64,000 nt of DNA, taken from positions 1,364,001-1,428,000 of the forward strand of contig OZ244870.1 of NCBI GenBank assembly GCA_965221205.1, given 5' to 3'. The notes under the pieces were generated by a model. The model saw only the letters and a list, made by a program, of their open reading frames with translations. It was not told the DNA's origin and did no database searches. Numbering within the stretch: position 1 is the first letter of the stretch; every line of letters begins with the position of its first letter. The translations under genes were made by a program, and so were the position numbers. Positions 1 through 64,000 of this stretch are shown here, one piece after another. The stretch is from CBDFMG01 sp965221205 [NCBI: bacterium]. GTDB taxonomy: Bacteria > SM23-31.

Positions 1-318
1 GAACATTTTGAGGATGTCCCGAAATTGAGTATTATTGATGCACTTAAGGCTGAAGGAATTCCTGCACATCCAGGTTATACAATTCCTCTTTATAAACAGC
101 CGGTTTTTGAGTCAGGAGAGTTGGGACCACGGGGAGCGCAGCTCAGCACATTTTCTGATTATACGAACATTAGTCTGCCGGAAACGGAAAAAGCCTGTAA
201 TGATGAGGCAATCTGGTTGAAGCACAACCTTTTAATCGGGTCAAGAGATGATATGCAGGATATTGTTAATGCATTTGAAAAAGTTCTGAAAAATTGCAAG
301 GAATTAAAGAAGGATTAA
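1..318 (+). CDS. DegT/DnrJ/EryC1/StrS-family aminotransferase, C-terminal end (5' partial)
   Basis: The frame is open from the first base of the window and stops at TAA 316-318, so only the last 105 codons are present. The C-terminal block with GIPAHPGYTIPLYKQPVF and the later LPETEKACNDEAIWLKHNLL resembles the end of PLP-dependent sugar or cell-surface aminotransferases (DegT/DnrJ/EryC1/StrS), and matches the general pattern of the intact family member at 57266-58390. The PLP lysine lies outside the window. These enzymes transfer an amino group to a keto sugar or related substrate; the substrate cannot be read from this fragment. Threonine synthase follows 23 bp downstream on the same strand, so the two may be co-transcribed. 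Confidence 0.8.
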   Translation, partial: EHFEDVPKLSIIDALKAEGIPAHPGYTIPLYKQPVFESGELGPRGAQLSTFSDYTNISLPETEKACNDEAIWLKHNLLIGSRDDMQDIVNAFEKVLKNCKELKKD

Positions 319-341
319 GTGTTGTCCGTTAAGGTGAAATA

Positions 342-1631
342 ATGAAATATTCTTTCGATTGCGTAGATTGTAAAAGAAAATATTCTATTGATAAGGCAAG
401 CTACTTGTGTCAATGCGGGGGACTTCTCGATTTTAATGTAAATCTTGATGAATTGCCTGAAACAGTGTCTTTGGAGGAGTTTGACCGGCGTGCTCAAGAA
501 GCATTGCCCGGAAAAAGCAGCGGTGTATGGAGGTATAAAGAACTTGTTCTGCCCGATATTTCGGACGATCACATTATCTCAACTTTAGAAGGAAACACTA
601 AACTATACGATGTGCCGAAAGTGGCCTCGGAAATCGGTGTCGATTCGCTCCAGATTAAACATGAAGGCGATAATCCATCCGGCTCGTTTAAAGACCGGGG
701 TATGACAGTTGCCGTCTCACATGCAAATGATAAAAGCGAAAAGGTCCTCGCCTGTGCATCGACAGGCAATACGAGTGCTTCGATGGCAGCATATGCTGCC
801 ATGGCAGGATTAAAAGCGATTGTCTTGATTCCGGAAGCAAAGATAACAGTTAGTAAACTTGCACAGGCATTGGCCTATGGCGCGGTCACTGTTGAACTTG
901 AAGGTGATTTTGATGACTGCATGGAACTGATTCTTGAAGGTGCCCGGCAGGAAATACTTTATCCCATGAATTCTGTCAACTCATTCAGACCTGCAGGCCA
1001 AAAGACAATAATATGGGAAATTTTCCAGCAGCGGTCTTGGTCTCCACCTGACTGGATTGTTTTTCCCGCAGGCAATCTGGGAAATCTCTCCTCTTTTGGT
1101 CTTGCTATTGAGGATTTTTATAAGCTCGGATTTATCAAGAAAAAACCGAGGCTTGCCGGTGTCCAAGCCGAAGGTGCAAACCCCTTCTTTCTGTCGTATC
1201 AGGATGATTTCAAAGAAAAACGAACGGTACAGGCGGATACTATTGCGACGGCAATCCGGATCGGCAATCCCGTTAATTACACCAGAGCTGTCCGTTCTCT
1301 GAGGTTGACAAACGGTGTGATGACGCAAGTTTCCGATCAGAGAATTATGGACGCCAAAGCTCTTATTGAAAGAACAGGTATCGGTGCTGAACCGTCATCG
1401 TGTGCCTCACTGGCCGGTCTGAAAAGACTCCGTGAGGAAAATGTGATTAGCTCCGATGAATCGGTTGTTCTGATATTTACCGGACATATCTTGAAAGATC
1501 CAGAAGCAATAATTTCTTATCATTCGAATTCCATGGAGGGAATCACTTCGACCTATGCTAATAAGCCGTTGAAAGCGAAACCGACTATGGATGGTTTGGA
1601 AGACCTTATAGCACAAATCACTTCTAACTGA
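342..1631 (+). CDS. thrC: Threonine synthase
   Basis: Predicted PLP enzyme converting O-phosphohomoserine to threonine plus phosphate. The 429-residue protein starts with a small cysteine cluster (C7, C10, C23, C25) like the N-terminal zinc ribbon of many class II threonine synthases. The PLP lysine sits in NPSGSFKDRGM near residue 115, and the phosphate-binding loop ASTGNTSASMAAYA follows. The start is supported by AAGGTG five bases upstream of ATG 342. Homoserine dehydrogenase, which supplies the preceding intermediate homoserine, lies at 11451-12482, so two threonine-pathway genes are near but not adjacent. No ACT regulatory domain is visible. Confidence 0.92.
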   Translation: MKYSFDCVDCKRKYSIDKASYLCQCGGLLDFNVNLDELPETVSLEEFDRRAQEALPGKSSGVWRYKELVLPDISDDHIISTLEGNTKLYDVPKVASEIGVDSLQIKHEGDNPSGSFKDRGMTVAVSHANDKSEKVLACASTGNTSASMAAYAAMAGLKAIVLIPEAKITVSKLAQALAYGAVTVELEGDFDDCMELILEGARQEILYPMNSVNSFRPAGQKTIIWEIFQQRSWSPPDWIVFPAGNLGNLSSFGLAIEDFYKLGFIKKKPRLAGVQAEGANPFFLSYQDDFKEKRTVQADTIATAIRIGNPVNYTRAVRSLRLTNGVMTQVSDQRIMDAKALIERTGIGAEPSSCASLAGLKRLREENVISSDESVVLIFTGHILKDPEAIISYHSNSMEGITSTYANKPLKAKPTMDGLEDLIAQITSN

Positions 1632-1714
1632 GCGCTGACCGTTCTCTTGAGATTCACACTAAACTGTGTATTTAAGGTTGTGTCTGTAAGGAGAGTATAT
1701 AACAATACAATTCT

Positions 1715-3346
1715 ATGGCCACCATGGACATACCAGCACATTCTGACGAACATTTCAACGAAGAAACCGCACAGCAGTTTCGGGAAATACTGCTCAACGG
1801 CGAAATTGAAAATGTCCTCACTTTTCGTGTAGAAGAAAATATCCCCGATCAAGTTGTTCATATCCATTCGCGCGATGCATATGAAGTGTATAAAGAGACA
1901 GAGGAGTATCATGTTGCACTTCAGATAGCAGAAAAATTCCGAATTTTCTGAAGAGGAAATTCAGGTCCTTAAAGTGGCTGAATGGAACAGGTTAAACAAG
2001 AATCACCGGTTTGTCGAAGTAGCTGAATGGGCAAAAGCTCAAAATCTCTCTGAAGTCGAAATTCACCGGTCTGCAACATCTGCCTATGAGATGTATTTGC
2101 AAAAGGGACAAGCCGATGAAGCACTCGGTATATTTGAAAAATATAATCTCCGAACGGATGAATTGCTCGGTATAACTATAGCGGAATTTAACCGGACACT
2201 CAATCAGGGAGATTTTTATAATGCAGCAATTCCCGGGAAAGCATTTAATCTCTCGGCTTCAAGAACACTCTCTGCAGTAATCAAGGCATGTATCGAATCT
2301 CTCAAAAATCATGAACCTGATAAAGCATTGAAGCTGATTGACGAATTTAAACTGCTCACTGATGCTGTATTCGAAGAAATAACTGAGAAAGAATCGGAAA
2401 ATCTGATTGTTGGGATTGCGGGTGATTTCATCAAGCCCTCATTTGAACAAGGAAAGCTGCAGCTTATGCGCGAATTTGCCACACGAATTAATCTAAAAAC
2501 TCAGCCATTTAATAACAGCTATTTTAAGGATTTTCTACAGCGGTATTACAAATTAGCCGTAGAAAATCATAATGCTTCTCTCGAGAATAATGATGTAAAA
2601 TCTGCGCGGTTTATCAGAGATTCATTTGATCTCTATGTTGCTCCCATCCCCTATGAGTTGTTTGCGAAGCTTGTGGAAACTGCTGAAGAATATCACAAAT
2701 CACTCTTAAGCAGTGGTGATTTAAATTTAGCTATTTCATTCAAAAAAGATTACGGTCTTTTCTCTCAGTACACGATCGAACACAGTAAGCAGACTGAAGC
2801 GGAGCATGGCACATTGTTTGTAGTTAAAGCGCTCGAAAAAAAGCAGGTACAACCTGCAATGAGTGCTATATAAGAGTACAAAGTTCCTAAGGCACTCGTC
2901 AATGATGCGGTCTTAACTTCAATCTTGAATCTGGTTGACAGAAGTAATTCTTTCGATGAAGCGTTTGCTGTATTTGAGGAGATTTCAGTCGATTTATCAG
3001 GAGAAGGCGGCAAAGCGCGGGTTGTGTCGGCGTTTAAGTCGCTGATGAAAAAGAGGGATTATTTAAATGCAGTAGAGTTTGCAAAACGGTTTAAGCTCCA
3101 AAAATCGTATGTGTCTGATGCTGCATCAAATGCTTGGCAGGTTGATTTTGCCGCAGAGCGTTATGAAAAAGCTCTTGATATCAAAAATATAAATATAAGC
3201 TTGATAAAAATGTAACGCTTGCAATTGTCCAAAAAGCGTACGAGCAGTTTCTTGCAGATAATGACTACAATATGGTGGCGTCAATTCGCCGGTCGTACGG
3301 GATACGGATCGGACTGGTCGATTTGATATTTGAATTTTTCGGTTAA
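1715..3346 (+). pseudogene. Helical-repeat protein, broken by two frameshifts and one stop (copy A)
   Basis: One long reading can be rebuilt across three frames. Repeats of roughly 35 residues of the form 'G..deAl.ifekynL..del' suggest a TPR/PPR-like alpha-solenoid; no catalytic domain is recognised. Joining requires one extra A in the A5 run near 1932 (giving IAEKNSEFSEEE), read-through of TAA at 2871-2873 (giving SAI-stop-EYKVPKALV), and one extra A in the A5 run near 3185 (giving LDIKKYKYKLDKNV). The reading then ends at TAA 3344-3346. A paralogue at 17128-18601 is broken in the same style. No good ribosome-binding site stands close to ATG 1715. Function unknown, perhaps protein-protein scaffolding. 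Confidence 0.7.
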
Positions 3347-3385
3347 TATTTGCTAAGTAGGGACAATACACATTTCAGATTGAAA

Positions 3386-4468
3386 TTATTCCCGGCATAA
3401 AAATAATCTGTCAGGTTTAAGTGATACTTTGACTGAATCATGAAGCGATAATTTGTATTTTATACACGTTAACTCTTCAATCTCCATATACAATCGAAAC
3501 CCTTCCACAGGTTTTCCGTCTTCAATTACTTGAAGTGAAACATTGTACATTCTATTGGTGATGTACATACTTTCGACGTAGACCTGAAACATATTTGGTC
3601 GGTCTTCATCAGTTATGAGCAATCGGACATCCGAAGAATGGATACCCAGCCAAATCGGTGTACTCCTCTCATATTCAGTAACATTACTGATGGAAATTTC
3701 GAACCGGTCGAAGAGATTGACGGTTCCCGTTTTTCCATTTGAACCGGACATGATACACGGGAAGAGATTCTTAATGCCAAGAAATTGTGCCGTGAAATAA
3801 TACTCCGGTTTCTGGAGCACACGGTCTTTTGCATCGAATTCAACAATTGATCCATTATTCATAACAGCAATTTTATTCGCAATACTATCAGCTATGATAA
3901 AGTTGTGGGTAACATACAACACCGGCAATTCAAATGTACGAGGAATCTCACTGATAAACCTGATAAGCGACTCGCGAAGCGGCACATCGATAGCAGAGAG
4001 CGGTTCATCGAACAACATTACCCGCGATTTTGCTGCGAGAGCGCGGGCAATAGCAACACGCTGTTTCTGCCCTCCGGATAAATGGTGGGGAAACGTGTGC
4101 TCTTTATCGGTGAGATCGAATTTTTCAAGTATTTTCTTTATTTGAACATCGTGGTTATTTGAACTGGGCATTCCGAATTCAATATTATCGCGGACAGTTT
4201 TATTCGGAAACAGTGAATAATCCTGAAATATATAGCCGATTCCTCGCTTCCGTATAGGGAGCGAAATATTTTTATTACTGTCATACAGTGTTGACTCGTT
4301 AAGCGTAATTTTCCCACTATCGGGTTTGACAATACCGCTGATTAAATTAAGTGTGAGAGATTTTCCTCCACCTGAAGGTGCGAGAAGAACTGCAATTTCA
4401 TTTTCAATACTGAGAGAGGCATCTAGTGAAAATGAATCGAATTTTTTTCGGAGTGAAAAATCAAGCAT
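3386..4468 (-). CDS. modC: Molybdate ABC transporter ATP-binding protein
   Basis: Cytoplasmic ATPase of a molybdate (or tungstate) importer, 360 residues, the usual ModC length. Visible motifs in order are Walker A APSGGGKS near residue 35, Q-loop FQDYSLFP, ABC signature LSGGQKQR, Walker B VMLFDEP and the switch histidine in YVTHNF. The last third lies where ModC carries its Mop/TOBE-type anion-binding domain. The permease and binding-protein genes lie immediately upstream on the same strand, giving a modA-modB-modC order. The 69-bp gap to modB suggests one operon. Confidence 0.9.
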   Translation of the reverse strand: MLDFSLRKKFDSFSLDASLSIENEIAVLLAPSGGGKSLTLNLISGIVKPDSGKITLNESTLYDSNKNISLPIRKRGIGYIFQDYSLFPNKTVRDNIEFGMPSSNNHDVQIKKILEKFDLTDKEHTFPHHLSGGQKQRVAIARALAAKSRVMLFDEPLSAIDVPLRESLIRFISEIPRTFELPVLYVTHNFIIADSIANKIAVMNNGSIVEFDAKDRVLQKPEYYFTAQFLGIKNLFPCIMSGSNGKTGTVNLFDRFEISISNVTEYERSTPIWLGIHSSDVRLLITDEDRPNMFQVYVESMYITNRMYNVSLQVIEDGKPVEGFRLYMEIEELTCIKYKLSLHDSVKVSLKPDRLFLCRE

Positions 4469-4537
4469 GCTAAAATTTATTGTAAATGGATATTAATTAT
4501 TTTAGTCCGGAAGTTGTTCTAAAGCTTAAATGCGCAA

Positions 4538-5203
4538 TTAATATTTTTGAGTCACGGATTTATTCACCAAAAACAGAATGAAAATCGACAGCACTGTAGT
4601 AATTGCAACTAATATGTTTGCTTCCGTTGTATTTCCTGCCTGTACAGAGTCGTAAATTGCGATCGAAATTGTCTGAGTCTTACCTGGAATGCTTCCGGCG
4701 ACCATGAGGGTGGTTCCGAATTCTCCGAGTGACCGGGCAAATGACAAAGCAATACCTGCTATGACTCCTCTACGAGCTATAGGCAGAGTAACATGCCAAA
4801 ATACCTGCCACTCGTTTTTACCAAGAACCCGAGCCGAATTTTCAATGTGTGCATTAACCGACTCAATTGCTGAGCGTGCCGGTTTAATAAAGAGCGGAAA
4901 CGAAGCTATCATTGCCGCTATGACTGCTCCCTGCCATGTAAAGACAATAGTTATACCAAAAAGATCCTCAATGAATCTGCCAAGATAACTTTGCCGCCCC
5001 AGAATTGTCAATAAATAATAGCCGAGTACGGTCGGCGGCATAATCAGCGGCTGCATGATGACAGCATCAAGCAAATTTTTTCCGCGAAAATTATACTTGG
5101 ACAGACAAAAAGCAATTGCTGTGCCGATAAAAAAATTAAAGAGAGTCGCAAAGAAAGCAACTTTTAATGAGAGCCAAAGGGGGTAAAGAGACAATTCGTT
5201 CAT
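4538..5203 (-). CDS. modB: Molybdate ABC transporter permease
   Basis: A 221-residue polytopic inner-membrane protein with about five hydrophobic segments and the ABC permease EAA loop: the stretch SARVLGKNEWQVFWHVTLP followed by ARRGVIAGIALSFARSLGEFG is typical of ModB/CysT permeases. It would form the channel through which ModA-delivered oxyanion crosses the membrane, driven by ModC. Its start at ATG 5203 is 20 bp past the modA stop, so translation is probably coupled within the mod operon. Confidence 0.92.
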   Translation of the reverse strand: MNELSLYPLWLSLKVAFFATLFNFFIGTAIAFCLSKYNFRGKNLLDAVIMQPLIMPPTVLGYYLLTILGRQSYLGRFIEDLFGITIVFTWQGAVIAAMIASFPLFIKPARSAIESVNAHIENSARVLGKNEWQVFWHVTLPIARRGVIAGIALSFARSLGEFGTTLMVAGSIPGKTQTISIAIYDSVQAGNTTEANILVAITTVLSIFILFLVNKSVTQKY

Positions 5204-5223
5204 GTTGTCTTGCTCATATCTGT

Positions 5224-6009
5224 CTAATCGTGTGTTACACGAGTGTAATTAAAGCGATTAAAGATGTCATCTGACATCTCAGATTGAATATATTGTTTGA
5301 ACTGATGAGCTTGTTCGGTGTTTTGGCTGTTTTTTACAATTGCAACGGTCTGAAAAATTGGACTATACAGACTTCTATCGATCGGAACGAATTTTACTAT
5401 AGAATCATCTGGAAGATGTCCTGATACGATTCCTACATCGGTGTTACCGGAACTCACAAATTGCATGCATTGACGTATATTCTCTGCGAAAATCAATTTG
5501 GACTGAATACCATACCATATTCCGGCCTTCTGCAAAGCTTCCTGTGCAGCAATACCGAAGGGCGCATGCACCGGTGATGCGATAGCTACCCGCTCAATAT
5601 TCTCATTGTTCAGGTCTGTGATGTCATTGATAATAATCAAGTTTGATTTTAAAACTCCGAGAACTATTTGTCCTTCAAGAAATGCAACAGGCTCCTCCTC
5701 GAAAAATCCTTCAGTGTAGAGATTATCAGAGAGTGTCTCATTTGCAGATACATACAGGTCATACGGTGCGCCGTGCCGGATCTGTTCTGCAAGACTGCCT
5801 GATGCACCCAACACAAACGTTACCATTGTACCGTGAGTATTCTGAAACGCATCGCCGATTTCCTTTAAAGCAAACTGGAGATTTGAAGCAGCCGCTACAA
5901 CAATCGAATCACCCGGTTTATCAACAACGGTGCATTGAAAGGAAAATAAAGTAGGAATAAACAACAATTGAAATAACTTCTGATATATTATTTTGTTGTG
6001 GATTCTCAT
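5224..6009 (-). CDS. modA: Molybdate-binding periplasmic protein
   Basis: A 261-residue substrate-binding protein. After a hydrophobic N-terminal segment comes cysteine 26 (LFSFQC), a possible but non-ideal lipobox, so it may be an anchored lipoprotein. The mature part opens with IVVAAASNLQFALKEI and continues with VLGASGSLAEQIRHGAPYDLYVSA, the two conserved loops that coordinate molybdate in ModA. It is the first gene of the modABC operon and is divergent from the DtxR-type regulator at 6386, with 376 bp between them. Tungstate cannot be excluded as the ligand. Confidence 0.9.
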   Translation of the reverse strand: MRIHNKIIYQKLFQLLFIPTLFSFQCTVVDKPGDSIVVAAASNLQFALKEIGDAFQNTHGTMVTFVLGASGSLAEQIRHGAPYDLYVSANETLSDNLYTEGFFEEEPVAFLEGQIVLGVLKSNLIIINDITDLNNENIERVAIASPVHAPFGIAAQEALQKAGIWYGIQSKLIFAENIRQCMQFVSSGNTDVGIVSGHLPDDSIVKFVPIDRSLYSPIFQTVAIVKNSQNTEQAHQFKQYIQSEMSDDIFNRFNYTRVTHD

Positions 6010-6385
6010 ATGTTAGATCGACTTCGGCCCACAAGATTTCAGTTTACAATGTATAACACTACGTAATTTGATATTCAATTCTGCTGCTCAAGTTGTGAGG
6101 ATGTGTTCTTATGTTCAGACGCGCTTCTCTATACGAAGAAAGGTAACCATAATACAAAAAAAATGAAAGCGGAAAAATAGGAATACATTTTGATATTCAT
6201 AAGATTCATAATCTTGTGCTATTCACGCCTGAAATGTCACATGCCAATTGATAAATCTGAAATATTTGTATCTGATTCGAAAATTACCTATATTACCGCA
6301 CGTTTTGAAAACATTGTTCAATTGGATGAATAATCAAATTACTGCCGCAACATTATGTTTGTATAGAATAAATTGGTAATCAATA
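6010..6385. promoter_or_regulatory. Divergent intergenic region with palindrome between modA and a DtxR-type regulator
   Basis: This 376-bp AT-rich gap must contain the promoters of both the leftward mod operon and the rightward regulator gene. The clearest element is a perfect interrupted palindrome, AAGATT-CAT-AATCTT at 6201-6215, of a size suited to a dimeric repressor. I see no convincing open reading frame or riboswitch fold in it. Assigning the palindrome to the neighbouring regulator is inference. Confidence 0.4.
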
Positions 6386-7087
6386 ATGCATGAACACGAC
6401 AAATCGTTTGCACAGAGCAAGACACATACCCACAAATCGGTAATAGAGCATGTGCTGCTGCAGGTATGGGTCAATCGTGAAAACAGCAAAAAAAGTTCCG
6501 TACAGGATTTTCAAATTAAGAATGAAACTGTCTCGGATGATTTGATTAAAGAAGCTGTCGAAGATGGCAGCCTGATCAATCAGAATGGGGAATTGACATT
6601 ATCTGAATTTGGTGAAAAACTCGCGGAAAACATCGTCCGCCGCCACAGACTCACCGAAGTGTTATTCAGTGAAATTCTGTCAATTGATGATGAAATGGCT
6701 CGCACAACAGCTTGCAATTTGGAGCACATCATAACTGAAGAAGTGACAGACAGTATCTGTACTTTTCTCGGACATCCGCTGCAATGCCCTCATGAAATGG
6801 CAATCCCGCGTGGGACATGCTGCGCCACGTTTAAAAGGAATCTTGGTCCCCTAATCAGGCCTGTCATAGACTTGAAAATAGGTGATTTCGGAAAAATTTC
6901 ATTCATGTCGCCTAAAACTCACTTCAGGTTCGACCGCCTCATGATGTTTGGAATAACACCGGGTACTATAGTTAAATTACACCAGAAAAAACCGTCGATT
7001 GTCCTTCAGGTTGGGGAAACTGATTTGGCACTCGACTACGATATCGCTAAAAATATTTATGTGAAACAGGTCAACGGCGAACAATAG
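6386..7087 (+). CDS. DtxR/IdeR-family metal-dependent transcriptional regulator with FeoA-like domain
   Basis: A 233-residue protein with a winged helix-turn-helix region (about 1-75), a dimerisation and metal-binding domain (about 80-150) and a FeoA/SH3-like domain (about 155-230). The stretch TACNLEHIITEEV reproduces the Cys-x-x-Glu-His ligand set of DtxR/IdeR rather than the Glu-x-x-Glu-His of MntR, pointing to Fe(II) or a similar metal. CPHEMAIPRGTCC follows where family members have CPHG.PIP. It is divergent from modABC, so it could control that operon, but DtxR-family members usually govern iron or manganese genes and the link is unproven. Confidence 0.85.
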   Translation: MHEHDKSFAQSKTHTHKSVIEHVLLQVWVNRENSKKSSVQDFQIKNETVSDDLIKEAVEDGSLINQNGELTLSEFGEKLAENIVRRHRLTEVLFSEILSIDDEMARTTACNLEHIITEEVTDSICTFLGHPLQCPHEMAIPRGTCCATFKRNLGPLIRPVIDLKIGDFGKISFMSPKTHFRFDRLMMFGITPGTIVKLHQKKPSIVLQVGETDLALDYDIAKNIYVKQVNGEQ

Positions 7088-7128
7088 AATTAAATACCTC
7101 CGCAATAAGTGAGTGCACCAGCAATTGA

Positions 7129-7962
7129 ATGTATACAATAATAACACATGACCATCCGGTGATTAGAATTCGAATAGCACAGTGTCTCCATCGATTAATT
7201 CTGTTTTTAGTATGTATATGCAGTATTGGTATTTTTAGTACGGCACACGGTCTTGCACAGGTAAACACGGAACAGATGAGAGGCGGGAGCAGTGATCAAG
7301 GTTTATCCGGGGATATTGACCTCAATTTTCGAATAAAAACGGGTAATGTTGACGTTGTCGATACCGGAAGCTCTCTCAGGTTTGAATATCAGGGCGGAAA
7401 AAACCGGACATTTTTGGTAACGAACATTCAGTACGCCACAAAAGAATCTGACCCATTTATCAACCGGGGATTCACTCATATTCGTTATAACAGAACTGCT
7501 GCAACCACCGTTATATGGGAATTCTACACGCAACACCAGTTTAATGAATTTATCCGGCTGTTTAGCAGAACATTAGTAGGAGCGGGAGGTAGATTTGTGC
7601 TCCGGGAAGAAGAGCAATCTACCATATACCTAGGTTCATCATACATGGTGGAACGGGAACATATCGATGTCGCTTCTGGTTCAATTGACAAATCGGTTAC
7701 CTGGACTCACCGCTGGAGTAATTATTGTGTTGTGAATTGGCGCTCATCAGGAAGAGCGGTACTGGTCAACTCACTCTATGTGCAGCCCCGAATTGACGGA
7801 TTCGACGATCTGAGAATTCTCAATGAATTTGAACTGAAAACTGCATTGACAAGCCGGCTCTCCACCACACTGCAGATGAGTATCAGGTATGACGGTAACC
7901 CGCCGTCTGAGGTCAAAAAGACCGATTTGGAAATTCGTAATACACTCGGAATTTCATTCTGA
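7129..7962 (+). CDS. DUF481-like outer-membrane beta-barrel protein
   Basis: A 277-residue exported protein. The N-terminus has a hydrophobic segment (LILFLVCICSIGIF) ending near AHGLAQ, a plausible signal peptide. The rest alternates polar and aromatic residues in short strands and ends in a strand closing on phenylalanine (NTLGISF), as outer-membrane barrels do. The pattern of lines such as FYTQHQFNEFIRLFSRTLVGAGGRF fits the DUF481 family of unknown function. It lies 41 bp after the regulator gene and 56 bp before an M16 peptidase on the same strand. The first ATG has no strong ribosome-binding site, so the true start may be slightly downstream. Confidence 0.75.
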   Translation: MYTIITHDHPVIRIRIAQCLHRLILFLVCICSIGIFSTAHGLAQVNTEQMRGGSSDQGLSGDIDLNFRIKTGNVDVVDTGSSLRFEYQGGKNRTFLVTNIQYATKESDPFINRGFTHIRYNRTAATTVIWEFYTQHQFNEFIRLFSRTLVGAGGRFVLREEEQSTIYLGSSYMVEREHIDVASGSIDKSVTWTHRWSNYCVVNWRSSGRAVLVNSLYVQPRIDGFDDLRILNEFELKTALTSRLSTTLQMSIRYDGNPPSEVKKTDLEIRNTLGISF

Positions 7963-8018
7963 TACATATAAATAGACTTTTATCATAATTGCTGAAACGA
8001 TTTGCAAAGGAAAACATA

Positions 8019-9512
8019 ATGGTAAACTTCATAGTCAGTTGTATACTGTCTGCTCTTGTAACAGTTGCCGCATTTGCACAGGAATTCCAAGATATTCGGA
8101 ATCAGATCACCGATTTTACACTCGACAATGGTATGACTTTTATTGTCATGGAGCGTCATGATGCACCCGTCGTCTCGTTTTTGACCTATGCCGATGTCGG
8201 ATCTGTCAACGAAGTGAAAGGGATAACCGGAATATCACATATATTTGAACATATGGTATTTAAGGGGACAACGACAATCGGAACATCTGATTATGCAGCA
8301 GAACAGCAGGCTATTGCAAATGAGGAGACTCTGTTTGCCACAATTCTTGAAGAGCGTGATAAAGGGTCTCGGCGAGATGATGAACGACTTGAGCAGCTTT
8401 ATCAGGAATTAATTGCGGCTCAAAATGCTTCAAATGAGTTTGTGAATTCAGGAGAGTATGAAAAAATTATTGAAGAGAACGGTGGTGTCGGCCTTAATGC
8501 AGGCACCGGTGCGGATGCTACACAGTATTACTATAATCTTCCGTCCAATAAAGTTGAACTCTGGTTTTCGCTCGAATCGGACCGTTTCGTAAATTTTGTT
8601 CTCAGAGAGTTTTATCAGGAAATGAATGTCATCAAGGAGGAAAGGCGTCTGCGTACTGAAAATAATCCTATCGGAAAGCTCGTGGAAGAGTTTTTTGCCG
8701 TTGCTTACAAAGCACATCCTTATGGTGAACCGGTTGTCGGCCATATGTCTGACCTGAATCGGATTAACAGAAATCAGGCAGAGGACTATTTCAAAGAATA
8801 CTACGCCCCATCAAACCTTTTTGTAGCAATTGTCGGTGATGTCGATGCCAACCGCATAAAAAAGTTAGCAGAAATCTACTTTGGGAGAATTCCTTCGGGA
8901 GAAAAACCGTCATTCTATGTACCTGAGGAACCGGTCCAGAATGGAGAGAGGAGAGTAACTATTGAAGATCCGTCACAGCCGGTTATTCTGCTCGGCTACC
9001 ATAAGCCTGATGTGAATCATCCCGACGATGCGGTGTACGATGCAATCTCCGATATTATCGGCAATGGCAAAAGTTCACGGCTTTATACCTCACTCGTGAA
9101 AGAAAAGAGGATTGCAGCTACTGCCTATGCATTAACAGGATTGCCCGGACTCAAATATCCGAACCTTTTTCTGTTCCTTGCCGTGCCTACACCCGGCCAT
9201 AGTAACCAGGAATGTGAGGAAGCAATTTTGGTGGAAATCGACCGTATTCAACGTGAACTGGTTTCTAATGAAGAATTGGAAGCGGTAAAAACGAGAGCAA
9301 AAGCCTCGTTCATCTCCGGACTCCGGTCTAATACAGGTATTGCGCAGGTACTTACAGCCGCTCATGTATTGACTGGAGATTGGCAAAATCTCTTTGACGA
9401 ATTGCATAAGATTAACAGTGTAACAGCCGAAGATATTCAGCGTGTTGCACGGGATGTCTTTATAACCTCGAATAAAATTGTTGGTGAATTGATTACCAGT
9501 GGTGGAAATTAA
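8019..9512 (+). CDS. M16-family zinc peptidase, catalytic subunit
   Basis: A 497-residue exported insulinase/pitrilysin-type peptidase. I start it at ATG 8019, preceded by AAAGG at a good distance, rather than at TTG 7989. A signal peptide ends near VAAFAQ. The inverted zinc motif H74-x-x-E77-H78 in GISHIFEHMVFKG is intact and the distal glutamate region QEMNVIKEERR follows, so it should hydrolyse peptides. About 75 residues rich in E/Q/A separate HxxEH from the rest of the active domain, an insertion seen in some M16 proteins. A non-catalytic M16 partner is encoded at 9953, suggesting a two-subunit periplasmic protease. Confidence 0.9.
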   Translation: MVNFIVSCILSALVTVAAFAQEFQDIRNQITDFTLDNGMTFIVMERHDAPVVSFLTYADVGSVNEVKGITGISHIFEHMVFKGTTTIGTSDYAAEQQAIANEETLFATILEERDKGSRRDDERLEQLYQELIAAQNASNEFVNSGEYEKIIEENGGVGLNAGTGADATQYYYNLPSNKVELWFSLESDRFVNFVLREFYQEMNVIKEERRLRTENNPIGKLVEEFFAVAYKAHPYGEPVVGHMSDLNRINRNQAEDYFKEYYAPSNLFVAIVGDVDANRIKKLAEIYFGRIPSGEKPSFYVPEEPVQNGERRVTIEDPSQPVILLGYHKPDVNHPDDAVYDAISDIIGNGKSSRLYTSLVKEKRIAATAYALTGLPGLKYPNLFLFLAVPTPGHSNQECEEAILVEIDRIQRELVSNEELEAVKTRAKASFISGLRSNTGIAQVLTAAHVLTGDWQNLFDELHKINSVTAEDIQRVARDVFITSNKIVGELITSGGN

Positions 9513-9551
9513 GCTGATTACAACTCGATAATCTAAATACAGGAACAGTAC

Positions 9552-9950
9552 ATGGAACATTCAGGCCGATTTTATCCTCAGGAAATTATGGACCTCTTTG
9601 ACGTCGATATTGCGTTCAATGGAGTTCAAGGCAAATTGCTTCAGGGTGATAAGAGTCAGCTTGTCTTTATGGAAATTGAGCCAGTTGGTGAAGTCCCGCC
9701 TCATAAGCACGGTGCTCAATGGAGAATAAGAATAGTCTTAGATGGAGAAATGCAGCTTACGATTGATGGTTTCACGAAAACCTACACAAAAGGTGACCGG
9801 TATTACATTCCCAATGATGTTGTCCATTCTGCGCTCTTCACCACCAAAGTGTATTTGATCGATTATTTTGCAGATAAAGTAAAGACCGGTATCTGCCGTT
9901 GCACGCTTTCCCGGCATAGTATTGTACAAAAATTCAATAGTGAAAGGTGA
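9552..9950 (+). CDS. Small cupin-domain protein
   Basis: A 132-residue single-domain cupin. Motif 1 is PPHKHGAQWRIRIVLDGEMQ (two histidines plus glutamate in the usual spacing) and motif 2 is YYIPNDVVHSA with the last metal histidine. Such proteins bind one metal and act as small oxygenases, isomerases or sensors; nothing here fixes the substrate. It sits between the two M16 subunit genes and its TGA overlaps the ribosome-binding region of the next gene, so the three are very likely one operon. A role tied to the protease is inference only. Confidence 0.8.
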   Translation: MEHSGRFYPQEIMDLFDVDIAFNGVQGKLLQGDKSQLVFMEIEPVGEVPPHKHGAQWRIRIVLDGEMQLTIDGFTKTYTKGDRYYIPNDVVHSALFTTKVYLIDYFADKVKTGICRCTLSRHSIVQKFNSER

Positions 9951-9952
9951 TT

Positions 9953-11395
9953 ATGGTTAGCAGGAATCTCAAGGCGTTTTCCGTTTCTATAATGGTGTGT
10001 ATTTTTAGTGTCACAAGTCTGTCTTTTGCACAAAAAAGCCATAAAGAACTGGTCTTTCCAAAACTGCGAGATGTGTCACTGCCGGAAATATTTGAGCGGA
10101 CTCTCGACAATGGCATGAAGCTTTTTCTCGTCGAGGATCACGATTTTCCGATTATTTCAATGACCGCATTAATCAGGACAGGATCACTCTACGAGCCTGC
10201 CGCCCAAACAGGGCTTGCCTCTCTGACCGGACAGGTAATGCGAATGGGAGGAACAGTGTCGATATCGGGCGATGAACTCGATGAATTTCTCGAAAACAGA
10301 GGAGCCTCGGTCGAAGTTTCGATCGGCTTGAACTCTGCTACTGCTTCGTTGTTCAGTTTGAAGGAGAATCTGCAGGAGGTTCTCGAAACGTATGCGGATG
10401 TGCTCATGAAACCTGCACTTCCCGAAGACAAATTAGAACTGGCAAAGATTCAGACAATGACCGCAATCAATAGAAGAAACGACAATATCAGTGCTATTGC
10501 GCAGCGGGAGTTCAAAAAAATTATTTATGGTGCTGACAGTCCTTTTGCCCGCACAACAGAATATTATACAATCGGTGTAATCTCCCGTGATGATTTACAA
10601 GAGTTTCATCAAAAATATTTTCATCCGAACAACACTATTGTAGGAATTATCGGAGACTTTGAAACGGAAGAAATAGTCGAATATCTGAACAATGTATTTG
10701 GCTCATGGGAAAGAGGAAATATCAATTTTCCCGATAAACCAGCTGTTGAATATGAATTCAGATTCGGTGTATATCTCATTGATAAAAAGGATGCTGTCCA
10801 GACGAACATTATTCTCGGACATATTGGTATTACCCGTGATAATCCGGACTATTTTGCCGTCACCGTGATGAATACAATTCTCGGTGGTGGATTCACGAGC
10901 AGACTTTTTTCGCGGGTCAGAACCCAGGAAGGATTAGCTTATTCGATTGGAGGAAGCCTTGGTTCTAACTACGACTATCCGGGAATGTTTAGTGCTGCTT
11001 GTCAGACGAAGACAGAAACAACAGTGAAGGCCGGCAAGATTATTCTTGAAGAAATTGAACGCCTCACAAACGAACCAGTAACGAAAGAAGAATTGAATCT
11101 GGCAAAGGAAGGATTTCTCAACAGATTTGTCTTTAATTTCGACTCTAAGTCCGAGGTACTCAATAGGCTTTTAACCTACAAATATTTTGATTATCCGGAT
11201 GATTTTATTATTCAAATAAAGAACAATGTCGAAAAGGTAACTATCTGGGATGTGCAGCGAGTTGCGCAAAAATATCTGCATCCCGATATAGTGCAGATTC
11301 TGTTTGTCGGGAATGCTGAATCATTCGATGAGCCGGTATCGGAATTTGGAAAAGTAACCCCGGTCGATATAACTATTCCCGAACCGCAGCAGTAA
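9953..11395 (+). CDS. M16-family peptidase-like protein, non-catalytic subunit
   Basis: A 480-residue exported M16 homologue. ATG 9953 is chosen because AAAGG lies five bases upstream; GTG 9947 is less likely. The signal peptide ends near SLSFAQ. Where the zinc motif HxxEH should be, the sequence reads GLASLTGQVMRMGG, so metal binding is lost. The distal half keeps GGGFTSRLFSRVRTQEGLAYS, the region that carries the R/Y pair contributed by the inactive subunit to its catalytic partner in heterodimeric M16B enzymes. It is therefore probably the structural partner of the peptidase at 8019-9512. Confidence 0.87.
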   Translation: MVSRNLKAFSVSIMVCIFSVTSLSFAQKSHKELVFPKLRDVSLPEIFERTLDNGMKLFLVEDHDFPIISMTALIRTGSLYEPAAQTGLASLTGQVMRMGGTVSISGDELDEFLENRGASVEVSIGLNSATASLFSLKENLQEVLETYADVLMKPALPEDKLELAKIQTMTAINRRNDNISAIAQREFKKIIYGADSPFARTTEYYTIGVISRDDLQEFHQKYFHPNNTIVGIIGDFETEEIVEYLNNVFGSWERGNINFPDKPAVEYEFRFGVYLIDKKDAVQTNIILGHIGITRDNPDYFAVTVMNTILGGGFTSRLFSRVRTQEGLAYSIGGSLGSNYDYPGMFSAACQTKTETTVKAGKIILEEIERLTNEPVTKEELNLAKEGFLNRFVFNFDSKSEVLNRLLTYKYFDYPDDFIIQIKNNVEKVTIWDVQRVAQKYLHPDIVQILFVGNAESFDEPVSEFGKVTPVDITIPEPQQ

Positions 11396-11450
11396 ATGTG
11401 CTTGGTAAAGAGATATTTTCAATGAAATTTTTTTAATATTATTAGATCTC

Positions 11451-12482
11451 ATGAATGTATCATGTGTGATATGTGGACTCGGTTATGTCGGGAAAGCGCT
11501 TGCGCAACTTCTGGAGGAACGTAGTGCACTGCTCGAAAAGCAGTATGGAATCTCACTTGCCTGTCCTGCAATCATTGCAAGCACTGGAGCAGCGGTTTCT
11601 ACTGAGGGCTTGCCATTGAGCAAAATCGCCAAATATGTTCAAAACGGTAATCGGATTGATTCACACCCCAATTTCGGTCAGGCCGGCTATACATTGCATG
11701 ATGCGGTTTCGTCGTTCGAGCCGGGAATAGTATTCGAAGTTACCCCGACAAATATCAAAACCGGGGAACCGGGATTATCTCATTTTCAGCAAAGCATTCA
11801 ACAGAAGTGGCACATAGCATCTGCTAACAAAGGGCCTCTTATCCTCGGCATGCAAGAACTTAAAAGTGCAGCACATGATGCCGGAGTTCAGATAAAGGTC
11901 AGCGGTGCAACAGCGGCCGCGTTGCCAACAACCGATGTTGGGGTCACATGTCTTGCCGGAAGTACAATCTCCCGAATTGAAGGGATTGTGACCGGAACAG
12001 CTAATCTCCTCCTGACTCAAATGGCTGAGACAGGGCAGTCATATCATGAAGTACTCAAAAAAGCACGGGAAATGGGAATATCGGAACCGGACCCGCGTCT
12101 CGATGTTGAAGGCTGGGACACTGCCTGTAAAATAATCATTCTTGCAAACGAACTTATGGATAGTACGGTTTCGCTGAGTGAAATGGAAATTGAAGGAATA
12201 ACCGGATTGGATCCTAAATTGGTACAAGAGACAAAGCAAAATGGCCAGTCAATCAAACTGCTCGGTGTCGTAGAAAAAAAAGGGGATTCTGTCCGGGCAT
12301 TTGTAAAACCGACAACTGTAGACAATACCCATCCTCTTTACACTGTCAACGGAACGGAAAAAGGGATTACCTTTACCACAGATACTATGGGGGAAATAAC
12401 CGTAACAGGAGGTAGGGCAGGGCCTGTCGGGACGTCAACGGCGCTCTTAAAAGATTTAATCAATATTTACCGGAAGAATTGA
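11451..12482 (+). CDS. hom: Homoserine dehydrogenase
   Basis: NAD(P)-dependent reduction of aspartate semialdehyde to homoserine, the branch point to threonine and methionine. The 343-residue protein opens with a Rossmann motif (CGLGYVGKALAQLL) and carries the homoserine dehydrogenase signature around GTANLLLTQMAETG, AREMGISEPDPRLDVEGWDTACK. It is the short form without a C-terminal ACT domain, so feedback control by threonine through that domain is not expected. It lies about 10 kb from threonine synthase on the same strand. The decayed methylase gene starts 16 bp after its stop. Confidence 0.93.
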   Translation: MNVSCVICGLGYVGKALAQLLEERSALLEKQYGISLACPAIIASTGAAVSTEGLPLSKIAKYVQNGNRIDSHPNFGQAGYTLHDAVSSFEPGIVFEVTPTNIKTGEPGLSHFQQSIQQKWHIASANKGPLILGMQELKSAAHDAGVQIKVSGATAAALPTTDVGVTCLAGSTISRIEGIVTGTANLLLTQMAETGQSYHEVLKKAREMGISEPDPRLDVEGWDTACKIIILANELMDSTVSLSEMEIEGITGLDPKLVQETKQNGQSIKLLGVVEKKGDSVRAFVKPTTVDNTHPLYTVNGTEKGITFTTDTMGEITVTGGRAGPVGTSTALLKDLINIYRKN

Positions 12483-12497
12483 ATTTCACCATACGCC

Positions 12498-14378
12498 ATG
12501 GATTCTATACCGGTCAATCATACGAATACATCTCTTCTCGAAACTTCTCTCACTCTATTACAGAAAATCTGTACAGCATTGGCTGAATCCGATAAGGATA
12601 AATCACTTTCTGCTGATAAACTCTTCAATAAGGGTACTGACATACTGCTTACTTACTTGTTCGGTCAATGTCGGAACACAATTAATCAGTTTGAAAAGCA
12701 ATTTTTGTGTACACAAGATGGTTCAGTTAATGCAGTAGACAAAGCGATTCTCACCGATATGCTGGAATCAACATGCTACGATAGCTTTAAACATTGATAA
12801 TATTCCCGATTTATATGGGAAACTAATCAGGTATTCCGTGCAGTGTAGTAAAAGGGTTATTGTTCTGAAAATCGGACAAATAGGGCGGAAAGAAGGAAAT
12901 TTACTACACACCTGCTGAAATAACATCATTTATTGTTCATGAAATGATCGCACCGCTGGTTGACAATCGCAGAGTTCATGAATTAAAGCGAATCCGTGTC
13001 TGTGATCCGGCAATGGGCACAGGAGCATTTTTACGACAGGCTGCATGGGAGCTCACAAATGCGTTTGTAGAACAATCCGATAAAAAAAGCGGACAATTGT
13101 GGGATACATGGTATCGGTTTGTAGTCAAAAACTGTATCTACGGAATCGACAAAGATGAAACAGCTGTGAAAGTAACCCGTGTATACTTTGCTCACTCTGC
13201 AGGATTAGCACCAGATGAATTAAAACATTTTATTGCCGGGGATAGTCTACTTAGCGAACTGCCGGACAATTGGAAATTTGATGCTGTATTTGGCAACCCT
13301 CCATGGGTGAGTTTCGGATTACGTGGAGTTAAACGAATTCCTCTTCGACTGAGCAGACAATACAGAAAACGTTTTCCCGAAACGGTCGAATACAAGTTAT
13401 CAATATATTCCCTTTTTATTGAACAAGCGTTGAAGATGACAGTAGAAGGAGGGTATCACGGATTTATTGTGCCCGACAGTTGGCTTATGGGGCGTTATTT
13501 TTCTAAACTCCGGTCATTTCTTATTGCAAATACAACGTTTCAGCACCTTTTTTTCGTTAAGAATGATTTCTGGACGGGCCCTCATGTCGGGAGATGTACT
13601 GTTTATGTAGTTAAAAAAGAAAAACCGGCTGGAAAAAGCGGATCTATTCTGGCAGACATTATTAATAATCCTGAAGATCTGCAATCTGGAAACAATCGGA
13701 AGATTCAACTTTCATTAACCAGAATTGGTTGCAGATCGCGCCACCGAATCGTTGTCTATCCCGATGAAAAAAGCCGAAAAATCGCTGAGTGGATGGAGGA
13801 TTGCGGCGATGTACTCGGCAATCATATTCGATTTTATAGCGGTCTTATTGGGAAAAATGGTAAGCAGAGTATAGTTATTACCAATGGTTTTGAGAATCAT
13901 AGCATGGAGAATTACGAGAAGCTTATAGAATCGGGAAAAAATCTGAGTCCAAATAGTGTTACATTTACCGGATGTCATATATTACACCAGCCGGAAATAT
14001 ATAAGAGTTGTTATGACGTCGAAAAGTATGAAAATCAAAAACTGTTTGTTAATCAGAATAGCATATCCGGTTCACGAACATACCGATCTGCGATTCTATG
14101 CAGCGCCGCTGAACAGCAGAATTCTCAATTTCTACTACAAGATTATGTCAATGGAACATGGCAGAGCACTTCCCCAAACTGATATTGATTTTCTTCTGCA
14201 GCTTCCGCACGGGAAGAATGTTAAATACAGGGGAATAATTTAGAACCTGATTGAGCAAAATAGTCATCAAAACGTAGTTTGCCATTCCGACGGGTCGATT
14301 AAGTATTCGTTGACTATACCAGAAGAAATTCAACAGGAGATGGATGTCAATTTTATAAAATGGTATACCATCCCCTGA
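12498..14378 (+). pseudogene. Type II/IIG-like adenine DNA methyltransferase, frameshifted
   Basis: Pieces in three frames rebuild one N6-adenine methylase with a specificity-like C-terminus. Seen in order: an N-terminal region (12498-12797), YYTPAEITSFIVHEM (about 12900), AdoMet motif I DPAMGTGAFLRQAAW (about 13003), catalytic motif NPPW (about 13294), then ILNFYYKIMSMEHGRALPQT and FLLQLPHGKN, typical of the end of Eco57I-like type IIG enzymes. Breaks: a missing base near 12790, another between 12840 and 12905, another near 14045, and an in-frame TAG at 14241-14243 after which the frame stays open to TGA 14376-14378. No nuclease motif is recognised in the N-terminal piece. Probably a dead restriction-modification gene. 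Confidence 0.75.
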
Positions 14379-14416
14379 TTATTTACAAATAAAATTCTGA
14401 CAGATATTGCATAATC

Positions 14417-16822
14417 CTATTTATCGGATTTTTTTGCTTTCAGCCCGCTCAAGAGTGATTTCGGCTGTTTGTGGAGAGCAATTCCCAATACATCGTCAAG
14501 CTCTTTCACAAAATGAAAGGTCATTTTCCGTTTGATTTGTGCGGGGATTTCTATAAGATCATTCCTGTTTTTTTCCGGTAAAATAACCTGCATAATTCCC
14601 GCTCGGTTTGCCGCGAGAACTTTTTCCTTGATACCCCCAACGGGCAATACTAAACCGCGGAGGGTAATCTCACCGGTGAGTGCAATGTCGTTCCTCACTT
14701 TGGTACCCGTAATCAACGACACAAGAGCGGTAAGAATCGATATTCCGGCAGACGGTCCATCCTTAGGAATAGCCCCGGACGGAACATGGATATGGATATC
14801 GGTCTTGTCGAATGGGAAACCTGTTAATTTCCACTGGTGTGCTTGCGATTTAACATAACTGAGTGCAGCTTGTGCAGACTCTTTCATGACGTCTCCAAGC
14901 TTACCAGTGAGTGTTAAAATACCTTTACCCTGCATCTGAGTTGCCTCGATAAAAAGAATATCACCACCGGCAGGTGTCCATGCAAGACCTGTTGCAACAC
15001 CCGTTTTCATTGTTCGTTCAGCTACATCGTAGAAGAACCGATCGGGGCCGAGATATTGTTTAAGATTTCTCTTTGTGATCACTGCTTTTTTGATCGATTT
15101 ATCTACAATTTGCTTTGCGACCCCTCTGCACACCGATGCAATTTCTCTTTCGAGGTTTCTAACACCTGCTTCACGAGTGTATGCGCTGACAATCTGACCA
15201 ACAGCAGATGATTTTAGCTCTATCTGTTTTTCGGTTAGGCCGTGTTCTCGCATCTGTTTCGGAACAAGGAACTGCATTGCGATTTGTTCTTTTTGCTCAG
15301 CCGTATAGCCCGGAAGATCAAGAACTTCCATTCTGTCCTTCAAAGCAGGTGGAATTGGGTCGGACAAATTTGCAGTCATTATAAACATTACACGTGATAA
15401 ATCACACGGGACATTCAAGTAATGGTCAATAAATGAATCGTTCTGCTCCGGGTCGAGCACTTCGAGAAGGGCACTTGCTGGATCACCTCTGAAATCCTGG
15501 CCGACTTTATCAATTTCATCGAGCATAAATATAGGATTGATGGCACTTGCTTTTTTGAGTCCCTGAATAATCTTTCCGGGTAGCGCCCCGATATACGTCC
15601 TCCGGTGTCCGCGAATTTCTGCTTCGTCGTGAATTCCACCGAGCGATATTCTGACAAATTTCCGGCCGAGCGCACGTGCTATCGATTTTCCGAGCGATGT
15701 TTTTCCAACACCCGGAGGTCCGATAAAGCAGAAAATCGGCCCCTTTTTACTTTTTCGCAGTTTTTGGACTGCGAGATATTCTATGATACGTTTTTTTATC
15801 TTATCGAGACCATGATGGTCTTCATTGAGAATTTTTTCGGCGTTACTGATATTTAACCTGTCTTTTGTATATGTTCCCCAAGGAATATCAGTGAGCCAGT
15901 CAAGATAGGTACGGGAAACAGTATATTCCGAAGATGAAGCAGGCATTTTTGACAGTCTGCTGATCTCTTTTAGAGCAACTTCTTTAACCTCCTCCGTCAT
16001 TTTCGACGAATCAATTTTATCCGTCAATTCCTGAACTTCAACCGTGCGTTCATCACTTTCCCCGAGTTCTTTTTGAATTGCTTTCATTTGTTCATGGAGA
16101 AAATATTCTCTCTGGCTCTTATTGATTTCACCCATAATCTTCGATTGGATCTTATTTCCAAGCTCAAGAACATTTATTTCCTTAACGAGAAGCCGTGTAA
16201 CTTTTTCAAGCCTGTGTTCAAGGTTGATCGTTTCGAGGATATCCTGCTTTTCCTGAGTAGAAATATTCAGACTCGATGAAATGATGTCGGCAACTCTCCC
16301 CGGTTCTTCGGTATTCGCTATGATCAAACCCTGTTCAGGAGAGAGATATGGAGCAAGATCGACTGCCTTCTGAAACATACCTCTCAAATTTGAGATCATT
16401 GCGAGAACCGTATCGTTATCGGTTGAATTCTGCTCTTCAATCGTTTTAATAGATCCGGCAAAATAGGGATCGACTGATACAATCCTGTTAATTTTCATTC
16501 GGTAAAGACCCTGAACAACGATATGCTGCGTCTGGTCGGGGAACTTTAAGACCTTCAGAATGAGTGCAGTAGTCCCAAATTTAAAAATTTCATTTTTCTG
16601 CGGTTCTTCAACCGTTCCATCAATTTGTGTTACAAGTCCGATAATTTTATCGTTATCGAGGGCATGTTCAACAAGCTTAAGCGATTTTTCACGCCCGACA
16701 GAGAGTGGTATAACCTGTCTCGGATAGACAACCGTACTCCGCAGCGGCATAATCGCTACCTTCTTAGGAAGTTCAGCTGGATCGATATCGACCGTTTGTA
16801 TAGGTTTGTCAAAAAATTCCAT
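14417..16822 (-). CDS. lon: ATP-dependent protease La (Lon)
   Basis: An 801-residue full-length LonA. Order: N-terminal substrate-binding domain starting VAIMPLRSTVVYPRQVIPL, a coiled-coil region (QREYFLHEQMKAIQKELGE), AAA+ module with Walker A GPPGVGKTS near residue 370 and Walker B IFMLDEIDK, then the protease domain. The catalytic dyad is Ser691 in PKDGPSAGIS and Lys732 in VGGIKEKVLAANRAG. It degrades damaged and regulatory proteins in the cytoplasm. It stands alone, facing the broken methylase on the left and divergent from the second helical-repeat pseudogene on the right. The gene is fully intact over 2.4 kb, a useful control for the frameshifted neighbours. Confidence 0.97.
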   Translation of the reverse strand: MEFFDKPIQTVDIDPAELPKKVAIMPLRSTVVYPRQVIPLSVGREKSLKLVEHALDNDKIIGLVTQIDGTVEEPQKNEIFKFGTTALILKVLKFPDQTQHIVVQGLYRMKINRIVSVDPYFAGSIKTIEEQNSTDNDTVLAMISNLRGMFQKAVDLAPYLSPEQGLIIANTEEPGRVADIISSSLNISTQEKQDILETINLEHRLEKVTRLLVKEINVLELGNKIQSKIMGEINKSQREYFLHEQMKAIQKELGESDERTVEVQELTDKIDSSKMTEEVKEVALKEISRLSKMPASSSEYTVSRTYLDWLTDIPWGTYTKDRLNISNAEKILNEDHHGLDKIKKRIIEYLAVQKLRKSKKGPIFCFIGPPGVGKTSLGKSIARALGRKFVRISLGGIHDEAEIRGHRRTYIGALPGKIIQGLKKASAINPIFMLDEIDKVGQDFRGDPASALLEVLDPEQNDSFIDHYLNVPCDLSRVMFIMTANLSDPIPPALKDRMEVLDLPGYTAEQKEQIAMQFLVPKQMREHGLTEKQIELKSSAVGQIVSAYTREAGVRNLEREIASVCRGVAKQIVDKSIKKAVITKRNLKQYLGPDRFFYDVAERTMKTGVATGLAWTPAGGDILFIEATQMQGKGILTLTGKLGDVMKESAQAALSYVKSQAHQWKLTGFPFDKTDIHIHVPSGAIPKDGPSAGISILTALVSLITGTKVRNDIALTGEITLRGLVLPVGGIKEKVLAANRAGIMQVILPEKNRNDLIEIPAQIKRKMTFHFVKELDDVLGIALHKQPKSLLSGLKAKKSDK

Positions 16823-17127
16823 GAGATATATCCAAACTATTTGAGCAAGTCTACTAAGGTTTCAATGGATTACAGTATCGTTCACTAAGAGAAAATGTAC
16901 CAAAATTAACTTGAAAATTCAACAGAAACTTTGAATAAAGAACACTAGTATTTCACAAAACAAGTGCCCGATTTATGTCCGAATTCTGTACAAGTCAATA
17001 ATGCAGAAACAGTTGTGAGTAGAGTTCTCCTATAATGAAAATGTCTTGCGTTCGTTCTATAATTTAAGTATATTACATACTCAATCTTCCATACTTTCCT
17101 TATCACTGTAACGTTAAAATAATTCCT
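16823..17127. other. Divergent intergenic region, no gene seen
   Basis: About 300 AT-rich bases between the lon start and the second helical-repeat gene. It must hold the lon promoter on the minus strand, but I could not pick out a convincing promoter, operator or heat-shock element. No coding potential is supported. Confidence 0.4.
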
Positions 17128-18601
17128 ATGACAAGTAAAAAAGCTGAACCACAAAGTGGTGATCCTGCTGTACAAGATTTTGAACGAGCCATCGGGGCAA
17201 GCAACTTCAAAAAAGCGCTTGAAATTGCTCAAAAAAACAACTTGGATGAAGCAAAAACTCAGCAGGCAGCTGAAGGTGAATATGCGTATCTCATGGAGCG
17301 GGGAGAATATCGAAATGCATTTGCATTCGGTAAAGAAAACAATATAGTTCCTGAAAAAATAGGTGATTCAGCGGCAAAAGTGTTCTAGGATATGCTTGTC
17401 ATGGGGAAGTATGATGAAGCCCGCCGCATCTTTGAAAAATATGATATCGATACATCGCAGTTGATTACCGTTTTCATGGAAGCGTTCCAGAATATGGTGG
17501 TCGAAAGAAAGGTTGATAAGGCGCTCAATTTTATTGAAAGTTTTAATATTCTGCCGGAAGATCTGAAAGATGGTCTGATGGATTTCTACTCAGTAAGGAC
17601 AAATTTGATGATGCAAAGCAGCTTATGAAGCAGTTTAATCTCGATGAGAAAAATATTGAATTACCAGTGAAAAGAGTCTATGACAGATTGATGACCAATA
17701 ACCACTTTATAACCGCTGCCCATACTGCAAAATCGTTCAATATGTCGCAAGAAGCAGTCGTTTTGGCCGGTTCCAAAGCGGTTGAAGAGTGTCTAGATCA
17801 AAACAAAGTTGAAAATGCTGACAACCTGCGAAATAGATATGAAGTACCTGTTGGAAAAGTTGTAAAAGCAGCATTTAGCGCTCTTATAAGGAGTATTGAG
17901 AGAAGTGATATTCCCAATGCGACACTCGTTAAAAAGAGTTTTGAACTTTCACCAAATCAGACCTCTCCTCATATTTTGAAAGTCTTCGTTAGACTCATGG
18001 AAGCAGAAAAATTGGATACGGCGATCGAGATTAATAAAGAATATGATCTTCAACTTAAGGATATTTTCAAGCCGGTATTTATGCTTCTCATAAGTGATAT
18101 GAAAAAAGGCCACTATAAGCGGGCAGCACTTCTGATAAAAGAATTTTCTCTTCCTGAAGACAAAGTGGCTGAAGCTGGTCTGGCGTCCCTGAAGCAGAAA
18201 ATGAGTGTATCAAATTATGAGGCAGCAAAAGTCATTGCTGACACACATTTAAAATCAAAAAAGATGACTATATGCCGATTTTAACGCAGTATATTAACGG
18301 ATTTTGCAATAAATTACAGTACGAAAAAGCCCTGTTTATTGCAAAAGAGTTCAAACTGAAAACACCTGAAGTTCAGAAAGCGGCATTCAAACAATTCGGC
18401 GTAAAACTCAAGGGTGGTTATTACCGTGATGCCGTAAAATTGGTCAAGGAATTCAAACTACCGAAAGAAGCTGTACAAAAAAACGTGCTGCACTTGCTAG
18501 AAATTCTCGAAACTAAGAAAGAAGAGAAAAAAGTGGAGGCGCTCAAATCGGCATTTGGCCTCCATAAAAAAGGGATGATCTCAGAGCTTTTTGGAGTATA
18601 G
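17128..18601 (+). pseudogene. Helical-repeat protein, broken by two frameshifts and one stop (copy B)
   Basis: Paralogue of the gene at 1715-3346 with the same roughly 35-residue helical repeats (for example MGKYDEARRIFEKYDI and GYYRDAVKLVKEFKLPKEAV). One reading is rebuilt by passing TAG at 17386-17388 (AAKVF-stop-DMLVMGKYDEA), adding one T near 17583 (giving LMDFLLSKDKFDDAK), and adding one A in the A6 run at 18258-18263 (giving LKSKKDDYMPILTQY). It ends at TAG 18599-18601 just before a clear terminator. The intact form would be a cytoplasmic alpha-solenoid of about 490 residues with no enzymatic domain that I recognise. Both copies being broken in the same manner is notable. Confidence 0.7.
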
Positions 18602-18652
18602 TGTTTTTTTGCTTGAAAAGCGTACAATAGTTCTAAGTAATCAATAAAAAAT

Positions 18653-18685
18653 AATGTCCCGCAGCATAGCCGGGGCATTTTTTTG
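18653..18685 (+). terminator. Rho-independent terminator after helical-repeat copy B
   Basis: Stem AATGTCCCG / CGGGGCATT (one G-U pair), nine-base loop, followed by a run of seven Ts. It lies about 50 bp after the stop of the repeat-protein pseudogene. Confidence 0.85.
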
Positions 18686-18782
18686 TGTTTTCAATGATAG
18701 ACATAACCATAATGAAGATAATCATGATTGCAGATATTACTATGCACACGTTATGCAGTACTTTTTGATTTTAAGCCTGATG

Positions 18783-19602
18783 TTACCTTCGGTCGTTTGA
18801 AGCTTCTGTGCTGCCCGAGTCCTTTAACACTTTCCTGATAAAATACTCGTCAACCTGTGCCAATGCAGCGTGATAATCGAGTTCATCAAGGACCGAAGGA
18901 GGATTTTTCGAAACAATATAAGGAAACACTTCTGTTGATAGTTCATCCTGCGGAGACATCTCAAGCATTGATTTAATCACATTTCTGAGTTCGTCTGAGT
19001 TCGGTTGTATTACCGGACCAGTCATAGGCAATCATAGATTGAAAAAGCTCGTCGGAGACAGATGGAATATCGTCAAGATTGAGACTGTCCACGGTTTTTC
19101 TCAAATAATAATCAAATAAAAGTGGTATATCGCTTTTTCTCTTACGGATGGGTGCTATTTCAATTTCAAATTGATTGATGAGAGAAAACAGATGGTGGTT
19201 AAATATCGCAGAATCTCTCAATCTCCGATTATCGCTCTCAGCAATAATCCGGACTCCCTGTGGTTTTTTCTGCGGTGAAAATTCATACACCCGTTTTGTA
19301 ACCGTGAGAAGATTAAAGAGCTGTATCTGTCGGGGAGCAGGAAGATGATCTGCTTTTTTTAGAAAGAGTGTTCCCTGCCAGGCACTATTAAAGATATTCT
19401 GAAATTGTTCTTCCGACCCATGTTCATCTTCAAGGCTAAGCTGAGAACAATCCAGATCAATGAACACATCGTGTTTTTTGAGGGTTTTCCGGTGAATCTC
19501 AAAAGCGGTGGTATCTTTTTTGGCGCCTTGTTCACCATATAGATTAACATGGAGCTTAGTTAGGGCTGTTTTGCGGATTCGTCGGCGGACATCACGCGTC
19601 AA
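18783..19602 (-). pseudogene. Sigma-54-activator-like AAA+ protein, frameshifted and degenerate
   Basis: Reading leftward, the sequence follows the AAA+ domain of NtrC-type activators: LYGEQGAKKDTTAFEIH in the Walker A position, GTLFLKKADHLPAPRQIQLFNLL in the Walker B position, IAPIRKRKSDIPLLFDYYL, and YDWSGNTTELR. Both nucleotide motifs are altered (no GxxGxGK, and KKA in place of DE). At 18984-19003 an exact 10-bp tandem duplication shifts the frame inside TTELR/NVIKSM; removing one unit restores TTELRNVIKSMLEM. The tail (LAQVDEYFIRKVLKDSGSTEA) stops before a complete Fis-type helix-turn-helix. No receiver domain or clear start is seen, so it is a remnant or a non-catalytic derivative. Confidence 0.6.
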
Positions 19603-19757
19603 AATGGATGGTTGCCGATTATTTTATGTTCATCGTGTGCCATAAGGGTACTTTTGAACAATAAGGTACGGCTTCATTCGTATATTTCAAGTAAAAATGA
19701 AAATATTATACGAAATTTAAATATTTTTATTTATTAATTGAGGAAAAATTCTCAAGT

Positions 19758-20462
19758 ATGTTGATGACATCAGCGATTTTACAGAAATTGAATCGTGTCC
19801 GCAATGCGGTCATTGAATACACCTATCCCGATGTATGTTTTGTATGTAATAACTATGCGGAAATGGCTACTATTTTAGTATGTGGTAAATGCTGGGATAA
19901 GCTATTGCGCAACAGCAAATATACGGTGACAACCGGAGAAAAACACATTTCAGGTAAAAGATACTTCTCTTTTCTATCCTGGCGGTTTTCATATAACGAC
20001 AAAGTCCGAAGACTCATTCATTATTTTAAATTTGATAATTATCTGTTTCTAGCAGACCGAATCGGTGAAGAAATGGCGGATACTGCAAATCACATTCTTG
20101 GATTACAGCTGGCAAACCTGATCGTTCCGGTACCTCTTCATCCTGCTCGTAAACGTGAACGTGGTTTCGATCAAAGCATGCTGCTTGCAGAGGTTGTTGC
20201 GCGGATTACAGAAATACCTCTTGAAGAAAGTCTGGAAAGAATAAAATATTCTCCTCCACAGGCCTCAATGAAAGAGAGCCGTGAGAAGGAAAGGAATGTC
20301 CGTGGAATTATCAAAGAAAAACAAAATAATTCCCTCAAAGGGAGGAGAGTCATACTTATCGATGATTTATTTACCACAGGTGCCACAGCGAATGAATGTA
20401 GCAAAATACTAAAAAAAGCCGGCGCATCGGAAGTAATGGTTTTAACTGCAGCATATGCATAA
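19758..20462 (+). CDS. comFC: ComF-family phosphoribosyltransferase-like protein
   Basis: A 234-residue protein with the ComFC plan: an N-terminal four-cysteine zinc finger (CFVCNNY then CGKCWDKLL) and a C-terminal PRTase fold with VILIDDLFTTGATANECSKILKKAGA as the PRPP-binding loop. VPVPLHPARKRERGFDQSMLLA is the family's hallmark middle block. ComF proteins take part in natural DNA uptake in some bacteria; a ComEA-like gene at 27986-28423 is consistent with that. A GAGG lies 13 bases before ATG 19758. A short GC-paired hairpin follows the stop at 20465-20483. Confidence 0.88.
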   Translation: MLMTSAILQKLNRVRNAVIEYTYPDVCFVCNNYAEMATILVCGKCWDKLLRNSKYTVTTGEKHISGKRYFSFLSWRFSYNDKVRRLIHYFKFDNYLFLADRIGEEMADTANHILGLQLANLIVPVPLHPARKRERGFDQSMLLAEVVARITEIPLEESLERIKYSPPQASMKESREKERNVRGIIKEKQNNSLKGRRVILIDDLFTTGATANECSKILKKAGASEVMVLTAAYA

Positions 20463-20464
20463 TT

Positions 20465-20483
20465 GGATTGAAAATAGCAATCC
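20465..20483 (+). terminator. Weak terminator-like hairpin after comFC
   Basis: Perfect 6-bp arms GGATTG / CAATCC with a seven-base loop immediately after the comFC stop, followed by a T-rich but interrupted tract. Termination strength is doubtful. Confidence 0.45.
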
Positions 20484-20581
20484 TTAATTTTACAGTATTA
20501 CTATGAGACGTAATACATCGTAATAATTCAAATTGTATTTACTAGGATATGTAGAAATCTTGCAGTTAGAACAGGCAATGT

Positions 20582-20971
20582 TTAGGAATTGTCAGACTCT
20601 TTTGGTTCTTTGTGGGAAGCAAATTCTTCAATTTCTCTGATAAGATCGACATTGCCAAGTTCACCTTCGTATTTAAAAATTTCGCCTATGTGAATGTTAA
20701 AATCCTTCTGGTATAGGACCAAATCCTTCACCTGTTTCCGTGTGAGAACATTTAAATCAATAGCAATTTCACCAAATTTTTTGTTCGTATTTTCTTGCTG
20801 CTGGAGAATTCTCTGTACCTTTTGAGCCGTCAACATTTTCTGTTTTATTGCTAATTCTCCGATTTGTTTATTCGTTTCCTGCTGCACATGACGAGCAACC
20901 AGAATATCTTTTTCGGATATTAGGCCCTTCTTGCGCAAATATTCACCAAACAACAATGGTTTTCTCCCCAT
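20582..20971 (-). CDS. Small protein with GspE/MshE N-terminal-like repeats
   Basis: A 129-residue cytoplasmic protein made of short helical units: FGEYLRKKGLISEKDILVARHVQ, IGELAIKQKMLTAQKVQRILQQQ, FGEIAIDLNVLTRKQVKDLVLYQ and a weaker fourth unit. The phrase '(L/F/I)GE....g.(I/L)t..q......Q' is typical of the MshEN/GspE N-terminal domain, which in type II secretion and type IV pilus ATPases can bind cyclic di-GMP. There is no ATPase domain here. It may be a free-standing adaptor or c-di-GMP-responsive protein. It is transcribed opposite to both neighbours. Confidence 0.65.
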   Translation of the reverse strand: MGRKPLLFGEYLRKKGLISEKDILVARHVQQETNKQIGELAIKQKMLTAQKVQRILQQQENTNKKFGEIAIDLNVLTRKQVKDLVLYQKDFNIHIGEIFKYEGELGNVDLIREIEEFASHKEPKESDNS

Positions 20972-21382
20972 AACAATCCAATCAAGGTTGAGTTATCTTT
21001 AATGTGTACTATACTCACATATGTGTGAGCATTGAAGTATATAATAATAGATCGAAACGGAGAATTAGCCCGTTTTCATACTATCAAATGTGTTGAGTAA
21101 TTTATTAGGATGGTTATCCTCGCCCAAACTTTGTTCAACAACAAAGGATTTGTAAAGAGGAAGACAATCTTAAATAAAACAAAATTTCTTTTAATTGCAA
21201 GAATTATTTTACAGATTCAAGAAAATAATAGGTTTCATGAAAAGATATACTTTTTTTGTCTTCTATTTTAATTTGATTTATTTAATTGTTTTTATACATT
21301 GAAAACAGGCCAGTTTAGCCCGATATTGCAACTTATCAATTTTAATGTGGATGTTTACGAGTAATGCTTAAGGAAGAGAGAA
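20972..21382. other. AT-rich intergenic region, no gene seen
   Basis: About 410 bases between divergently transcribed genes (small MshEN-like protein leftward, shikimate kinase rightward). It should hold both promoters. I see only A/T tracts and no persuasive operator, RNA gene or ORF. Confidence 0.4.
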
Positions 21383-21928
21383 TTGACAAATAAAAGCAAA
21401 ATTATATTCCTGACCGGATTTATGGGATCAGGAAAATCGACTATCGGCCCACCGCTGGCAAAGGATTTAGGATTTGATTTTTTTGATATTGATGCGATTA
21501 TCGAACAATCTGCCGGAAAGTCGATTCCCGAGATTTTCCAGCAAGAAGGTGAATCGCTTTTCAGGGCGCTTGAAAAACAGGTGCTATTAGAGTGTGTTGA
21601 TAAAAGTAATTGTGTTATTTCGCTTGGCGGGGGAACACTGATTGATCCTGAGAATGTAGATACTGTAAAGCAAAGCGGATTGCTTATTTATCTTTCTACA
21701 AAGCCCAACAGCATCTGGGATAGGGTCAAAAAATCCAATATACGTCCGCTGCTCCAAAAATCCGATGGCTCACTGCTCAGCGAAAGCGAAGCCCTTCATC
21801 TCATAGAACAACTGCTTGTAATACGTCAAAAGGGATATAACAATGCGGATGTTGCTATTCCAACGGATGGTAAAAGTATCGATAACGTGCTACGGCAGCT
21901 TCACAACCATATTACAGACATAATGTAA
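21383..21928 (+). CDS. aroK: Shikimate kinase
   Basis: ATP-dependent phosphorylation of shikimate to shikimate-3-phosphate in aromatic amino acid synthesis. The 181-residue protein has Walker A GFMGSGKST near residue 12, the DxD-type motif FDIDAIIE, the shikimate-binding GGGT in ISLGGGTLIDP and an arginine in NIRPLL. I accept the TTG start at 21383 because AGGAAGAGAG lies just upstream and the family N-terminus begins within a few residues of the Walker motif. Cytoplasmic; no other aro gene is adjacent. Confidence 0.93.
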   Translation: MTNKSKIIFLTGFMGSGKSTIGPPLAKDLGFDFFDIDAIIEQSAGKSIPEIFQQEGESLFRALEKQVLLECVDKSNCVISLGGGTLIDPENVDTVKQSGLLIYLSTKPNSIWDRVKKSNIRPLLQKSDGSLLSESEALHLIEQLLVIRQKGYNNADVAIPTDGKSIDNVLRQLHNHITDIM

Positions 21929-22078
21929 ACGTACTATTCAATTCTTTTCATCGATTGATAGTACGATTCATATATATCGTTTACAGAAATATCCTTGCAT
22001 TACATTGAAAATTGGATTCAGGTAAAGCACCCTCTCAGAATACTAACCTATCTATTATATTAACTATTCGAGGTTCGT

Positions 22079-22888
22079 ATGTACATTCCCTTAAAAGGTT
22101 GCAGAAAAAGGCTGTTGCACTATACTGCAATAACGATTATATGTGCTTTTTTGCTGACGCTGCTGCTCAGAGTACAGCAAATGTGAATAAGCCGATACAG
22201 AATCAACTTTAGAATCGTTTACCGGCTGGTATTTCAGATATAGTGATTCCCCAATAGATGTTTCTGTTCGTGCAGTTGCCAAACTAAAACCATTGTTGAA
22301 GAAAGCGAGTGGCGAACAAGAAAAGATTCAACAATCTCTGAACATACTTGAAGAAAATAACAAAGTGACAGTGATTGCAGATAAGCGGATTGCGAAAATT
22401 GTCAAAAGTCCGAAAAGTTTTACCAGACTTGATGAAGCTGATGTGCAAAAAGTTGATCTCCATGAAGGAATTGAGAATACGGTCACTCTTTTGCAGCACG
22501 GATTAAAAAACAAAATTGAAATCTATTATGAATTCGGTACATTGCCACCCATCACTTGCTACCCGAACCAGTTGAATCAGATTTTTATGAATCTCCTCAA
22601 AAGTGCAATACAGACTATTGACAATGAAGGACTGATTACCATTACAATGTGGACTGAAAATGTATCTGTATTCATCCGAATATCCGACAGTGGCAAAGGT
22701 ATTCCGCAGGATACAATACCAAAAATTTTCGATCCGGATTTTACACAAAAAAGTGTCTGGGTCGGAACCGGTCCGGGGCTTTCAGTGTGTACAATATAAT
22801 TCGGAAACATAATGGTTCGACCCATGTTGGGAGCACTGTAGGGAAGGGGAGTGAATTTACTATTGCTCTGCCTGTTGAACTAGTATAA
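22079..22888 (+). pseudogene. Sensor histidine kinase remnant (HATPase domain), frameshifted
   Basis: A short membrane-segment start at ATG 22079 (RLLHYTAITIICAFLLTLLLRV) runs into TGA. A second frame from about 22200 then carries KRIAKIVKSPKSFTRLDEADVQKVDLHEGIENTVTLLQ, CYPNQLNQIFMNLLKSA (N box) and ISDSGKGIP (G1 box), matching NtrB-like histidine kinases. Near 22789 a one-base loss breaks SVC-YNIIRKHNG; the restored frame ends VGKGSEFTIALPVELV at TAA 22886-22888. No H-box with a phospho-accepting histidine is seen, and most of the sensor region is missing. It is presumably inactive. No response regulator lies next to it. Confidence 0.65.
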
Positions 22889-22895
22889 ATAAAGT

Positions 22896-22936
22896 TAAAA
22901 AAAGTACCGGAAATGGTAACTCCGGCACTTTTTTGT
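22896..22936. terminator. Bidirectional terminator between kinase remnant and aspC
   Basis: A-rich left flank, stem AGTACCGGA / TCCGGCACT (one mismatch) and a T6 run on the right. It lies between convergent genes and is usable in both directions. Confidence 0.75.
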
Positions 22937-22960
22937 GTAATTTTAGCACGTTAATTGTGC

Positions 22961-24154
22961 TTAGGAAAGTTTTTTAAGACCTTCCTCAAAACGGTCAAGT
23001 CCAACTTTCAGTTCTTCGGTTCCAAGAGCATACGAAATACGTACATGATCGTCGTTTCCGAATGCCACACCTGGAACGGGTGAAATGAGCATCTCTTCGA
23101 GCATAAAAGAGCAGAATGAGAGTGAATCGGTAATCTCGAAATCTTTGTACTTCGTTCCGTAATATTGGGAAACTTTCGGGAAAATATAAAATGCACCTTT
23201 CGGATTGAATGTTTCGATATTGGGCATTTTCGAAATTCTGTTAAACGCCATATCACGCCGTTCTGCGAAGACTTCAAAAATATCGCTCAACTCTTCTTTC
23301 GTTTTTGAAAGAGCAGTGACACCCGCGTACTGTGAAATACTTGATGCATTTGACGTGGAATGGCTCTGGTATCGTGCCATCGCTCTGATTATCTCTTTCG
23401 GTCCACCTGCATAGCCGATCCGCCATCCGGTCATGGCAAACGCCTTCGATAATCCGTTGATTGTAATGGTAATATCTCTGAATGCAGGGTCGAGCGATGC
23501 AATTGCATGTGCGGCTTCACCGTCATAGGTAAGGTATTCATACAACTCATCGGACAAGATCGTAACACCGTTATTCAGACAGATTTTTCCAATTTCAATC
23601 AGCAGTTCCTTGCTATACATTGTCCCGGTTGGATTCGATGGTGAATTTAGAAAAAGCAGCTTTGTCTTTTCAGTGATAGCCCTTTTAAGAGTTTCCGGAT
23701 TAATCAAGAATAAATCGTCCAGTGTGGTATCGAGATAAACCGGCACACCGTCTGCAAGTTCGACCATAGAGGGATACGACACCCAGTATGGTGTGGGTAT
23801 GATTGCTTCGTCGCCGGGATTCAGGAGTGCAAGAACAGCATTGAATATTACATGTTTCCCTCCTGAACTGACAATAATCTCATCCATAGAATAGTCAAGG
23901 TTGTTATCCCGTTTAAATTTTTGATCGATTGCATTTTTAAGTTCGATCGTTCCGTCAGCGGCAGTATATCGTGTTTGATTTGTATCAATGGCTTCCTTGC
24001 CCGCATCTTTAATGAAATCCGGTGTCGGGAAATCGGGTTGTCCTGCAGCAAGAACAATAACATTTTTACCATCTCGCTTCATTGATTCGGCAAGAGCAGT
24101 GATCTGCATTGTAACCGAACCTTTCATAGTCTTAACTCGATTCGATAACTCCAT
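22961..24154 (-). CDS. aspC: Aspartate aminotransferase (class I PLP transaminase)
   Basis: A 397-residue fold type I aminotransferase of the prokaryotic aspartate aminotransferase Ib group, converting aspartate plus 2-oxoglutarate to oxaloacetate plus glutamate. Seen: ILAAGQPDFPTPD near the N-terminus, LNSPSNPTG, and the PLP lysine in INGLSKAFAMTGWRIGYAGG near residue 235. It is the last gene of a minus-strand series (pilin-like, pilM-like, pilN-like, rsmD, coaD, aspC), 32 bp after coaD. Broad substrate range is common in this group, so aromatic amino acid transamination is possible. Confidence 0.9.
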   Translation of the reverse strand: MELSNRVKTMKGSVTMQITALAESMKRDGKNVIVLAAGQPDFPTPDFIKDAGKEAIDTNQTRYTAADGTIELKNAIDQKFKRDNNLDYSMDEIIVSSGGKHVIFNAVLALLNPGDEAIIPTPYWVSYPSMVELADGVPVYLDTTLDDLFLINPETLKRAITEKTKLLFLNSPSNPTGTMYSKELLIEIGKICLNNGVTILSDELYEYLTYDGEAAHAIASLDPAFRDITITINGLSKAFAMTGWRIGYAGGPKEIIRAMARYQSHSTSNASSISQYAGVTALSKTKEELSDIFEVFAERRDMAFNRISKMPNIETFNPKGAFYIFPKVSQYYGTKYKDFEITDSLSFCSFMLEEMLISPVPGVAFGNDDHVRISYALGTEELKVGLDRFEEGLKKLS

Positions 24155-24186
24155 AATACTGTCAACCTTTCATTCAAGAATATCAA

Positions 24187-24669
24187 TTACATAGCGCTGA
24201 ATTTTTCTTTAAGGAGCCCTTCCACTAAGGGAGAGACAAAATTAGATACATCTCCTCCGAATCTGGCAATTTCACGAACAATTGTCGAGTTCAGATAGGT
24301 GTACTTTTCATTCGGCATAAGAAAAACAGTAACGATTTCATCTTTTAGCCGCCTGTTCATAAGTGCCATCTGCATTTCATATTCAAAATCTGTTACGGCA
24401 CGCAGCCCCCGAATGATTGTCTGTGCACGTTTTTGCTCCGCATAGTCAACAAGAAGACCGGAAAATGCGTCAACTTCAACATGATTAAATTGCTTTGTTA
24501 TATCACTTATATGTTTGATCCGTTCATCAACCGAAAAAAAAGGTGTTTTCGTAATATTTTCAGCTACAGCGACTATTACCTTGCTGAATATGTCCGCTGC
24601 ACGCTCAATAATATCAAGATGGCCGTAAGTAATCGGATCAAAAGATCCGGGATAAATTGCTGTTGTCAC
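24187..24669 (-). CDS. coaD: Phosphopantetheine adenylyltransferase
   Basis: Penultimate step of coenzyme A synthesis: 4'-phosphopantetheine plus ATP gives dephospho-CoA. The 160-residue protein has the nucleotidyltransferase motif YPGSFDPITYGHLDII (the TxGH site), the central RGLRAVTDFEYEMQMALMNR and the C-terminal LNSTIVREIARFGGDVSNFV. Its ATG overlaps the stop of rsmD by four bases, implying translational coupling. rsmD-coaD adjacency is widely conserved in bacteria. Confidence 0.96.
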   Translation of the reverse strand: MTTAIYPGSFDPITYGHLDIIERAADIFSKVIVAVAENITKTPFFSVDERIKHISDITKQFNHVEVDAFSGLLVDYAEQKRAQTIIRGLRAVTDFEYEMQMALMNRRLKDEIVTVFLMPNEKYTYLNSTIVREIARFGGDVSNFVSPLVEGLLKEKFSAM

Positions 24670-25217
24670 AAGTCCCTTCTTTCAAAAATTGTGATGCGCG
24701 TATCTCCAAAATGTTTTTCCCGCAGTGTTGCTAAAGATACCTCATCGGTTGCAACTACACTATGTATTCCCGACTCAAGGATGAAAACACCGTTATCATC
24801 CAGCACTATACTATTAGCAATTGCACGCATCAGTGAATCATGTTCGCCGTAATCATACGGTGGATCAGCATGAATAATTTGAAACCTGTATTTTTTTGGA
24901 TGTCTGCGGCGAAGAAATTTCAGAGCATCTTCTCTTACCATCCGAAATGACTGATCGCAGCCGAGGGGACGTAGATTGTTTCTTATGAGCTGACCTGTAT
25001 TCGTGTCAACCAGAACTGCGAATTGGGATCCTCTGCTAACAGCTTCAATTCCCATCACGCCGGTACCTGCAAATAGATCAAGAAAATGTGCTCCATTTAT
25101 ATATGGTTCAAGGAATTGAAATATCCACTCACGAGTTTTGTCAGTTGTTGGTCGGATGGGGTACCGAGTTTTTCCTGAAACGTGAATTCCCTTAAATTGT
25201 CCTGCTTGCACTCTCAT
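24666..25217 (-). CDS. rsmD: 16S rRNA (guanine966-N2)-methyltransferase
   Basis: A 183-residue AdoMet-dependent methyltransferase. It starts MRVQAGQFKG as RsmD proteins do, has motif I LDLFAGTGVMGIEAVSRG and the catalytic IIHADPPYDYG. It methylates G966 of 16S rRNA during 30S assembly. It follows the PilN-like gene by 7 bp and overlaps coaD by 4 bp, so it is embedded in a mixed operon of envelope and housekeeping genes. Confidence 0.95.
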   Translation of the reverse strand: MRVQAGQFKGIHVSGKTRYPIRPTTDKTREWIFQFLEPYINGAHFLDLFAGTGVMGIEAVSRGSQFAVLVDTNTGQLIRNNLRPLGCDQSFRMVREDALKFLRRRHPKKYRFQIIHADPPYDYGEHDSLMRAIANSIVLDDNGVFILESGIHSVVATDEVSLATLREKHFGDTRITIFERRDL

Positions 25218-25224
25218 TACTTCA

Positions 25225-26112
25225 TCACATTAGTATCTCAAATTGGAAATTCAAAACCGAAGACTCTCCGTTTAGGATTCTGTGCAAACCAGAACTCGAA
25301 ATCTTTGTAATATTAAGGTTTAACCGTTTCTCCAGAATAGAACCCAGATAATGTAGGATATTTGTTTCAGTGCCCTGAAGCTTGATCCATATCGGCAGGA
25401 GTGATATATTATTACGGACGGTAGGTACTGTATTGCCGCGTTCGCTGATGGTTACATTACTCTCTTGAGATATAGCATTTAGAACGGAAAGATTAGCATC
25501 AGGTGTTGAATAGTCAGGCGATGGGGAAACATCTGTCATGTTCATATCGTTTTTTCTGTTCCCCCAGATTTGCAGGGTCGACTCCGTCGGTCTGAAATCA
25601 AACGTATAATCCGGTAATGCATTGGATATCGTAGACTGAAGCTCAACCAAAACATCCGCATCTATTTCTATTAATTCGGCAACAATTCCATTTCTGCTGA
25701 TGACAATTACATTATAGTCAGTTGTTTGCGGAAGAGCATGTATTAGGGTGGTAAACGCTTCGATGTGCGTTATACTTAATCCATAATCCCAGGGGAGTAC
25801 TACTGTTTCCGGCTCCGGTTCCTGTACAGGTTCTGGTTCCTGGATAACCGGTTGTTCCTGCTGGGTGGCTAACTGCCGTTCTGCAAGCACCCTTTTTAAG
25901 CTGTCGAGACGTGCCTGTTGCGTATCAACTGCGGGAGCAGGAGAGGTATACATCATTCCGACAATTGTATCGCCAAAAATCAAAAACAGGCCCAGAAGTA
26001 AAACTGCGCTTCCGCCATATATCCCGACTTTTTTCCGGCTGAGCTGACTCAGAATCGACAGACCTTCAGGCTTTGTTTTTTGTTTTCCCCTTAAGAGATT
26101 TATATCTATCAT
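25225..26112 (-). CDS. PilN/GspL-like assembly protein
   Basis: A 295-residue bitopic inner-membrane protein. It begins MIDINLLRG, the PilN N-terminal signature that docks into PilM, then a short cytoplasmic part, one membrane helix (GSAVLLLGLFLIFG, about 34-50), a proline/glutamate-rich spacer (EPEPVQEPEPE) and a periplasmic domain of about 170 residues. Directly upstream is a PilM-like gene, as in type IV pilus operons. No PilO, PilP or PilQ follows in this window, so it may serve a divergent or minimal pilus or secretion system. Confidence 0.72.
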   Translation of the reverse strand: MIDINLLRGKQKTKPEGLSILSQLSRKKVGIYGGSAVLLLGLFLIFGDTIVGMMYTSPAPAVDTQQARLDSLKRVLAERQLATQQEQPVIQEPEPVQEPEPETVVLPWDYGLSITHIEAFTTLIHALPQTTDYNVIVISRNGIVAELIEIDADVLVELQSTISNALPDYTFDFRPTESTLQIWGNRKNDMNMTDVSPSPDYSTPDANLSVLNAISQESNVTISERGNTVPTVRNNISLLPIWIKLQGTETNILHYLGSILEKRLNLNITKISSSGLHRILNGESSVLNFQFEILM

Positions 26113-26141
26113 ATCATAAAAATGTATGTGCTGTCATGCGC

Positions 26142-27089
26142 TTAATGTACGGTCAATCCAAGCGCCTCTACATACTGTGAATTATCCGCCGAATAGTCTA
26201 TCTGATCATGAAGCTTTGGATCGAGTCTGACTTTTTCAAATGGATTGAAGAGGGTGTATGTCCGATCAGCGGATTCAATTATAGGTGCAATATCGTGTTT
26301 TGTGTTTGTTCGGTACAAATAAACATGGTCAAAGTCATTCTTATCGGTACTAAGCTCATAATTACTGAACAGCGTCTGCAAAGTAAGTGAAATAAGCTCT
26401 TGGACCAAATTAATAAAATCACTTTGAACAGAATTGTCAAGGAATAAGTGATGATGACCTATGAAAAAATTTCCCTCTAAAAGAGAGAATACAAGTTTCC
26501 GCTCTCCGATTTCAACGAGAGCAATTTTTTCACGAGGATGAAATTTGTAGTTTGCTTCGAATGCATTTACTGCCGAAAGAACATCAACATTGATAAGCTC
26601 TAAATCCAATCCGGCATGTCCGCTCATTTCCTGAAAAAACGAGACCACTTTTTTTCGTGTTCCGACAAGCACTAATTCGGGATATTTTACAGAAGGAGAT
26701 TTGATAAGCTTATACGAATCGAAAGTATAATTTTCTATATCATCATCGATGTATTGTTGTAGTTCCCAAGCAAGATGATCAGTTAATTCTTTATCTGACA
26801 ACTCCTTGCTAAAGGGTATTTTAACAATATTTCCAATTTCGAGATCTACTGAAAGGGCGAGTTTTTTTGTGCTGATGTCATTAAGGCTGATTATCTTTTT
26901 GAGCTCTGAGCCAATCATTTCAGCACCAGAATCCTGGGTAAACATATCAATGCTGAACGAAAGGTCGCTTGATACATCAAGCAGTTCAGTAACTTTGAAA
27001 TTCTTAGCAGCCTCTTCTGTTTCGATCAGATAGGGATCTTCAGATCCAAAACTCAATCCGAGTTTGTGGTTCTTACTTATCTTCGCCAT
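26142..27089 (-). CDS. PilM-like actin-fold protein
   Basis: A 315-residue cytoplasmic protein with a PilM-type layout: an N-terminal LGLSFGSEDP segment in the phosphate-loop position, a central LAWELQQYIDDDIENYTFDSY region typical of PilM (the 'E..qyip....y.y.' block), VGTRKKVVSFFQEM and LINVDVLSAVNAFEANY, then IALVEIGERKLVFSLLEG as the second phosphate-loop region. In type IV pilus machines PilM is an ATP-binding ring that recruits PilN. It lies between a pilin-like gene (6 bp upstream) and the PilN-like gene (29 bp downstream). Confidence 0.75.
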   Translation of the reverse strand: MAKISKNHKLGLSFGSEDPYLIETEEAAKNFKVTELLDVSSDLSFSIDMFTQDSGAEMIGSELKKIISLNDISTKKLALSVDLEIGNIVKIPFSKELSDKELTDHLAWELQQYIDDDIENYTFDSYKLIKSPSVKYPELVLVGTRKKVVSFFQEMSGHAGLDLELINVDVLSAVNAFEANYKFHPREKIALVEIGERKLVFSLLEGNFFIGHHHLFLDNSVQSDFINLVQELISLTLQTLFSNYELSTDKNDFDHVYLYRTNTKHDIAPIIESADRTYTLFNPFEKVRLDPKLHDQIDYSADNSQYVEALGLTVH

Positions 27090-27095
27090 GAATAA

Positions 27096-27650
27096 TTACC
27101 AGGATGTTTCATTTCTCTGGTTTATCCACCCATGATTGTTGGTATTTCTTGTAAAGACTATGTATAGCGTTTGTGCTTTGGGCTCAGTCGGGCAGGAGAC
27201 GGTGAAACCTTTCGGAGCATCTTCACGTTGTTCTTCATCCTCTAAAGGAGTAATTATATAGGGCTCATCTGCGGCAGGGCAGGTTAGCAAGGAACTGAGT
27301 GAAAGGTCCATCTGATGGTATTCGTAAGTCGGTGAATTGACTTTTACACGGTTTGCAAAGTCCTGACTGCTATTTAAATTAATCATAGAATCGACTTCGA
27401 CACTATATCGTTCATTTTCAAGAGCAAACTGCGTTAGCTGTTCCAAGCTGTCGGCATAGACATCGTTAATTCGGAAAAACTGATTCTGTGCTTCAATAAT
27501 CATTGCAATATGGAATCGGCATGAATCCTGTTCATATAACTCTTCTTCCCAAATCTTTCCGGGCTTATAGATAGAATAAGCGAGTACAATAATAAGTAAT
27601 CCAATAATTATTTTTAGAAAAATAGTTCCTTTAGCCTTAGGATAAGCCAT
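27096..27650 (-). CDS. Membrane-anchored pilin-like protein of unknown function
   Basis: A 184-residue protein with one N-terminal hydrophobic helix (IFLKIIIGLLIIVLAYSIY) preceded by a short basic segment, then CRFHIAMIIEAQNQFFRINDVYADSLEQLTQFA. That phrase resembles the pseudopilin pattern in which a long helix is followed by 'G.yp.sl..L'. A prepilin peptidase site is not obvious (no G followed by F-T-L-E). Three cysteines lie in the mature part. It is first in the operon before PilM-like and PilN-like genes, so a role as a minor pilin or membrane partner is plausible but inferred. Confidence 0.55.
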   Translation of the reverse strand: MAYPKAKGTIFLKIIIGLLIIVLAYSIYKPGKIWEEELYEQDSCRFHIAMIIEAQNQFFRINDVYADSLEQLTQFALENERYSVEVDSMINLNSSQDFANRVKVNSPTYEYHQMDLSLSSLLTCPAADEPYIITPLEDEEQREDAPKGFTVSCPTEPKAQTLYIVFTRNTNNHGWINQRNETSW

Positions 27651-27985
27651 TACTCCTCCATTATATAATCAGCGCGAAATAGTAAGCGTCTCGTCATACG
27701 AATGCAAACCGGATTTTACCGGTTGTAACAGTGTTTTTCCAGAGAACTCTTAATATTGAAATGTATCAGCGCAATCTTCTGTTTTCAATTTCTGTCTGAG
27801 TATGTTTTCGTATAAAACCGTTATAATAGCGGTTGAAGCTGAGAGAAAAATCCCCTCACTTCAACCGAAAACACTGTGTAAATTCGGTGTGATTACAATA
27901 ATAGTTGTACTGGTTAGAAATTGACAATTTAGTTACTTAATACATAAAAGTCAAGCAGGAATTCGCACAGTTGAGAGTGTATGTT
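27651..27985. other. Intergenic region with a long hairpin, no gene seen
   Basis: This stretch separates the comEA-like gene from the pilin-like operon, all on the minus strand. The strongest structure is a hairpin at 27830-27867 with arms CGGTTGAAGCTGAG / CTCACTTCAACCG, one bulged C and an 11-base loop. It lacks a T tract on the minus strand, so it is not a typical terminator. It could be a leader structure of the pil-like operon. A shorter palindrome AACCGG / CCGGTT lies at 27707-27724. Confidence 0.45.
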
Positions 27986-28423
27986 CTATTTGTTCAATCC
28001 ATCAATATATTGTTGTATAACCTCTAGTTTTTTCCGGCCGATTCCGGAAACGGAGAGGAGCGCCTCAAAATTGTTCAACGGGCCATTCTGCACGCGAAAA
28101 TCAAGAATTCTTTGAGCAAGCACATTGCCGATCCCCGGTAACCTAACAAGCTCTTCTTTTGTGATAGTGTTGACCGTTGGTATGATCTTTTCGGTTTCTG
28201 GCGTCTGTTCAAGATGTGTGGTACTTCGCAAGATAAATAGGCTGTCTTCATGCGAATAATCAAATATAACTGCAGAGTTTTCCGGTATGGAATGAGAAGA
28301 GTAGAAGTTCAATACTGCACCAGTGAGGATTGCCGCAAAGAGGATGAGTATAACAATTCGCTCACGGGGGTTAAAACTGAAATTTTTAATTAATGTAGTC
28401 TCTAATTTTCCTAAAGATTCCAT
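27986..28423 (-). CDS. ComEA-like helix-hairpin-helix DNA-binding protein
   Basis: A 145-residue protein: an N-terminal membrane anchor ([20 protein letters not shown]) followed by a linker and two helix-hairpin-helix motifs ([19 protein letters not shown] and [19 protein letters not shown]), the ComEA plan. ComEA binds incoming double-stranded DNA outside the inner membrane during natural transformation. I start at ATG 28423, which overlaps the end of dnaJ by 38 bp; a longer upstream extension would lie almost wholly within dnaJ. It is the last gene of the hrcA-grpE-dnaJ series. Confidence 0.8.
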
Positions 28424-29534
28424 TTTTATCTCGAGGGAGGGAGTTTTCTGATTGCGCAAGTTCGGCAAACAACTCTTTTTCCCGTTTCGATAGAGTAATA
28501 GGAGTATATACGAGAACAAGGACAAGCTGGTCTCCCACAGACCTGCTGTTCAAGTGGGGAAGCCCCTTGCTCCGCATGCGCAGAATTTTTCCCGACTGGA
28601 TACCAGGGGGAATTGTGAGTTTTGCACGACCGTTTAAGGTCGGAACATCAATTTTATCACCCATCACAGCCTGGGTAAAACTTACCCGCAGCTTCAGGAG
28701 GATATCATCGCCATGACGCTCAAAATAGTCGTGTTCTTTTTCTTCGATAACAACGATCAGATCGCCAGCAACACCGTTGTATTTTCCGGCATCGCCCTGT
28801 CCGCGAAGTGTTATATAATTTCCGGAGCTGACGCCTACCGGTATCGTGACTTGTATAGTTTTCTCTTTCCGCACAACACCTTGACCGTTACATGTCGGAC
28901 ATCTGTCTTTAATAATGGTACCTTCACCGTTACAGGCGCCGCACGCTGTGATATTCACGAATTGTCCGAAAGCTGTCCGCTGTACCTGCCGGATTTCGCC
29001 ATTGCCACCGCATGTCTGGCAACTTGTTTTGGAGTTTCCATCTTTTGCACCGGTGCCGCCGCATGTCTCACAGGAGACAAGTTTTTTGATCTTTACTTTT
29101 TTCGTTATACCGGTTTGAATTTCTTCAAGTGTAAGGCCAAGCTTAACCTGAAGATCTTGTCCTTGATACGTATGTGATCGCCGGCCACCAGATTTCCTGC
29201 CACCTCCGAACCCATCGAAAATATCGCCAAACCCGCCAAAATCATTGAAAAAATCGCCGAAATTACGGAATATATCTTCAACATTTGAATACCCCCGATA
29301 CCCGGTACTCCGTACTCCCTCATGGCCAAACTGGTCATACCGCTGCCGCTTTTCAGAATCGGAAAGAACATCATAAGCCTCAGCTGCTTCCTTGAACTTA
29401 TCTTCAGCTTCAGTGCTGCCTGGATTCCGGTCAGGATGGAATTTCATAGCTAATTTTCGATATGCTTTTTTCATATCGTCTGTACCGGTATCTCTTCCGA
29501 TACCAAGTACTTCATAGTAGTCTCTTTTAGTCAT
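28386..29534 (-). CDS. dnaJ: Chaperone DnaJ
   Basis: A 382-residue type I Hsp40. It has a J domain with the HPD tripeptide ([10 protein letters not shown] near residue 33), a Gly/Phe-rich stretch ([14 protein letters not shown]), four zinc repeats [24 protein letters not shown] and CPTCNGQG, and a C-terminal substrate-binding domain. It delivers unfolded clients to DnaK and stimulates its ATPase. It follows grpE by 10 bp in an hrcA-grpE-dnaJ operon; dnaK is not in this window. Confidence 0.97.
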
Positions 29535-29544
29535 AACGGTCTTA

Positions 29545-30144
29545 CTACTTACTTACACTCACTTTTGCATGACGGATTATTTTTTCATTGAGAGAGTACC
29601 CCTTTTCGAACGTTTCAACAATATGGCTCGAAGGCACTTCTTTATTTTCGAGTTGAATCATTGCATCATGTATTTCAGGATTAAACTCTTTCCCGTCTGA
29701 ATCCATGATTTTAAGTCCGGAATCCTCCAAAATTTTGAAAAACTTCGCAAAAATTAATTCAACTCCTCTACGGAAATCTTCTTTACCATTGTCATCAATT
29801 TGCTGGTTCAGTGCCCGTTCAAAATCGTCAATAACCGGAAGCAATTTGTGAATCATCGATCCATTAGCCTGAGATATTAATTCGCCGTATTCTCGCTCAA
29901 TTCGTTTTGTATAATTATCAAATTCTGCAAGTTTTCTGAGGAGTTGATCTTTGAGGTCATTATTCTCTTTTTGTAACCGCTCTACTTCGGATTGCAGCTT
30001 CTTAATGTCGGTTTTCTTACTCTTTTTCTGTTTTTTAGAAACATTACTCGTCTTGTTTTCATCCTGCATCTCAGATGTTTCCGGAGCTGTATCTTCCATA
30101 TTTTTTATATTGTCCTTACGCATAGTATTATTTTGTTTTTCCAT
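29545..30144 (-). CDS. grpE: Nucleotide exchange factor GrpE
   Basis: A 199-residue GrpE. A charged, low-complexity N-terminus leads to a long coiled coil ([37 protein letters not shown]) and the C-terminal beta domain with [12 protein letters not shown] and [13 protein letters not shown] end ([22 protein letters not shown]). It releases ADP from DnaK. The start could be this ATG or a methionine seven residues later. It lies between hrcA and dnaJ, as in many heat-shock operons. Confidence 0.95.
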
Positions 30145-30179
30145 TAATTCACAATGCTTGCAAAATACAAGCTATACTA

Positions 30180-31082
30180 TTAATTAAATGACTGATTAAT
30201 AACTTCGGCAGTGTAATTGACAAGGGGCACAATTTTTGGATACCACATTCTTGAAGGACCGATTATTCCGAGCGTGCCCATATGGCTACTGAAAGAATAT
30301 GGAGTGGAAATGATTGAAAATGTTTTACTCAGATCGGGATTGTCAATTTCACCGATACTAATCGACACACCAGGCATTTTATCCTGCTGATGAAATTCAG
30401 GTTGCTCAACTATGTTTTTCGTCCCACCGACAAAAATTTTGTGTCGGTCAAATTGAAAAAAGATATCCGCGGATTCTATAAATAATCTGATAATTTCCGA
30501 ATTTCCGAGATTTACATCGTGCAGTCTGCGTCCGATCGTCTCCCGTATTGTCAGTTCAGCGCTTTTAATGACTGAAGGTATCTCAACGACAACACTTTTA
30601 ACAATACCGGTTCGAAGTGACAAAACAATTAACAACTTATCATGTGCAACTTCTACCAGCGAAATCTTCTCAAAAATCGCATCTTCGAAATTTGGGCCGA
30701 TGACAACGCCAAGCTGATTTGAAACCATGCTTAAAATTTCCGATGCTTTAGTCAGAAGATATTCGCTGTTTTTATCGATAGTTTTTATAATTTCCCGGAT
30801 TTTTTTCTTGAGATTGCTTGGGAGTTTTTCTACCTGCATAATGTTGTTTACATACAATCGATATCCCATAGAAGTAGGAATTCTGCCTGCAGATGTGTGG
30901 GGATGTGTTAGATATCCTGCATCTTCAAGATCAGCCATGACGCTGCGAATAGTTGCAGGACTGAGCTTTAGTCCAAAATGTTTTGCAATTGTCCGCGAAC
31001 TGACTGGCCGTGCAGTACGAATATAGCTTTGAATCACCGATTGGAGTACTACTTTATGACGTATTGAAAACGATTCTAACAT
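30180..31082 (-). CDS. hrcA: Heat-inducible transcription repressor HrcA
   Basis: A 300-residue repressor with the N-terminal winged helix SIRHKVVLQSVIQSYIRTARPVSSRTIAKHFGLKLSPATIRSVMADLEDAGYLTHPHTSAGRIPT, and a C-terminal GAF-like domain ending with LGIIGPSRMWYPKIVPLVNY. I prefer ATG 31082 over the TTG at 31142, because family proteins start a few residues before the first helix. I do not see a CIRCE operator (TTAGCACTC-N9-GAGTGCTAA) in the 97 bp upstream, so its target site may be elsewhere or diverged. Confidence 0.93.
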   Translation of the reverse strand: MLESFSIRHKVVLQSVIQSYIRTARPVSSRTIAKHFGLKLSPATIRSVMADLEDAGYLTHPHTSAGRIPTSMGYRLYVNNIMQVEKLPSNLKKKIREIIKTIDKNSEYLLTKASEILSMVSNQLGVVIGPNFEDAIFEKISLVEVAHDKLLIVLSLRTGIVKSVVVEIPSVIKSAELTIRETIGRRLHDVNLGNSEIIRLFIESADIFFQFDRHKIFVGGTKNIVEQPEFHQQDKMPGVSISIGEIDNPDLSKTFSIISTPYSFSSHMGTLGIIGPSRMWYPKIVPLVNYTAEVINQSFN

Positions 31083-31179
31083 GATCGATATATGTGAAAC
31101 GTTAATCCGTTTGTTGAATACTTTTGCAAAAAATGAATTCAAAAAATATAAAGAATAATTAAAAATGAATCAAGTGAAA

Positions 31180-32028
31180 TCAGAGCCTGCTAAGATACTT
31201 CCGAACTGCGTTATAACTTCCACTGATTCCCAATAGACAACCTCCGCCGATAACTGACACCACTATTCTTTGAGGAAATTGAAAACTCAGATCAAGAAAG
31301 TAATTTGCTAAATGGCTCAATCCAACTGCAATTCCGATGCAAATCAATCCCCCCAGAAACCCCTGCAAAAATCCCTCAACTACAAACGGTCCTTTTATAA
31401 AACGATTAGTTGCTCCGACAAGTTTCATGACTTCAATCGAATTCTTTCTTGAGTAAATAGAGAGCTTGGTTGTGTTTGCGACTAATAGTAGCGTAAAAAA
31501 AATCAGCACAATTCCCGTAATGCTGTGGAGAATCCAAATCGATGTCCTGTAGCGGAAAATATCAAATATAAAATCGCTATATGCTACAACATCATCCACT
31601 CCACTCAGATTTGACACAAATTCAGTCAGTGAATCGATCGAATCACGGCTTAGCAAATCAGGTTCGAGACCTATCCGGAATGAAGAAGGGAGTGGGTTTT
31701 CTCCCAGCAAAGAATAAATATTTTCACCAATCTCTTCAGCAAACAATACAGCAGCGGAGTCTTTGGATATAAAATGTACCGATCTTACACCGGGATAGGT
31801 GCGAAGTTCTTGCTGCAGCGATTCGATTTCACTCGTCTGTAACGATTCATTAAGAAATACTTCGATTTCGGCAGCGGAATCAAAGAAATCTGACGACTCC
31901 ATAAGTTTTAGCGTGATGGCAAAAAACAGACCACTAATCAGAAGCGAAAGAGCAATCATTCCGGTGACAATAAGCGAAGCTAGTTTTGTGCGGAAGAGAT
32001 TCCGTATACCTTCAAAAAGTAAAAACAT
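31180..32028 (-). CDS. ftsX: Cell-division ABC transporter permease FtsX
   Basis: A 282-residue membrane protein with the FtsX plan: a first membrane helix (LIVTGMIALSLLISGLFFAI), an extracytoplasmic domain of about 130 residues containing FISKDSAAVLFAEEIGENI and NPLPSSFRI, then three further membrane helices. Together with FtsE it transmits cytoplasmic ATP hydrolysis to cell-wall hydrolase activators. It starts two bases after the ftsE stop. An EnvC-like activator, its usual partner, is encoded at 37716-38903. Confidence 0.94.
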   Translation of the reverse strand: MFLLFEGIRNLFRTKLASLIVTGMIALSLLISGLFFAITLKLMESSDFFDSAAEIEVFLNESLQTSEIESLQQELRTYPGVRSVHFISKDSAAVLFAEEIGENIYSLLGENPLPSSFRIGLEPDLLSRDSIDSLTEFVSNLSGVDDVVAYSDFIFDIFRYRTSIWILHSITGIVLIFFTLLLVANTTKLSIYSRKNSIEVMKLVGATNRFIKGPFVVEGFLQGFLGGLICIGIAVGLSHLANYFLDLSFQFPQRIVVSVIGGGCLLGISGSYNAVRKYLSRL

Positions 32029-32030
32029 AA

Positions 32031-32687
32031 TTACGTTTTCTTTACCAATGTACCCAAGTCAAGGGCGATCACTTTACCGGGGAACGACTCAATGAGTTTA
32101 TAATTGTGTGTTGCAACAACAATAGCTATCCCGCGGCGGTTCAATGTCTGCAAAAGCATGAATATTTCACAAGCTGTTTCAGGGTCAAGGTTACCCGTCG
32201 GTTCATCTGCAAAAATAACCAGAGGATCATTCGAAATAGCCCGTGCAATACTGACTCTTTGAAGTTCTCCTCCGGAGAGTTCCCCAATTTCTGAATTACG
32301 CTTAGTGAGCATGCCAACGCTCGTAAGTGCTTTAATTGTCTTGCGTTTAGCATTGCGTGATGGCAATCCGGTTGCTCTCAATGCAAAGGTGATATTTTCA
32401 AACACGTTTCTGTCTGACAGGAGTTTGAAATCCTGGAAGACTATCCCCATGCGCCTTCTCACGGATGCTATGTGATGCGGTTTCAGAGACAGTGAATTCA
32501 AATGCTCAAAAGTAATGTGACCCTCCTTGAGAGGAACATCAAAATACATTGAACGGAGCAAAGTCGTTTTTCCCGCACCGGTTGGTCCTATGATATAGAG
32601 ATAATCGCCCCTTGACACAGAAAGATTTATCTTTTTCAATCCTGGGGATTGCCCAAAGTTGATGGAAGCGTTATGGAGATTGAGCAT
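32031..32687 (-). CDS. ftsE: Cell-division ATP-binding protein FtsE
   Basis: A 218-residue ABC ATPase. Walker A GPTGAGKTTLL, Q-loop FQDFKLL, signature LSGGELQRVSIARA, Walker B LVIFADEPTGNLD and the H-loop VVATHNY are all present. The GNLDPETA sequence after Walker B is characteristic of FtsE. It pairs with FtsX, encoded two bases downstream, to control septal peptidoglycan splitting. Confidence 0.95.
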   Translation of the reverse strand: MLNLHNASINFGQSPGLKKINLSVSRGDYLYIIGPTGAGKTTLLRSMYFDVPLKEGHITFEHLNSLSLKPHHIASVRRRMGIVFQDFKLLSDRNVFENITFALRATGLPSRNAKRKTIKALTSVGMLTKRNSEIGELSGGELQRVSIARAISNDPLVIFADEPTGNLDPETACEIFMLLQTLNRRGIAIVVATHNYKLIESFPGKVIALDLGTLVKKT

Positions 32688-32696
32688 AGTAAAATT

Positions 32697-33479
32697 CTAC
32701 GGTTTTTTAATGAATATATGTACCCGTTCGCATCGCTCTTCAGCAGGATCAAAGGTATAATCCTTAAACATTCGGACTTGGCCAGGCAAGATTTCTTCCA
32801 GTATGTTCCGGATATCCTGTATGGGATAAATATACTGCTCGTGACATTCGTTCCAGACCGATCCGTTAATAGTTGAAGTTATGGTAAACTCTGTTAATTG
32901 TTTTCGCTTTCCCTGAATGTAACGGCTGTTCCGGATATAGGAATAAGAGTTGTAAGAATCCGATGCCGAATTGTTGTTAAAGTTACGGACCGAATTGTAT
33001 TCGGTGCACATATCAAAAATAAACACGCCACCGGAACACAGCTTCGATACAATCAATTGAACAGTTTTTTGAATATCTTGTAATGATGTAAGATAGTTTA
33101 TGCTGTCGTATATGCACAGAATTGTATTGAATCCCGAATAAACCGGAGGGTGAGTCATGTCTGAACGGATGAAACGGCACCTGTTCCCCGACACTTGTTT
33201 TCGGAATAATTTTTTTTGTGCCTGCTTTAGCATTTCTGGCGAGCGGTCTGCTGCTGTAACCGACAAGCCCGACTGAACCAGTTCGAAGGTTATATTACCG
33301 GTTCCGCAGGCCAGCTCGAGAATTTTTTTGGGAATATGGTTATGAATATGGCAAAGCAATAAAACATAATCTGCCCATGCTTTATAATCAACATGGACCA
33401 TGAGATGGTCGTAAAGTTCTGCAAGTACCGAATAAGGATCAGTTTGTTGAGGAGCGCCGGTGTACGATTGCTGCTGCAA
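32697..33479 (-). CDS. Class I SAM-dependent methyltransferase
   Basis: A predicted 260-residue cytoplasmic methyltransferase. It has LAELYDHLMVHVDYKAWADYVL at the N-terminus, AdoMet motif I ILELACGTGNITFELVQSG, and FNTILCIYDSINYLTSLQDI in the post-II region, the pattern of small-molecule 'YDxLM' methyltransferases. I choose TTG 33479 because GGAGG lies nine bases upstream, inside the end of pdxA; upstream codons in this frame overlap pdxA and lack a ribosome-binding site. The substrate is unknown. Confidence 0.8.
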   Translation of the reverse strand: MQQQSYTGAPQQTDPYSVLAELYDHLMVHVDYKAWADYVLLLCHIHNHIPKKILELACGTGNITFELVQSGLSVTAADRSPEMLKQAQKKLFRKQVSGNRCRFIRSDMTHPPVYSGFNTILCIYDSINYLTSLQDIQKTVQLIVSKLCSGGVFIFDMCTEYNSVRNFNNNSASDSYNSYSYIRNSRYIQGKRKQLTEFTITSTINGSVWNECHEQYIYPIQDIRNILEEILPGQVRMFKDYTFDPAEERCERVHIFIKKP

Positions 33480-34440
33480 GTCTAATAGCCTCCATGTAAC
33501 CGATATGATCAGCTTTCCCTTTCCCTGCAATATTGAGCGCGACACCATGATCGGGAGAAGTCCGAACTATGGGAAGTCCTGCAGATACATTGACTCCCGA
33601 AAATCCACAATACATTTTAAACGGAATGAGTCCCTGGTCATGATAGAGCGCAAGAATTCCGTCATAGTTATTCATATTTGACTCAATAAACAACGTGTCG
33701 GACGGATGTGGTCCCGACCACTCCGCCGGTATACCCCGAAGCTCTTTTATAGCGGGTTCCAGCATAGTTTTTTCCTCATTACCAAAGTTGCCTCCTTCAC
33801 TGGCATGGGGATTGAGGCTGCAAAGAGCGATACGAGGATTGAGGATTCCAAAATCTGACACAAGAGATTTGTAAAATAGCATCCCTTTTTCAACAATGAG
33901 TTCGGTAGTCAGCGATTCTGCGACTGATTTCAGCGGAATATGTGTGGTAACTAGCCCTACTCTCAGGTTATTATACGCCATAATCATGAGTACCTGCTCA
34001 CTTCCCACTGTTTCGGCGATCCATTCTGTCTGTCCGTTGAAATTGGTGTAGAGGGAAAAGAATGTCTTTTTCATTATAGGCCCGGTTACTACTCCCTGAC
34101 AGGACCCCGCTTTCCAGCAGTCTACCGCTTCTTTCAGACAATCATAAGCATTCCCGCCAGATGTGACAGTAGATCGTCCCGGAGTAAAATCGTCAGTATC
34201 AATTTGAAAAATTGTTGAAGGAGTCCTGAGATTTTCCAGTGCGGCCTTGTATCCTGACTTGAACTTTTTTTGTTCATCCGATGAAAAGCGGTCGAATGCA
34301 AAACTGAAAATGTTTTCGAATCCGATTACCTGATATGTATAAGATGATCGCAGTTCTGGATCGGAAAGTGATTTTATAAGAATTTCCGGTCCGACACCGT
34401 TATAATCTCCTGCTGTCAAAGCAATAGTTATGTTTTTCAT
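33439..34440 (-). CDS. pdxA: 4-hydroxythreonine-4-phosphate dehydrogenase
   Basis: A 333-residue PdxA, catalysing NAD-dependent oxidation in the DXP-dependent route to pyridoxal phosphate. It opens ITIALTAGDYNGVGPEI, a family signature, with TGPIMKKTFF, LVTTHIPLKSV and metal-binding histidines in LNPHASEGGNFG and ALYHDQGLIPFKM. The start ATG 34440 has AGGGA seven bases upstream and touches the nif3 stop. The terminus overlaps the next gene by 41 bp. Related dehydrogenases of phosphorylated sugar acids share these motifs, so the vitamin B6 role is likely rather than certain. Confidence 0.9.
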   Translation of the reverse strand: MKNITIALTAGDYNGVGPEILIKSLSDPELRSSYTYQVIGFENIFSFAFDRFSSDEQKKFKSGYKAALENLRTPSTIFQIDTDDFTPGRSTVTSGGNAYDCLKEAVDCWKAGSCQGVVTGPIMKKTFFSLYTNFNGQTEWIAETVGSEQVLMIMAYNNLRVGLVTTHIPLKSVAESLTTELIVEKGMLFYKSLVSDFGILNPRIALCSLNPHASEGGNFGNEEKTMLEPAIKELRGIPAEWSGPHPSDTLFIESNMNNYDGILALYHDQGLIPFKMYCGFSGVNVSAGLPIVRTSPDHGVALNIAGKGKADHIGYMEAIRLAAAIVHRRSSTN

Positions 34441-34441
34441 A

Positions 34442-35194
34442 TTACATCCCTGTTGGCACATCGATAAATACCGTTTTCAATCCGAAACGCTTTTCAAGGA
34501 GACTGCCGAGACAGCGGACTCCGAGTGTTTCGGTTGCATAATGGCCGGAGAAAATTAGATTAACCTGTAACTCTTTCGCAAGGTGATAACTTGTATGGTC
34601 TGCTTCTCCTGTAATGAAAAGGTCGATATCCGTACCTGTCACCTGCTCAAGGACCGATGTTCCCCGACCGGATATGACGCCTATGTGACGTATCTGGTCG
34701 TTTCCGAAGCGATATACAAGCGGATCAATGAAAAGCTCACTGTTCAGTTTATCTATAATAGATTGTATTCCAACAGGATCTCTTCTCCTACCGACATAGC
34801 CGATTGGAATACCGTGATAAATGCCGAAGGGTTCCGAAACATCGTATCCAAGCAGACGGATCAACTCAACATTATTTCCGACTTCAGGATGCAGATCGAG
34901 TGGAAGATGTACTGCGTACAACGATATTCTGTTATCAAAAAGTAATTTAATCCGTTCAGCATGAATTCCCCGGAGCGGGTAGACCTTTCCCCAATATATG
35001 CCGTGATGTGCAAGCAACAAATCTGCACGCAATGATGCAGCTTTCATAAATGTTTCTGCACAAGCATCTGTTGCAAGTGCAATCGTGTTCACTTCTTCAT
35101 TTCCTTCAACCTGCAGCCCGTTCAGAGCAGTGTCGTCGATCTCATTTACTGATAAATAATCGTCGAGAAAATATGTCAGTTCGTTCAGTTTCAT
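34442..35194 (-). CDS. Nif3-like dinuclear metal-centre protein
   Basis: A 250-residue YbgI/Nif3-family protein, a hexameric toroid with a two-metal site per subunit. Diagnostic elements are NGLQVEGN, LLLAHHGIYWGK (metal histidines), YAVHLPLDLHPEVGNN and the C-terminal GEADHTSYHLAKELQVNLIFSGHYATETLGV with a further metal histidine and glutamate. The biochemical role is unsettled across the family; GTP cyclohydrolase-related or scaffold functions have been proposed. It lies tight against pdxA. Confidence 0.9.
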   Translation of the reverse strand: MKLNELTYFLDDYLSVNEIDDTALNGLQVEGNEEVNTIALATDACAETFMKAASLRADLLLAHHGIYWGKVYPLRGIHAERIKLLFDNRISLYAVHLPLDLHPEVGNNVELIRLLGYDVSEPFGIYHGIPIGYVGRRRDPVGIQSIIDKLNSELFIDPLVYRFGNDQIRHIGVISGRGTSVLEQVTGTDIDLFITGEADHTSYHLAKELQVNLIFSGHYATETLGVRCLGSLLEKRFGLKTVFIDVPTGM

Positions 35195-35209
35195 CTCAAA
35201 TCCGTTGTA

Positions 35210-36421
35210 TTAAATTTGTTGTTTGATCTGTGCATTGTTCCACCACCATTGCGATGTTTTTCGAGCTCCATATCCGAGTGTAATATCGAGCTTTAAAATG
35301 AGTCTGCGAAGTGGGGATCCGGCCAGACGAATAAATATTTTCTGCAACCAACCGGGATACTTTTTATTATAGGGACAGACGCGGATACATATTGAACAGT
35401 CGCTATTTTGATTCGCCCAGAATCCAAAACATTTTTCCGCATCTGTTGTCCATTTTTTTAAGCCGACAAAGTTCGATTTATTGATTGGTTCATCGGCCGG
35501 AGTTTCATTGGTGATTGCTTTCGGTGGACAGGCATCGGTACAGCGCCGACAGATATCGCAGAACTCTTTGACACCGAACTTGACAGGTTTATCATTAACC
35601 AGAGGCAGATCGGTGAAAACCTTTCCGAGGCGCACACGTGGGCCGAATTCTTTTGTGATAAGAAGACTGTGCCGACCGTACTCTCCGAGACCAGCCTGAA
35701 TTGCATACGGAATTGTAAGAGCCGTATCGTTAAGACTTGCTAACGCACGGTAACCCAGATTTTGTATATATTGTGCTAGACCAAGCAGAATTACAGTATC
35801 CATCGCATAGCCTAAACCTGTTGCCGAACCGCTTAATGCAGATGGATTTGTTTTCACAAGTTCATAATCCATCTCGGTAGCTATAACAATTACATGCGAA
35901 AAACCATCCGGTAAGTCGGTCTCCTTTTCCTGCTTGGTTCTTTGGCTGTACTTATGTGAATATACCCAATTCTCATCATAAGCGGTAATGCCCACAAGAT
36001 CGGCACCGAACATCTTACCGACCTGCTTAATCTCATTGCTCATTACTACAGGATCATCAACAGGAATCTTCGAATCTGGTGCGCTCTGATGTACCGAATA
36101 CTCGTCGTGATATCCTTCACGCCTGTCCTCATCAGATTTTAATTCTGCAAAAATGTCGGTAACATGCCAAGAGGCGTTGCGCAATGCATAATCTTTCTGT
36201 CCAAATCCAACTGCCCGCTTAAAGCCCTGTACCTGTTTCCGGTACGTTTCAAAAAAGATTTCAGTCTTTTTTGACCGGATCGAATTATCCCAGAAGGCCC
36301 TGCAGAAAATATCGTTTTTTTGCCTGAACCGCTGAAAATTTGGCAGTATAGAATAGCCGTTATCCTGTTTGCTGTTCTGATTATCGGAATTTATAGGAGA
36401 ATTCTGCTTTCTGTTATTCAT
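35210..36421 (-). CDS. Reductive-dehalogenase-like (RdhA/QueG superfamily) Fe-S protein, no export signal
   Basis: A 403-residue protein whose C-terminal two thirds follow RdhA: LGYRALASLNDTALTIPYAIQAGLGEYGRHSLLITKEFGPRVRLGKVFTDLPLV, then FCDICRRCTDACPPKAI (C-x2-C-x2-C-x3-CP) and CFGFWANQNSDCSICIRVCPYNK, giving two 4Fe-4S clusters. Family members bind a cobamide. There is no twin-arginine signal and no RdhB-type membrane anchor next door, so it is probably cytoplasmic, unlike respiratory dehalogenases. It could instead act as a cobamide- and Fe-S-dependent reductase on another substrate. It lies 15 bp upstream of nif3 on the same strand. Confidence 0.75.
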   Translation of the reverse strand: MNNRKQNSPINSDNQNSKQDNGYSILPNFQRFRQKNDIFCRAFWDNSIRSKKTEIFFETYRKQVQGFKRAVGFGQKDYALRNASWHVTDIFAELKSDEDRREGYHDEYSVHQSAPDSKIPVDDPVVMSNEIKQVGKMFGADLVGITAYDENWVYSHKYSQRTKQEKETDLPDGFSHVIVIATEMDYELVKTNPSALSGSATGLGYAMDTVILLGLAQYIQNLGYRALASLNDTALTIPYAIQAGLGEYGRHSLLITKEFGPRVRLGKVFTDLPLVNDKPVKFGVKEFCDICRRCTDACPPKAITNETPADEPINKSNFVGLKKWTTDAEKCFGFWANQNSDCSICIRVCPYNKKYPGWLQKIFIRLAGSPLRRLILKLDITLGYGARKTSQWWWNNAQIKQQI

Positions 36422-36475
36422 ACGTGCTTCATTTATACTTGATCAATAGGGACATACCATGTAATGCATTCACTT

Positions 36476-36911
36476 TCATCGAAAACGGTAATTCTGGTAG
36501 CACCATGCAATTTCAATGATGATAACTTTTGTAATTCCTGCAAGCAACACGGCAAACAACATTCCAAATTACACCGAGAAATGTACCGCCGGCAAACACA
36601 GTAAATATAATGATTAAAGGATGCAGATCAACACTTTTTGCGACGACAGTCGGCTGAATTAAAGTCACATCAATTATCTGAATGATTACAAAAAGTAGTA
36701 TAATAATCGGAAGTGCTTCAAACGAACCCGATTCTACGATCGACATAATAAATAGTAGAATAATTCCCTTCAGTGGTGTTAGAACTACCCAGAGGACAAA
36801 TCCGGAAAGCGCGACAAGAAAACCGATAAGTAGTATTATCAAAAGAGAGCGCAGCCAGGAGGCAGAAGTCTCGTTAAATGTTTCTTCCTGAAGAAAGCGT
36901 GAATCTTCCAT
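36476..36911 (-). pseudogene. AI-2E-family transporter fragment, frameshifted
   Basis: About 145 codons of a polytopic membrane protein. The end matches AI-2E-family exporters: LPIIILLFVIIQIIDVTLIQPTVVAKSVDLHPLIIIFTVFAGGTFLGVI, then a one-base gain in a T run near 36573 shifts the frame. Correcting it gives GMLFAVLLAGITKVIIIE as in intact homologues, ending at TGA 36478-36476. Intact family members have about 350 residues, so most of the middle or N-terminal part is absent. Probably dead. Confidence 0.6.
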
Positions 36912-36941
36912 AAATGTGCAGTACGTTTATGTGTATAACAA

Positions 36942-37469
36942 TTATATTTCCAGTTCGCTTTGAGATAATGTCGAATAATATAAGGAGATAAACTCTCTGT
37001 TTAACTCCACAAGCCGCTCAGAAATTATATTAGTTAAATTGAGATAATATTTATTGGTGGTGCGCACATTTCTGCCGGTCATTTTTCGGAAATTATCATA
37101 TGTTAAGATAAGAATCTGACTTGGTGCGGCAACGGTACACGTCAGTGATGAAAATTCCGGATCAACGAGATTAGCCTCACCAAACGATTGCCCAGACTCA
37201 AGCAAAACAATCTGTTTTCCAAGGCTGTCCCTGAGTGTCTCTTTCACTTCCACAGATCCTTTTTTAATGATACTGAATCGAGTGTCAACAGGTCCGGAAC
37301 AGGTAAATACCGTACCTGTGTCAAAGGAGTGTTCCTCAAAGTATGGTTCGATATATGTGAAGAAGGAACTTCTGAATTCCGCAAAAAACAGGATGAGAAC
37401 GCACAGCTTCATCTGCAAAGATTTCCGGGTATCGCTTTTGAATAGAATAACGCATTCGTATACAAACAA
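36942..37469 (-). CDS. Cyclic-nucleotide-binding-domain protein
   Basis: A 175-residue protein dominated by one cNMP-binding (CRP-like effector) domain: a beta-roll with FFTYIEPYFEEHSFDTGTVFTCSGPVDTRFSIIKKGSVEV and LLESGQSFGEANLVDP, where the phosphate-binding cassette normally has an arginine. That arginine is not present in the usual place, so cyclic nucleotide binding is uncertain. No helix-turn-helix follows, only a C-terminal helix. The first 25 residues are weakly supported and the true start may be internal. Transcribed away from the EnvC-like gene. Confidence 0.65.
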   Translation of the reverse strand: MFVYECVILFKSDTRKSLQMKLCVLILFFAEFRSSFFTYIEPYFEEHSFDTGTVFTCSGPVDTRFSIIKKGSVEVKETLRDSLGKQIVLLESGQSFGEANLVDPEFSSLTCTVAAPSQILILTYDNFRKMTGRNVRTTNKYYLNLTNIISERLVELNREFISLYYSTLSQSELEI

Positions 37470-37715
37470 TAAATTGATTCAATGATCGGACATAACGTAC
37501 AGTTAAATATAGACATGGAGCCTTCTGAAATCAAGCAATTTTTCTTGTAAAGTTTTGTGGTAATCTGTGGCATATGTTTTGCCATTATTTGAATTGCAGG
37601 AGTGCGGCCGCTCCATTATGCATAGTGCTGAGGAGTTATAGAAAACTTTTGTGTTGATTTTTTAGATTTTACAGACCATATTTAAGTCTATTCTCGATTT
37701 ATTGAACGGATATTC
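37470..37715. other. Divergent intergenic region, no gene seen
   Basis: About 245 bases between the cNMP-binding protein gene (leftward) and the EnvC-like gene (rightward). It should contain both promoters; no operator, RNA or terminator stands out. Confidence 0.35.
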
Positions 37716-38903
37716 ATGAGACTCTTTTACGTCATACTCTTAGTGCTGTTTCTTATTTTCCCGGCACATCTTTCTGCCCGACAAGTCAGCAGTACAGGGG
37801 AACTTGCACGAATCCGTTCGGAAATTGAATCTTTCAAGCAGCGGTTGGCCACAAACACGACTCAGGAAAAATCTCTTCTTGAAAGTCTTCAAGAACTTGA
37901 GTACGAAATTTCACTCCGTGAAAATCTAAAGCGTGAGTTGGAGAACAGAGAAAATACACTTACATCACAAATGCAGTCAAACTCGTCTATTCTGAATACG
38001 TTGTCAAATGATCTTCAGCTTGTTCGGCATGTATTCCGGAAACGTGCTGTCAATATGTATAAATATTCTCGCTCCCGTTCCAAGTTGAATTTTCTTTCGG
38101 CAGATTCATTTCAGAATCTCCCTTCACTGCTTAAATATTACACAATTCTTGCTGAGCGTGACAGACGGATTCTTGTGGACATCAGCATGAAAACTGATAA
38201 AACGAAATCGGTTTCGGACAGGCTTTCCAGTGACATAAATGAGCAATCTCGGCTTGTGCGGGAAGTGTTAGCAGAAGAGCGCATATTACAGAAAAAACTA
38301 TCCGAGCGTCAACAACTTCTCTCGACTCTGCAGGCCGATAACAACAGTATGCGGGAAGTGTTAGCTGGACGCCAAAAAGCAGAACAGGATATCATTGCTA
38401 CGATGACGGCGATTGTTGAAAATGACAGGAGTAATGTTGTTTTTTCAGAAACAATTTCTGGAGAACCATTTTCGTGGACAAAAGGAAAATTACAATATCC
38501 TGCCGAAGGAACGATAGTATCACATGCAGGAATAGAAAAAAATTCAATGAAGAAAACTCAGACAGTCAATCACGGAATAGAAATTGTGTCTGAATCCGAT
38601 ACAAGAGTCAGAGCTGTTTATGATGGAAGGATTGCACAGATTAAGTGGCTGCCCTGGTTTGGACAGACTGTGTTTGTTCAACACACCGAAGGATATTACA
38701 CAGTTTATGCGCGGTTATCCGATATTGTTGTTCATCCTGGCGATATTGTTACCCCACAGCAGTTGATCGGAAAATTTGGAGGAGATATTTCTTCATCACT
38801 CAATACCTTACACTTCCAGATATGGAAAGGATCGGAGACGCTCGATCCTGAAGAATGGTTTGTATCTTCTTACCGGGGAGTATCGGGAAATGAAGATGAT
38901 TAA
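37716..38903 (+). CDS. EnvC-like murein hydrolase activator (coiled coil plus degenerate LytM domain)
   Basis: A 395-residue exported protein. A signal peptide (FYVILLVLFLIFPAHLSA) is followed by long coiled coils (about 25-110 and 150-235) with repeated 'REVLAEER / REVLAGRQ' heptads, then a C-terminal M23/LytM domain from about residue 265. The zinc site is degenerate: the first motif reads NHGIEI rather than H-x3-D, and the HxH motif reads TLHF. This is the EnvC pattern, an activator of amidases rather than an endopeptidase. FtsE-FtsX, which regulates EnvC, is encoded 5 kb away. Confidence 0.82.
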   Translation: MRLFYVILLVLFLIFPAHLSARQVSSTGELARIRSEIESFKQRLATNTTQEKSLLESLQELEYEISLRENLKRELENRENTLTSQMQSNSSILNTLSNDLQLVRHVFRKRAVNMYKYSRSRSKLNFLSADSFQNLPSLLKYYTILAERDRRILVDISMKTDKTKSVSDRLSSDINEQSRLVREVLAEERILQKKLSERQQLLSTLQADNNSMREVLAGRQKAEQDIIATMTAIVENDRSNVVFSETISGEPFSWTKGKLQYPAEGTIVSHAGIEKNSMKKTQTVNHGIEIVSESDTRVRAVYDGRIAQIKWLPWFGQTVFVQHTEGYYTVYARLSDIVVHPGDIVTPQQLIGKFGGDISSSLNTLHFQIWKGSETLDPEEWFVSSYRGVSGNEDD

Positions 38904-38987
38904 AAAAAATAGCAAAAAATTAAGTTTGATAAGCGATTGCCGATAATAATACTGAGTCGCTTATTGCCATAATAAACTCACCGTAAG

Positions 38988-39020
38988 CCGAACGGAGCAA
39001 TCCGTTCGGTTTTCCTTTTT
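38988..39020 (+). terminator. Strong Rho-independent terminator
   Basis: Perfect 9-bp stem CCGAACGGA / TCCGTTCGG with a GCAA loop, followed by T4-CC-T6. It terminates the EnvC-like transcript. Confidence 0.9.
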
Positions 39021-39266
39021 TATATACCTGTTAACATTATACTTATCTGACGTTTTATCTCGGAAATTCTTAAGTATCAGTATGTACAACACCTACATAC
39101 TCTGCCACTGTAATATCAGTTCCGTCCGGTATACACAAACAACGTGCTTTCTTCATTCAAAAATATAGTATGCTGCAGTATTTTCTGGAACTTTCTCACG
39201 GATAACGTGATTATCAATAGAAAGAGCACGATACGAGAACAATCTAATTTAATTATTGGAGATATT

Positions 39267-39461
39267 ATGGGAAAGGCCATGCTCACTGTTGTCATACGAG
39301 AAAACGAATCGTTTGATAAAGCAGTACGTAGGTTTCAGACAGAGTGTAAGAAAGCGGGAATAATTCAATCTGCTCAACGGAAAATGTATTATGAGAAGCC
39401 GAGCCGGAAACGGTATTTGAGCAAAATTAAGTTAAAAAGCGGGAATGGAACACTCCACTAA
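39267..39461 (+). CDS. rpsU: 30S ribosomal protein S21
   Basis: A 64-residue basic protein with the S21 core LTVVIRENESFDKAVRRFQTECKKAGIIQSAQRKMYYEKPSRKR. It binds the 3' domain of 16S rRNA near the anti-Shine-Dalgarno region. The start ATG 39267 has GGAGA five bases upstream; an alternative is the methionine four residues later. It is monocistronic, with a terminator before it and a hairpin after it. Confidence 0.93.
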   Translation: MGKAMLTVVIRENESFDKAVRRFQTECKKAGIIQSAQRKMYYEKPSRKRYLSKIKLKSGNGTLH

Positions 39462-39494
39462 TTTTAAAGCGACCCGATAGGGCACTTTAAAATT
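39460..39494 (+). terminator. Hairpin at the rpsU stop codon
   Basis: Perfect 10-bp arms AATTTTAAAG / CTTTAAAATT with an inner CCC-GATA-GGG stem. It begins on the last base of the rpsU stop. There is no long T tract after it on the plus strand, but the arm itself is A/T-rich, so it may work as a terminator or as an mRNA 3'-end stabiliser. Confidence 0.65.
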
Positions 39495-39689
39495 GTGAAT
39501 AAAGTTGATAGATACCGAGATCGGAATTTCTATAAATATAGGATGTTCCGGAGTGAAATATTCTCAATTTATGTAAAGACCTTCAGGAATTTATATGTCG
39601 TCTGTGTCTTCATCTTCTCCATTGTGGACATAGAGGTTGTATTGAACCAAAAACAGAGAGACGTTTTAACTATTTACACAGTAAATAGT

Positions 39690-39830
39690 GTTTACGCTCA
39701 GCACAATGGGAATAAATGGTTTATGGCGATTGTCATGGTTGTCAATTCCAAGAAAAGCCTGTCCAGTTGCCAGCTTGGCTGCAACCTGGGCATTACGCAA
39801 CAAAAAGAAAAATCCATAGCTTGAGAAAAC
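39690..39830 (+). mobile_element. IS1595-type transposase remnant
   Basis: A short reading of NKWFMAIVMVVNSKKSLSSCQLGCNLGITQQ matches the block between the zinc-binding N-terminus and the DDE domain in IS1595/ISXO2 transposases (family form 'wkWflai.lm..skkgiss.qlar.lgvtqktaw'). Frames shift immediately after it and no complete transposase, inverted repeats or target duplication are visible. It lies at the left edge of a GC-rich foreign island. Confidence 0.6.
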
Positions 39831-39986
39831 CCCCGTGTAGTAATTTAGTATCCAGTGTCAGACAAGATGCTCTCAAAGACAGCTCTCAAATCCGCGTTAA
39901 AGAATCTCCCTGAAATATAAAATAATTGTTGGTTGTTGTATAGAAATTTTATATTTTCGTTGGGGGACCCTCCCAAAGCCTGGTGA

Positions 39987-40169
39987 ATAGTTAGGAACTT
40001 TTACGCCACGCCTTCGGTCGAATCAGCAAACGATACTGTTGTGATGACCGGCGGATCGTTGACCTTTCGCGCTGGGGTGGATGAGGCGGCGAAGATCGCC
40101 CGTGAGCTGCGGGAGGTCTCATCAAAAACCGCTCAACACTGCGGAATCGTGATCGTGCAAAAGCGATAG
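39987..40169 (+). pseudogene. Possible short coding remnant at the start of the GC-rich island
   Basis: A 60-codon open stretch with good codon character reads SLTFRAGVDEAAKIARELREV and ends QHCGIVIVQKR at TAG 40167-40169. There is no start with a ribosome-binding site and I do not recognise the family. Base composition changes abruptly from AT-rich to GC-rich near 39960, so it is probably the tail of a gene brought in with the island. Confidence 0.35.
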
Positions 40170-40244
40170 CACCCCGGAGCTTCAAAGGCCAAGTGCGGTG
40201 ACACCTGAATATATCGAAGCGCTCTCGGAGCTTTAGGGACAAAC

Positions 40245-42931
40245 ATGACGGGGACAATGATTTCAGATTACTTAATGAAGAAGGCGCAAGAGCTTCCCAG
40301 CGGCGCGCACTTCTACCGCTGCGCCTTGCAGGTAAACCCTTTCGCCTATTTGATCCGGTACAAAAAGCAAACGTCGTTCCAAAGTGAGGCGGAGTATAAC
40401 GCGGCGATCATTGACGCGTGCCAGGAGGCGGAAATCAAGGTTATCGGTGTTACGGATCACTACCGGTTCGATGAATCGAAGGGCCTCTGGTCAAGGCGGC
40501 CCGCGATGCCGGGCTGTTCGCCTTCAGCGGCTTCGAGGCCGTCACCAAGGACGGCGTGCATTTTCTGTGCCTGTTCGATCCCGACAAGGACGATATACTC
40601 GAACGGTTCATTGGCGACTGCGAAGTTTATGATACGAAAGCGGCCTCGCCGACGGGAAGGTTCGATTCTACTGAACTGCTCGTCCAGGTGAAAAAGTGGG
40701 GTTCGGTCTGCGTGGCAGCACATGTCGCGGCCGAGGGAGGGCTTTTGAAAAAGCTCAATGGGCAGCCTCGCGCCAATGCGTGGAAGTCACCGGACCTACT
40801 AGCCTGCGCCCTTACCGGTCCGATTGCGGATGCGCCGGAAAACATCCGGCCTATTCTTGAGAACAAGGACGCGGCACACAGGCGCAACCGTCCTGTGGCC
40901 GTGATAAACGCCTCGAATGTGAACAGCCCCGAGGACCTGAAAAAGGAAGGAGCATTCTGTTTCGTCAAGATGTCGAGCATCTCCGTCGAAGGCTTGCGGC
41001 AGGCCTTCCTTGACCCTGAATCGCGGATCCATCTCAAGAGCGATCCGCAACCGGAACCGCACGCGGAGTTTCTGGCGGTGACGTGGGAAGGTGGGTTCCT
41101 CAGCGATACATCCGTTCACTTCAACGGCAATCTGAATGTCCTGGTCGGCGGGAGAGGAACAGGTAAATCGACAATGATCGAGAGCATGCGCTATGCGCTT
41201 GGGCTGGATCCGCTCGGAGAAGAGGCTCGCAAGGCCCATGAAGGTGTTATCCGGCATGTGCTTCGCTCCGGAACCAAAGCCTCCTTGCTGGTGCGATCGC
41301 ATAAGCCTTCCGAGCGGTACTATACTATCGAGCGATCGGTCCCGAATCCGCCGATCGTGAAGGACGAAACCGGGGCAGTTCTGACGCTCTCGCCGAAGGA
41401 CGTGATGCCGGGTGCGGAGGTCTTCGGACAACACGAGATATCGGAACTCACCAAAAGCCGGGAAAAGCTGACACTGCTGCTGGAGCGGTTTGTTGACAGC
41501 GATCCAACACTGTCGGGGCGAAAGTTGAAGCTCAAGCTCGAGCTCGAACACTCGCGAAGCCGTATCATGGAGGTGCTCCGCGAGATGAAAGCTCTCGACG
41601 AGCGACTTGCGGCCCTTCCGGCTCTGGAAGAGACACAAAAGCGTTTCCAGGAAGCCGGGCTTGAAGAACGTCTGAAAGAGAGGAGCCTCGTCATTCGGGA
41701 AGAGCGCGTATTCGTGAGTGTCGGCGAACGACTTGATCCTGTCCGCACGCTCCACAGGGAATTGGTCGAGATGCTTCCCTTTGATGCCGCCTTCGTCTCC
41801 CCAAAGGCTTTGGAGGGACTCCCGAATGCGGCTATCTTGGAGAGGGTCGGATCGATTCTGTGGATGCTGAGCTCGAAGCTCAAGGCGATCCGCCGATCAG
41901 CTCGCCAAAGCGTTAGCGGAAGCGGACAGCGCTGTTGCCGGAACGAAAGCCCGATGGGAGAAGAAACGGGAAGTCATCGAAGACACCTATGAGAAGCTCC
42001 TGCGGGAGCTTCAGAAATCGAAGATCGACGGAGCCGAGTTCATCCGTCTGCGAAAGCAGCTTGAAGAGCTTCGACCGTTGCGGGAAAAGAAAGAGGACCT
42101 GAAGCGTTACTTAGCCAGTCACGAGAAGCACCGCCGCAAGCTGCTTGTCGAATGGGAGGACACCAAGGCAAGCGAGCATCGTGAGTTTCGAAGTGCGGCG
42201 AAGAAAGTTTCTCGCAAGCTCGGGGATCGGGTTCAGGTGGAAGTTACCATGGCGGGAAATCGTGATGCCGCTCGAGCGGCTCTTACGCAAGGTCGGGGGA
42301 AACCTGAGCGCCGCTCTGGAGCGGCTGCGTTCGCTGGACCAACTTTCGCTGCCGGACTTGGCGCAGTGCTGCCGTGAAGGGAAAGAGGCGCTGATGAAGA
42401 AATACTTCTTGCCGACAGGTTCGGCCGAGCGAATTACGCAAGCAGGCCCGGCCCTGTTCATGAGAATTGAGGAGTTGGACCTTCCGGCCGGCGACGACAA
42501 AGATCGAATTGAACACAGCACCGGACGGCGAGCCGTCCTCGTGGCAGACGTTGGAAACGCTATCGACCGGCCAGAAGGCAACGGCTGTGTTGCTCCTTCT
42601 GCTGTTGGAGTCTGAAGCCCCGCTTGTTGTCGATCAGCCGGAAGACGACCTCGACAATCGGTTCATTACCGAGGGCGTGGTGCCGATTATGCGGCAGGAG
42701 AAACGCCGTCGGCAATTCGTCTTTTCGACCCACAACGCGAACATTCCAGTCCTCGGCGATGCGGAGTTGATCTTGGGCCTGGCGTCGGGAGAGGTTGGGG
42801 AAGGACATGCCAGAATAGCTACCAAGCATATGGGTTCAATTGACTCCAGACCGGTCCGCGAGCTGGTGGAAGAGATCCTCGAAGGGGGCAAGGATGCCTT
42901 CGAGATGCGGCGTTCCAAGTACGGGTTCTGA
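40245..42931 (+). pseudogene. TrlF-like PHP-domain plus ABC/SMC-type ATPase, frameshifted
   Basis: Five segments in different frames join into one protein of about 890 residues. The N-terminal PHP domain includes GAHFYRCALQVNPF and VIGVTDHYRF, then AFSGFEAVTKDGVHFLCLFD. A P-loop ATPase follows with Walker A VGGRGTGKST (about 41150), a long coiled coil, and at the end LSTGQKATAVLLLLLLES, Walker B VVDQPEDDLDNRF and FVFSTHNANIPVLGDAE. Breaks lie near 40495, 41893, 42268 and 42490, each a single-base change. GC content is much higher than in the surrounding genes. TrlF-family ATPases occur in defence-gene neighbourhoods; this copy cannot make a full protein. Confidence 0.75.
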
Positions 42932-42934
42932 ATT

Positions 42935-44138
42935 ATGCCAATGCTCACCGAACTACTGGAGACCATTAGCAACGGAGAAAACTCCGGGGTCGAGTTTAAG
43001 CGAGACACACTGCAAAACTACGATCTTGCAAAAGAGCTGGTCGCCTTCTCGAACCTTGGGGGCGGGATGGTGCTTCTTGGCGTGGAGGATGACGGAAGCA
43101 TATCGGGCATCACCAGAGATAACCTCGAAGAATGGGTAATAACCACATGCCGGGACAAGATCAGACCGGCCATCATCCCCTTCTTTGAGATTGTTCGCAA
43201 CGTCGAGCCGGGAAAGAACGTGGCAATTGTCCGTGTGACACGCGGCTACGACGTTCACAGCCTCTGGCACAGCAACAGCAGAAAGTATCACATCAGGGTA
43301 GGAACGCAGAGCAGGGAAGCGACTCCGGAAGAGCTGGGGCGGCTTTTCCAGCAACGGGGAACGGTCCGCGCTGAATTGCTGCCGGTCTCAGGATCGACTG
43401 TTGACGACTTGGACCGGCGACGACTTCGGGATTATTTTGTCCGTATTCGTCAACAGGACGTGCCCACTGACGCGGATGAAGCGGCCTGGATATCCCTTCT
43501 TGTAAACACGGAGATCATGACGGAGGATGGTGTCACCGTTAGCGGGATGCTCTTGTTTGGCACGACACCAAACCGTTTTCTTCCCCAGGCCGGCATTGAC
43601 GCTGCAGCTTTCCCCGGAACGGGAAAAGACTATGCGGCGCGCGAACGCATGGCGCTCCGTGGCCCGATGACCACCTTGATCTCCGCAAATGGCGCTATCG
43701 TGGAAAACGGCCTGGTTGAACAGGCACTAGGGTTTGTGCTCCGGAATACCCCGGTGACGGCTGTCCTCGAAAACGGGAGAAGAGTCGAAAAGCCTGCCTA
43801 TCCTCAAGAGGTGATCCGAGAGGCAGTTGTCAACGCGCTCATCCATCGCGACTACCTTCTCTCCAGCACGGATATCGAACTGGCCGTGTACAGCAATCGG
43901 CTGGAAATCGTTTCACCTGGACGGCTTTCAAACGGTATTACACGCCGGAACGGATGCGCGCAGGGACACGATCTGCCCGAAATCAGCTCCTGAAGGATGT
44001 CATGCGGGACTACGGTTATCTGGAGCACATGGGGTGGGAATTCCGCTAAAGATCATCGCAGGGATGCAGAAGCACAACAATACAACGCCTGAACTGATTG
44101 AAGACCAGGAACGCTTCATCCTGCGCGTGCGGACATGA
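42935..44138 (+). pseudogene. AlbA_2/Schlafen-type ATP-binding protein (RecG-like annotation), frameshifted
   Basis: An N-terminal AlbA_2 domain (ENSGVEFKRDTLQNYDLAKELVAFSNLGGGMVLLGVEDDG) is followed by a GHKL-type region with YPQEVIREAVVNALIHRDYLL and IELAVYSNRLEIVSPGRLSNGIT. The first frame fails near 43942. Correcting one base gives PERMRAGTRSARNQLLKDVMRDYGYLEHMG, and a second correction near 44033 gives MGIPLKIIAGMQKHNN, ending at TGA 44136-44138. It starts three bases after the TrlF-like gene. Such proteins are often labelled ATP-dependent helicase-like transcriptional regulators and are frequent in defence islands. Confidence 0.72.
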
Positions 44139-44294
44139 CGGAGGTTCGTCAGATGGAGGATGCATTCCACCTCATCGAGGAAGATCTCATCTTGTGGTTG
44201 GCGATGTGCTGGGCGATCTCGAGATCACCGATTCGCTGCTGTCCCGACGCAGGTTGGACACGTGACTCCGCAACCGGATTAAGGAGCTAACACA

Positions 44295-45803
44295 ATGAAT
44301 AGAAAGTTTAAGAGATATGCAGAAAAGACCTACCCCCCCCCTCGAAAAATTAAATCTTCATTCAAGAACGATTTTCTGCCGCGATAATTTGCCGGTTCTG
44401 CGGGGCATTAACAGCAATTCCATAGACCTGATTTACTTAGACCCTCCGTGACCCTCCGTTTAATAAAGGACGTAATTTCCATTTGCTCCTATTGGCACAA
44501 CCGCAGAAGGGGCTGATTTCAGGGATATATGGTCGCCAGACGAAGTTAAGGACGAGTGGCATAATCAGATAAATGATCGCTTTCCCGAGTTATACAAATA
44601 CCTCAATGCCGTTGGAGATATCGGAAGCAGGTCAGCAAAATATTATCTGATTTATATGGGGGTAAGGCTTATCGAGATGAAACGAGTGTTGAAGGATACC
44701 GGAAGTCTGTATCTACATTGCGACCCGACCGTTTCGCATTATCTAAAATTGTTGTTGGATACAATTTTCGGACATGCGCAGTTCAGGTCCGAAATTTCAT
44801 GGAAACGCACTTTTTCGCACAATGACAGTCGAACGTTTGGAAATGTTCGGGATGTAATTCTGTTTTACGGAAATTCGGACATAAACACCGGTTCCGTTCG
44901 GGTTCCTTTGAATAACGAGTATGTCCAAAAATTCTATCGTTACGAAGATTCCGTAGGACGCTATGCGGCTATCGATTTAACAGGGCAGGGACGTCGGTAG
45001 GGGAAAGTGGCAACCCGTGGAGAGGCATTAATCCTGGTGATGTGGGAAGGCAGTGGTCCGTTCCGTTGACAGGCAATTACGCCACGTGGATCGAGGAAAA
45101 CATTATACCGGGATACAGATCTATCGGGAGGCCACAGGAACGACTGGACGCACTTGATAACGTTGGGATGATTCACCAATCCAGAACGGGACGGAGAGTA
45201 CCGAGCCTCAAACGTTACCTCAAAGCCGCACAGGGTCAGGTTCCTTCTAACTCATGGGACGATATAAACGCTGTGCAGTCTCATTCCAAAGAACGCACCG
45301 GTTATCCTACGCAAAAACCACTTGCCCTGTTAGCGCGGATAATAAAAGCCAGTTCAAACCCGGGCGACATAGTGCTAGATCCGTTTTGTGGTTGTGCAAC
45401 AACCTGTATTGCTGCTGAAAAACTTGAAAGGCAGTGGATTGGAATTGACGTTTCAAAAAAAGCATACGACTTGGTGATAGAGCGGCTTAAGAAGGAAGTT
45501 CCTCCAGACTTGTTCAGGGGAAAGCCTATTTTCAGAACGGATAGACCGACAAGAAACGATGTGCTCTATAAGAAAGTTCCGACAAAGGAAGACAGGTTTT
45601 ATCTATACGGAAAACAAAACGGCACGTGTTGCGGCTGCAATACCCAGTTTGAAATACAGCATCTTGAAATAGATCATATAGTTCCCCGTTCACAAGGTGG
45701 AGGTAGTGAGCGTGAAAACCTTCAACTACTCTGTGGTCATTGTAATCGTACAAAAGGCGACCGCCCAATGGAATATCTAATGGCACGACTTAAAGTCGCT
45801 TAA
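44295..45803 (+). pseudogene. Site-specific DNA methyltransferase with C-terminal HNH domain, out of frame at a poly-C tract
   Basis: A strong AAGGAG precedes ATG 44295. Thirteen codons later a C9 tract (44333-44341) throws the frame out; C7 or C10 would restore it (TYPP-LEKLNLHSRTIFCRDNLPVL). The catalytic motif YLDPPF is then interrupted by an exact 10-bp duplication (44440-44459). Further one-base losses lie near 44480 and 44985. Beyond that the protein is clear: SLYLHCDPTVSHYLK, TGYPTQKPLALLARIIKASS, motif I LDPFCGCATTCIAAE, and a C-terminal HNH domain (CCGCNTQFEIQHLEIDHIVPRSQGGG ... LLCGHCNRTKGDRP). It belongs to the type III Mod-like beta class. Currently unable to give a full protein. 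Confidence 0.75.
44333..44341 (+). repeat. C9 homopolymer tract at the 5' end of the methyltransferase gene
   Basis: Nine consecutive cytosines 38 bases after the ATG. With nine, translation stops two codons later; with seven or ten, it enters the methyltransferase frame. Such tracts in mod genes are known phase-variation switches. Confidence 0.8.
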
Positions 45804-45828
45804 ATCCTTTCATTAAAATAAGGACAAA

Positions 45829-46442
45829 TCCATACCGACACGTTTAAGGAACAACTCAAATCTGTCATCAGTGAGTATGAATCAGCTGCATCAGACACAA
45901 TCTCCAACATGCAAATTATTGAAAGAATTGCTGGCCGAAATTCTGTTTATTTTAAACAGGTCATGAGAATTGATAAGGACAAGGAGTTCTCTAAGAAATT
46001 TAACATGATATCAATGAGTTCGGAAGAGGCTTACATATATAACACAATTTATATGATGGTGCACTATCTCGCCACATCGATTTCGTTCGAAAACAGGGGG
46101 CTTGCAGCGCCCGGCAGTATCGATTCTGTTCCGGTGTCTGCAGATAAAGAGGATTATAACTCAAATGGCATGTGGAGCGCACGTAAAGCTTGGAAAATTA
46201 TCGAAAACGCTGAGCGGATTATTGCAGTTGAACTGTTATGCGCCGCTCAGGCTGTCGATTTCCACAGCGAGTACAAGCCGGGAAAAGGAACACAAGCGGC
46301 GTATAATGTGATTCGGTCAAAAGTGAAAATGCTGAAACAAGACCGAATAATCGGTAAAAATATTCAATCTGTCATCGGTCTAATCCGGACTGGCAATCTG
46401 GTAGAGGCTGTAGAAAAGTCTGTTGGAAAATTGTCGCTTTAG
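45829..46442 (+). pseudogene. Aromatic amino acid ammonia-lyase (HutH/PAL-type), C-terminal remnant
   Basis: About 204 codons matching the C-terminal third of histidine/phenylalanine ammonia-lyases: SIDSVPVSADKEDYNSNGMWSARKAWKIIENAERIIAVELLCAAQAVDF and GKGTQAAYNVIRSKVKML. Family proteins have about 500 residues, and the MIO-forming Ala-Ser-Gly site lies in the missing part, so this fragment is inactive. The frame opens after TAA at 45826, with no upstream continuation; the preceding gene is the HNH methyltransferase. A 177-codon reading from ATG 45909 remains open but is not expected to work alone. Confidence 0.72.
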
Positions 46443-46475
46443 AGATCAATTTATTCTATATAAGAAGTTGTGATA

Positions 46476-47465
46476 ATGGCAGGGAATATGAGAAACTGTT
46501 TTCGATTCACATTACTTTTTTCAGCAGTGCTAAGCGTTTTCTTCGTGATAGTTGCTTGCAACGGTGGCACAATATCGGAAAGTGAACACGCAGCCGTTCC
46601 AGTCGAAACGGGATCGCTCGATGTGAAATGGATTCATGGTTCCGATCCGTGTTCCGGGAATACCGGTCCACAGTTTCAAGTGCACCGATATGCGGCAAAC
46701 ACCTATATACTCCGTCAGAACAAATGCGATTCTCGCCATGCACCATTCAGCTATTTGCTGTTTGGTGAGGAAAGAGCAATCCTTTTCGATACCGGTGCTG
46801 AGCTGGATTCAGGTGGAGGCAACAACGGATTGAAAAAAGTTGTGGAGGATATATTTGCTGAATGGAGTGCGGAACAGGGAAGAGCAATACCGCCGTTGAC
46901 AGTGGCACATTATCATGGCCACTTCGACCATTTCTACGCCGATCCTGAGTTTAGAGCTGATGAAAATACAATTGTTGTCGGTACAGGCCCAGAAAATGTC
47001 GAGAAGTTTTTCGGTATTACCGATTGGCCTAATAAAACAGTTTTTTATGATCTCGGAAACCGGAGTTTGACCGTTATTCCAATCCCCGGCCACACGGAAG
47101 ACAGTATTACGATATACGATCCATGGACACACTTTCTGCTGACTGGTGATTCGGTCTATCCGGGAACGCTTTTTATTCCGGACTGGATGTCATTCAAACA
47201 GAGTATCAACAAACTGGCTTCGTTTGCCAATGAGCATCCGATATCGTATATACTCGGCACCCATATTGAGATGACCACAACACCAGACCAGGATTATAGC
47301 GGAACCTATGAACCGAATGAACATGCGCTGCAACTCGGTGTTGAGCACCTTTGGGAACTGCGTGATTCACTCGAAGCGTTAGGTGATACGCCGATAAAAA
47401 AGATACACGATGATTTTATCATTTTCCCGCGCATATTTGACGAGGATGCATCCGGCCAAAATTAA
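46476..47465 (+). CDS. MBL-fold metallo-hydrolase lipoprotein
   Basis: A 329-residue exported protein. The signal peptide ends in a lipobox with Cys28 (VFFVIVAC), so it is probably a membrane-anchored lipoprotein. The metallo-beta-lactamase motif is VAHYHGHFDHF (HxHxDH), followed by IPIPGHTEDSI and LLTGDSVYPGTLF, giving a dinuclear metal site; a late histidine is in LGTHIEMT. The substrate is unknown; many such proteins are lactonases, thiolesterases or phosphodiesterases. I use ATG 46476 rather than GTG 46470. Its last 37 bases are the beginning of a 158-bp repeat shared with 50632-50789. Confidence 0.88.
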   Translation: MAGNMRNCFRFTLLFSAVLSVFFVIVACNGGTISESEHAAVPVETGSLDVKWIHGSDPCSGNTGPQFQVHRYAANTYILRQNKCDSRHAPFSYLLFGEERAILFDTGAELDSGGGNNGLKKVVEDIFAEWSAEQGRAIPPLTVAHYHGHFDHFYADPEFRADENTIVVGTGPENVEKFFGITDWPNKTVFYDLGNRSLTVIPIPGHTEDSITIYDPWTHFLLTGDSVYPGTLFIPDWMSFKQSINKLASFANEHPISYILGTHIEMTTTPDQDYSGTYEPNEHALQLGVEHLWELRDSLEALGDTPIKKIHDDFIIFPRIFDEDASGQN

Positions 47466-47586
47466 TTAAGTAAAAAATGACTATAATCCAGGTTGTATGT
47501 TATTTCATTTTTGTGTATCTTTGAGATGTGAAAGCGGTAATGCCGGGGTGGTGAAATTGGTAGACGCGCTGGACTCAAAATCCAGT
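47429..47586 (+). repeat. Direct repeat copy 1: end of the MBL gene to the tRNA-Leu anticodon stem
   Basis: 158 bp that recur at 50632-50789 with four substitutions by my count. The block covers the last codons of the MBL gene, the spacer and the 5' half of tRNA-Leu. Similarity falls sharply in the tRNA variable arm and resumes patchily after both tRNAs (for example ATTCCCACCATAAAG). Confidence 0.92.
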
Positions 47587-47625
47587 AGGCTTCGGTCCGT
47601 GAGGGTTCGAGTTCCTCCCTCGGCA
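47542..47625 (+). tRNA. tRNA-Leu (anticodon CAA), copy 1
   Basis: 84-nt class II tRNA. Acceptor GCCGGGG pairs with CCTCGGC (one G-U), discriminator A. The anticodon stem CTGGA/TCCAG encloses loop CTCAAAA, giving anticodon CAA for codon UUG. The T arm is GAGGG-TTCGAGT-TCCTC, with one G-U pair. The variable arm is weaker than in copy 2. No CCA is encoded. Confidence 0.92.
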
Positions 47626-48190
47626 CTGTAGTAAAAACAAGGACTTACAAGGATTGTTTATGAGTCCTATAAATGTCTGAAGATTTTACTCCCACCGCTA
47701 TTCCCACCATAAAGCACATGTTTTGAGTGGCTTCATTAAATTAATTTGGTCTATTTATAGGATGATTTTGATGTGACCATTGCCCGACGTACCATTTCAT
47801 TCCCAGAACCATATTTCACATTTATAATCCCTCGCTAAAATATCCGAAAAATTTATGAAATATATAGATTTTGCTTATGTGTAAAGTAAACTTTCCACCT
47901 GGAGAGTTCTCACTTTATTAAAATCTCGCCTCAAACCTAATTCCTATCCCATTCGAAGAATATCGTCCTTGCAGGTAATTAAAGTTTGAATTGTTGTCTA
48001 TGTATTAGGCAGGTGGAGAGTTATCTGGAAAGGTAATTTACGGAAAGATGTGAGTAAAAATCGCTTATAGAAATTAAGAGATGCATTTTGCTTTATAAGT
48101 ATTTTCTGCTCCCCGGGTGGGACGATGTTAGAACTTTTTTCAAGGATAAAAAGGAAGATATCCAAATCCCAGCTTTTGATCTTCCAGCCT
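47626..48190. other. Non-coding stretch after tRNA-Leu copy 1
   Basis: About 565 bases with no supported gene. The first 150 resemble the region after the second tRNA (50829-51000) in patches, including ATTCCCACCATAAAG and ACGACGTACCATTTCAT-like segments, so the duplication once extended beyond the tRNA. The remainder is AT-rich and featureless to my eye. Confidence 0.5.
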
Positions 48191-48192
48191 CA

Positions 48193-48342
48193 GCATAACG
48201 GCTTGCGCATAACCGGCCCAAAGTATGCGGGCCTACTCCCTCAAAGCTAACTGAAAAGGACCTGCGGAGCAATGTCTATCCTGCCTGAACGGTGCACTTT
48301 GGGTTCGGCGTTGATTCACTGGTTATGCGGCGAACGTTAGGT
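48193..48342 (-). other. attC-like recombination site (integron cassette type)
   Basis: Read on the minus strand, the site starts ACCTAAC (fits RYYYAAC), then a spacer, GCATAACC, a central region, GGTTATGC and a terminal GTTATGC (near GTTRRRY). GCATAACC / GGTTATGC pair perfectly, as does CCCAAAGT / ACTTTGGG further in, giving an imperfect 150-nt hairpin with unpaired spacers, as in attC sites of the VCR size class. It lies 62 bp past the 3' end of the CehA-type gene, the position an attC occupies in a cassette. No integrase gene is in the window. Confidence 0.55.
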
Positions 48343-48404
48343 TACTCCCCGCGGTAAGAGGCGAGCGAGGCGTATCGATCATAGTGGCTAAATATCAACA
48401 CGGC

Positions 48405-50078
48405 CTAATTTTTGGAGGGGATCGGCTGGTCGCCCCAGTGGCGTTGTGCATCCAAGATGATCTGTTCGTATCTGGTGCGCGCTACTTCGTAGTTCGCCAG
48501 TACCTCCTGTTGAGCGGCGGTGGATGGAAAGCGATCCGGTTGAGAACGGGCGATATCGGCCAGTATTTGAGTCCAGCGTAGCATGTAGGTTGCATCTTGG
48601 GCAAACGCTGTCGGCTTTTCATCTACCGATAGATAAACCGGGCTGGTGTGTGCTTGGCGGAGTAAGCCGTCCGGGGCCCGATAGAGCGCGCGGGCGGCAA
48701 TCCAGCCGCTTCTTTTCGGATACAGTTCGTAGGTTAGCGTCTGTCGTAAGATCGGTGCAGGTTTTTGATCGAGCAGGCTCAGCGAGGCAACGACGCGACC
48801 GTTGTGAACGAGTTGGAGCGATTCCAACGCTTCAATCGAACGCAGGGTTGCAATGAATTGAATGGGGCTGGTGTCCGATGACGTTCTGGAGATCATTGTT
48901 CCCGGGCCCTGGCTGTCAGCATCCAGGGTCAGCATGGGCCCCGTGGTGACGAAGGAACGTCCGGCCTTGATCGAGTCCCACATTTTCTCTGCCGTCAACG
49001 GTCCGTTAATTCTGGCATAGACGCGGTTATGGCCGGTCGGTACCGGCATCACGCCGATGGCCGAGCCGCCGGAGACGCCTAGGCGAAAGCCGCAATTCAA
49101 GAAGCGGTAATACAGATTGTTCGTGCGATGGAACAAACCGTCGCCGACAGCAGCATTGGACTCACCCGCCGACAGCGGTCCGATCATGCCCCAGCCACCC
49201 ACCAAGGTTGACCTGCGATGGTAGTGGTTGTGGCAGACTTGAATGGTGTTGAGCACCCCCAGCGCCGCACCGATGACGGTCTCTGCCCATGATGGTTTGT
49301 CGCTGTCGAATACAACGCCCGGTGACTGGGTTCGCGCGGTTCGGCAAAGCGCGGCGTCAGTGGGAAAATGCTCCCCGAATTGCTTGGTGGTGATGGGGCT
49401 GTCCAGGTTGAACAGAAATGTCGCGCCGATAGTCCAGCCGGGTGCGGCGTTGCGATCGATGCGTTCGATTTCGATGTTGTTTCGCGTGATGAGGTGGCGG
49501 TCGTCGATGACGATCGGCGCTGTGTAGGTTTCATCCGGCCACGTTGCGTGCCACGATTCCTCCCGTCCTCGCAGCCAGTAGGTGAATGCCGGCACGAGAT
49601 GCACGTCGTCGGCCAGCGCCAGTTGTTGAAGGATGTGAGGATTGTTCTGTCCCAGATGCACGTGCAGATCGGCTGAATACCAGCCTTCGGACGGCAAATC
49701 GATCCAGCGCTTCAGCTGAATGGTATTCTCGATCGTTTCGCCGGCTTTCAGGGTGAATGCAAGGTCTACCGGAGTGTATTCTTTCCCTTTTTCAACATGC
49801 ACCACCGCATTTCCGGCCGGCACCTCCATTGTGAAAACGCCATCGCAGCTAAAGCTTTGATCTTCGGCGTAGACCGTCGCCGTCTGCGGCGCTATTGGTT
49901 GGAAAAAACGCTGGCTGTCAACATCGATCCATGCGCGAGCCGGGGTTGTATTACCGCTTTCGTCGACAATCCGGATTGAGATGCGGGCCAGTATCTTGAA
50001 CGGATCGGATTGACCGCATGTAACAAGGATAGAGCAGCAAAATAAAATCGCAAATAGTAATGAGGACAATTTATTCAC
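48405..50078 (-). CDS. CehA/McbA-family metallohydrolase lipoprotein (PHP-like)
   Basis: A 557-residue exported protein, clearly GC-richer than its surroundings. GTG 50078 has a perfect AAAGGAGG eight bases upstream. The signal peptide ends in a lipobox with Cys21 (SILVTC). An N-terminal carbohydrate-binding-like beta domain (about 30-120) precedes GWYSADLHVHLGQNN, the metal-binding start of the CehA/McbA PHP domain; VCHNHYHRR and VSGGSAIGV lie further on. CehA and McbA hydrolyse carbaryl, but most homologues have unknown substrates. It lies between two tRNA-Leu copies and is followed by an attC-like hairpin, which suggests arrival as a gene cassette. Confidence 0.83.
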   Translation of the reverse strand: MNKLSSLLFAILFCCSILVTCGQSDPFKILARISIRIVDESGNTTPARAWIDVDSQRFFQPIAPQTATVYAEDQSFSCDGVFTMEVPAGNAVVHVEKGKEYTPVDLAFTLKAGETIENTIQLKRWIDLPSEGWYSADLHVHLGQNNPHILQQLALADDVHLVPAFTYWLRGREESWHATWPDETYTAPIVIDDRHLITRNNIEIERIDRNAAPGWTIGATFLFNLDSPITTKQFGEHFPTDAALCRTARTQSPGVVFDSDKPSWAETVIGAALGVLNTIQVCHNHYHRRSTLVGGWGMIGPLSAGESNAAVGDGLFHRTNNLYYRFLNCGFRLGVSGGSAIGVMPVPTGHNRVYARINGPLTAEKMWDSIKAGRSFVTTGPMLTLDADSQGPGTMISRTSSDTSPIQFIATLRSIEALESLQLVHNGRVVASLSLLDQKPAPILRQTLTYELYPKRSGWIAARALYRAPDGLLRQAHTSPVYLSVDEKPTAFAQDATYMLRWTQILADIARSQPDRFPSTAAQQEVLANYEVARTRYEQIILDAQRHWGDQPIPSKN

Positions 50079-50453
50079 TAAAATTTCCTCCTTTAAGTGT
50101 ATGATAGAAATTATCAGAAAAATTTATTGCTTGAACATTGGCTAACGTGACTCAATATGTTGTAAATTAAAAAACAGACCTGAACTTTGACAACATTTTG
50201 ATATTGATAATTTTGTGCCACGAAATCCCATGATACTTCTTTTATGGACAGGCAACTGTGTTGTGCCTGTTATTGCATCGAGTATCAGGAAGTACTTGGA
50301 TCATTAGATATCATTAGAATTATAAAGATTAATCTAAAATACTGACCATATCAAACCACAAACAACCAATTGCTCATCAAATTATGTCTTAGTGACTTTA
50401 GTTGGAGAAATGAGGCTGAAGATAGATTAATTTATGAGAATATAAGAGATAAA
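50079..50453. other. Non-coding stretch upstream of the CehA-type gene
   Basis: AT-rich, with no supported gene. On the minus strand GTTAGCC at 50146-50140 resembles the GTTRRRY core that would mark the 5' boundary of an integron cassette. This fits loosely, with one mismatch to the consensus. Confidence 0.35.
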
Positions 50454-50635
50454 TTTTGAAAACACAACCCTTCAAAAATAATTTATGCACCATCACTAAC
50501 GGGTAGTTGGGAAACCATACTACCTTACGCGGCAATAGCCACACCATCAGTTTATAAAGTCGATAGCCGGCAATTCGTTGTGGTTGTCGCAGGCGGCGGC
50601 AAAGGCCTATACTCAGCACCTCAACCTTCCGGCGC
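50454..50635 (+). pseudogene. PQQ-dependent dehydrogenase C-terminal remnant
   Basis: About 60 codons reading [22 protein letters not shown], then [20 protein letters not shown]. This is the last beta-propeller blade of membrane/quinoprotein glucose dehydrogenases (family form 'LP.gg.AtP.tYevdGrQYvviaAGGg'). Just where the family would end, the sequence switches to the second copy of the MBL/tRNA repeat. It is a truncated piece stranded at a recombination joint. Confidence 0.6.
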
Positions 50636-50789
50636 ATATTTGACGAGGATGCATCCGGCAAAAATTAATCAAGTAAAAAATGACTATAATCCGGGTTGCA
50701 TGTTATTTCATTTTTGTGTATCTTTGAGATGTGAAAGCGGTAATGCCGGGGTGGTGAAATTGGTAGACGCGCTGGACTCAAAATCCAGT
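50632..50789 (+). repeat. Direct repeat copy 2: truncated MBL end plus 5' half of tRNA-Leu
   Basis: Second copy of the 158-bp block at 47429-47586, with four substitutions. It retains the last codons of the MBL gene ([15 protein letters not shown]) without the rest of that gene, so this copy is the derived side of a duplication or recombination event. Confidence 0.92.
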
Positions 50790-50828
50790 GGGAGCAATCC
50801 CGTGAGGGTTCGAGTCCCTCCTCCGGCA
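50745..50828 (+). tRNA. tRNA-Leu (anticodon CAA), copy 2
   Basis: 84-nt class II tRNA. Acceptor GCCGGGG pairs with CTCCGGC, discriminator A. Anticodon loop CTCAAAA gives CAA. The variable arm GGGA-GCAA-TCCC and T arm GAGGG-TTCGAGT-CCCTC are perfectly paired, so this copy looks the more canonical of the two. CCA is not encoded. Confidence 0.94.
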
Positions 50829-51140
50829 CTATAATAAAAAAGGACCTATAATGTTGAATTGTAAGTCCTTGTTTGTGTCCAATATTTTATTCCCACCATA
50901 AAGTACATATTTTAAGTAGTTTCATTGAATCCTATTGATCAATCTTAATTTGTATGACACTGGTGTGAGTATTTCACGACGTACCATTTCATCCAATGAG
51001 GATGATTACTTAATGCCATTTTTTGAAATGATGGATAATTTAGATAGGATATTAAAGCAGGATATAGTAAACAATGCACAGATTTTTTAATTCGACATGA
51101 GTATCATATCTAATTTGAGAATGATCAGCAAATAAATTAC
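50829..51140. other. Non-coding stretch after tRNA-Leu copy 2
   Basis: About 310 bases without a supported gene. Parts match the 3' flank of tRNA copy 1 (TATTCCCACCATAAAG and CGACGTACCATTTCAT segments). The remainder is AT-rich. Confidence 0.5.
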
Positions 51141-53012
51141 TTATATCCAGCCCAAAATAACTTCATTCCCAAAATCTTTTATTACTTTTAACCCCGCCTG
51201 TTCTATGCTCTCAGGAGTCCAATTTGGCATATCTGTTTCGTCAAGCAAATCCAAATGAACAATAAATATATTCACATTATATGATTTGAGTGTTTCCTGA
51301 CTAGCAGGATCAAGAATAGTATTAATACATGAAGTTATCTCTCTATAAGTTTCAGGAAAAAAAGTTGAATACCCATTGATGATGGGCTTATTGTGATAAG
51401 TGGTATAGTAAAAATATTTTACCTCTCGCTGCGTAAATTCATGCCGCCGCTCTCCGTAAACCGGATCATACTTGGTTCCATCTCCCTTTCTTGCTGGAAC
51501 TTCAGCAACACCTCCATTTATCTCTTGGTCCTTTAACCAATGATACACCTCGGGCACATTATCGCCCGTTTGAATCAGATGCATCGGGAAGGGAAACGCC
51601 AAATATTCCATAATAACCAGACAGACAATGATAGGTGTAATCCATTTCTTTATAGGGTGCACTTTAAACCGGTCGAACAAATAGTAAATACCTCCGATAC
51701 TCAATATTGATGCTGCAAATAGCACTATGATCCCAAAACGTGCAGGTACACGCATAACATCAAAGGCGGGTAAAATGTAATACATCAATAAGTATGGCAG
51801 AGGAAGATAGAGAAAATGCCCAAATAACGTTAAGAATGGTCCAAAGGAAAGTATTAAGAATACAATCAATATCCAAAGAAATGGTTTTTTGTACACAGCA
51901 ATACCTGGATTCATTGATTCAGAAAAATAAAAAATACCCAAGATCATACATGTTATAAGGACAAATCCAAGATAGAGAGGGTTCCCTCCTGTACTATTAA
52001 TAATGGAGGAAAAGCGCTCAAATGGAAGCTTTTCTTTAATGGTGTCACCGGGTAACTTGTCTGCTCCCAGATTTCTTGCTTGTTCCCCCAATAAGGGAAG
52101 TGCCATCTCAAAGACTCTGCGTTCCAGAGGTAGTTCACCAAAGAACGGTTTTTCTGACTGGAAACCACCCATTAGCATATTATTGTCTGGAGCACGGAAA
52201 TAATCATCAAGACTGGCGGAATATTGAAGGTTTTCGCCAAGCGATTTTTTCATTCCACCTTGAGATGTAATTGTGTTATAATAATAAGCAAACGTGCCGA
52301 CGACTATCAGGATCAACGCTATACCGGGAACAGCTTTAAAAGCCATCTTTTTAAGATCAATGGTTTTTCTTTCTTTCAAAAAGCATATTACAGTATAACA
52401 TAAAATTGCTAGAGAGAGCATATAACCGATATACCAACTCGAAAGCATCTGCAGACAGTATACAATCGCTGCAAATATGAAAAATTTTGCTTTCTTTTCT
52501 TTCAGAAATTTATCGAAAAATAAAAAAAAGAGTGGGATCCAGTAGATCATATGTATGTGGAAAGTAAAAGCTTCTTTTAATGGAGAAAAGCCGTAAAACA
52601 AACCTGCAATGAAGCTTATGGAGTAATTTTTAGATATATGAAAAGCAAAGAGAAACATGAACAGTGCTGATAGGAAGTATGAAAATAATATTAGTACATT
52701 TGTTGCAAGAATCGGATTACCGGTAAAATAAAATACTGGTGCAAAAAAAATCTGATGACCAACCAGGATATCATTGAGCGCGCTCTGAGTCTGAGGGTAA
52801 AAAATATTGATATCAAAAATGTTATTGCCCGGTTCAAGAAAAATATTATGGTAATTCCAGTAAAGGATTGAAGCATTGCCGACAGGATCACCATTGCTAT
52901 AAGAGATACTCGATGCGAAAGATACTATTAGAGGATACGTTAGAATTATTGCAAGTAAAAAATATATAGCAGCACAAACGACAAAATGCTTACAACTCTC
53001 AATCTTTATCAT
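51141..53012 (-). CDS. Polytopic membrane protein, GT-C glycosyltransferase-like
   Basis: A 623-residue inner-membrane protein with about eleven or more hydrophobic helices (for example YFLLAIILTYPLIVSF, FLLFIFDK-like segments and LMYYILPAFDV) and a C-terminal soluble domain of about 130 residues. After the first helix comes SNGDPVGNASILYWNYHNIF, an acidic loop in the place where GT-C enzymes hold their catalytic aspartate. I therefore suggest a lipid-linked-sugar glycosyltransferase or YfhO-type protein, without certainty. It precedes the sugar-gene cluster on the same strand, though 1 kb of non-coding sequence separates them. Confidence 0.6.
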   Translation of the reverse strand: MIKIESCKHFVVCAAIYFLLAIILTYPLIVSFASSISYSNGDPVGNASILYWNYHNIFLEPGNNIFDINIFYPQTQSALNDILVGHQIFFAPVFYFTGNPILATNVLILFSYFLSALFMFLFAFHISKNYSISFIAGLFYGFSPLKEAFTFHIHMIYWIPLFFLFFDKFLKEKKAKFFIFAAIVYCLQMLSSWYIGYMLSLAILCYTVICFLKERKTIDLKKMAFKAVPGIALILIVVGTFAYYYNTITSQGGMKKSLGENLQYSASLDDYFRAPDNNMLMGGFQSEKPFFGELPLERRVFEMALPLLGEQARNLGADKLPGDTIKEKLPFERFSSIINSTGGNPLYLGFVLITCMILGIFYFSESMNPGIAVYKKPFLWILIVFLILSFGPFLTLFGHFLYLPLPYLLMYYILPAFDVMRVPARFGIIVLFAASILSIGGIYYLFDRFKVHPIKKWITPIIVCLVIMEYLAFPFPMHLIQTGDNVPEVYHWLKDQEINGGVAEVPARKGDGTKYDPVYGERRHEFTQREVKYFYYTTYHNKPIINGYSTFFPETYREITSCINTILDPASQETLKSYNVNIFIVHLDLLDETDMPNWTPESIEQAGLKVIKDFGNEVILGWI

Positions 53013-54035
53013 CAGGTTCCTTGTTTTAGTTTTGAAAAGAAATTGAGTTAAATATCAAAAAAAATTCAGGAATAGTCAAATGAAAAAGTCCTATATGAAT
53101 TCTGTTGAAATGTCTTTTCATTAGAAAATTATTCAAATAATAAATGATAATAAGACAAGATGAAAAGAGTTTTTCTTGCGGATTCTACATTTGATTTTGC
53201 ACACAGTTGATTCAGGATTCGTCTTTGGACTCTTACTCTTTATTAGCCCAGGTTGTTCGAGTGTGCAGATTCAGGCATTAATCAGTAACAATTTGTTTGA
53301 TAACTCCTTTTGGTTTACTATTACATTACTTCACTCAAATGACATTACTGTCGCTTCGTATTGTAACTATTATTACCTTGAATATTCTGAACCGATAAAG
53401 TGTAACTATTGTTACAACGATAACAGCACTTACGATCAAATTCGTAACGAATGACCTTTACTTAACCATGCTTTTATTTTGATTTAAAAGTTAATATATA
53501 GAAAATTATGCTTATTTTATACCTGTAGTCTATATAATAACTGATCAATATTTGAATACAATATATTAGCAAAGATATTAAGATGTCCTTTGCCATTAAT
53601 TTTCTAAGAAACTTGTCAAGAGATAAAAAAAGCGGCGTCCATTAAATAGACATAAGTTGTATCAAACTATTAACGATTCTGAATGGCGAGAAACCAATAA
53701 TGAATCTCATGATAAAGCTGGTCTTATCATTTTTGATCAAGTATAGGGTAGAAGTGAATATGAAAACTGCTGACAATATTCACGAGAAAAAGATTACCTC
53801 AATTGTCGAAAGTACCTGTTATTTGCGATCTAAAAAGACGGCTCGATTATAAGTACACAAATAAGAATATAACTTAGAATCGCAAAAAATTTTGAGAATT
53901 AAATGTGGAAATCAAAAAATTTAGATAAGCTGTTATTTGTGTTCGAAAAATTTCAAAAAAGTACACTGGTTATAGCAAGTGGGTCACCAACATCTCCACA
54001 TCTGCTTCCTGTGCTCTGTAAAATATAATATTATA
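53013..54035. other. One kilobase of AT-rich sequence with no supported gene
   Basis: Only short, compositionally poor open frames are present and none resembles a family I know. A small palindrome GTAAC-TATT-GTTAC lies at 53402-53415. It may contain decayed coding sequence or the promoter region of the membrane protein at 53012. Confidence 0.4.
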
Positions 54036-55739
54036 TCATTTTTTTGAAACGATAAAATCCTCAAACAGGATGTAATCTGCATTTTGAATTAAAAGACTTT
54101 TTATAGCATCTTCAGGAGAGCATACAATAGGTTCTTCATGATTATTAAAACTAGTATTTATTAATGTCGGAATACCTGTCAAATTATAATATTCCAGTAA
54201 CAAATCGTAATAGAGCCGATTGAAATCACTATTGACAATTTGCGGTCTTGCAGTATTGTCCACGTGAACTATACCGGGAGTTTCCTTGTTCGCCCTCTCT
54301 GTGCAAACATAACACAGAGTCATAAAATAACTTGCTAAGTGCTCCTTTTTCCATCCGACGTAATATTCATGAGCATATTCTTCAAGGGTAATCGGAGCGA
54401 ATGGCATGAATTCAGTTCGATTTAATCTTTTATTTAATATTTTTGTAATATCTTTATCTGTCGCCCTAACGATAATACTTCTAGCTCCAAGAGCTCTGGG
54501 ACCGTATTCCATTCTTCCCTTGAAAATTCCGACATATTTACCATCTGAAATATCTTTTGCCACCAGTTTAAGAGTATAATCATTCAAGGATGTAATGTTC
54601 AATTCTGTATTGTACCTATTCAGAACTTCACTTATTTCTGATTTTGAATATTTTGGACCTAAATAAACATGCTTTAAAGGATATTTTATACTCCCACCGT
54701 TTTCGTAAAGTTTTATTAATGCACCTCCTAAAGCATTACCTCCATCACCCATTTGAGGAAATACATATATATTATCCACATCTTCCAATTCATAGATTTT
54801 TTGATTTAACTTTACATTTCCAAACAAGCCACCAGCAACACAAATATTTCGGAGTCCGGTTTCGGCTATGAATTTTGATAGGTATTTAAGAGTAATATCT
54901 TCCGTTACATACTGTACTGCTGCTGAGATATCTTCTTTACTGAATTTATCCAACTCCTTTTCAATGTTTGGGAGTTTATTTGTAGGAAAGGGCGAAAATT
55001 TTTCCCCTATATTAGCGATTATTTTACCTTCTTTGTAATCAATCATAGATGTAATGATATCAACACACTTCGTATGGTCTCCGTATGCGGCAAGTCCAGT
55101 TACCTTACCTTCATGCTTATTTGGTGTAAATCCCAAGTAATTTGTAATATAGGCATATAAACTTCCTAAACTATTATACATGCTCACGGAATCCAATAAT
55201 TCAATGCCATCTTTACGAGATGCTGAACAAACCGTAGCACTTTTAAAATCTCCGCGTTGATCGATTGTTAAAACTAACGCATCCTCAAACGGAGAGGGGT
55301 AAAAAGCTGTAAAGGCATGAGAAAGATGGTGGTCATAAAAGCTGATTTTTTCCTCTGGAAAACCAATTTTGACAACTTGTTCAATTAATTCCTTCTTAAA
55401 TCTATGGTCACGCTCGACAGCAACTCTTGTACGGTCACTGAGGAGTTTTTCCGCAGTTGAATCATTCAATATCGCTTTTAGGACATCATCCATGCACTGG
55501 GGCAAGAATTTCTCATCGATACCTTTCCAGGCTCCACAAGCAACAAAATCTATGTCCTCCGGCTTAAGCGAACTGTTTTCCAAGCAATATTCTATTGATT
55601 TTCTTGGAAATGACCGATCGTTTTTGACTCTGGTAAAACGCTCTTCATTTACACTTGAAACAATCTCGCTATCGATAATTATAGAAGCACCGCTTACCTG
55701 GGCGTTGCATACTCCAAGTATTATAGTATTATTTTTCAT
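54036..55739 (-). CDS. O-carbamoyltransferase (NodU/CmcH/TobZ family)
   Basis: A 567-residue cytoplasmic enzyme. The N-terminal Kae1-like domain has ILGVCNAQVSGASIIID, the metal/adenylate histidines in YDHHLSHAFTAFYPS and DQRGDFKSAT. The C-terminal domain has the family signature FKGRMEYGPRALGARSIIVRATD and INTSFNNHEEPIVCSPEDAI. Members transfer a carbamoyl group from carbamoyl phosphate via carbamoyl-AMP to a sugar or antibiotic hydroxyl. Next to an epimerase, an aminotransferase and an FAD protein, the likely substrate is a surface or secreted sugar, but this is inferred. Confidence 0.9.
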   Translation of the reverse strand: MKNNTIILGVCNAQVSGASIIIDSEIVSSVNEERFTRVKNDRSFPRKSIEYCLENSSLKPEDIDFVACGAWKGIDEKFLPQCMDDVLKAILNDSTAEKLLSDRTRVAVERDHRFKKELIEQVVKIGFPEEKISFYDHHLSHAFTAFYPSPFEDALVLTIDQRGDFKSATVCSASRKDGIELLDSVSMYNSLGSLYAYITNYLGFTPNKHEGKVTGLAAYGDHTKCVDIITSMIDYKEGKIIANIGEKFSPFPTNKLPNIEKELDKFSKEDISAAVQYVTEDITLKYLSKFIAETGLRNICVAGGLFGNVKLNQKIYELEDVDNIYVFPQMGDGGNALGGALIKLYENGGSIKYPLKHVYLGPKYSKSEISEVLNRYNTELNITSLNDYTLKLVAKDISDGKYVGIFKGRMEYGPRALGARSIIVRATDKDITKILNKRLNRTEFMPFAPITLEEYAHEYYVGWKKEHLASYFMTLCYVCTERANKETPGIVHVDNTARPQIVNSDFNRLYYDLLLEYYNLTGIPTLINTSFNNHEEPIVCSPEDAIKSLLIQNADYILFEDFIVSKK

Positions 55740-55832
55740 GTTTTTCCAAATAAATTTGTTTGTTCAGTTATAGTTAATAATATTCACTCTTATTATGAGA
55801 ATCTGTAACATTTTCCTTGAGGATATATTTTG

Positions 55833-57245
55833 TTATACAAACAAAGGTGACTCCTCACTTAACGGTTTATCCAATTCTGGTTTTGGTTTACCTGAAGAAA
55901 TATAATCGGCTATGGTAAAACCCATTTCAAGTGCTTGAAACATTTGAATATATGTAAAAAGTGCCTGTCTACCACCAGAATAAAGATTTTCTATTTTGTT
56001 GAGGTACTGATAAATGTTTATAAGTTGTTCTTCATAGTCAATTGTCGGAATTGGATAACCAAATTTTGTTCGCAAAACAATACCACTACTATAGACTCTC
56101 TTAATATCGTAGCCTTCATTTTCTAAACCTGTCAATACTTTTTCTATAATTTCCTCATCAGTTAATGACCATATTTCATCCTCTGGAAAACAGGTTATCT
56201 CTGCCGTAAGGGCGCATTTCCCTTTAGGAGCTGATTCTTGAGAAAAATAATTCATCTGTCCTACTCTATTGAAAATCTGTTGGTGAAAATACATGTATTC
56301 AGCCCCTAAGATTGAATTGGTATTTACAACAATGCAGGCAATTAAAATCGCACGATATCTTAAACTATTCACTGCCTTTAAAATGTTTTCAGGTGGATGA
56401 GGTTCTATAGAATTTAGCAACGTAGTGACAGGAATTGTTGAGATACATATGTCGGATGACATGCTGATTTCAGATCCATTAATATCAACAATAACTTCTT
56501 TAACTTTGTTTTTATTGATAATAATTTTCTTTACAGAGTGATTAAGCAAAGTTGTTCCGTAATTTTTTGTAATTAATTTATCTATCCTCATTGGAAAAGT
56601 TCCTGACCCTTGAATAGGGTAATATTGGGATGTTACATAATTGTCCTTTGTCAATTTGTTTTTTTCTCTACCGAATAAATCAATAATCGAATTGACAGCT
56701 AACTGGATCAAAGTTCTATTGGGAATTCTGTGTTTTAAAAAAGCATTGCTTAAATCCTTTGGATGTATACCCCATACTTTTTGAGTATATTTCTCAAAAA
56801 ATAGTTCATACAATTTTCGACCATAAAGCGAAATATAAAATTCTTCTAAACTGCCTACTATTAGTGAATTGTCCTTTATAATTAGATTTTGTGTGTAGCT
56901 AAGTAGAGCAGATAAAATCGTGGATATGTTTAGATTTGCAAGTAAATTTATTGGCTTGATCGGATAGGATAACTTTTTATTTTGAAAAGTAATCATCACA
57001 TTTTTTGTTAATTCATTGATATCACCATCCATAACTTCCATAAAGAAATCAAGAAACTCTTTGCTTCTTGCATGAAAAGTGTGTGGACCAAAATCAAAAA
57101 AACAGTCATTAAAGCGAAATGAAGCTGCCAATCCTCCGATATAATTCTGTTTCTCAATAATTGTAAGATCTGTTTCTTTTCCAGCAAGTTTAATTCCTGC
57201 ACCCAGCCCCGCAAGGCCCGCACCTAATATAGTTATCTTCTTCAT
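55833..57245 (-). CDS. FAD-dependent amine-oxidase-like protein of a sugar cluster
   Basis: A 470-residue flavoprotein with the dinucleotide-binding start ITILGAGLAGLGAGIKLAG, the second FAD segment NYIGGLAASFRFNDCFFDFGPHTFHA, and a C-terminal FAD-binding end LYSGGRQALFTYIQMFQALEMGFTIADYI. This is the protoporphyrinogen-oxidase/UDP-galactopyranose-mutase-like superfamily often found in polysaccharide loci. It lies 21 bp before (on the minus strand, downstream of) the aminotransferase gene. Exact reaction unknown. Confidence 0.78.
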   Translation of the reverse strand: MKKITILGAGLAGLGAGIKLAGKETDLTIIEKQNYIGGLAASFRFNDCFFDFGPHTFHARSKEFLDFFMEVMDGDINELTKNVMITFQNKKLSYPIKPINLLANLNISTILSALLSYTQNLIIKDNSLIVGSLEEFYISLYGRKLYELFFEKYTQKVWGIHPKDLSNAFLKHRIPNRTLIQLAVNSIIDLFGREKNKLTKDNYVTSQYYPIQGSGTFPMRIDKLITKNYGTTLLNHSVKKIIINKNKVKEVIVDINGSEISMSSDICISTIPVTTLLNSIEPHPPENILKAVNSLRYRAILIACIVVNTNSILGAEYMYFHQQIFNRVGQMNYFSQESAPKGKCALTAEITCFPEDEIWSLTDEEIIEKVLTGLENEGYDIKRVYSSGIVLRTKFGYPIPTIDYEEQLINIYQYLNKIENLYSGGRQALFTYIQMFQALEMGFTIADYISSGKPKPELDKPLSEESPLFV

Positions 57246-57265
57246 TTAAATATTGTTCACTTTCG

Positions 57266-58390
57266 TTATAAAGATCTTAAAACGGCAATCACATAATCTT
57301 GTTCTTCAGTAGTCAAACCGGGATAAAGTGGCAGTGCAATTGTCTGTATTGTCGCTTTTTCTGTTTCAGGTAGATTTAAATCTCGGTATTCTTCACAATA
57401 TGCGAGTTCTTTATGAATAGACTGGATTCCTCGCTTTGCGTTAATTCCTTTGTTGTTAAGACATAAAAGTATCTCATTTCTGCTCAGTGTGGAATCGTTT
57501 TTTACCCGCACCAAATACGATTGATAATTTGGATCGCAATTATGCGGCACCTGCGGTATGATGAAAATTTTTGAACCTTTCAGCGCAGCATCATACCGTT
57601 CTGCTAATTCACAACGTTTTCTGATTATTTCATCAAGTTTATCCATCTGTTGAACGCCTATGGCAGACTGCATATCGGTTATCCTGTAGTTATAACCTCT
57701 TTTCACATAATCCTCAAACAGAATTGTTTCGGATGTGTGGCGCTCTTGCGGTTGAACAGACATACCATGGTTTCGGAGAAGTATTAATGTTTTATACATT
57801 TTTTCATCATTCGTCAGCACTGCGCCACCCTCGCCTGTTGTAATTATTTTTCGCGGATGAAAACTGAAACAGCATAAATGCTCCGAGTTCCCTATTTGCT
57901 TCCCTTTATACTTAGCACCGAGGGCACACGCAGCGTCTTCAATAACTATTAGTCCATGCTTTTTTGCAATCACTGAAATCGCATCTATATCGGCAGGCAT
58001 ACCGACCTGATGAACCGGCATTATTGCTTTTGTTGCAGGTGTAATTGCGTTTTCAATATGTTGAGGATCGATGTTGTATGTAGATGGATCGATATCAACA
58101 AATACAGGTCGTGCACCAGTATGAACAATGGCATTAGCAGTTGCAATAAATGAAAAAGATGGTAATACTACCTCATCTCCAGGCACAATACCATGAACCG
58201 TTAAAGCAAGATGTAAAGCAGTTGTACCCGAAGATACTGCAACCGCATGATTAACTCCCGTATAAGCAGTTAAACGATCTTCAAATTTTTTTGTCTCGTT
58301 TCCTTGAGCTAACCATCCGCTGTTAATAATATTTTTGACGGACTCCGCCTCTGTTCCGTCGAAATATGGCTTTGTGATAGGAATGTTCAA
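57266..58390 (-). CDS. DegT/DnrJ/EryC1/StrS-family sugar aminotransferase
   Basis: A 374-residue PLP enzyme of typical length. SSGTTALHLAL binds the cofactor phosphate, EDAACALGAKYKGKQIG provides the ring aspartate, and Lys181 in FHPRKIITTGEGGAVLTN forms the Schiff base. Such enzymes aminate keto-sugars bound to a nucleotide for lipopolysaccharide, glycan or antibiotic synthesis. It lies 25 bp downstream of the epimerase gene and upstream of the FAD protein and carbamoyltransferase, so the four probably form one operon. Confidence 0.92.
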   Translation of the reverse strand: MNIPITKPYFDGTEAESVKNIINSGWLAQGNETKKFEDRLTAYTGVNHAVAVSSGTTALHLALTVHGIVPGDEVVLPSFSFIATANAIVHTGARPVFVDIDPSTYNIDPQHIENAITPATKAIMPVHQVGMPADIDAISVIAKKHGLIVIEDAACALGAKYKGKQIGNSEHLCCFSFHPRKIITTGEGGAVLTNDEKMYKTLILLRNHGMSVQPQERHTSETILFEDYVKRGYNYRITDMQSAIGVQQMDKLDEIIRKRCELAERYDAALKGSKIFIIPQVPHNCDPNYQSYLVRVKNDSTLSRNEILLCLNNKGINAKRGIQSIHKELAYCEEYRDLNLPETEKATIQTIALPLYPGLTTEEQDYVIAVLRSL

Positions 58391-58415
58391 GAAAAGTCCG
58401 AAAAGTCATTAATTA

Positions 58416-59399
58416 CTATAATATGTTTTTATACCAATCGATAGTCTTTTTAAGTCCTTCTTCAAGTGCAACTTTGGGACTATATTCGAGCATCTGTTGA
58501 GCTTTTGATATATCAGGTACACGAAGTTGAACATCGATACCCATATGGTCATTAAATTCAATCTCTGAATCGGATTCGAGATAATTAATAATTTTCTTAG
58601 CCAATTCAAAAATAGTAACCGTTGCCTGTGGATTACCGATATTGAATGAGTTACCTGTAATTTTAACGGAACAAATACTACTTTCAACAGCATCTACAAA
58701 ATCATCGATATAACACCAAGATCTGATCTGGACACCGTCTCCCGTTATTACAACATTTTCATTTGCAAGCGCATTGTTGGTAAATATCTGGATTGCGCCC
58801 TCTCCAACCTGACCGGGCCCATAAATATTGAATGGCCGCATTGCAACCATTGGAATTTTTTTCTCAAGAAAGAAGCAATAACAGAGCTTCTCAGCCGCAA
58901 GTTTACTGATAGAATACGTCCATCGAGCATCTTTTATATCACCTTGGATGGTTTCTCCATGTTCAGATGCTCGAAAGATATGTGGACCATAAATCTCACT
59001 TGTGGAGAAATATATTAACAACTCAAGATCGATCTCTTTAAGAATACTGAGTAGATTAAAGGTACCGATCATATTAACTTCCATGGTCTTAAGTGGCATC
59101 TTGTAATAAGAAGAAACACCAGCTATTGCTGCGGCGTGGATAACAATGTCAACATTCTTAATTGATTTCTTCAAATGTTCCACATCAAGAATATCACCTT
59201 CGATAACAGTCACATTCTCATGGTCTTTACAGTCAAAATATTGTAATGCGTTCCGGTGTCTGTTGTCATATAGTATGACCTTATTATCTTTGTGAAACCG
59301 CTCGCAGAGTGCGGTGCCAATAAATCCTGCGCCTCCGGTAATGAAAATCACTTTATCTTTCACTTTCACGATGCTGGCCCTCTCTTCTTTAACTATCAA
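58416..59399 (-). CDS. NAD-dependent nucleotide-sugar epimerase/dehydratase (extended SDR)
   Basis: A 327-residue extended short-chain dehydrogenase. It has NAD motif ITGGAGFIGTALCERF, VIHAAAIAGVSSYY, catalytic serine/threonine in YFSTSEIYGPH, the Tyr-x3-Lys pair in WTYSISKLAAEKLCY and FNIYGPGQVGEGAIQIFTNNAL. Family members convert UDP- or dTDP-sugars. It is the first gene of the sugar operon. The initial twelve residues are weakly supported, and an internal start near VKDKVIFITGG is possible. Confidence 0.9.
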   Translation of the reverse strand: MIVKEERASIVKVKDKVIFITGGAGFIGTALCERFHKDNKVILYDNRHRNALQYFDCKDHENVTVIEGDILDVEHLKKSIKNVDIVIHAAAIAGVSSYYKMPLKTMEVNMIGTFNLLSILKEIDLELLIYFSTSEIYGPHIFRASEHGETIQGDIKDARWTYSISKLAAEKLCYCFFLEKKIPMVAMRPFNIYGPGQVGEGAIQIFTNNALANENVVITGDGVQIRSWCYIDDFVDAVESSICSVKITGNSFNIGNPQATVTIFELAKKIINYLESDSEIEFNDHMGIDVQLRVPDISKAQQMLEYSPKVALEEGLKKTIDWYKNIL

Positions 59400-60032
59400 T
59401 GATCATTTCCGCAAAGAGTATACTAAAATCATGATGTTTAACTATCGGATTTACACTTGCTGCTCTTTAGATTTGAAACAATGAGTCCAATTGATTAATA
59501 TAACGAATATTCAAGCAATCTACAAAAATTATTTCTCTTGCTAAATTCGCTGGAGAATATTGGTCTCGAATACAAAAAACTAGCAGCTTGACCGCAGATT
59601 GTCGTTTATTTGGTTTTTGTCGTAAACTTTTTTTATTCTGACTGAAAAATCTGCTGAACGAAAAAGTTTTAAGAACTCCATCTGCTATTATAGCCAGTCG
59701 ACATGTCATTCAACGAACACGAAGACCAATATTTATTATTTTGTGACCATGAGCAGGCAATTGCCACCGAACGTGGAGTCGAGTATTTATATCCGCCACA
59801 AAAGGAGCTTATTCTCATTAAATAAATTCGCAAATCGTACAGTCTGGAGAACAGAAAATTCTTTGAAAAGCTAAATGAATCCTTTAATTTCAACTTATAG
59901 TGTCCGACTTGTTCTGACGACATACATCATATTTCTTGCACACTCCCAATTATTCTCTTTCAGAAGTTTAATATGGGGAATATCAGATAAATCAAATAAT
60001 AATAACACTTCAAAGAAAACTTTGGAGGAGGA
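59400..60032. other. Intergenic stretch with a 50-bp dispersed repeat, no gene seen
   Basis: No supported gene in about 630 bases. The segment at 59940-59990 (CACTCCCAATTATTCTCTTT and following) resembles 62823-62875 in the same orientation, so the two copies bracket the broken glycosidase gene. On the minus strand both could encode a tail reading SDIPHI followed by KEN, perhaps the end of a decayed gene. A 40-codon frame at 59704 is unsupported. Confidence 0.4.
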
Positions 60033-62588
60033 GTGTTTATGTGCATAAATAGCAAAATATTTGTTGCGTTCAGAATTCTTTTTATTCCCGTATTGCTCTC
60101 AATTTTTGTGATAAATGTTTTTGCCCAGAGAGGAGCTGGAACCAGTGTGTCATTAGAATATGATACCACATCACCGCAGTTATCCTTCGCAGCCGGAGAG
60201 AGATCGGTAGAACACTTGAACACCCGGGATATTCCATCCTAATGGATAGTGCTGACACAAGAATCGCGCTGACTACCGATTCGCGGTTTTTGCAGCCTCA
60301 ACATTACCGGATCCGTTACGAGCAGTCGGATGTTCTTCGTGTAACTGGTGGCGATGCGGTGAGTACGATGTACGGAGGCGTGGAACTTGAGGAGATGCTT
60401 CAGCTTGGCACGGATCTATCCGACATTCCGCAACGCGAAGGCAAACCGTTTATTCTCAAAAAAGGTCTCAAATTCAATATGCTCTTCGATACCCGGGTAC
60501 CGAGTTATGACGATACTGGCGATGCCGCTCAAAAGAATATTGTGGAAATGTGGAATTTCGATTTCTGGCGGGAATTCCTGGACGACATGGCTCGACACCG
60601 GTATAACTTTTTGACTCTCTGGTCGACCAATCTCTATCCCACACTTGTGAAGTTGGAGAACTATCCTGATGTAGCCTATGATGACGTGAGCGTCCTCGAT
60701 TTCCCGATTGATAACGAAACCCATTCGCACTGGACCAACACTGCCTGCAGCGACTATGACATTATGGATCCCGCCAGTCGCGTGTGGTCAAGAGCATAAC
60801 CATTGATGAAAAAATCGCTTTCTGGCAGCGTGTCATGCAGTATGCCGCCGACCGAGGCATTGATATTTATTTTTTTCCTGGAATATCTTTATGTGGAACG
60901 CACTTGATAAATACGGGATTGATAATCGGCAAGATAATCAAAAAACCGTGGCATACCTGCGGGAGAGTGTTAAAGAGTTGCTCCTGACGTATCCTCTCCT
61001 CAAAGGGATCGGTGTGTCGACCGGCGAGAACATGGACCGGAGACTGACGGGGGAGTATAGCAATGAGAACTGGATTTGGAAGACGTACGGTTTTGGGGGT
61101 TATGGATGCCAAGGCCGTTCAGCCCGACCGGCATGTGCGTTTCATTTTCCGCCAACTCGATTGCACTTTAGCGAATATTGACACGGCTTTCGAAGAATAC
61201 ACGGATGTGCTTGAGACGAGTTTTAAATATTCGCGCGCCCGGATCTATACAACCACTAATCCACAATTCTTCGATCAAGGGTATCGCGACGACGTTGAAC
61301 AGTACCAAATAAAGTTCTGGATAAATCTTCGGAACGACGATATTTTCGTCCATTGCTGGGGTAATCCCGAACATGTGAGGAAATTTCTGGACAATCTACC
61401 CCACGATGTAATGGCCGGGTTTTACATGGGGTCGGACGGATATGTGTGGGCACGGGAATTTATTAGTCTCGATTCCGAGCAGTTCCGCCAATTTGAAATT
61501 CGGAAACACTGGTACAATTTCATGCTATTGGGTCGTCTTGCTTACGATCTCACCCTGGGCCGCACCTTTTTCGAAGACAAACTGGTTGATCAATTCCCCG
61601 GTGTCGATGCATCGCTGCTGTACGATACCTGGAAGACTTCATCCGAGATCATTCCACAGCTCAACCGTTTCTATTGGTTCGGGAATGATAGACAATGGTC
61701 CCCGGAAGCTAGTCTCGATATGCATAATAAATTTCACAGCGTCAATCGATTCATCGATTATAGGCGGAGTGATGACAGCATTCTTCCGAACCAGTTTGGC
61801 AGTCTGACATTCAGGCAATATGTGGAATCCATTACCTCCGGTACAGACATCTCTGGTGTGACTCCACTCCAAGTTGCCTTGAATCTGGATCCGTTTCGCC
61901 GAGCAGGCGCTTGCAGGTGTTTCTACCCTCAGGAAGACAAGAATAATTCCAAAGAACTTGAGCAGACCTTTACAGATATCGAATCGATGTTCCACCTTGG
62001 GCAATATTATGCCGACAAAATCCGTGGAGCCGTGGAACTGGCACTTTTTCGTATTACCAATGATCACACAGCAGCGACAGGCAGTTCGAGCACTGGAAGC
62101 AGCGGTTGACACATTGGAAATCATACGCCACTGCCGCCAGCAATCAGTATAAGCCGCAACTGCTTGCTACAACACAGCAGCTTGACTGGTGGAAGATCAT
62201 GGAAGATGTCGAAATGGACGTCATTATTGCAAAAGAGAACATTCAGCTTTGGTCTGGGGCTCCTCTATTAAGATCTCTTGAAACTGAATTTCAACCGAAA
62301 TGGGAAGAATTAAAAGATACATTGACTAAAAATAAAATCGAAGAATTTGCTATCGATATAGAAAAGCTTGGCATAGAATATAGATATTTCCAATTAACGC
62401 AATGGGGAAAGAAACTTGCAGCTCAGGCAGGTAGAGGTCCGACATTGATGCCATGTCGAAAACTCTGGAGAGGTTTCCGAATCCGATCAAGGAACATCAA
62501 GGAACTTAAAGACAAAAGGTATGCCGAATACATCCGCGGTATGATCAGGAATAATGTGTTTTTCTTCTGGAAAATCTATATATTTTAA
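60033..62588 (+). pseudogene. Secreted glycoside-hydrolase-like protein (alpha-glucuronidase type), multiply frameshifted
   Basis: An N-terminal signal segment (LFIPVLLSIFVINVFAQ) is followed by pieces in several frames. One reads FWREFLDDMARHRYNFLTLWSTNLYPTLVKLENYPDV, a barrel segment seen in GH67-like alpha-glucuronidases and relatives; others read WNALDKYGIDNRQDN, GVSTGENMD, DVMAGFYMGSDGYVWARE and DWWKIMEDVEMDV. Breaks lie near 60195 (GA unit or base change), 60783, 60873, 61085 and 62128. The last 60 codons come from a repeat also present at 62653-62745, so the true end is probably near 62410. Family assignment is tentative; inactivity is clear. Confidence 0.62.
62415..62516 (+). repeat. 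Direct repeat A, containing a 10-bp tandem duplication
   Basis: About 90 bp shared with 62653-62745 (CTTGCAG(C/T)TCAGGCAGGTAG through TTAAAGACAAA). Copy A carries ATCAAGGAAC twice in tandem at 62486-62505, whereas copy B carries it once. Confidence 0.9.
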
Positions 62589-62652
62589 GGAACATTTTTC
62601 TTTAGCACTTTGTTCAAACGTGGTGTACATTAATGATTTTCTACAAACTAAT

Positions 62653-62745
62653 CTTGCAGTTCAGGCAGGTAGAAGTCCGACATCGATGCCATATCGAAAA
62701 CTCTGGAGAGGTTTCCGAATCTGATCAAGGAACTTAAAGACAAAC
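62653..62745 (+). repeat. Direct repeat B
   Basis: Second copy of the repeat at 62415-62516, with a handful of substitutions and a single ATCAAGGAAC. On the minus strand it could be coding (SRVFDMASMSDFYLPELQ), but no full gene is visible. Confidence 0.88.
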
Positions 62746-63201
62746 TGATACTGTTTATGCATTTACTCCATGAATATCTATACAAATAATTGTCTATGTG
62801 TATGACATCACAAATAATGTCATATTTCAACACTAACCCAATTTATTCTCTTTTTGATAATTGATATGAGGAATGTCAGATGTAGATACTCGGTTACACA
62901 AAGATTCAATTTATGAGACGACTGCAAATTTTCGTGCAGTGTTCGTAACATCACTTCATACTGGTTCCTGAATTCTCGAATAGAAGTCGATATTTCAATG
63001 TAATTGCCCGCTGGAACAACTTCTTGGTGTTTAAATGATTCAAAAATCATTTAAAAAAATGAATCTTTTTCTTACAGTTGATGTCCTGATTTAACGAGCA
63101 TCGCAGGATATAAATAAAGATAGTTGAAAATTTATAGCGTACCCAGAGCATTCAAAAGTATGAATCGTATAATGAAAAACAGTATTTACTGGAGGCGATT
63201 A
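62746..63201. other. Non-coding stretch before the BNR-repeat gene
   Basis: AT-rich. It contains at 62823-62875 the second copy of the 50-bp repeat seen at 59940-59990. No gene is supported. Confidence 0.4.
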
Positions 63202-63246
63202 ATGTTAGAACTGTATAGCAATCATACTATGTATAAGGAGAAATGA
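63202..63246 (+). promoter_or_regulatory. Possible 14-codon leader peptide ahead of the BNR-repeat gene
   Basis: GGAGG lies six bases before ATG 63202, which opens a 14-residue frame (MLELYSNHTMYKEK) stopping at TGA 63244-63246. The stop overlaps an ATG at 63243 and its last codons contain the AAGGAG that serves the next gene. This layout suits translational coupling. Confidence 0.4.
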
Positions 63247-63248
63247 TT

Positions 63249-64000
63249 ATGAAAAGAATGCAATTAAATGAGCTTGTTTTTGTGGCGTATTTCATAGTGC
63301 TTTTCACTATAGCGCAGCCGGGCGATCTTCCGGCGCAAAATGTTTCTGAACTTCTTGAATCGACTGCAAATAATCTTCATTTTCGAAATATCGGTCCCGC
63401 CATCATGGGGGGAAGGATCGATGACATAGCGGTTGTGGAGAGCGATCCCTATACCATATATGTTGGGACCGCTGCCGGAGGTCTATGGAAAACAGTCAAT
63501 AACGGAGTGACCTGGCGGCCGATATTCGACGATCAGAAAACGAGTTCTATCGGTGCTGTCTCCATAGCGCCATCCAATCCGGAAATACTCTGGGTAGGAA
63601 CTGGTGAAGCGAATAACCGGCAAAGTTCATCTTGGGGTAGTGGTGTGATGAAAAGTTATGACGGGGGAACTACCTGGAAACATACCGGTCTGGAAGATAC
63701 ACATCATATCGGCGGGATAGCTATTAATCATACTGATCCGGATGTCGTTTTTATTGCTGCTGCCGGGCACCTTTGGGGACCGAACGAAGACCGGGGGCTA
63801 TACAGAACGCTCGATGGGGGTGATACCTGGGATAAGGTACTGTATACCGATAAAGATACCGGCTGTATCGACGTTATGATGGATCCGTCGAACAATAAGA
63901 TCATCTACGCGGCAATGTATCAGCGGAGAAGAAGAGGATGGGGATTTATCGGCGGTGGATCCGGAAGTGGTCTATATAAATCAGTAGACGGTGGATCGAC
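63249..64000 (+). CDS. VPS10/sortilin-like BNR-repeat secreted protein (3' partial)
   Basis: The frame is open from ATG 63249 to the window end (250 codons). AAGGAG stands eight bases upstream. A signal peptide (ELVFVAYFIVLFTIAQ) ends near LPAQ. Then comes FRNIGPAIMGGRIDDIAV and repeated Asp-box units: VGTAAGGLWKTVNNGVTW, SYDGGTTWKHTGL and LYRTLDGGDTWDKV, with a fourth beginning LYKSVDGGST at the edge. This is the beta-propeller of VPS10-domain/'glycosyl hydrolase BNR' proteins common in FCB bacteria. Full-length members exceed 900 residues. Extracellular or periplasmic; enzymatic role unproven. Confidence 0.85.
   Translation, partial: MKRMQLNELVFVAYFIVLFTIAQPGDLPAQNVSELLESTANNLHFRNIGPAIMGGRIDDIAVVESDPYTIYVGTAAGGLWKTVNNGVTWRPIFDDQKTSSIGAVSIAPSNPEILWVGTGEANNRQSSSWGSGVMKSYDGGTTWKHTGLEDTHHIGGIAINHTDPDVVFIAAAGHLWGPNEDRGLYRTLDGGDTWDKVLYTDKDTGCIDVMMDPSNNKIIYAAMYQRRRRGWGFIGGGSGSGLYKSVDGGS

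Follow-up and report, generated by a model that had tools for sequence, protein, structure and literature searches.

Three exact tandem duplications of a 10-bp unit were present in the window (the whole 64-kb stretch of DNA analysed here), which exceeds the number expected by chance (3 versus about 0.02). All three had been reported by a first-pass annotation, and each was found again at its coordinates when the window was re-read (Table 1). Every site consisted of two copies of the unit and no more, and the repeat match could not be extended past 10 bp. No other exact primitive tandem duplication with a unit of 9–40 bp occurred in the whole window.

Table 1. Positions of the three duplications and of the genes and repeats that contain them.
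Feature	Position	Strand	Details
Site 1, TCTGAGTTCG twice	18984-19003		minus-strand unit CGAACTCAGA; lid region of the sigma-54-activator-like AAA+ gene
Broken AAA+ gene (sigma-54 activator-like) with site 1	18783-19660	-	ORF 18973-19602; Sigma54_activat, 3.1e-12
Site 2, GACCCTCCGT twice	44440-44459	+	within the codons of the DPPF motif
Broken N6/N4 DNA methyltransferase-HNH gene with site 2	44295-45803	+	at least two further frame changes
Site 3, ATCAAGGAAC twice	62486-62505	+	exact tandem duplication
160-aa ORF, open through the duplication of site 3	62106-62588	+	no family, structure or viral-contig relative found
Repeat copy with site 3	62412-62516	+	alignment to the sister copy
Sister repeat copy, unit present once	62650-62744	+	91% identity over 90 bp

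Expectation under chance

Exact primitive tandem duplications with units of 5, 6, 7, 8, 9 and 10 bp numbered 59, 23, 6, 2, 0 and 3 in the window, and none was found for units of 11–40 bp. The corresponding expectations from a third-order Markov model were 58.4, 15.6, 4.4, 1.2, 0.33 and 0.017, the last value representing one event in 60 simulated windows. Only the unit length of 10 bp departed from the model; counts for 5–9 bp were near expectation, with 6 bp somewhat over. With a complexity filter, a separate set of 60 simulations gave 0.03 expected 10-bp events versus the 3 observed. Exact, non-extendable 10-bp direct repeats occurred three times with no gap between the copies and 12 times for gaps of 1–60 bp taken together.

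Imperfect period-10 copies were considered as older scars and dropped as evidence. Allowing at most one mismatch and applying the complexity filter left 3 period-10 places (0.82 expected), namely the exact duplications of sites 2 and 3 plus a new place (50299). With two mismatches allowed, there were 10 places versus 7.87 expected. An additional low-complexity imperfect period-10 copy was present at 22886-22905. Hairpins were also dropped as a cause, since local folding at the three sites was unremarkable (z of -0.67, 1.71 and -0.11, respectively).

Comparison with other real DNA

The control comprised 206 loci with 2.57 Mb of distinct sequence, of which 44 were genome-contig loci (0.707 Mb) and 162 were IMG/VR loci (1.866 Mb). 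The genome-contig loci were those of distant ComF homologues (best local identity 48%). Events with the same flanks were taken once, bases were counted as distinct 31-mers and all 206 loci were included; an earlier count had excluded L045-L047, L134 and L135 because they repeated other loci. Exact 10-bp tandems occurred 14 times in the 2.57 Mb (5 in genome contigs and 9 in IMG/VR loci). After filtering for complex units in about two copies, a filter that all three window sites pass, one match was left (0 and 1, respectively). Based on the flags of the earlier count, we take it to be the one in L094, inside a repeat array.

The filtered control counts for units of 7 to 15 bp were 43, 32, 34, 1, 8, 4, 0, 2 and 1, so that there was no peak at 10 bp among the 206 loci and 10 was not a favoured length. 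No control locus contained two 10-bp tandems, the loci being at most about 21.6 kb long and therefore shorter than the window. The Poisson probability of three or more events was 0.0054 without the filter (mean of 0.35 per 64 kb in the control) and 2.5e-6 with it, or 2.5e-4 when the upper 95% rate is used. These values are optimistic, as both the length and the filter were picked after the data had been seen; two other cautions are the mostly viral make-up of the control and the short length of its loci relative to the window. Against this real-DNA control, the window is unusual.

Genes and repeats at the three sites

The single copy looks like the ancestral state at all three sites, as judged from relatives at site 2, a sister repeat at site 3 and a weak continuing domain match at site 1. 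In the AAA+ gene, the ORF with site 1 matched AAA_lid_14 at profile positions 1-52 (E 8.2e-10), and this match ended at the duplication, as did two solved-structure alignments among those listed. The piece past site 1, in another frame, matched AAA_lid_14 alone at positions 48-79, weakly (E 0.21), and had no solved-structure match. No relatives of the AAA+ gene at site 1 were found in viral contigs. A second break, judged by eye, seems to lie close to the 5' end of the gene.

In four relatives of the methyltransferase, DPPFN was present once. At this motif, three relatives were four residues shorter than the window, which corresponds to twelve bases rather than ten because another frame change is close by. 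The first-pass annotation had claimed that removal of one unit restores the protein frame at both sites 1 and 2. At site 1 the claim held, with the lid profile running from 1-52 to the weak match at 48-79 in the other frame. At site 2 it failed beyond a few codons: deletion of one unit restored DPPFNKGRNF only, because the next frame change follows before about 44495. An additional frame change was located between 44982 and 45138. There is perhaps a third, provided that the gene starts at the upstream ATG, at a nine-C run (44333-44341) close to the possible methyltransferase start, where the frame seems to shift; the run could reflect a slip site, phase variation or decay.

The sister repeat carried the unit of site 3 once, as had been reported, and was placed here at 62650-62744 rather than 62653-62745. 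The two repeat copies start 238 bp apart and match over 90 bp (62412-62501 and 62650-62739). The earlier statement that two of the three duplications break genes was likewise borne out, sites 1 and 2 being the gene-breaking ones and the ORF at site 3 running open through the duplication. Neither this ORF nor its pieces had a family, structure or viral-contig relative.

The 39 ORFs listed as intact covered 60% of the window, and all three duplications were located outside them. The chance of this for three random sites was 0.064. Our own list of 39 does not include the ORF at site 3, and counting that ORF as intact weakens the figure.

Origin of the duplications

The three sites may be assembly joins that kept a fixed ten bases, the best reading here although weakly favoured, which accounts for both the fixed length and the adjacency. 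Ten-base defaults exist in scaffolders and gap-fillers. An assembler or gap-filler would have linked contig ends that are truly adjacent and retained ten bases twice; the doubled bases would be a minimal overlap left unmerged or else a pad of ten bases filled later from reads. We infer this cause from the one length shared by three units with no other unit of 9–40 bp beside them, the exactness of the copies, the single-copy relatives at sites 2 and 3, and the continuing domain at site 1. The flanks belong together according to the relatives at site 2 and the sister repeat at site 3, and less strongly at site 1 (lid positions 1-52, then 48-79). Site 3 additionally sits in a 91% repeat, where assemblers may break.

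The unmerged 10-base overlap that the first-pass annotation had offered as one explanation fits a published class of error, in which duplicate sequence is left at scaffold joins (PMC7111523). The common trait is an additional copy of a short overlap at adjacent contig ends. The published cases, as described in the part of that source considered here, contain Ns and are given no fixed length, whereas the window has no N and the unit is always ten bases. Also against an assembly origin, the 206 control loci (up to about 21.6 kb each) showed no excess or peak at 10 bp and none had two such tandems, and all three sites are outside the intact ORFs (0.064). If the duplications are artefacts, they warn against declaring a gene dead because of a gene-breaking duplication in an uncurated contig until the reads over it have been inspected.

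A close rival, possible if somewhat doubtful, is that separate small tandem duplications arose by replication slippage or a similar process in weakly selected DNA and that their equal length is a coincidence. Their position outside intact ORFs and amid gene pieces favours mutations retained under weak selection. Two of the three host genes are broken and have additional frame changes, as seen by homology in the methyltransferase and as judged by eye in the AAA+ gene; the ORF at site 3 is open and had no relatives found. Other fragments of genes occur in the window: for an aromatic amino acid lyase the tail alone is present (profile positions 371-465 of 466), and for an AI-2E transporter one piece (positions 222-307 of 327). 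Bacterial pseudogenes carry small frame-changing indels (PMC2658671), and the trait in common is small frame-changing lesions in genes under loss. However, at least four pseudogene-forming rows in the part of that source considered here were all 1-bp changes, with no 10-bp duplication among them. One length three times is hard to get by slippage, and local folding is no help. The control spectrum makes three tens without any other long unit unlikely, although that control is largely viral and was not chosen for decayed genes.

The identical length had led the first-pass annotation to suggest a single mechanism. One cause is plausible, because the control shows no preference for 10 bp; nothing found points to a shared biological system, and assembly errors or ordinary decay explain the duplications equally well. 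No function is implied by the three duplications.

It is unlikely that a process in this bacterium leaves 10-bp duplications genome-wide, retained only where genes are dispensable, through either end-joined element exits or a cutter staggered by a helical turn. If the duplications were real and genome-wide, they would offer a look at a bacterial process that makes scars of fixed length. In titles and abstract openings of the literature searched, no equal 10-bp tandem duplications in bacteria were found.

Excision scars of a cut-and-paste transposon with 10-bp target duplications, as also proposed in the first-pass annotation, are improbable, and no positive evidence for them emerged. After loss of the element, the ends would have been joined with both target copies kept, giving two exact copies of fixed length at a single-copy site. 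Some insertion sequence (IS) families make target duplications of about 10 bp. IS target-site duplications have in common with sites 1–3 a direct repeat of fixed length at what appears to be a formerly single-copy site, at site 1 by way of the weak domain match; here, in contrast, nothing is between the copies, and neither inverted ends nor a transposase were found in the parts searched. Candidate resident elements that have inverted ends and are flanked by 10-bp repeats were rejected as not above the control (4 versus 5 in the wrong-orientation control, for elements of up to 7 kb in the 64-kb window). Scans of 29 stretches (27 distinct ORFs), which are part of the ORFs of the window, gave no transposase domain. 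Precise excision in bacteria, moreover, leaves a single copy of the target. Equally improbable are double-strand breaks whose staggered ends, separated by about one helical turn, were filled in and end-joined. Such breaks would give exact 10-bp copies of fixed length without further extension, but by eye no motif is common to the three sites and no precedent was found in the literature searched.

Other features of the window

A GC-rich stretch at 40–44 kb had 56–58% GC, compared with 42% across the window. This island and its neighbour (40000-46450) contained pieces of an SMC-like ATPase, Schlafen/AlbA, the methyltransferase-HNH gene and the lyase tail. A stretch with tRNA-Leu (anticodon CAA) was present twice, at 47424-47800 and 50627-50992, with 80.6% identity over a 381-bp alignment, and a GC-rich ORF (48405-50078) was located between the two. 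This arrangement perhaps reflects an old duplication or the integration of an element. The region 17326-18601 contained similarity pieces in three frames, the longest without a Pfam match, and showed weak similarity (33% over 54 aa) to the ORF at 1974-2873.
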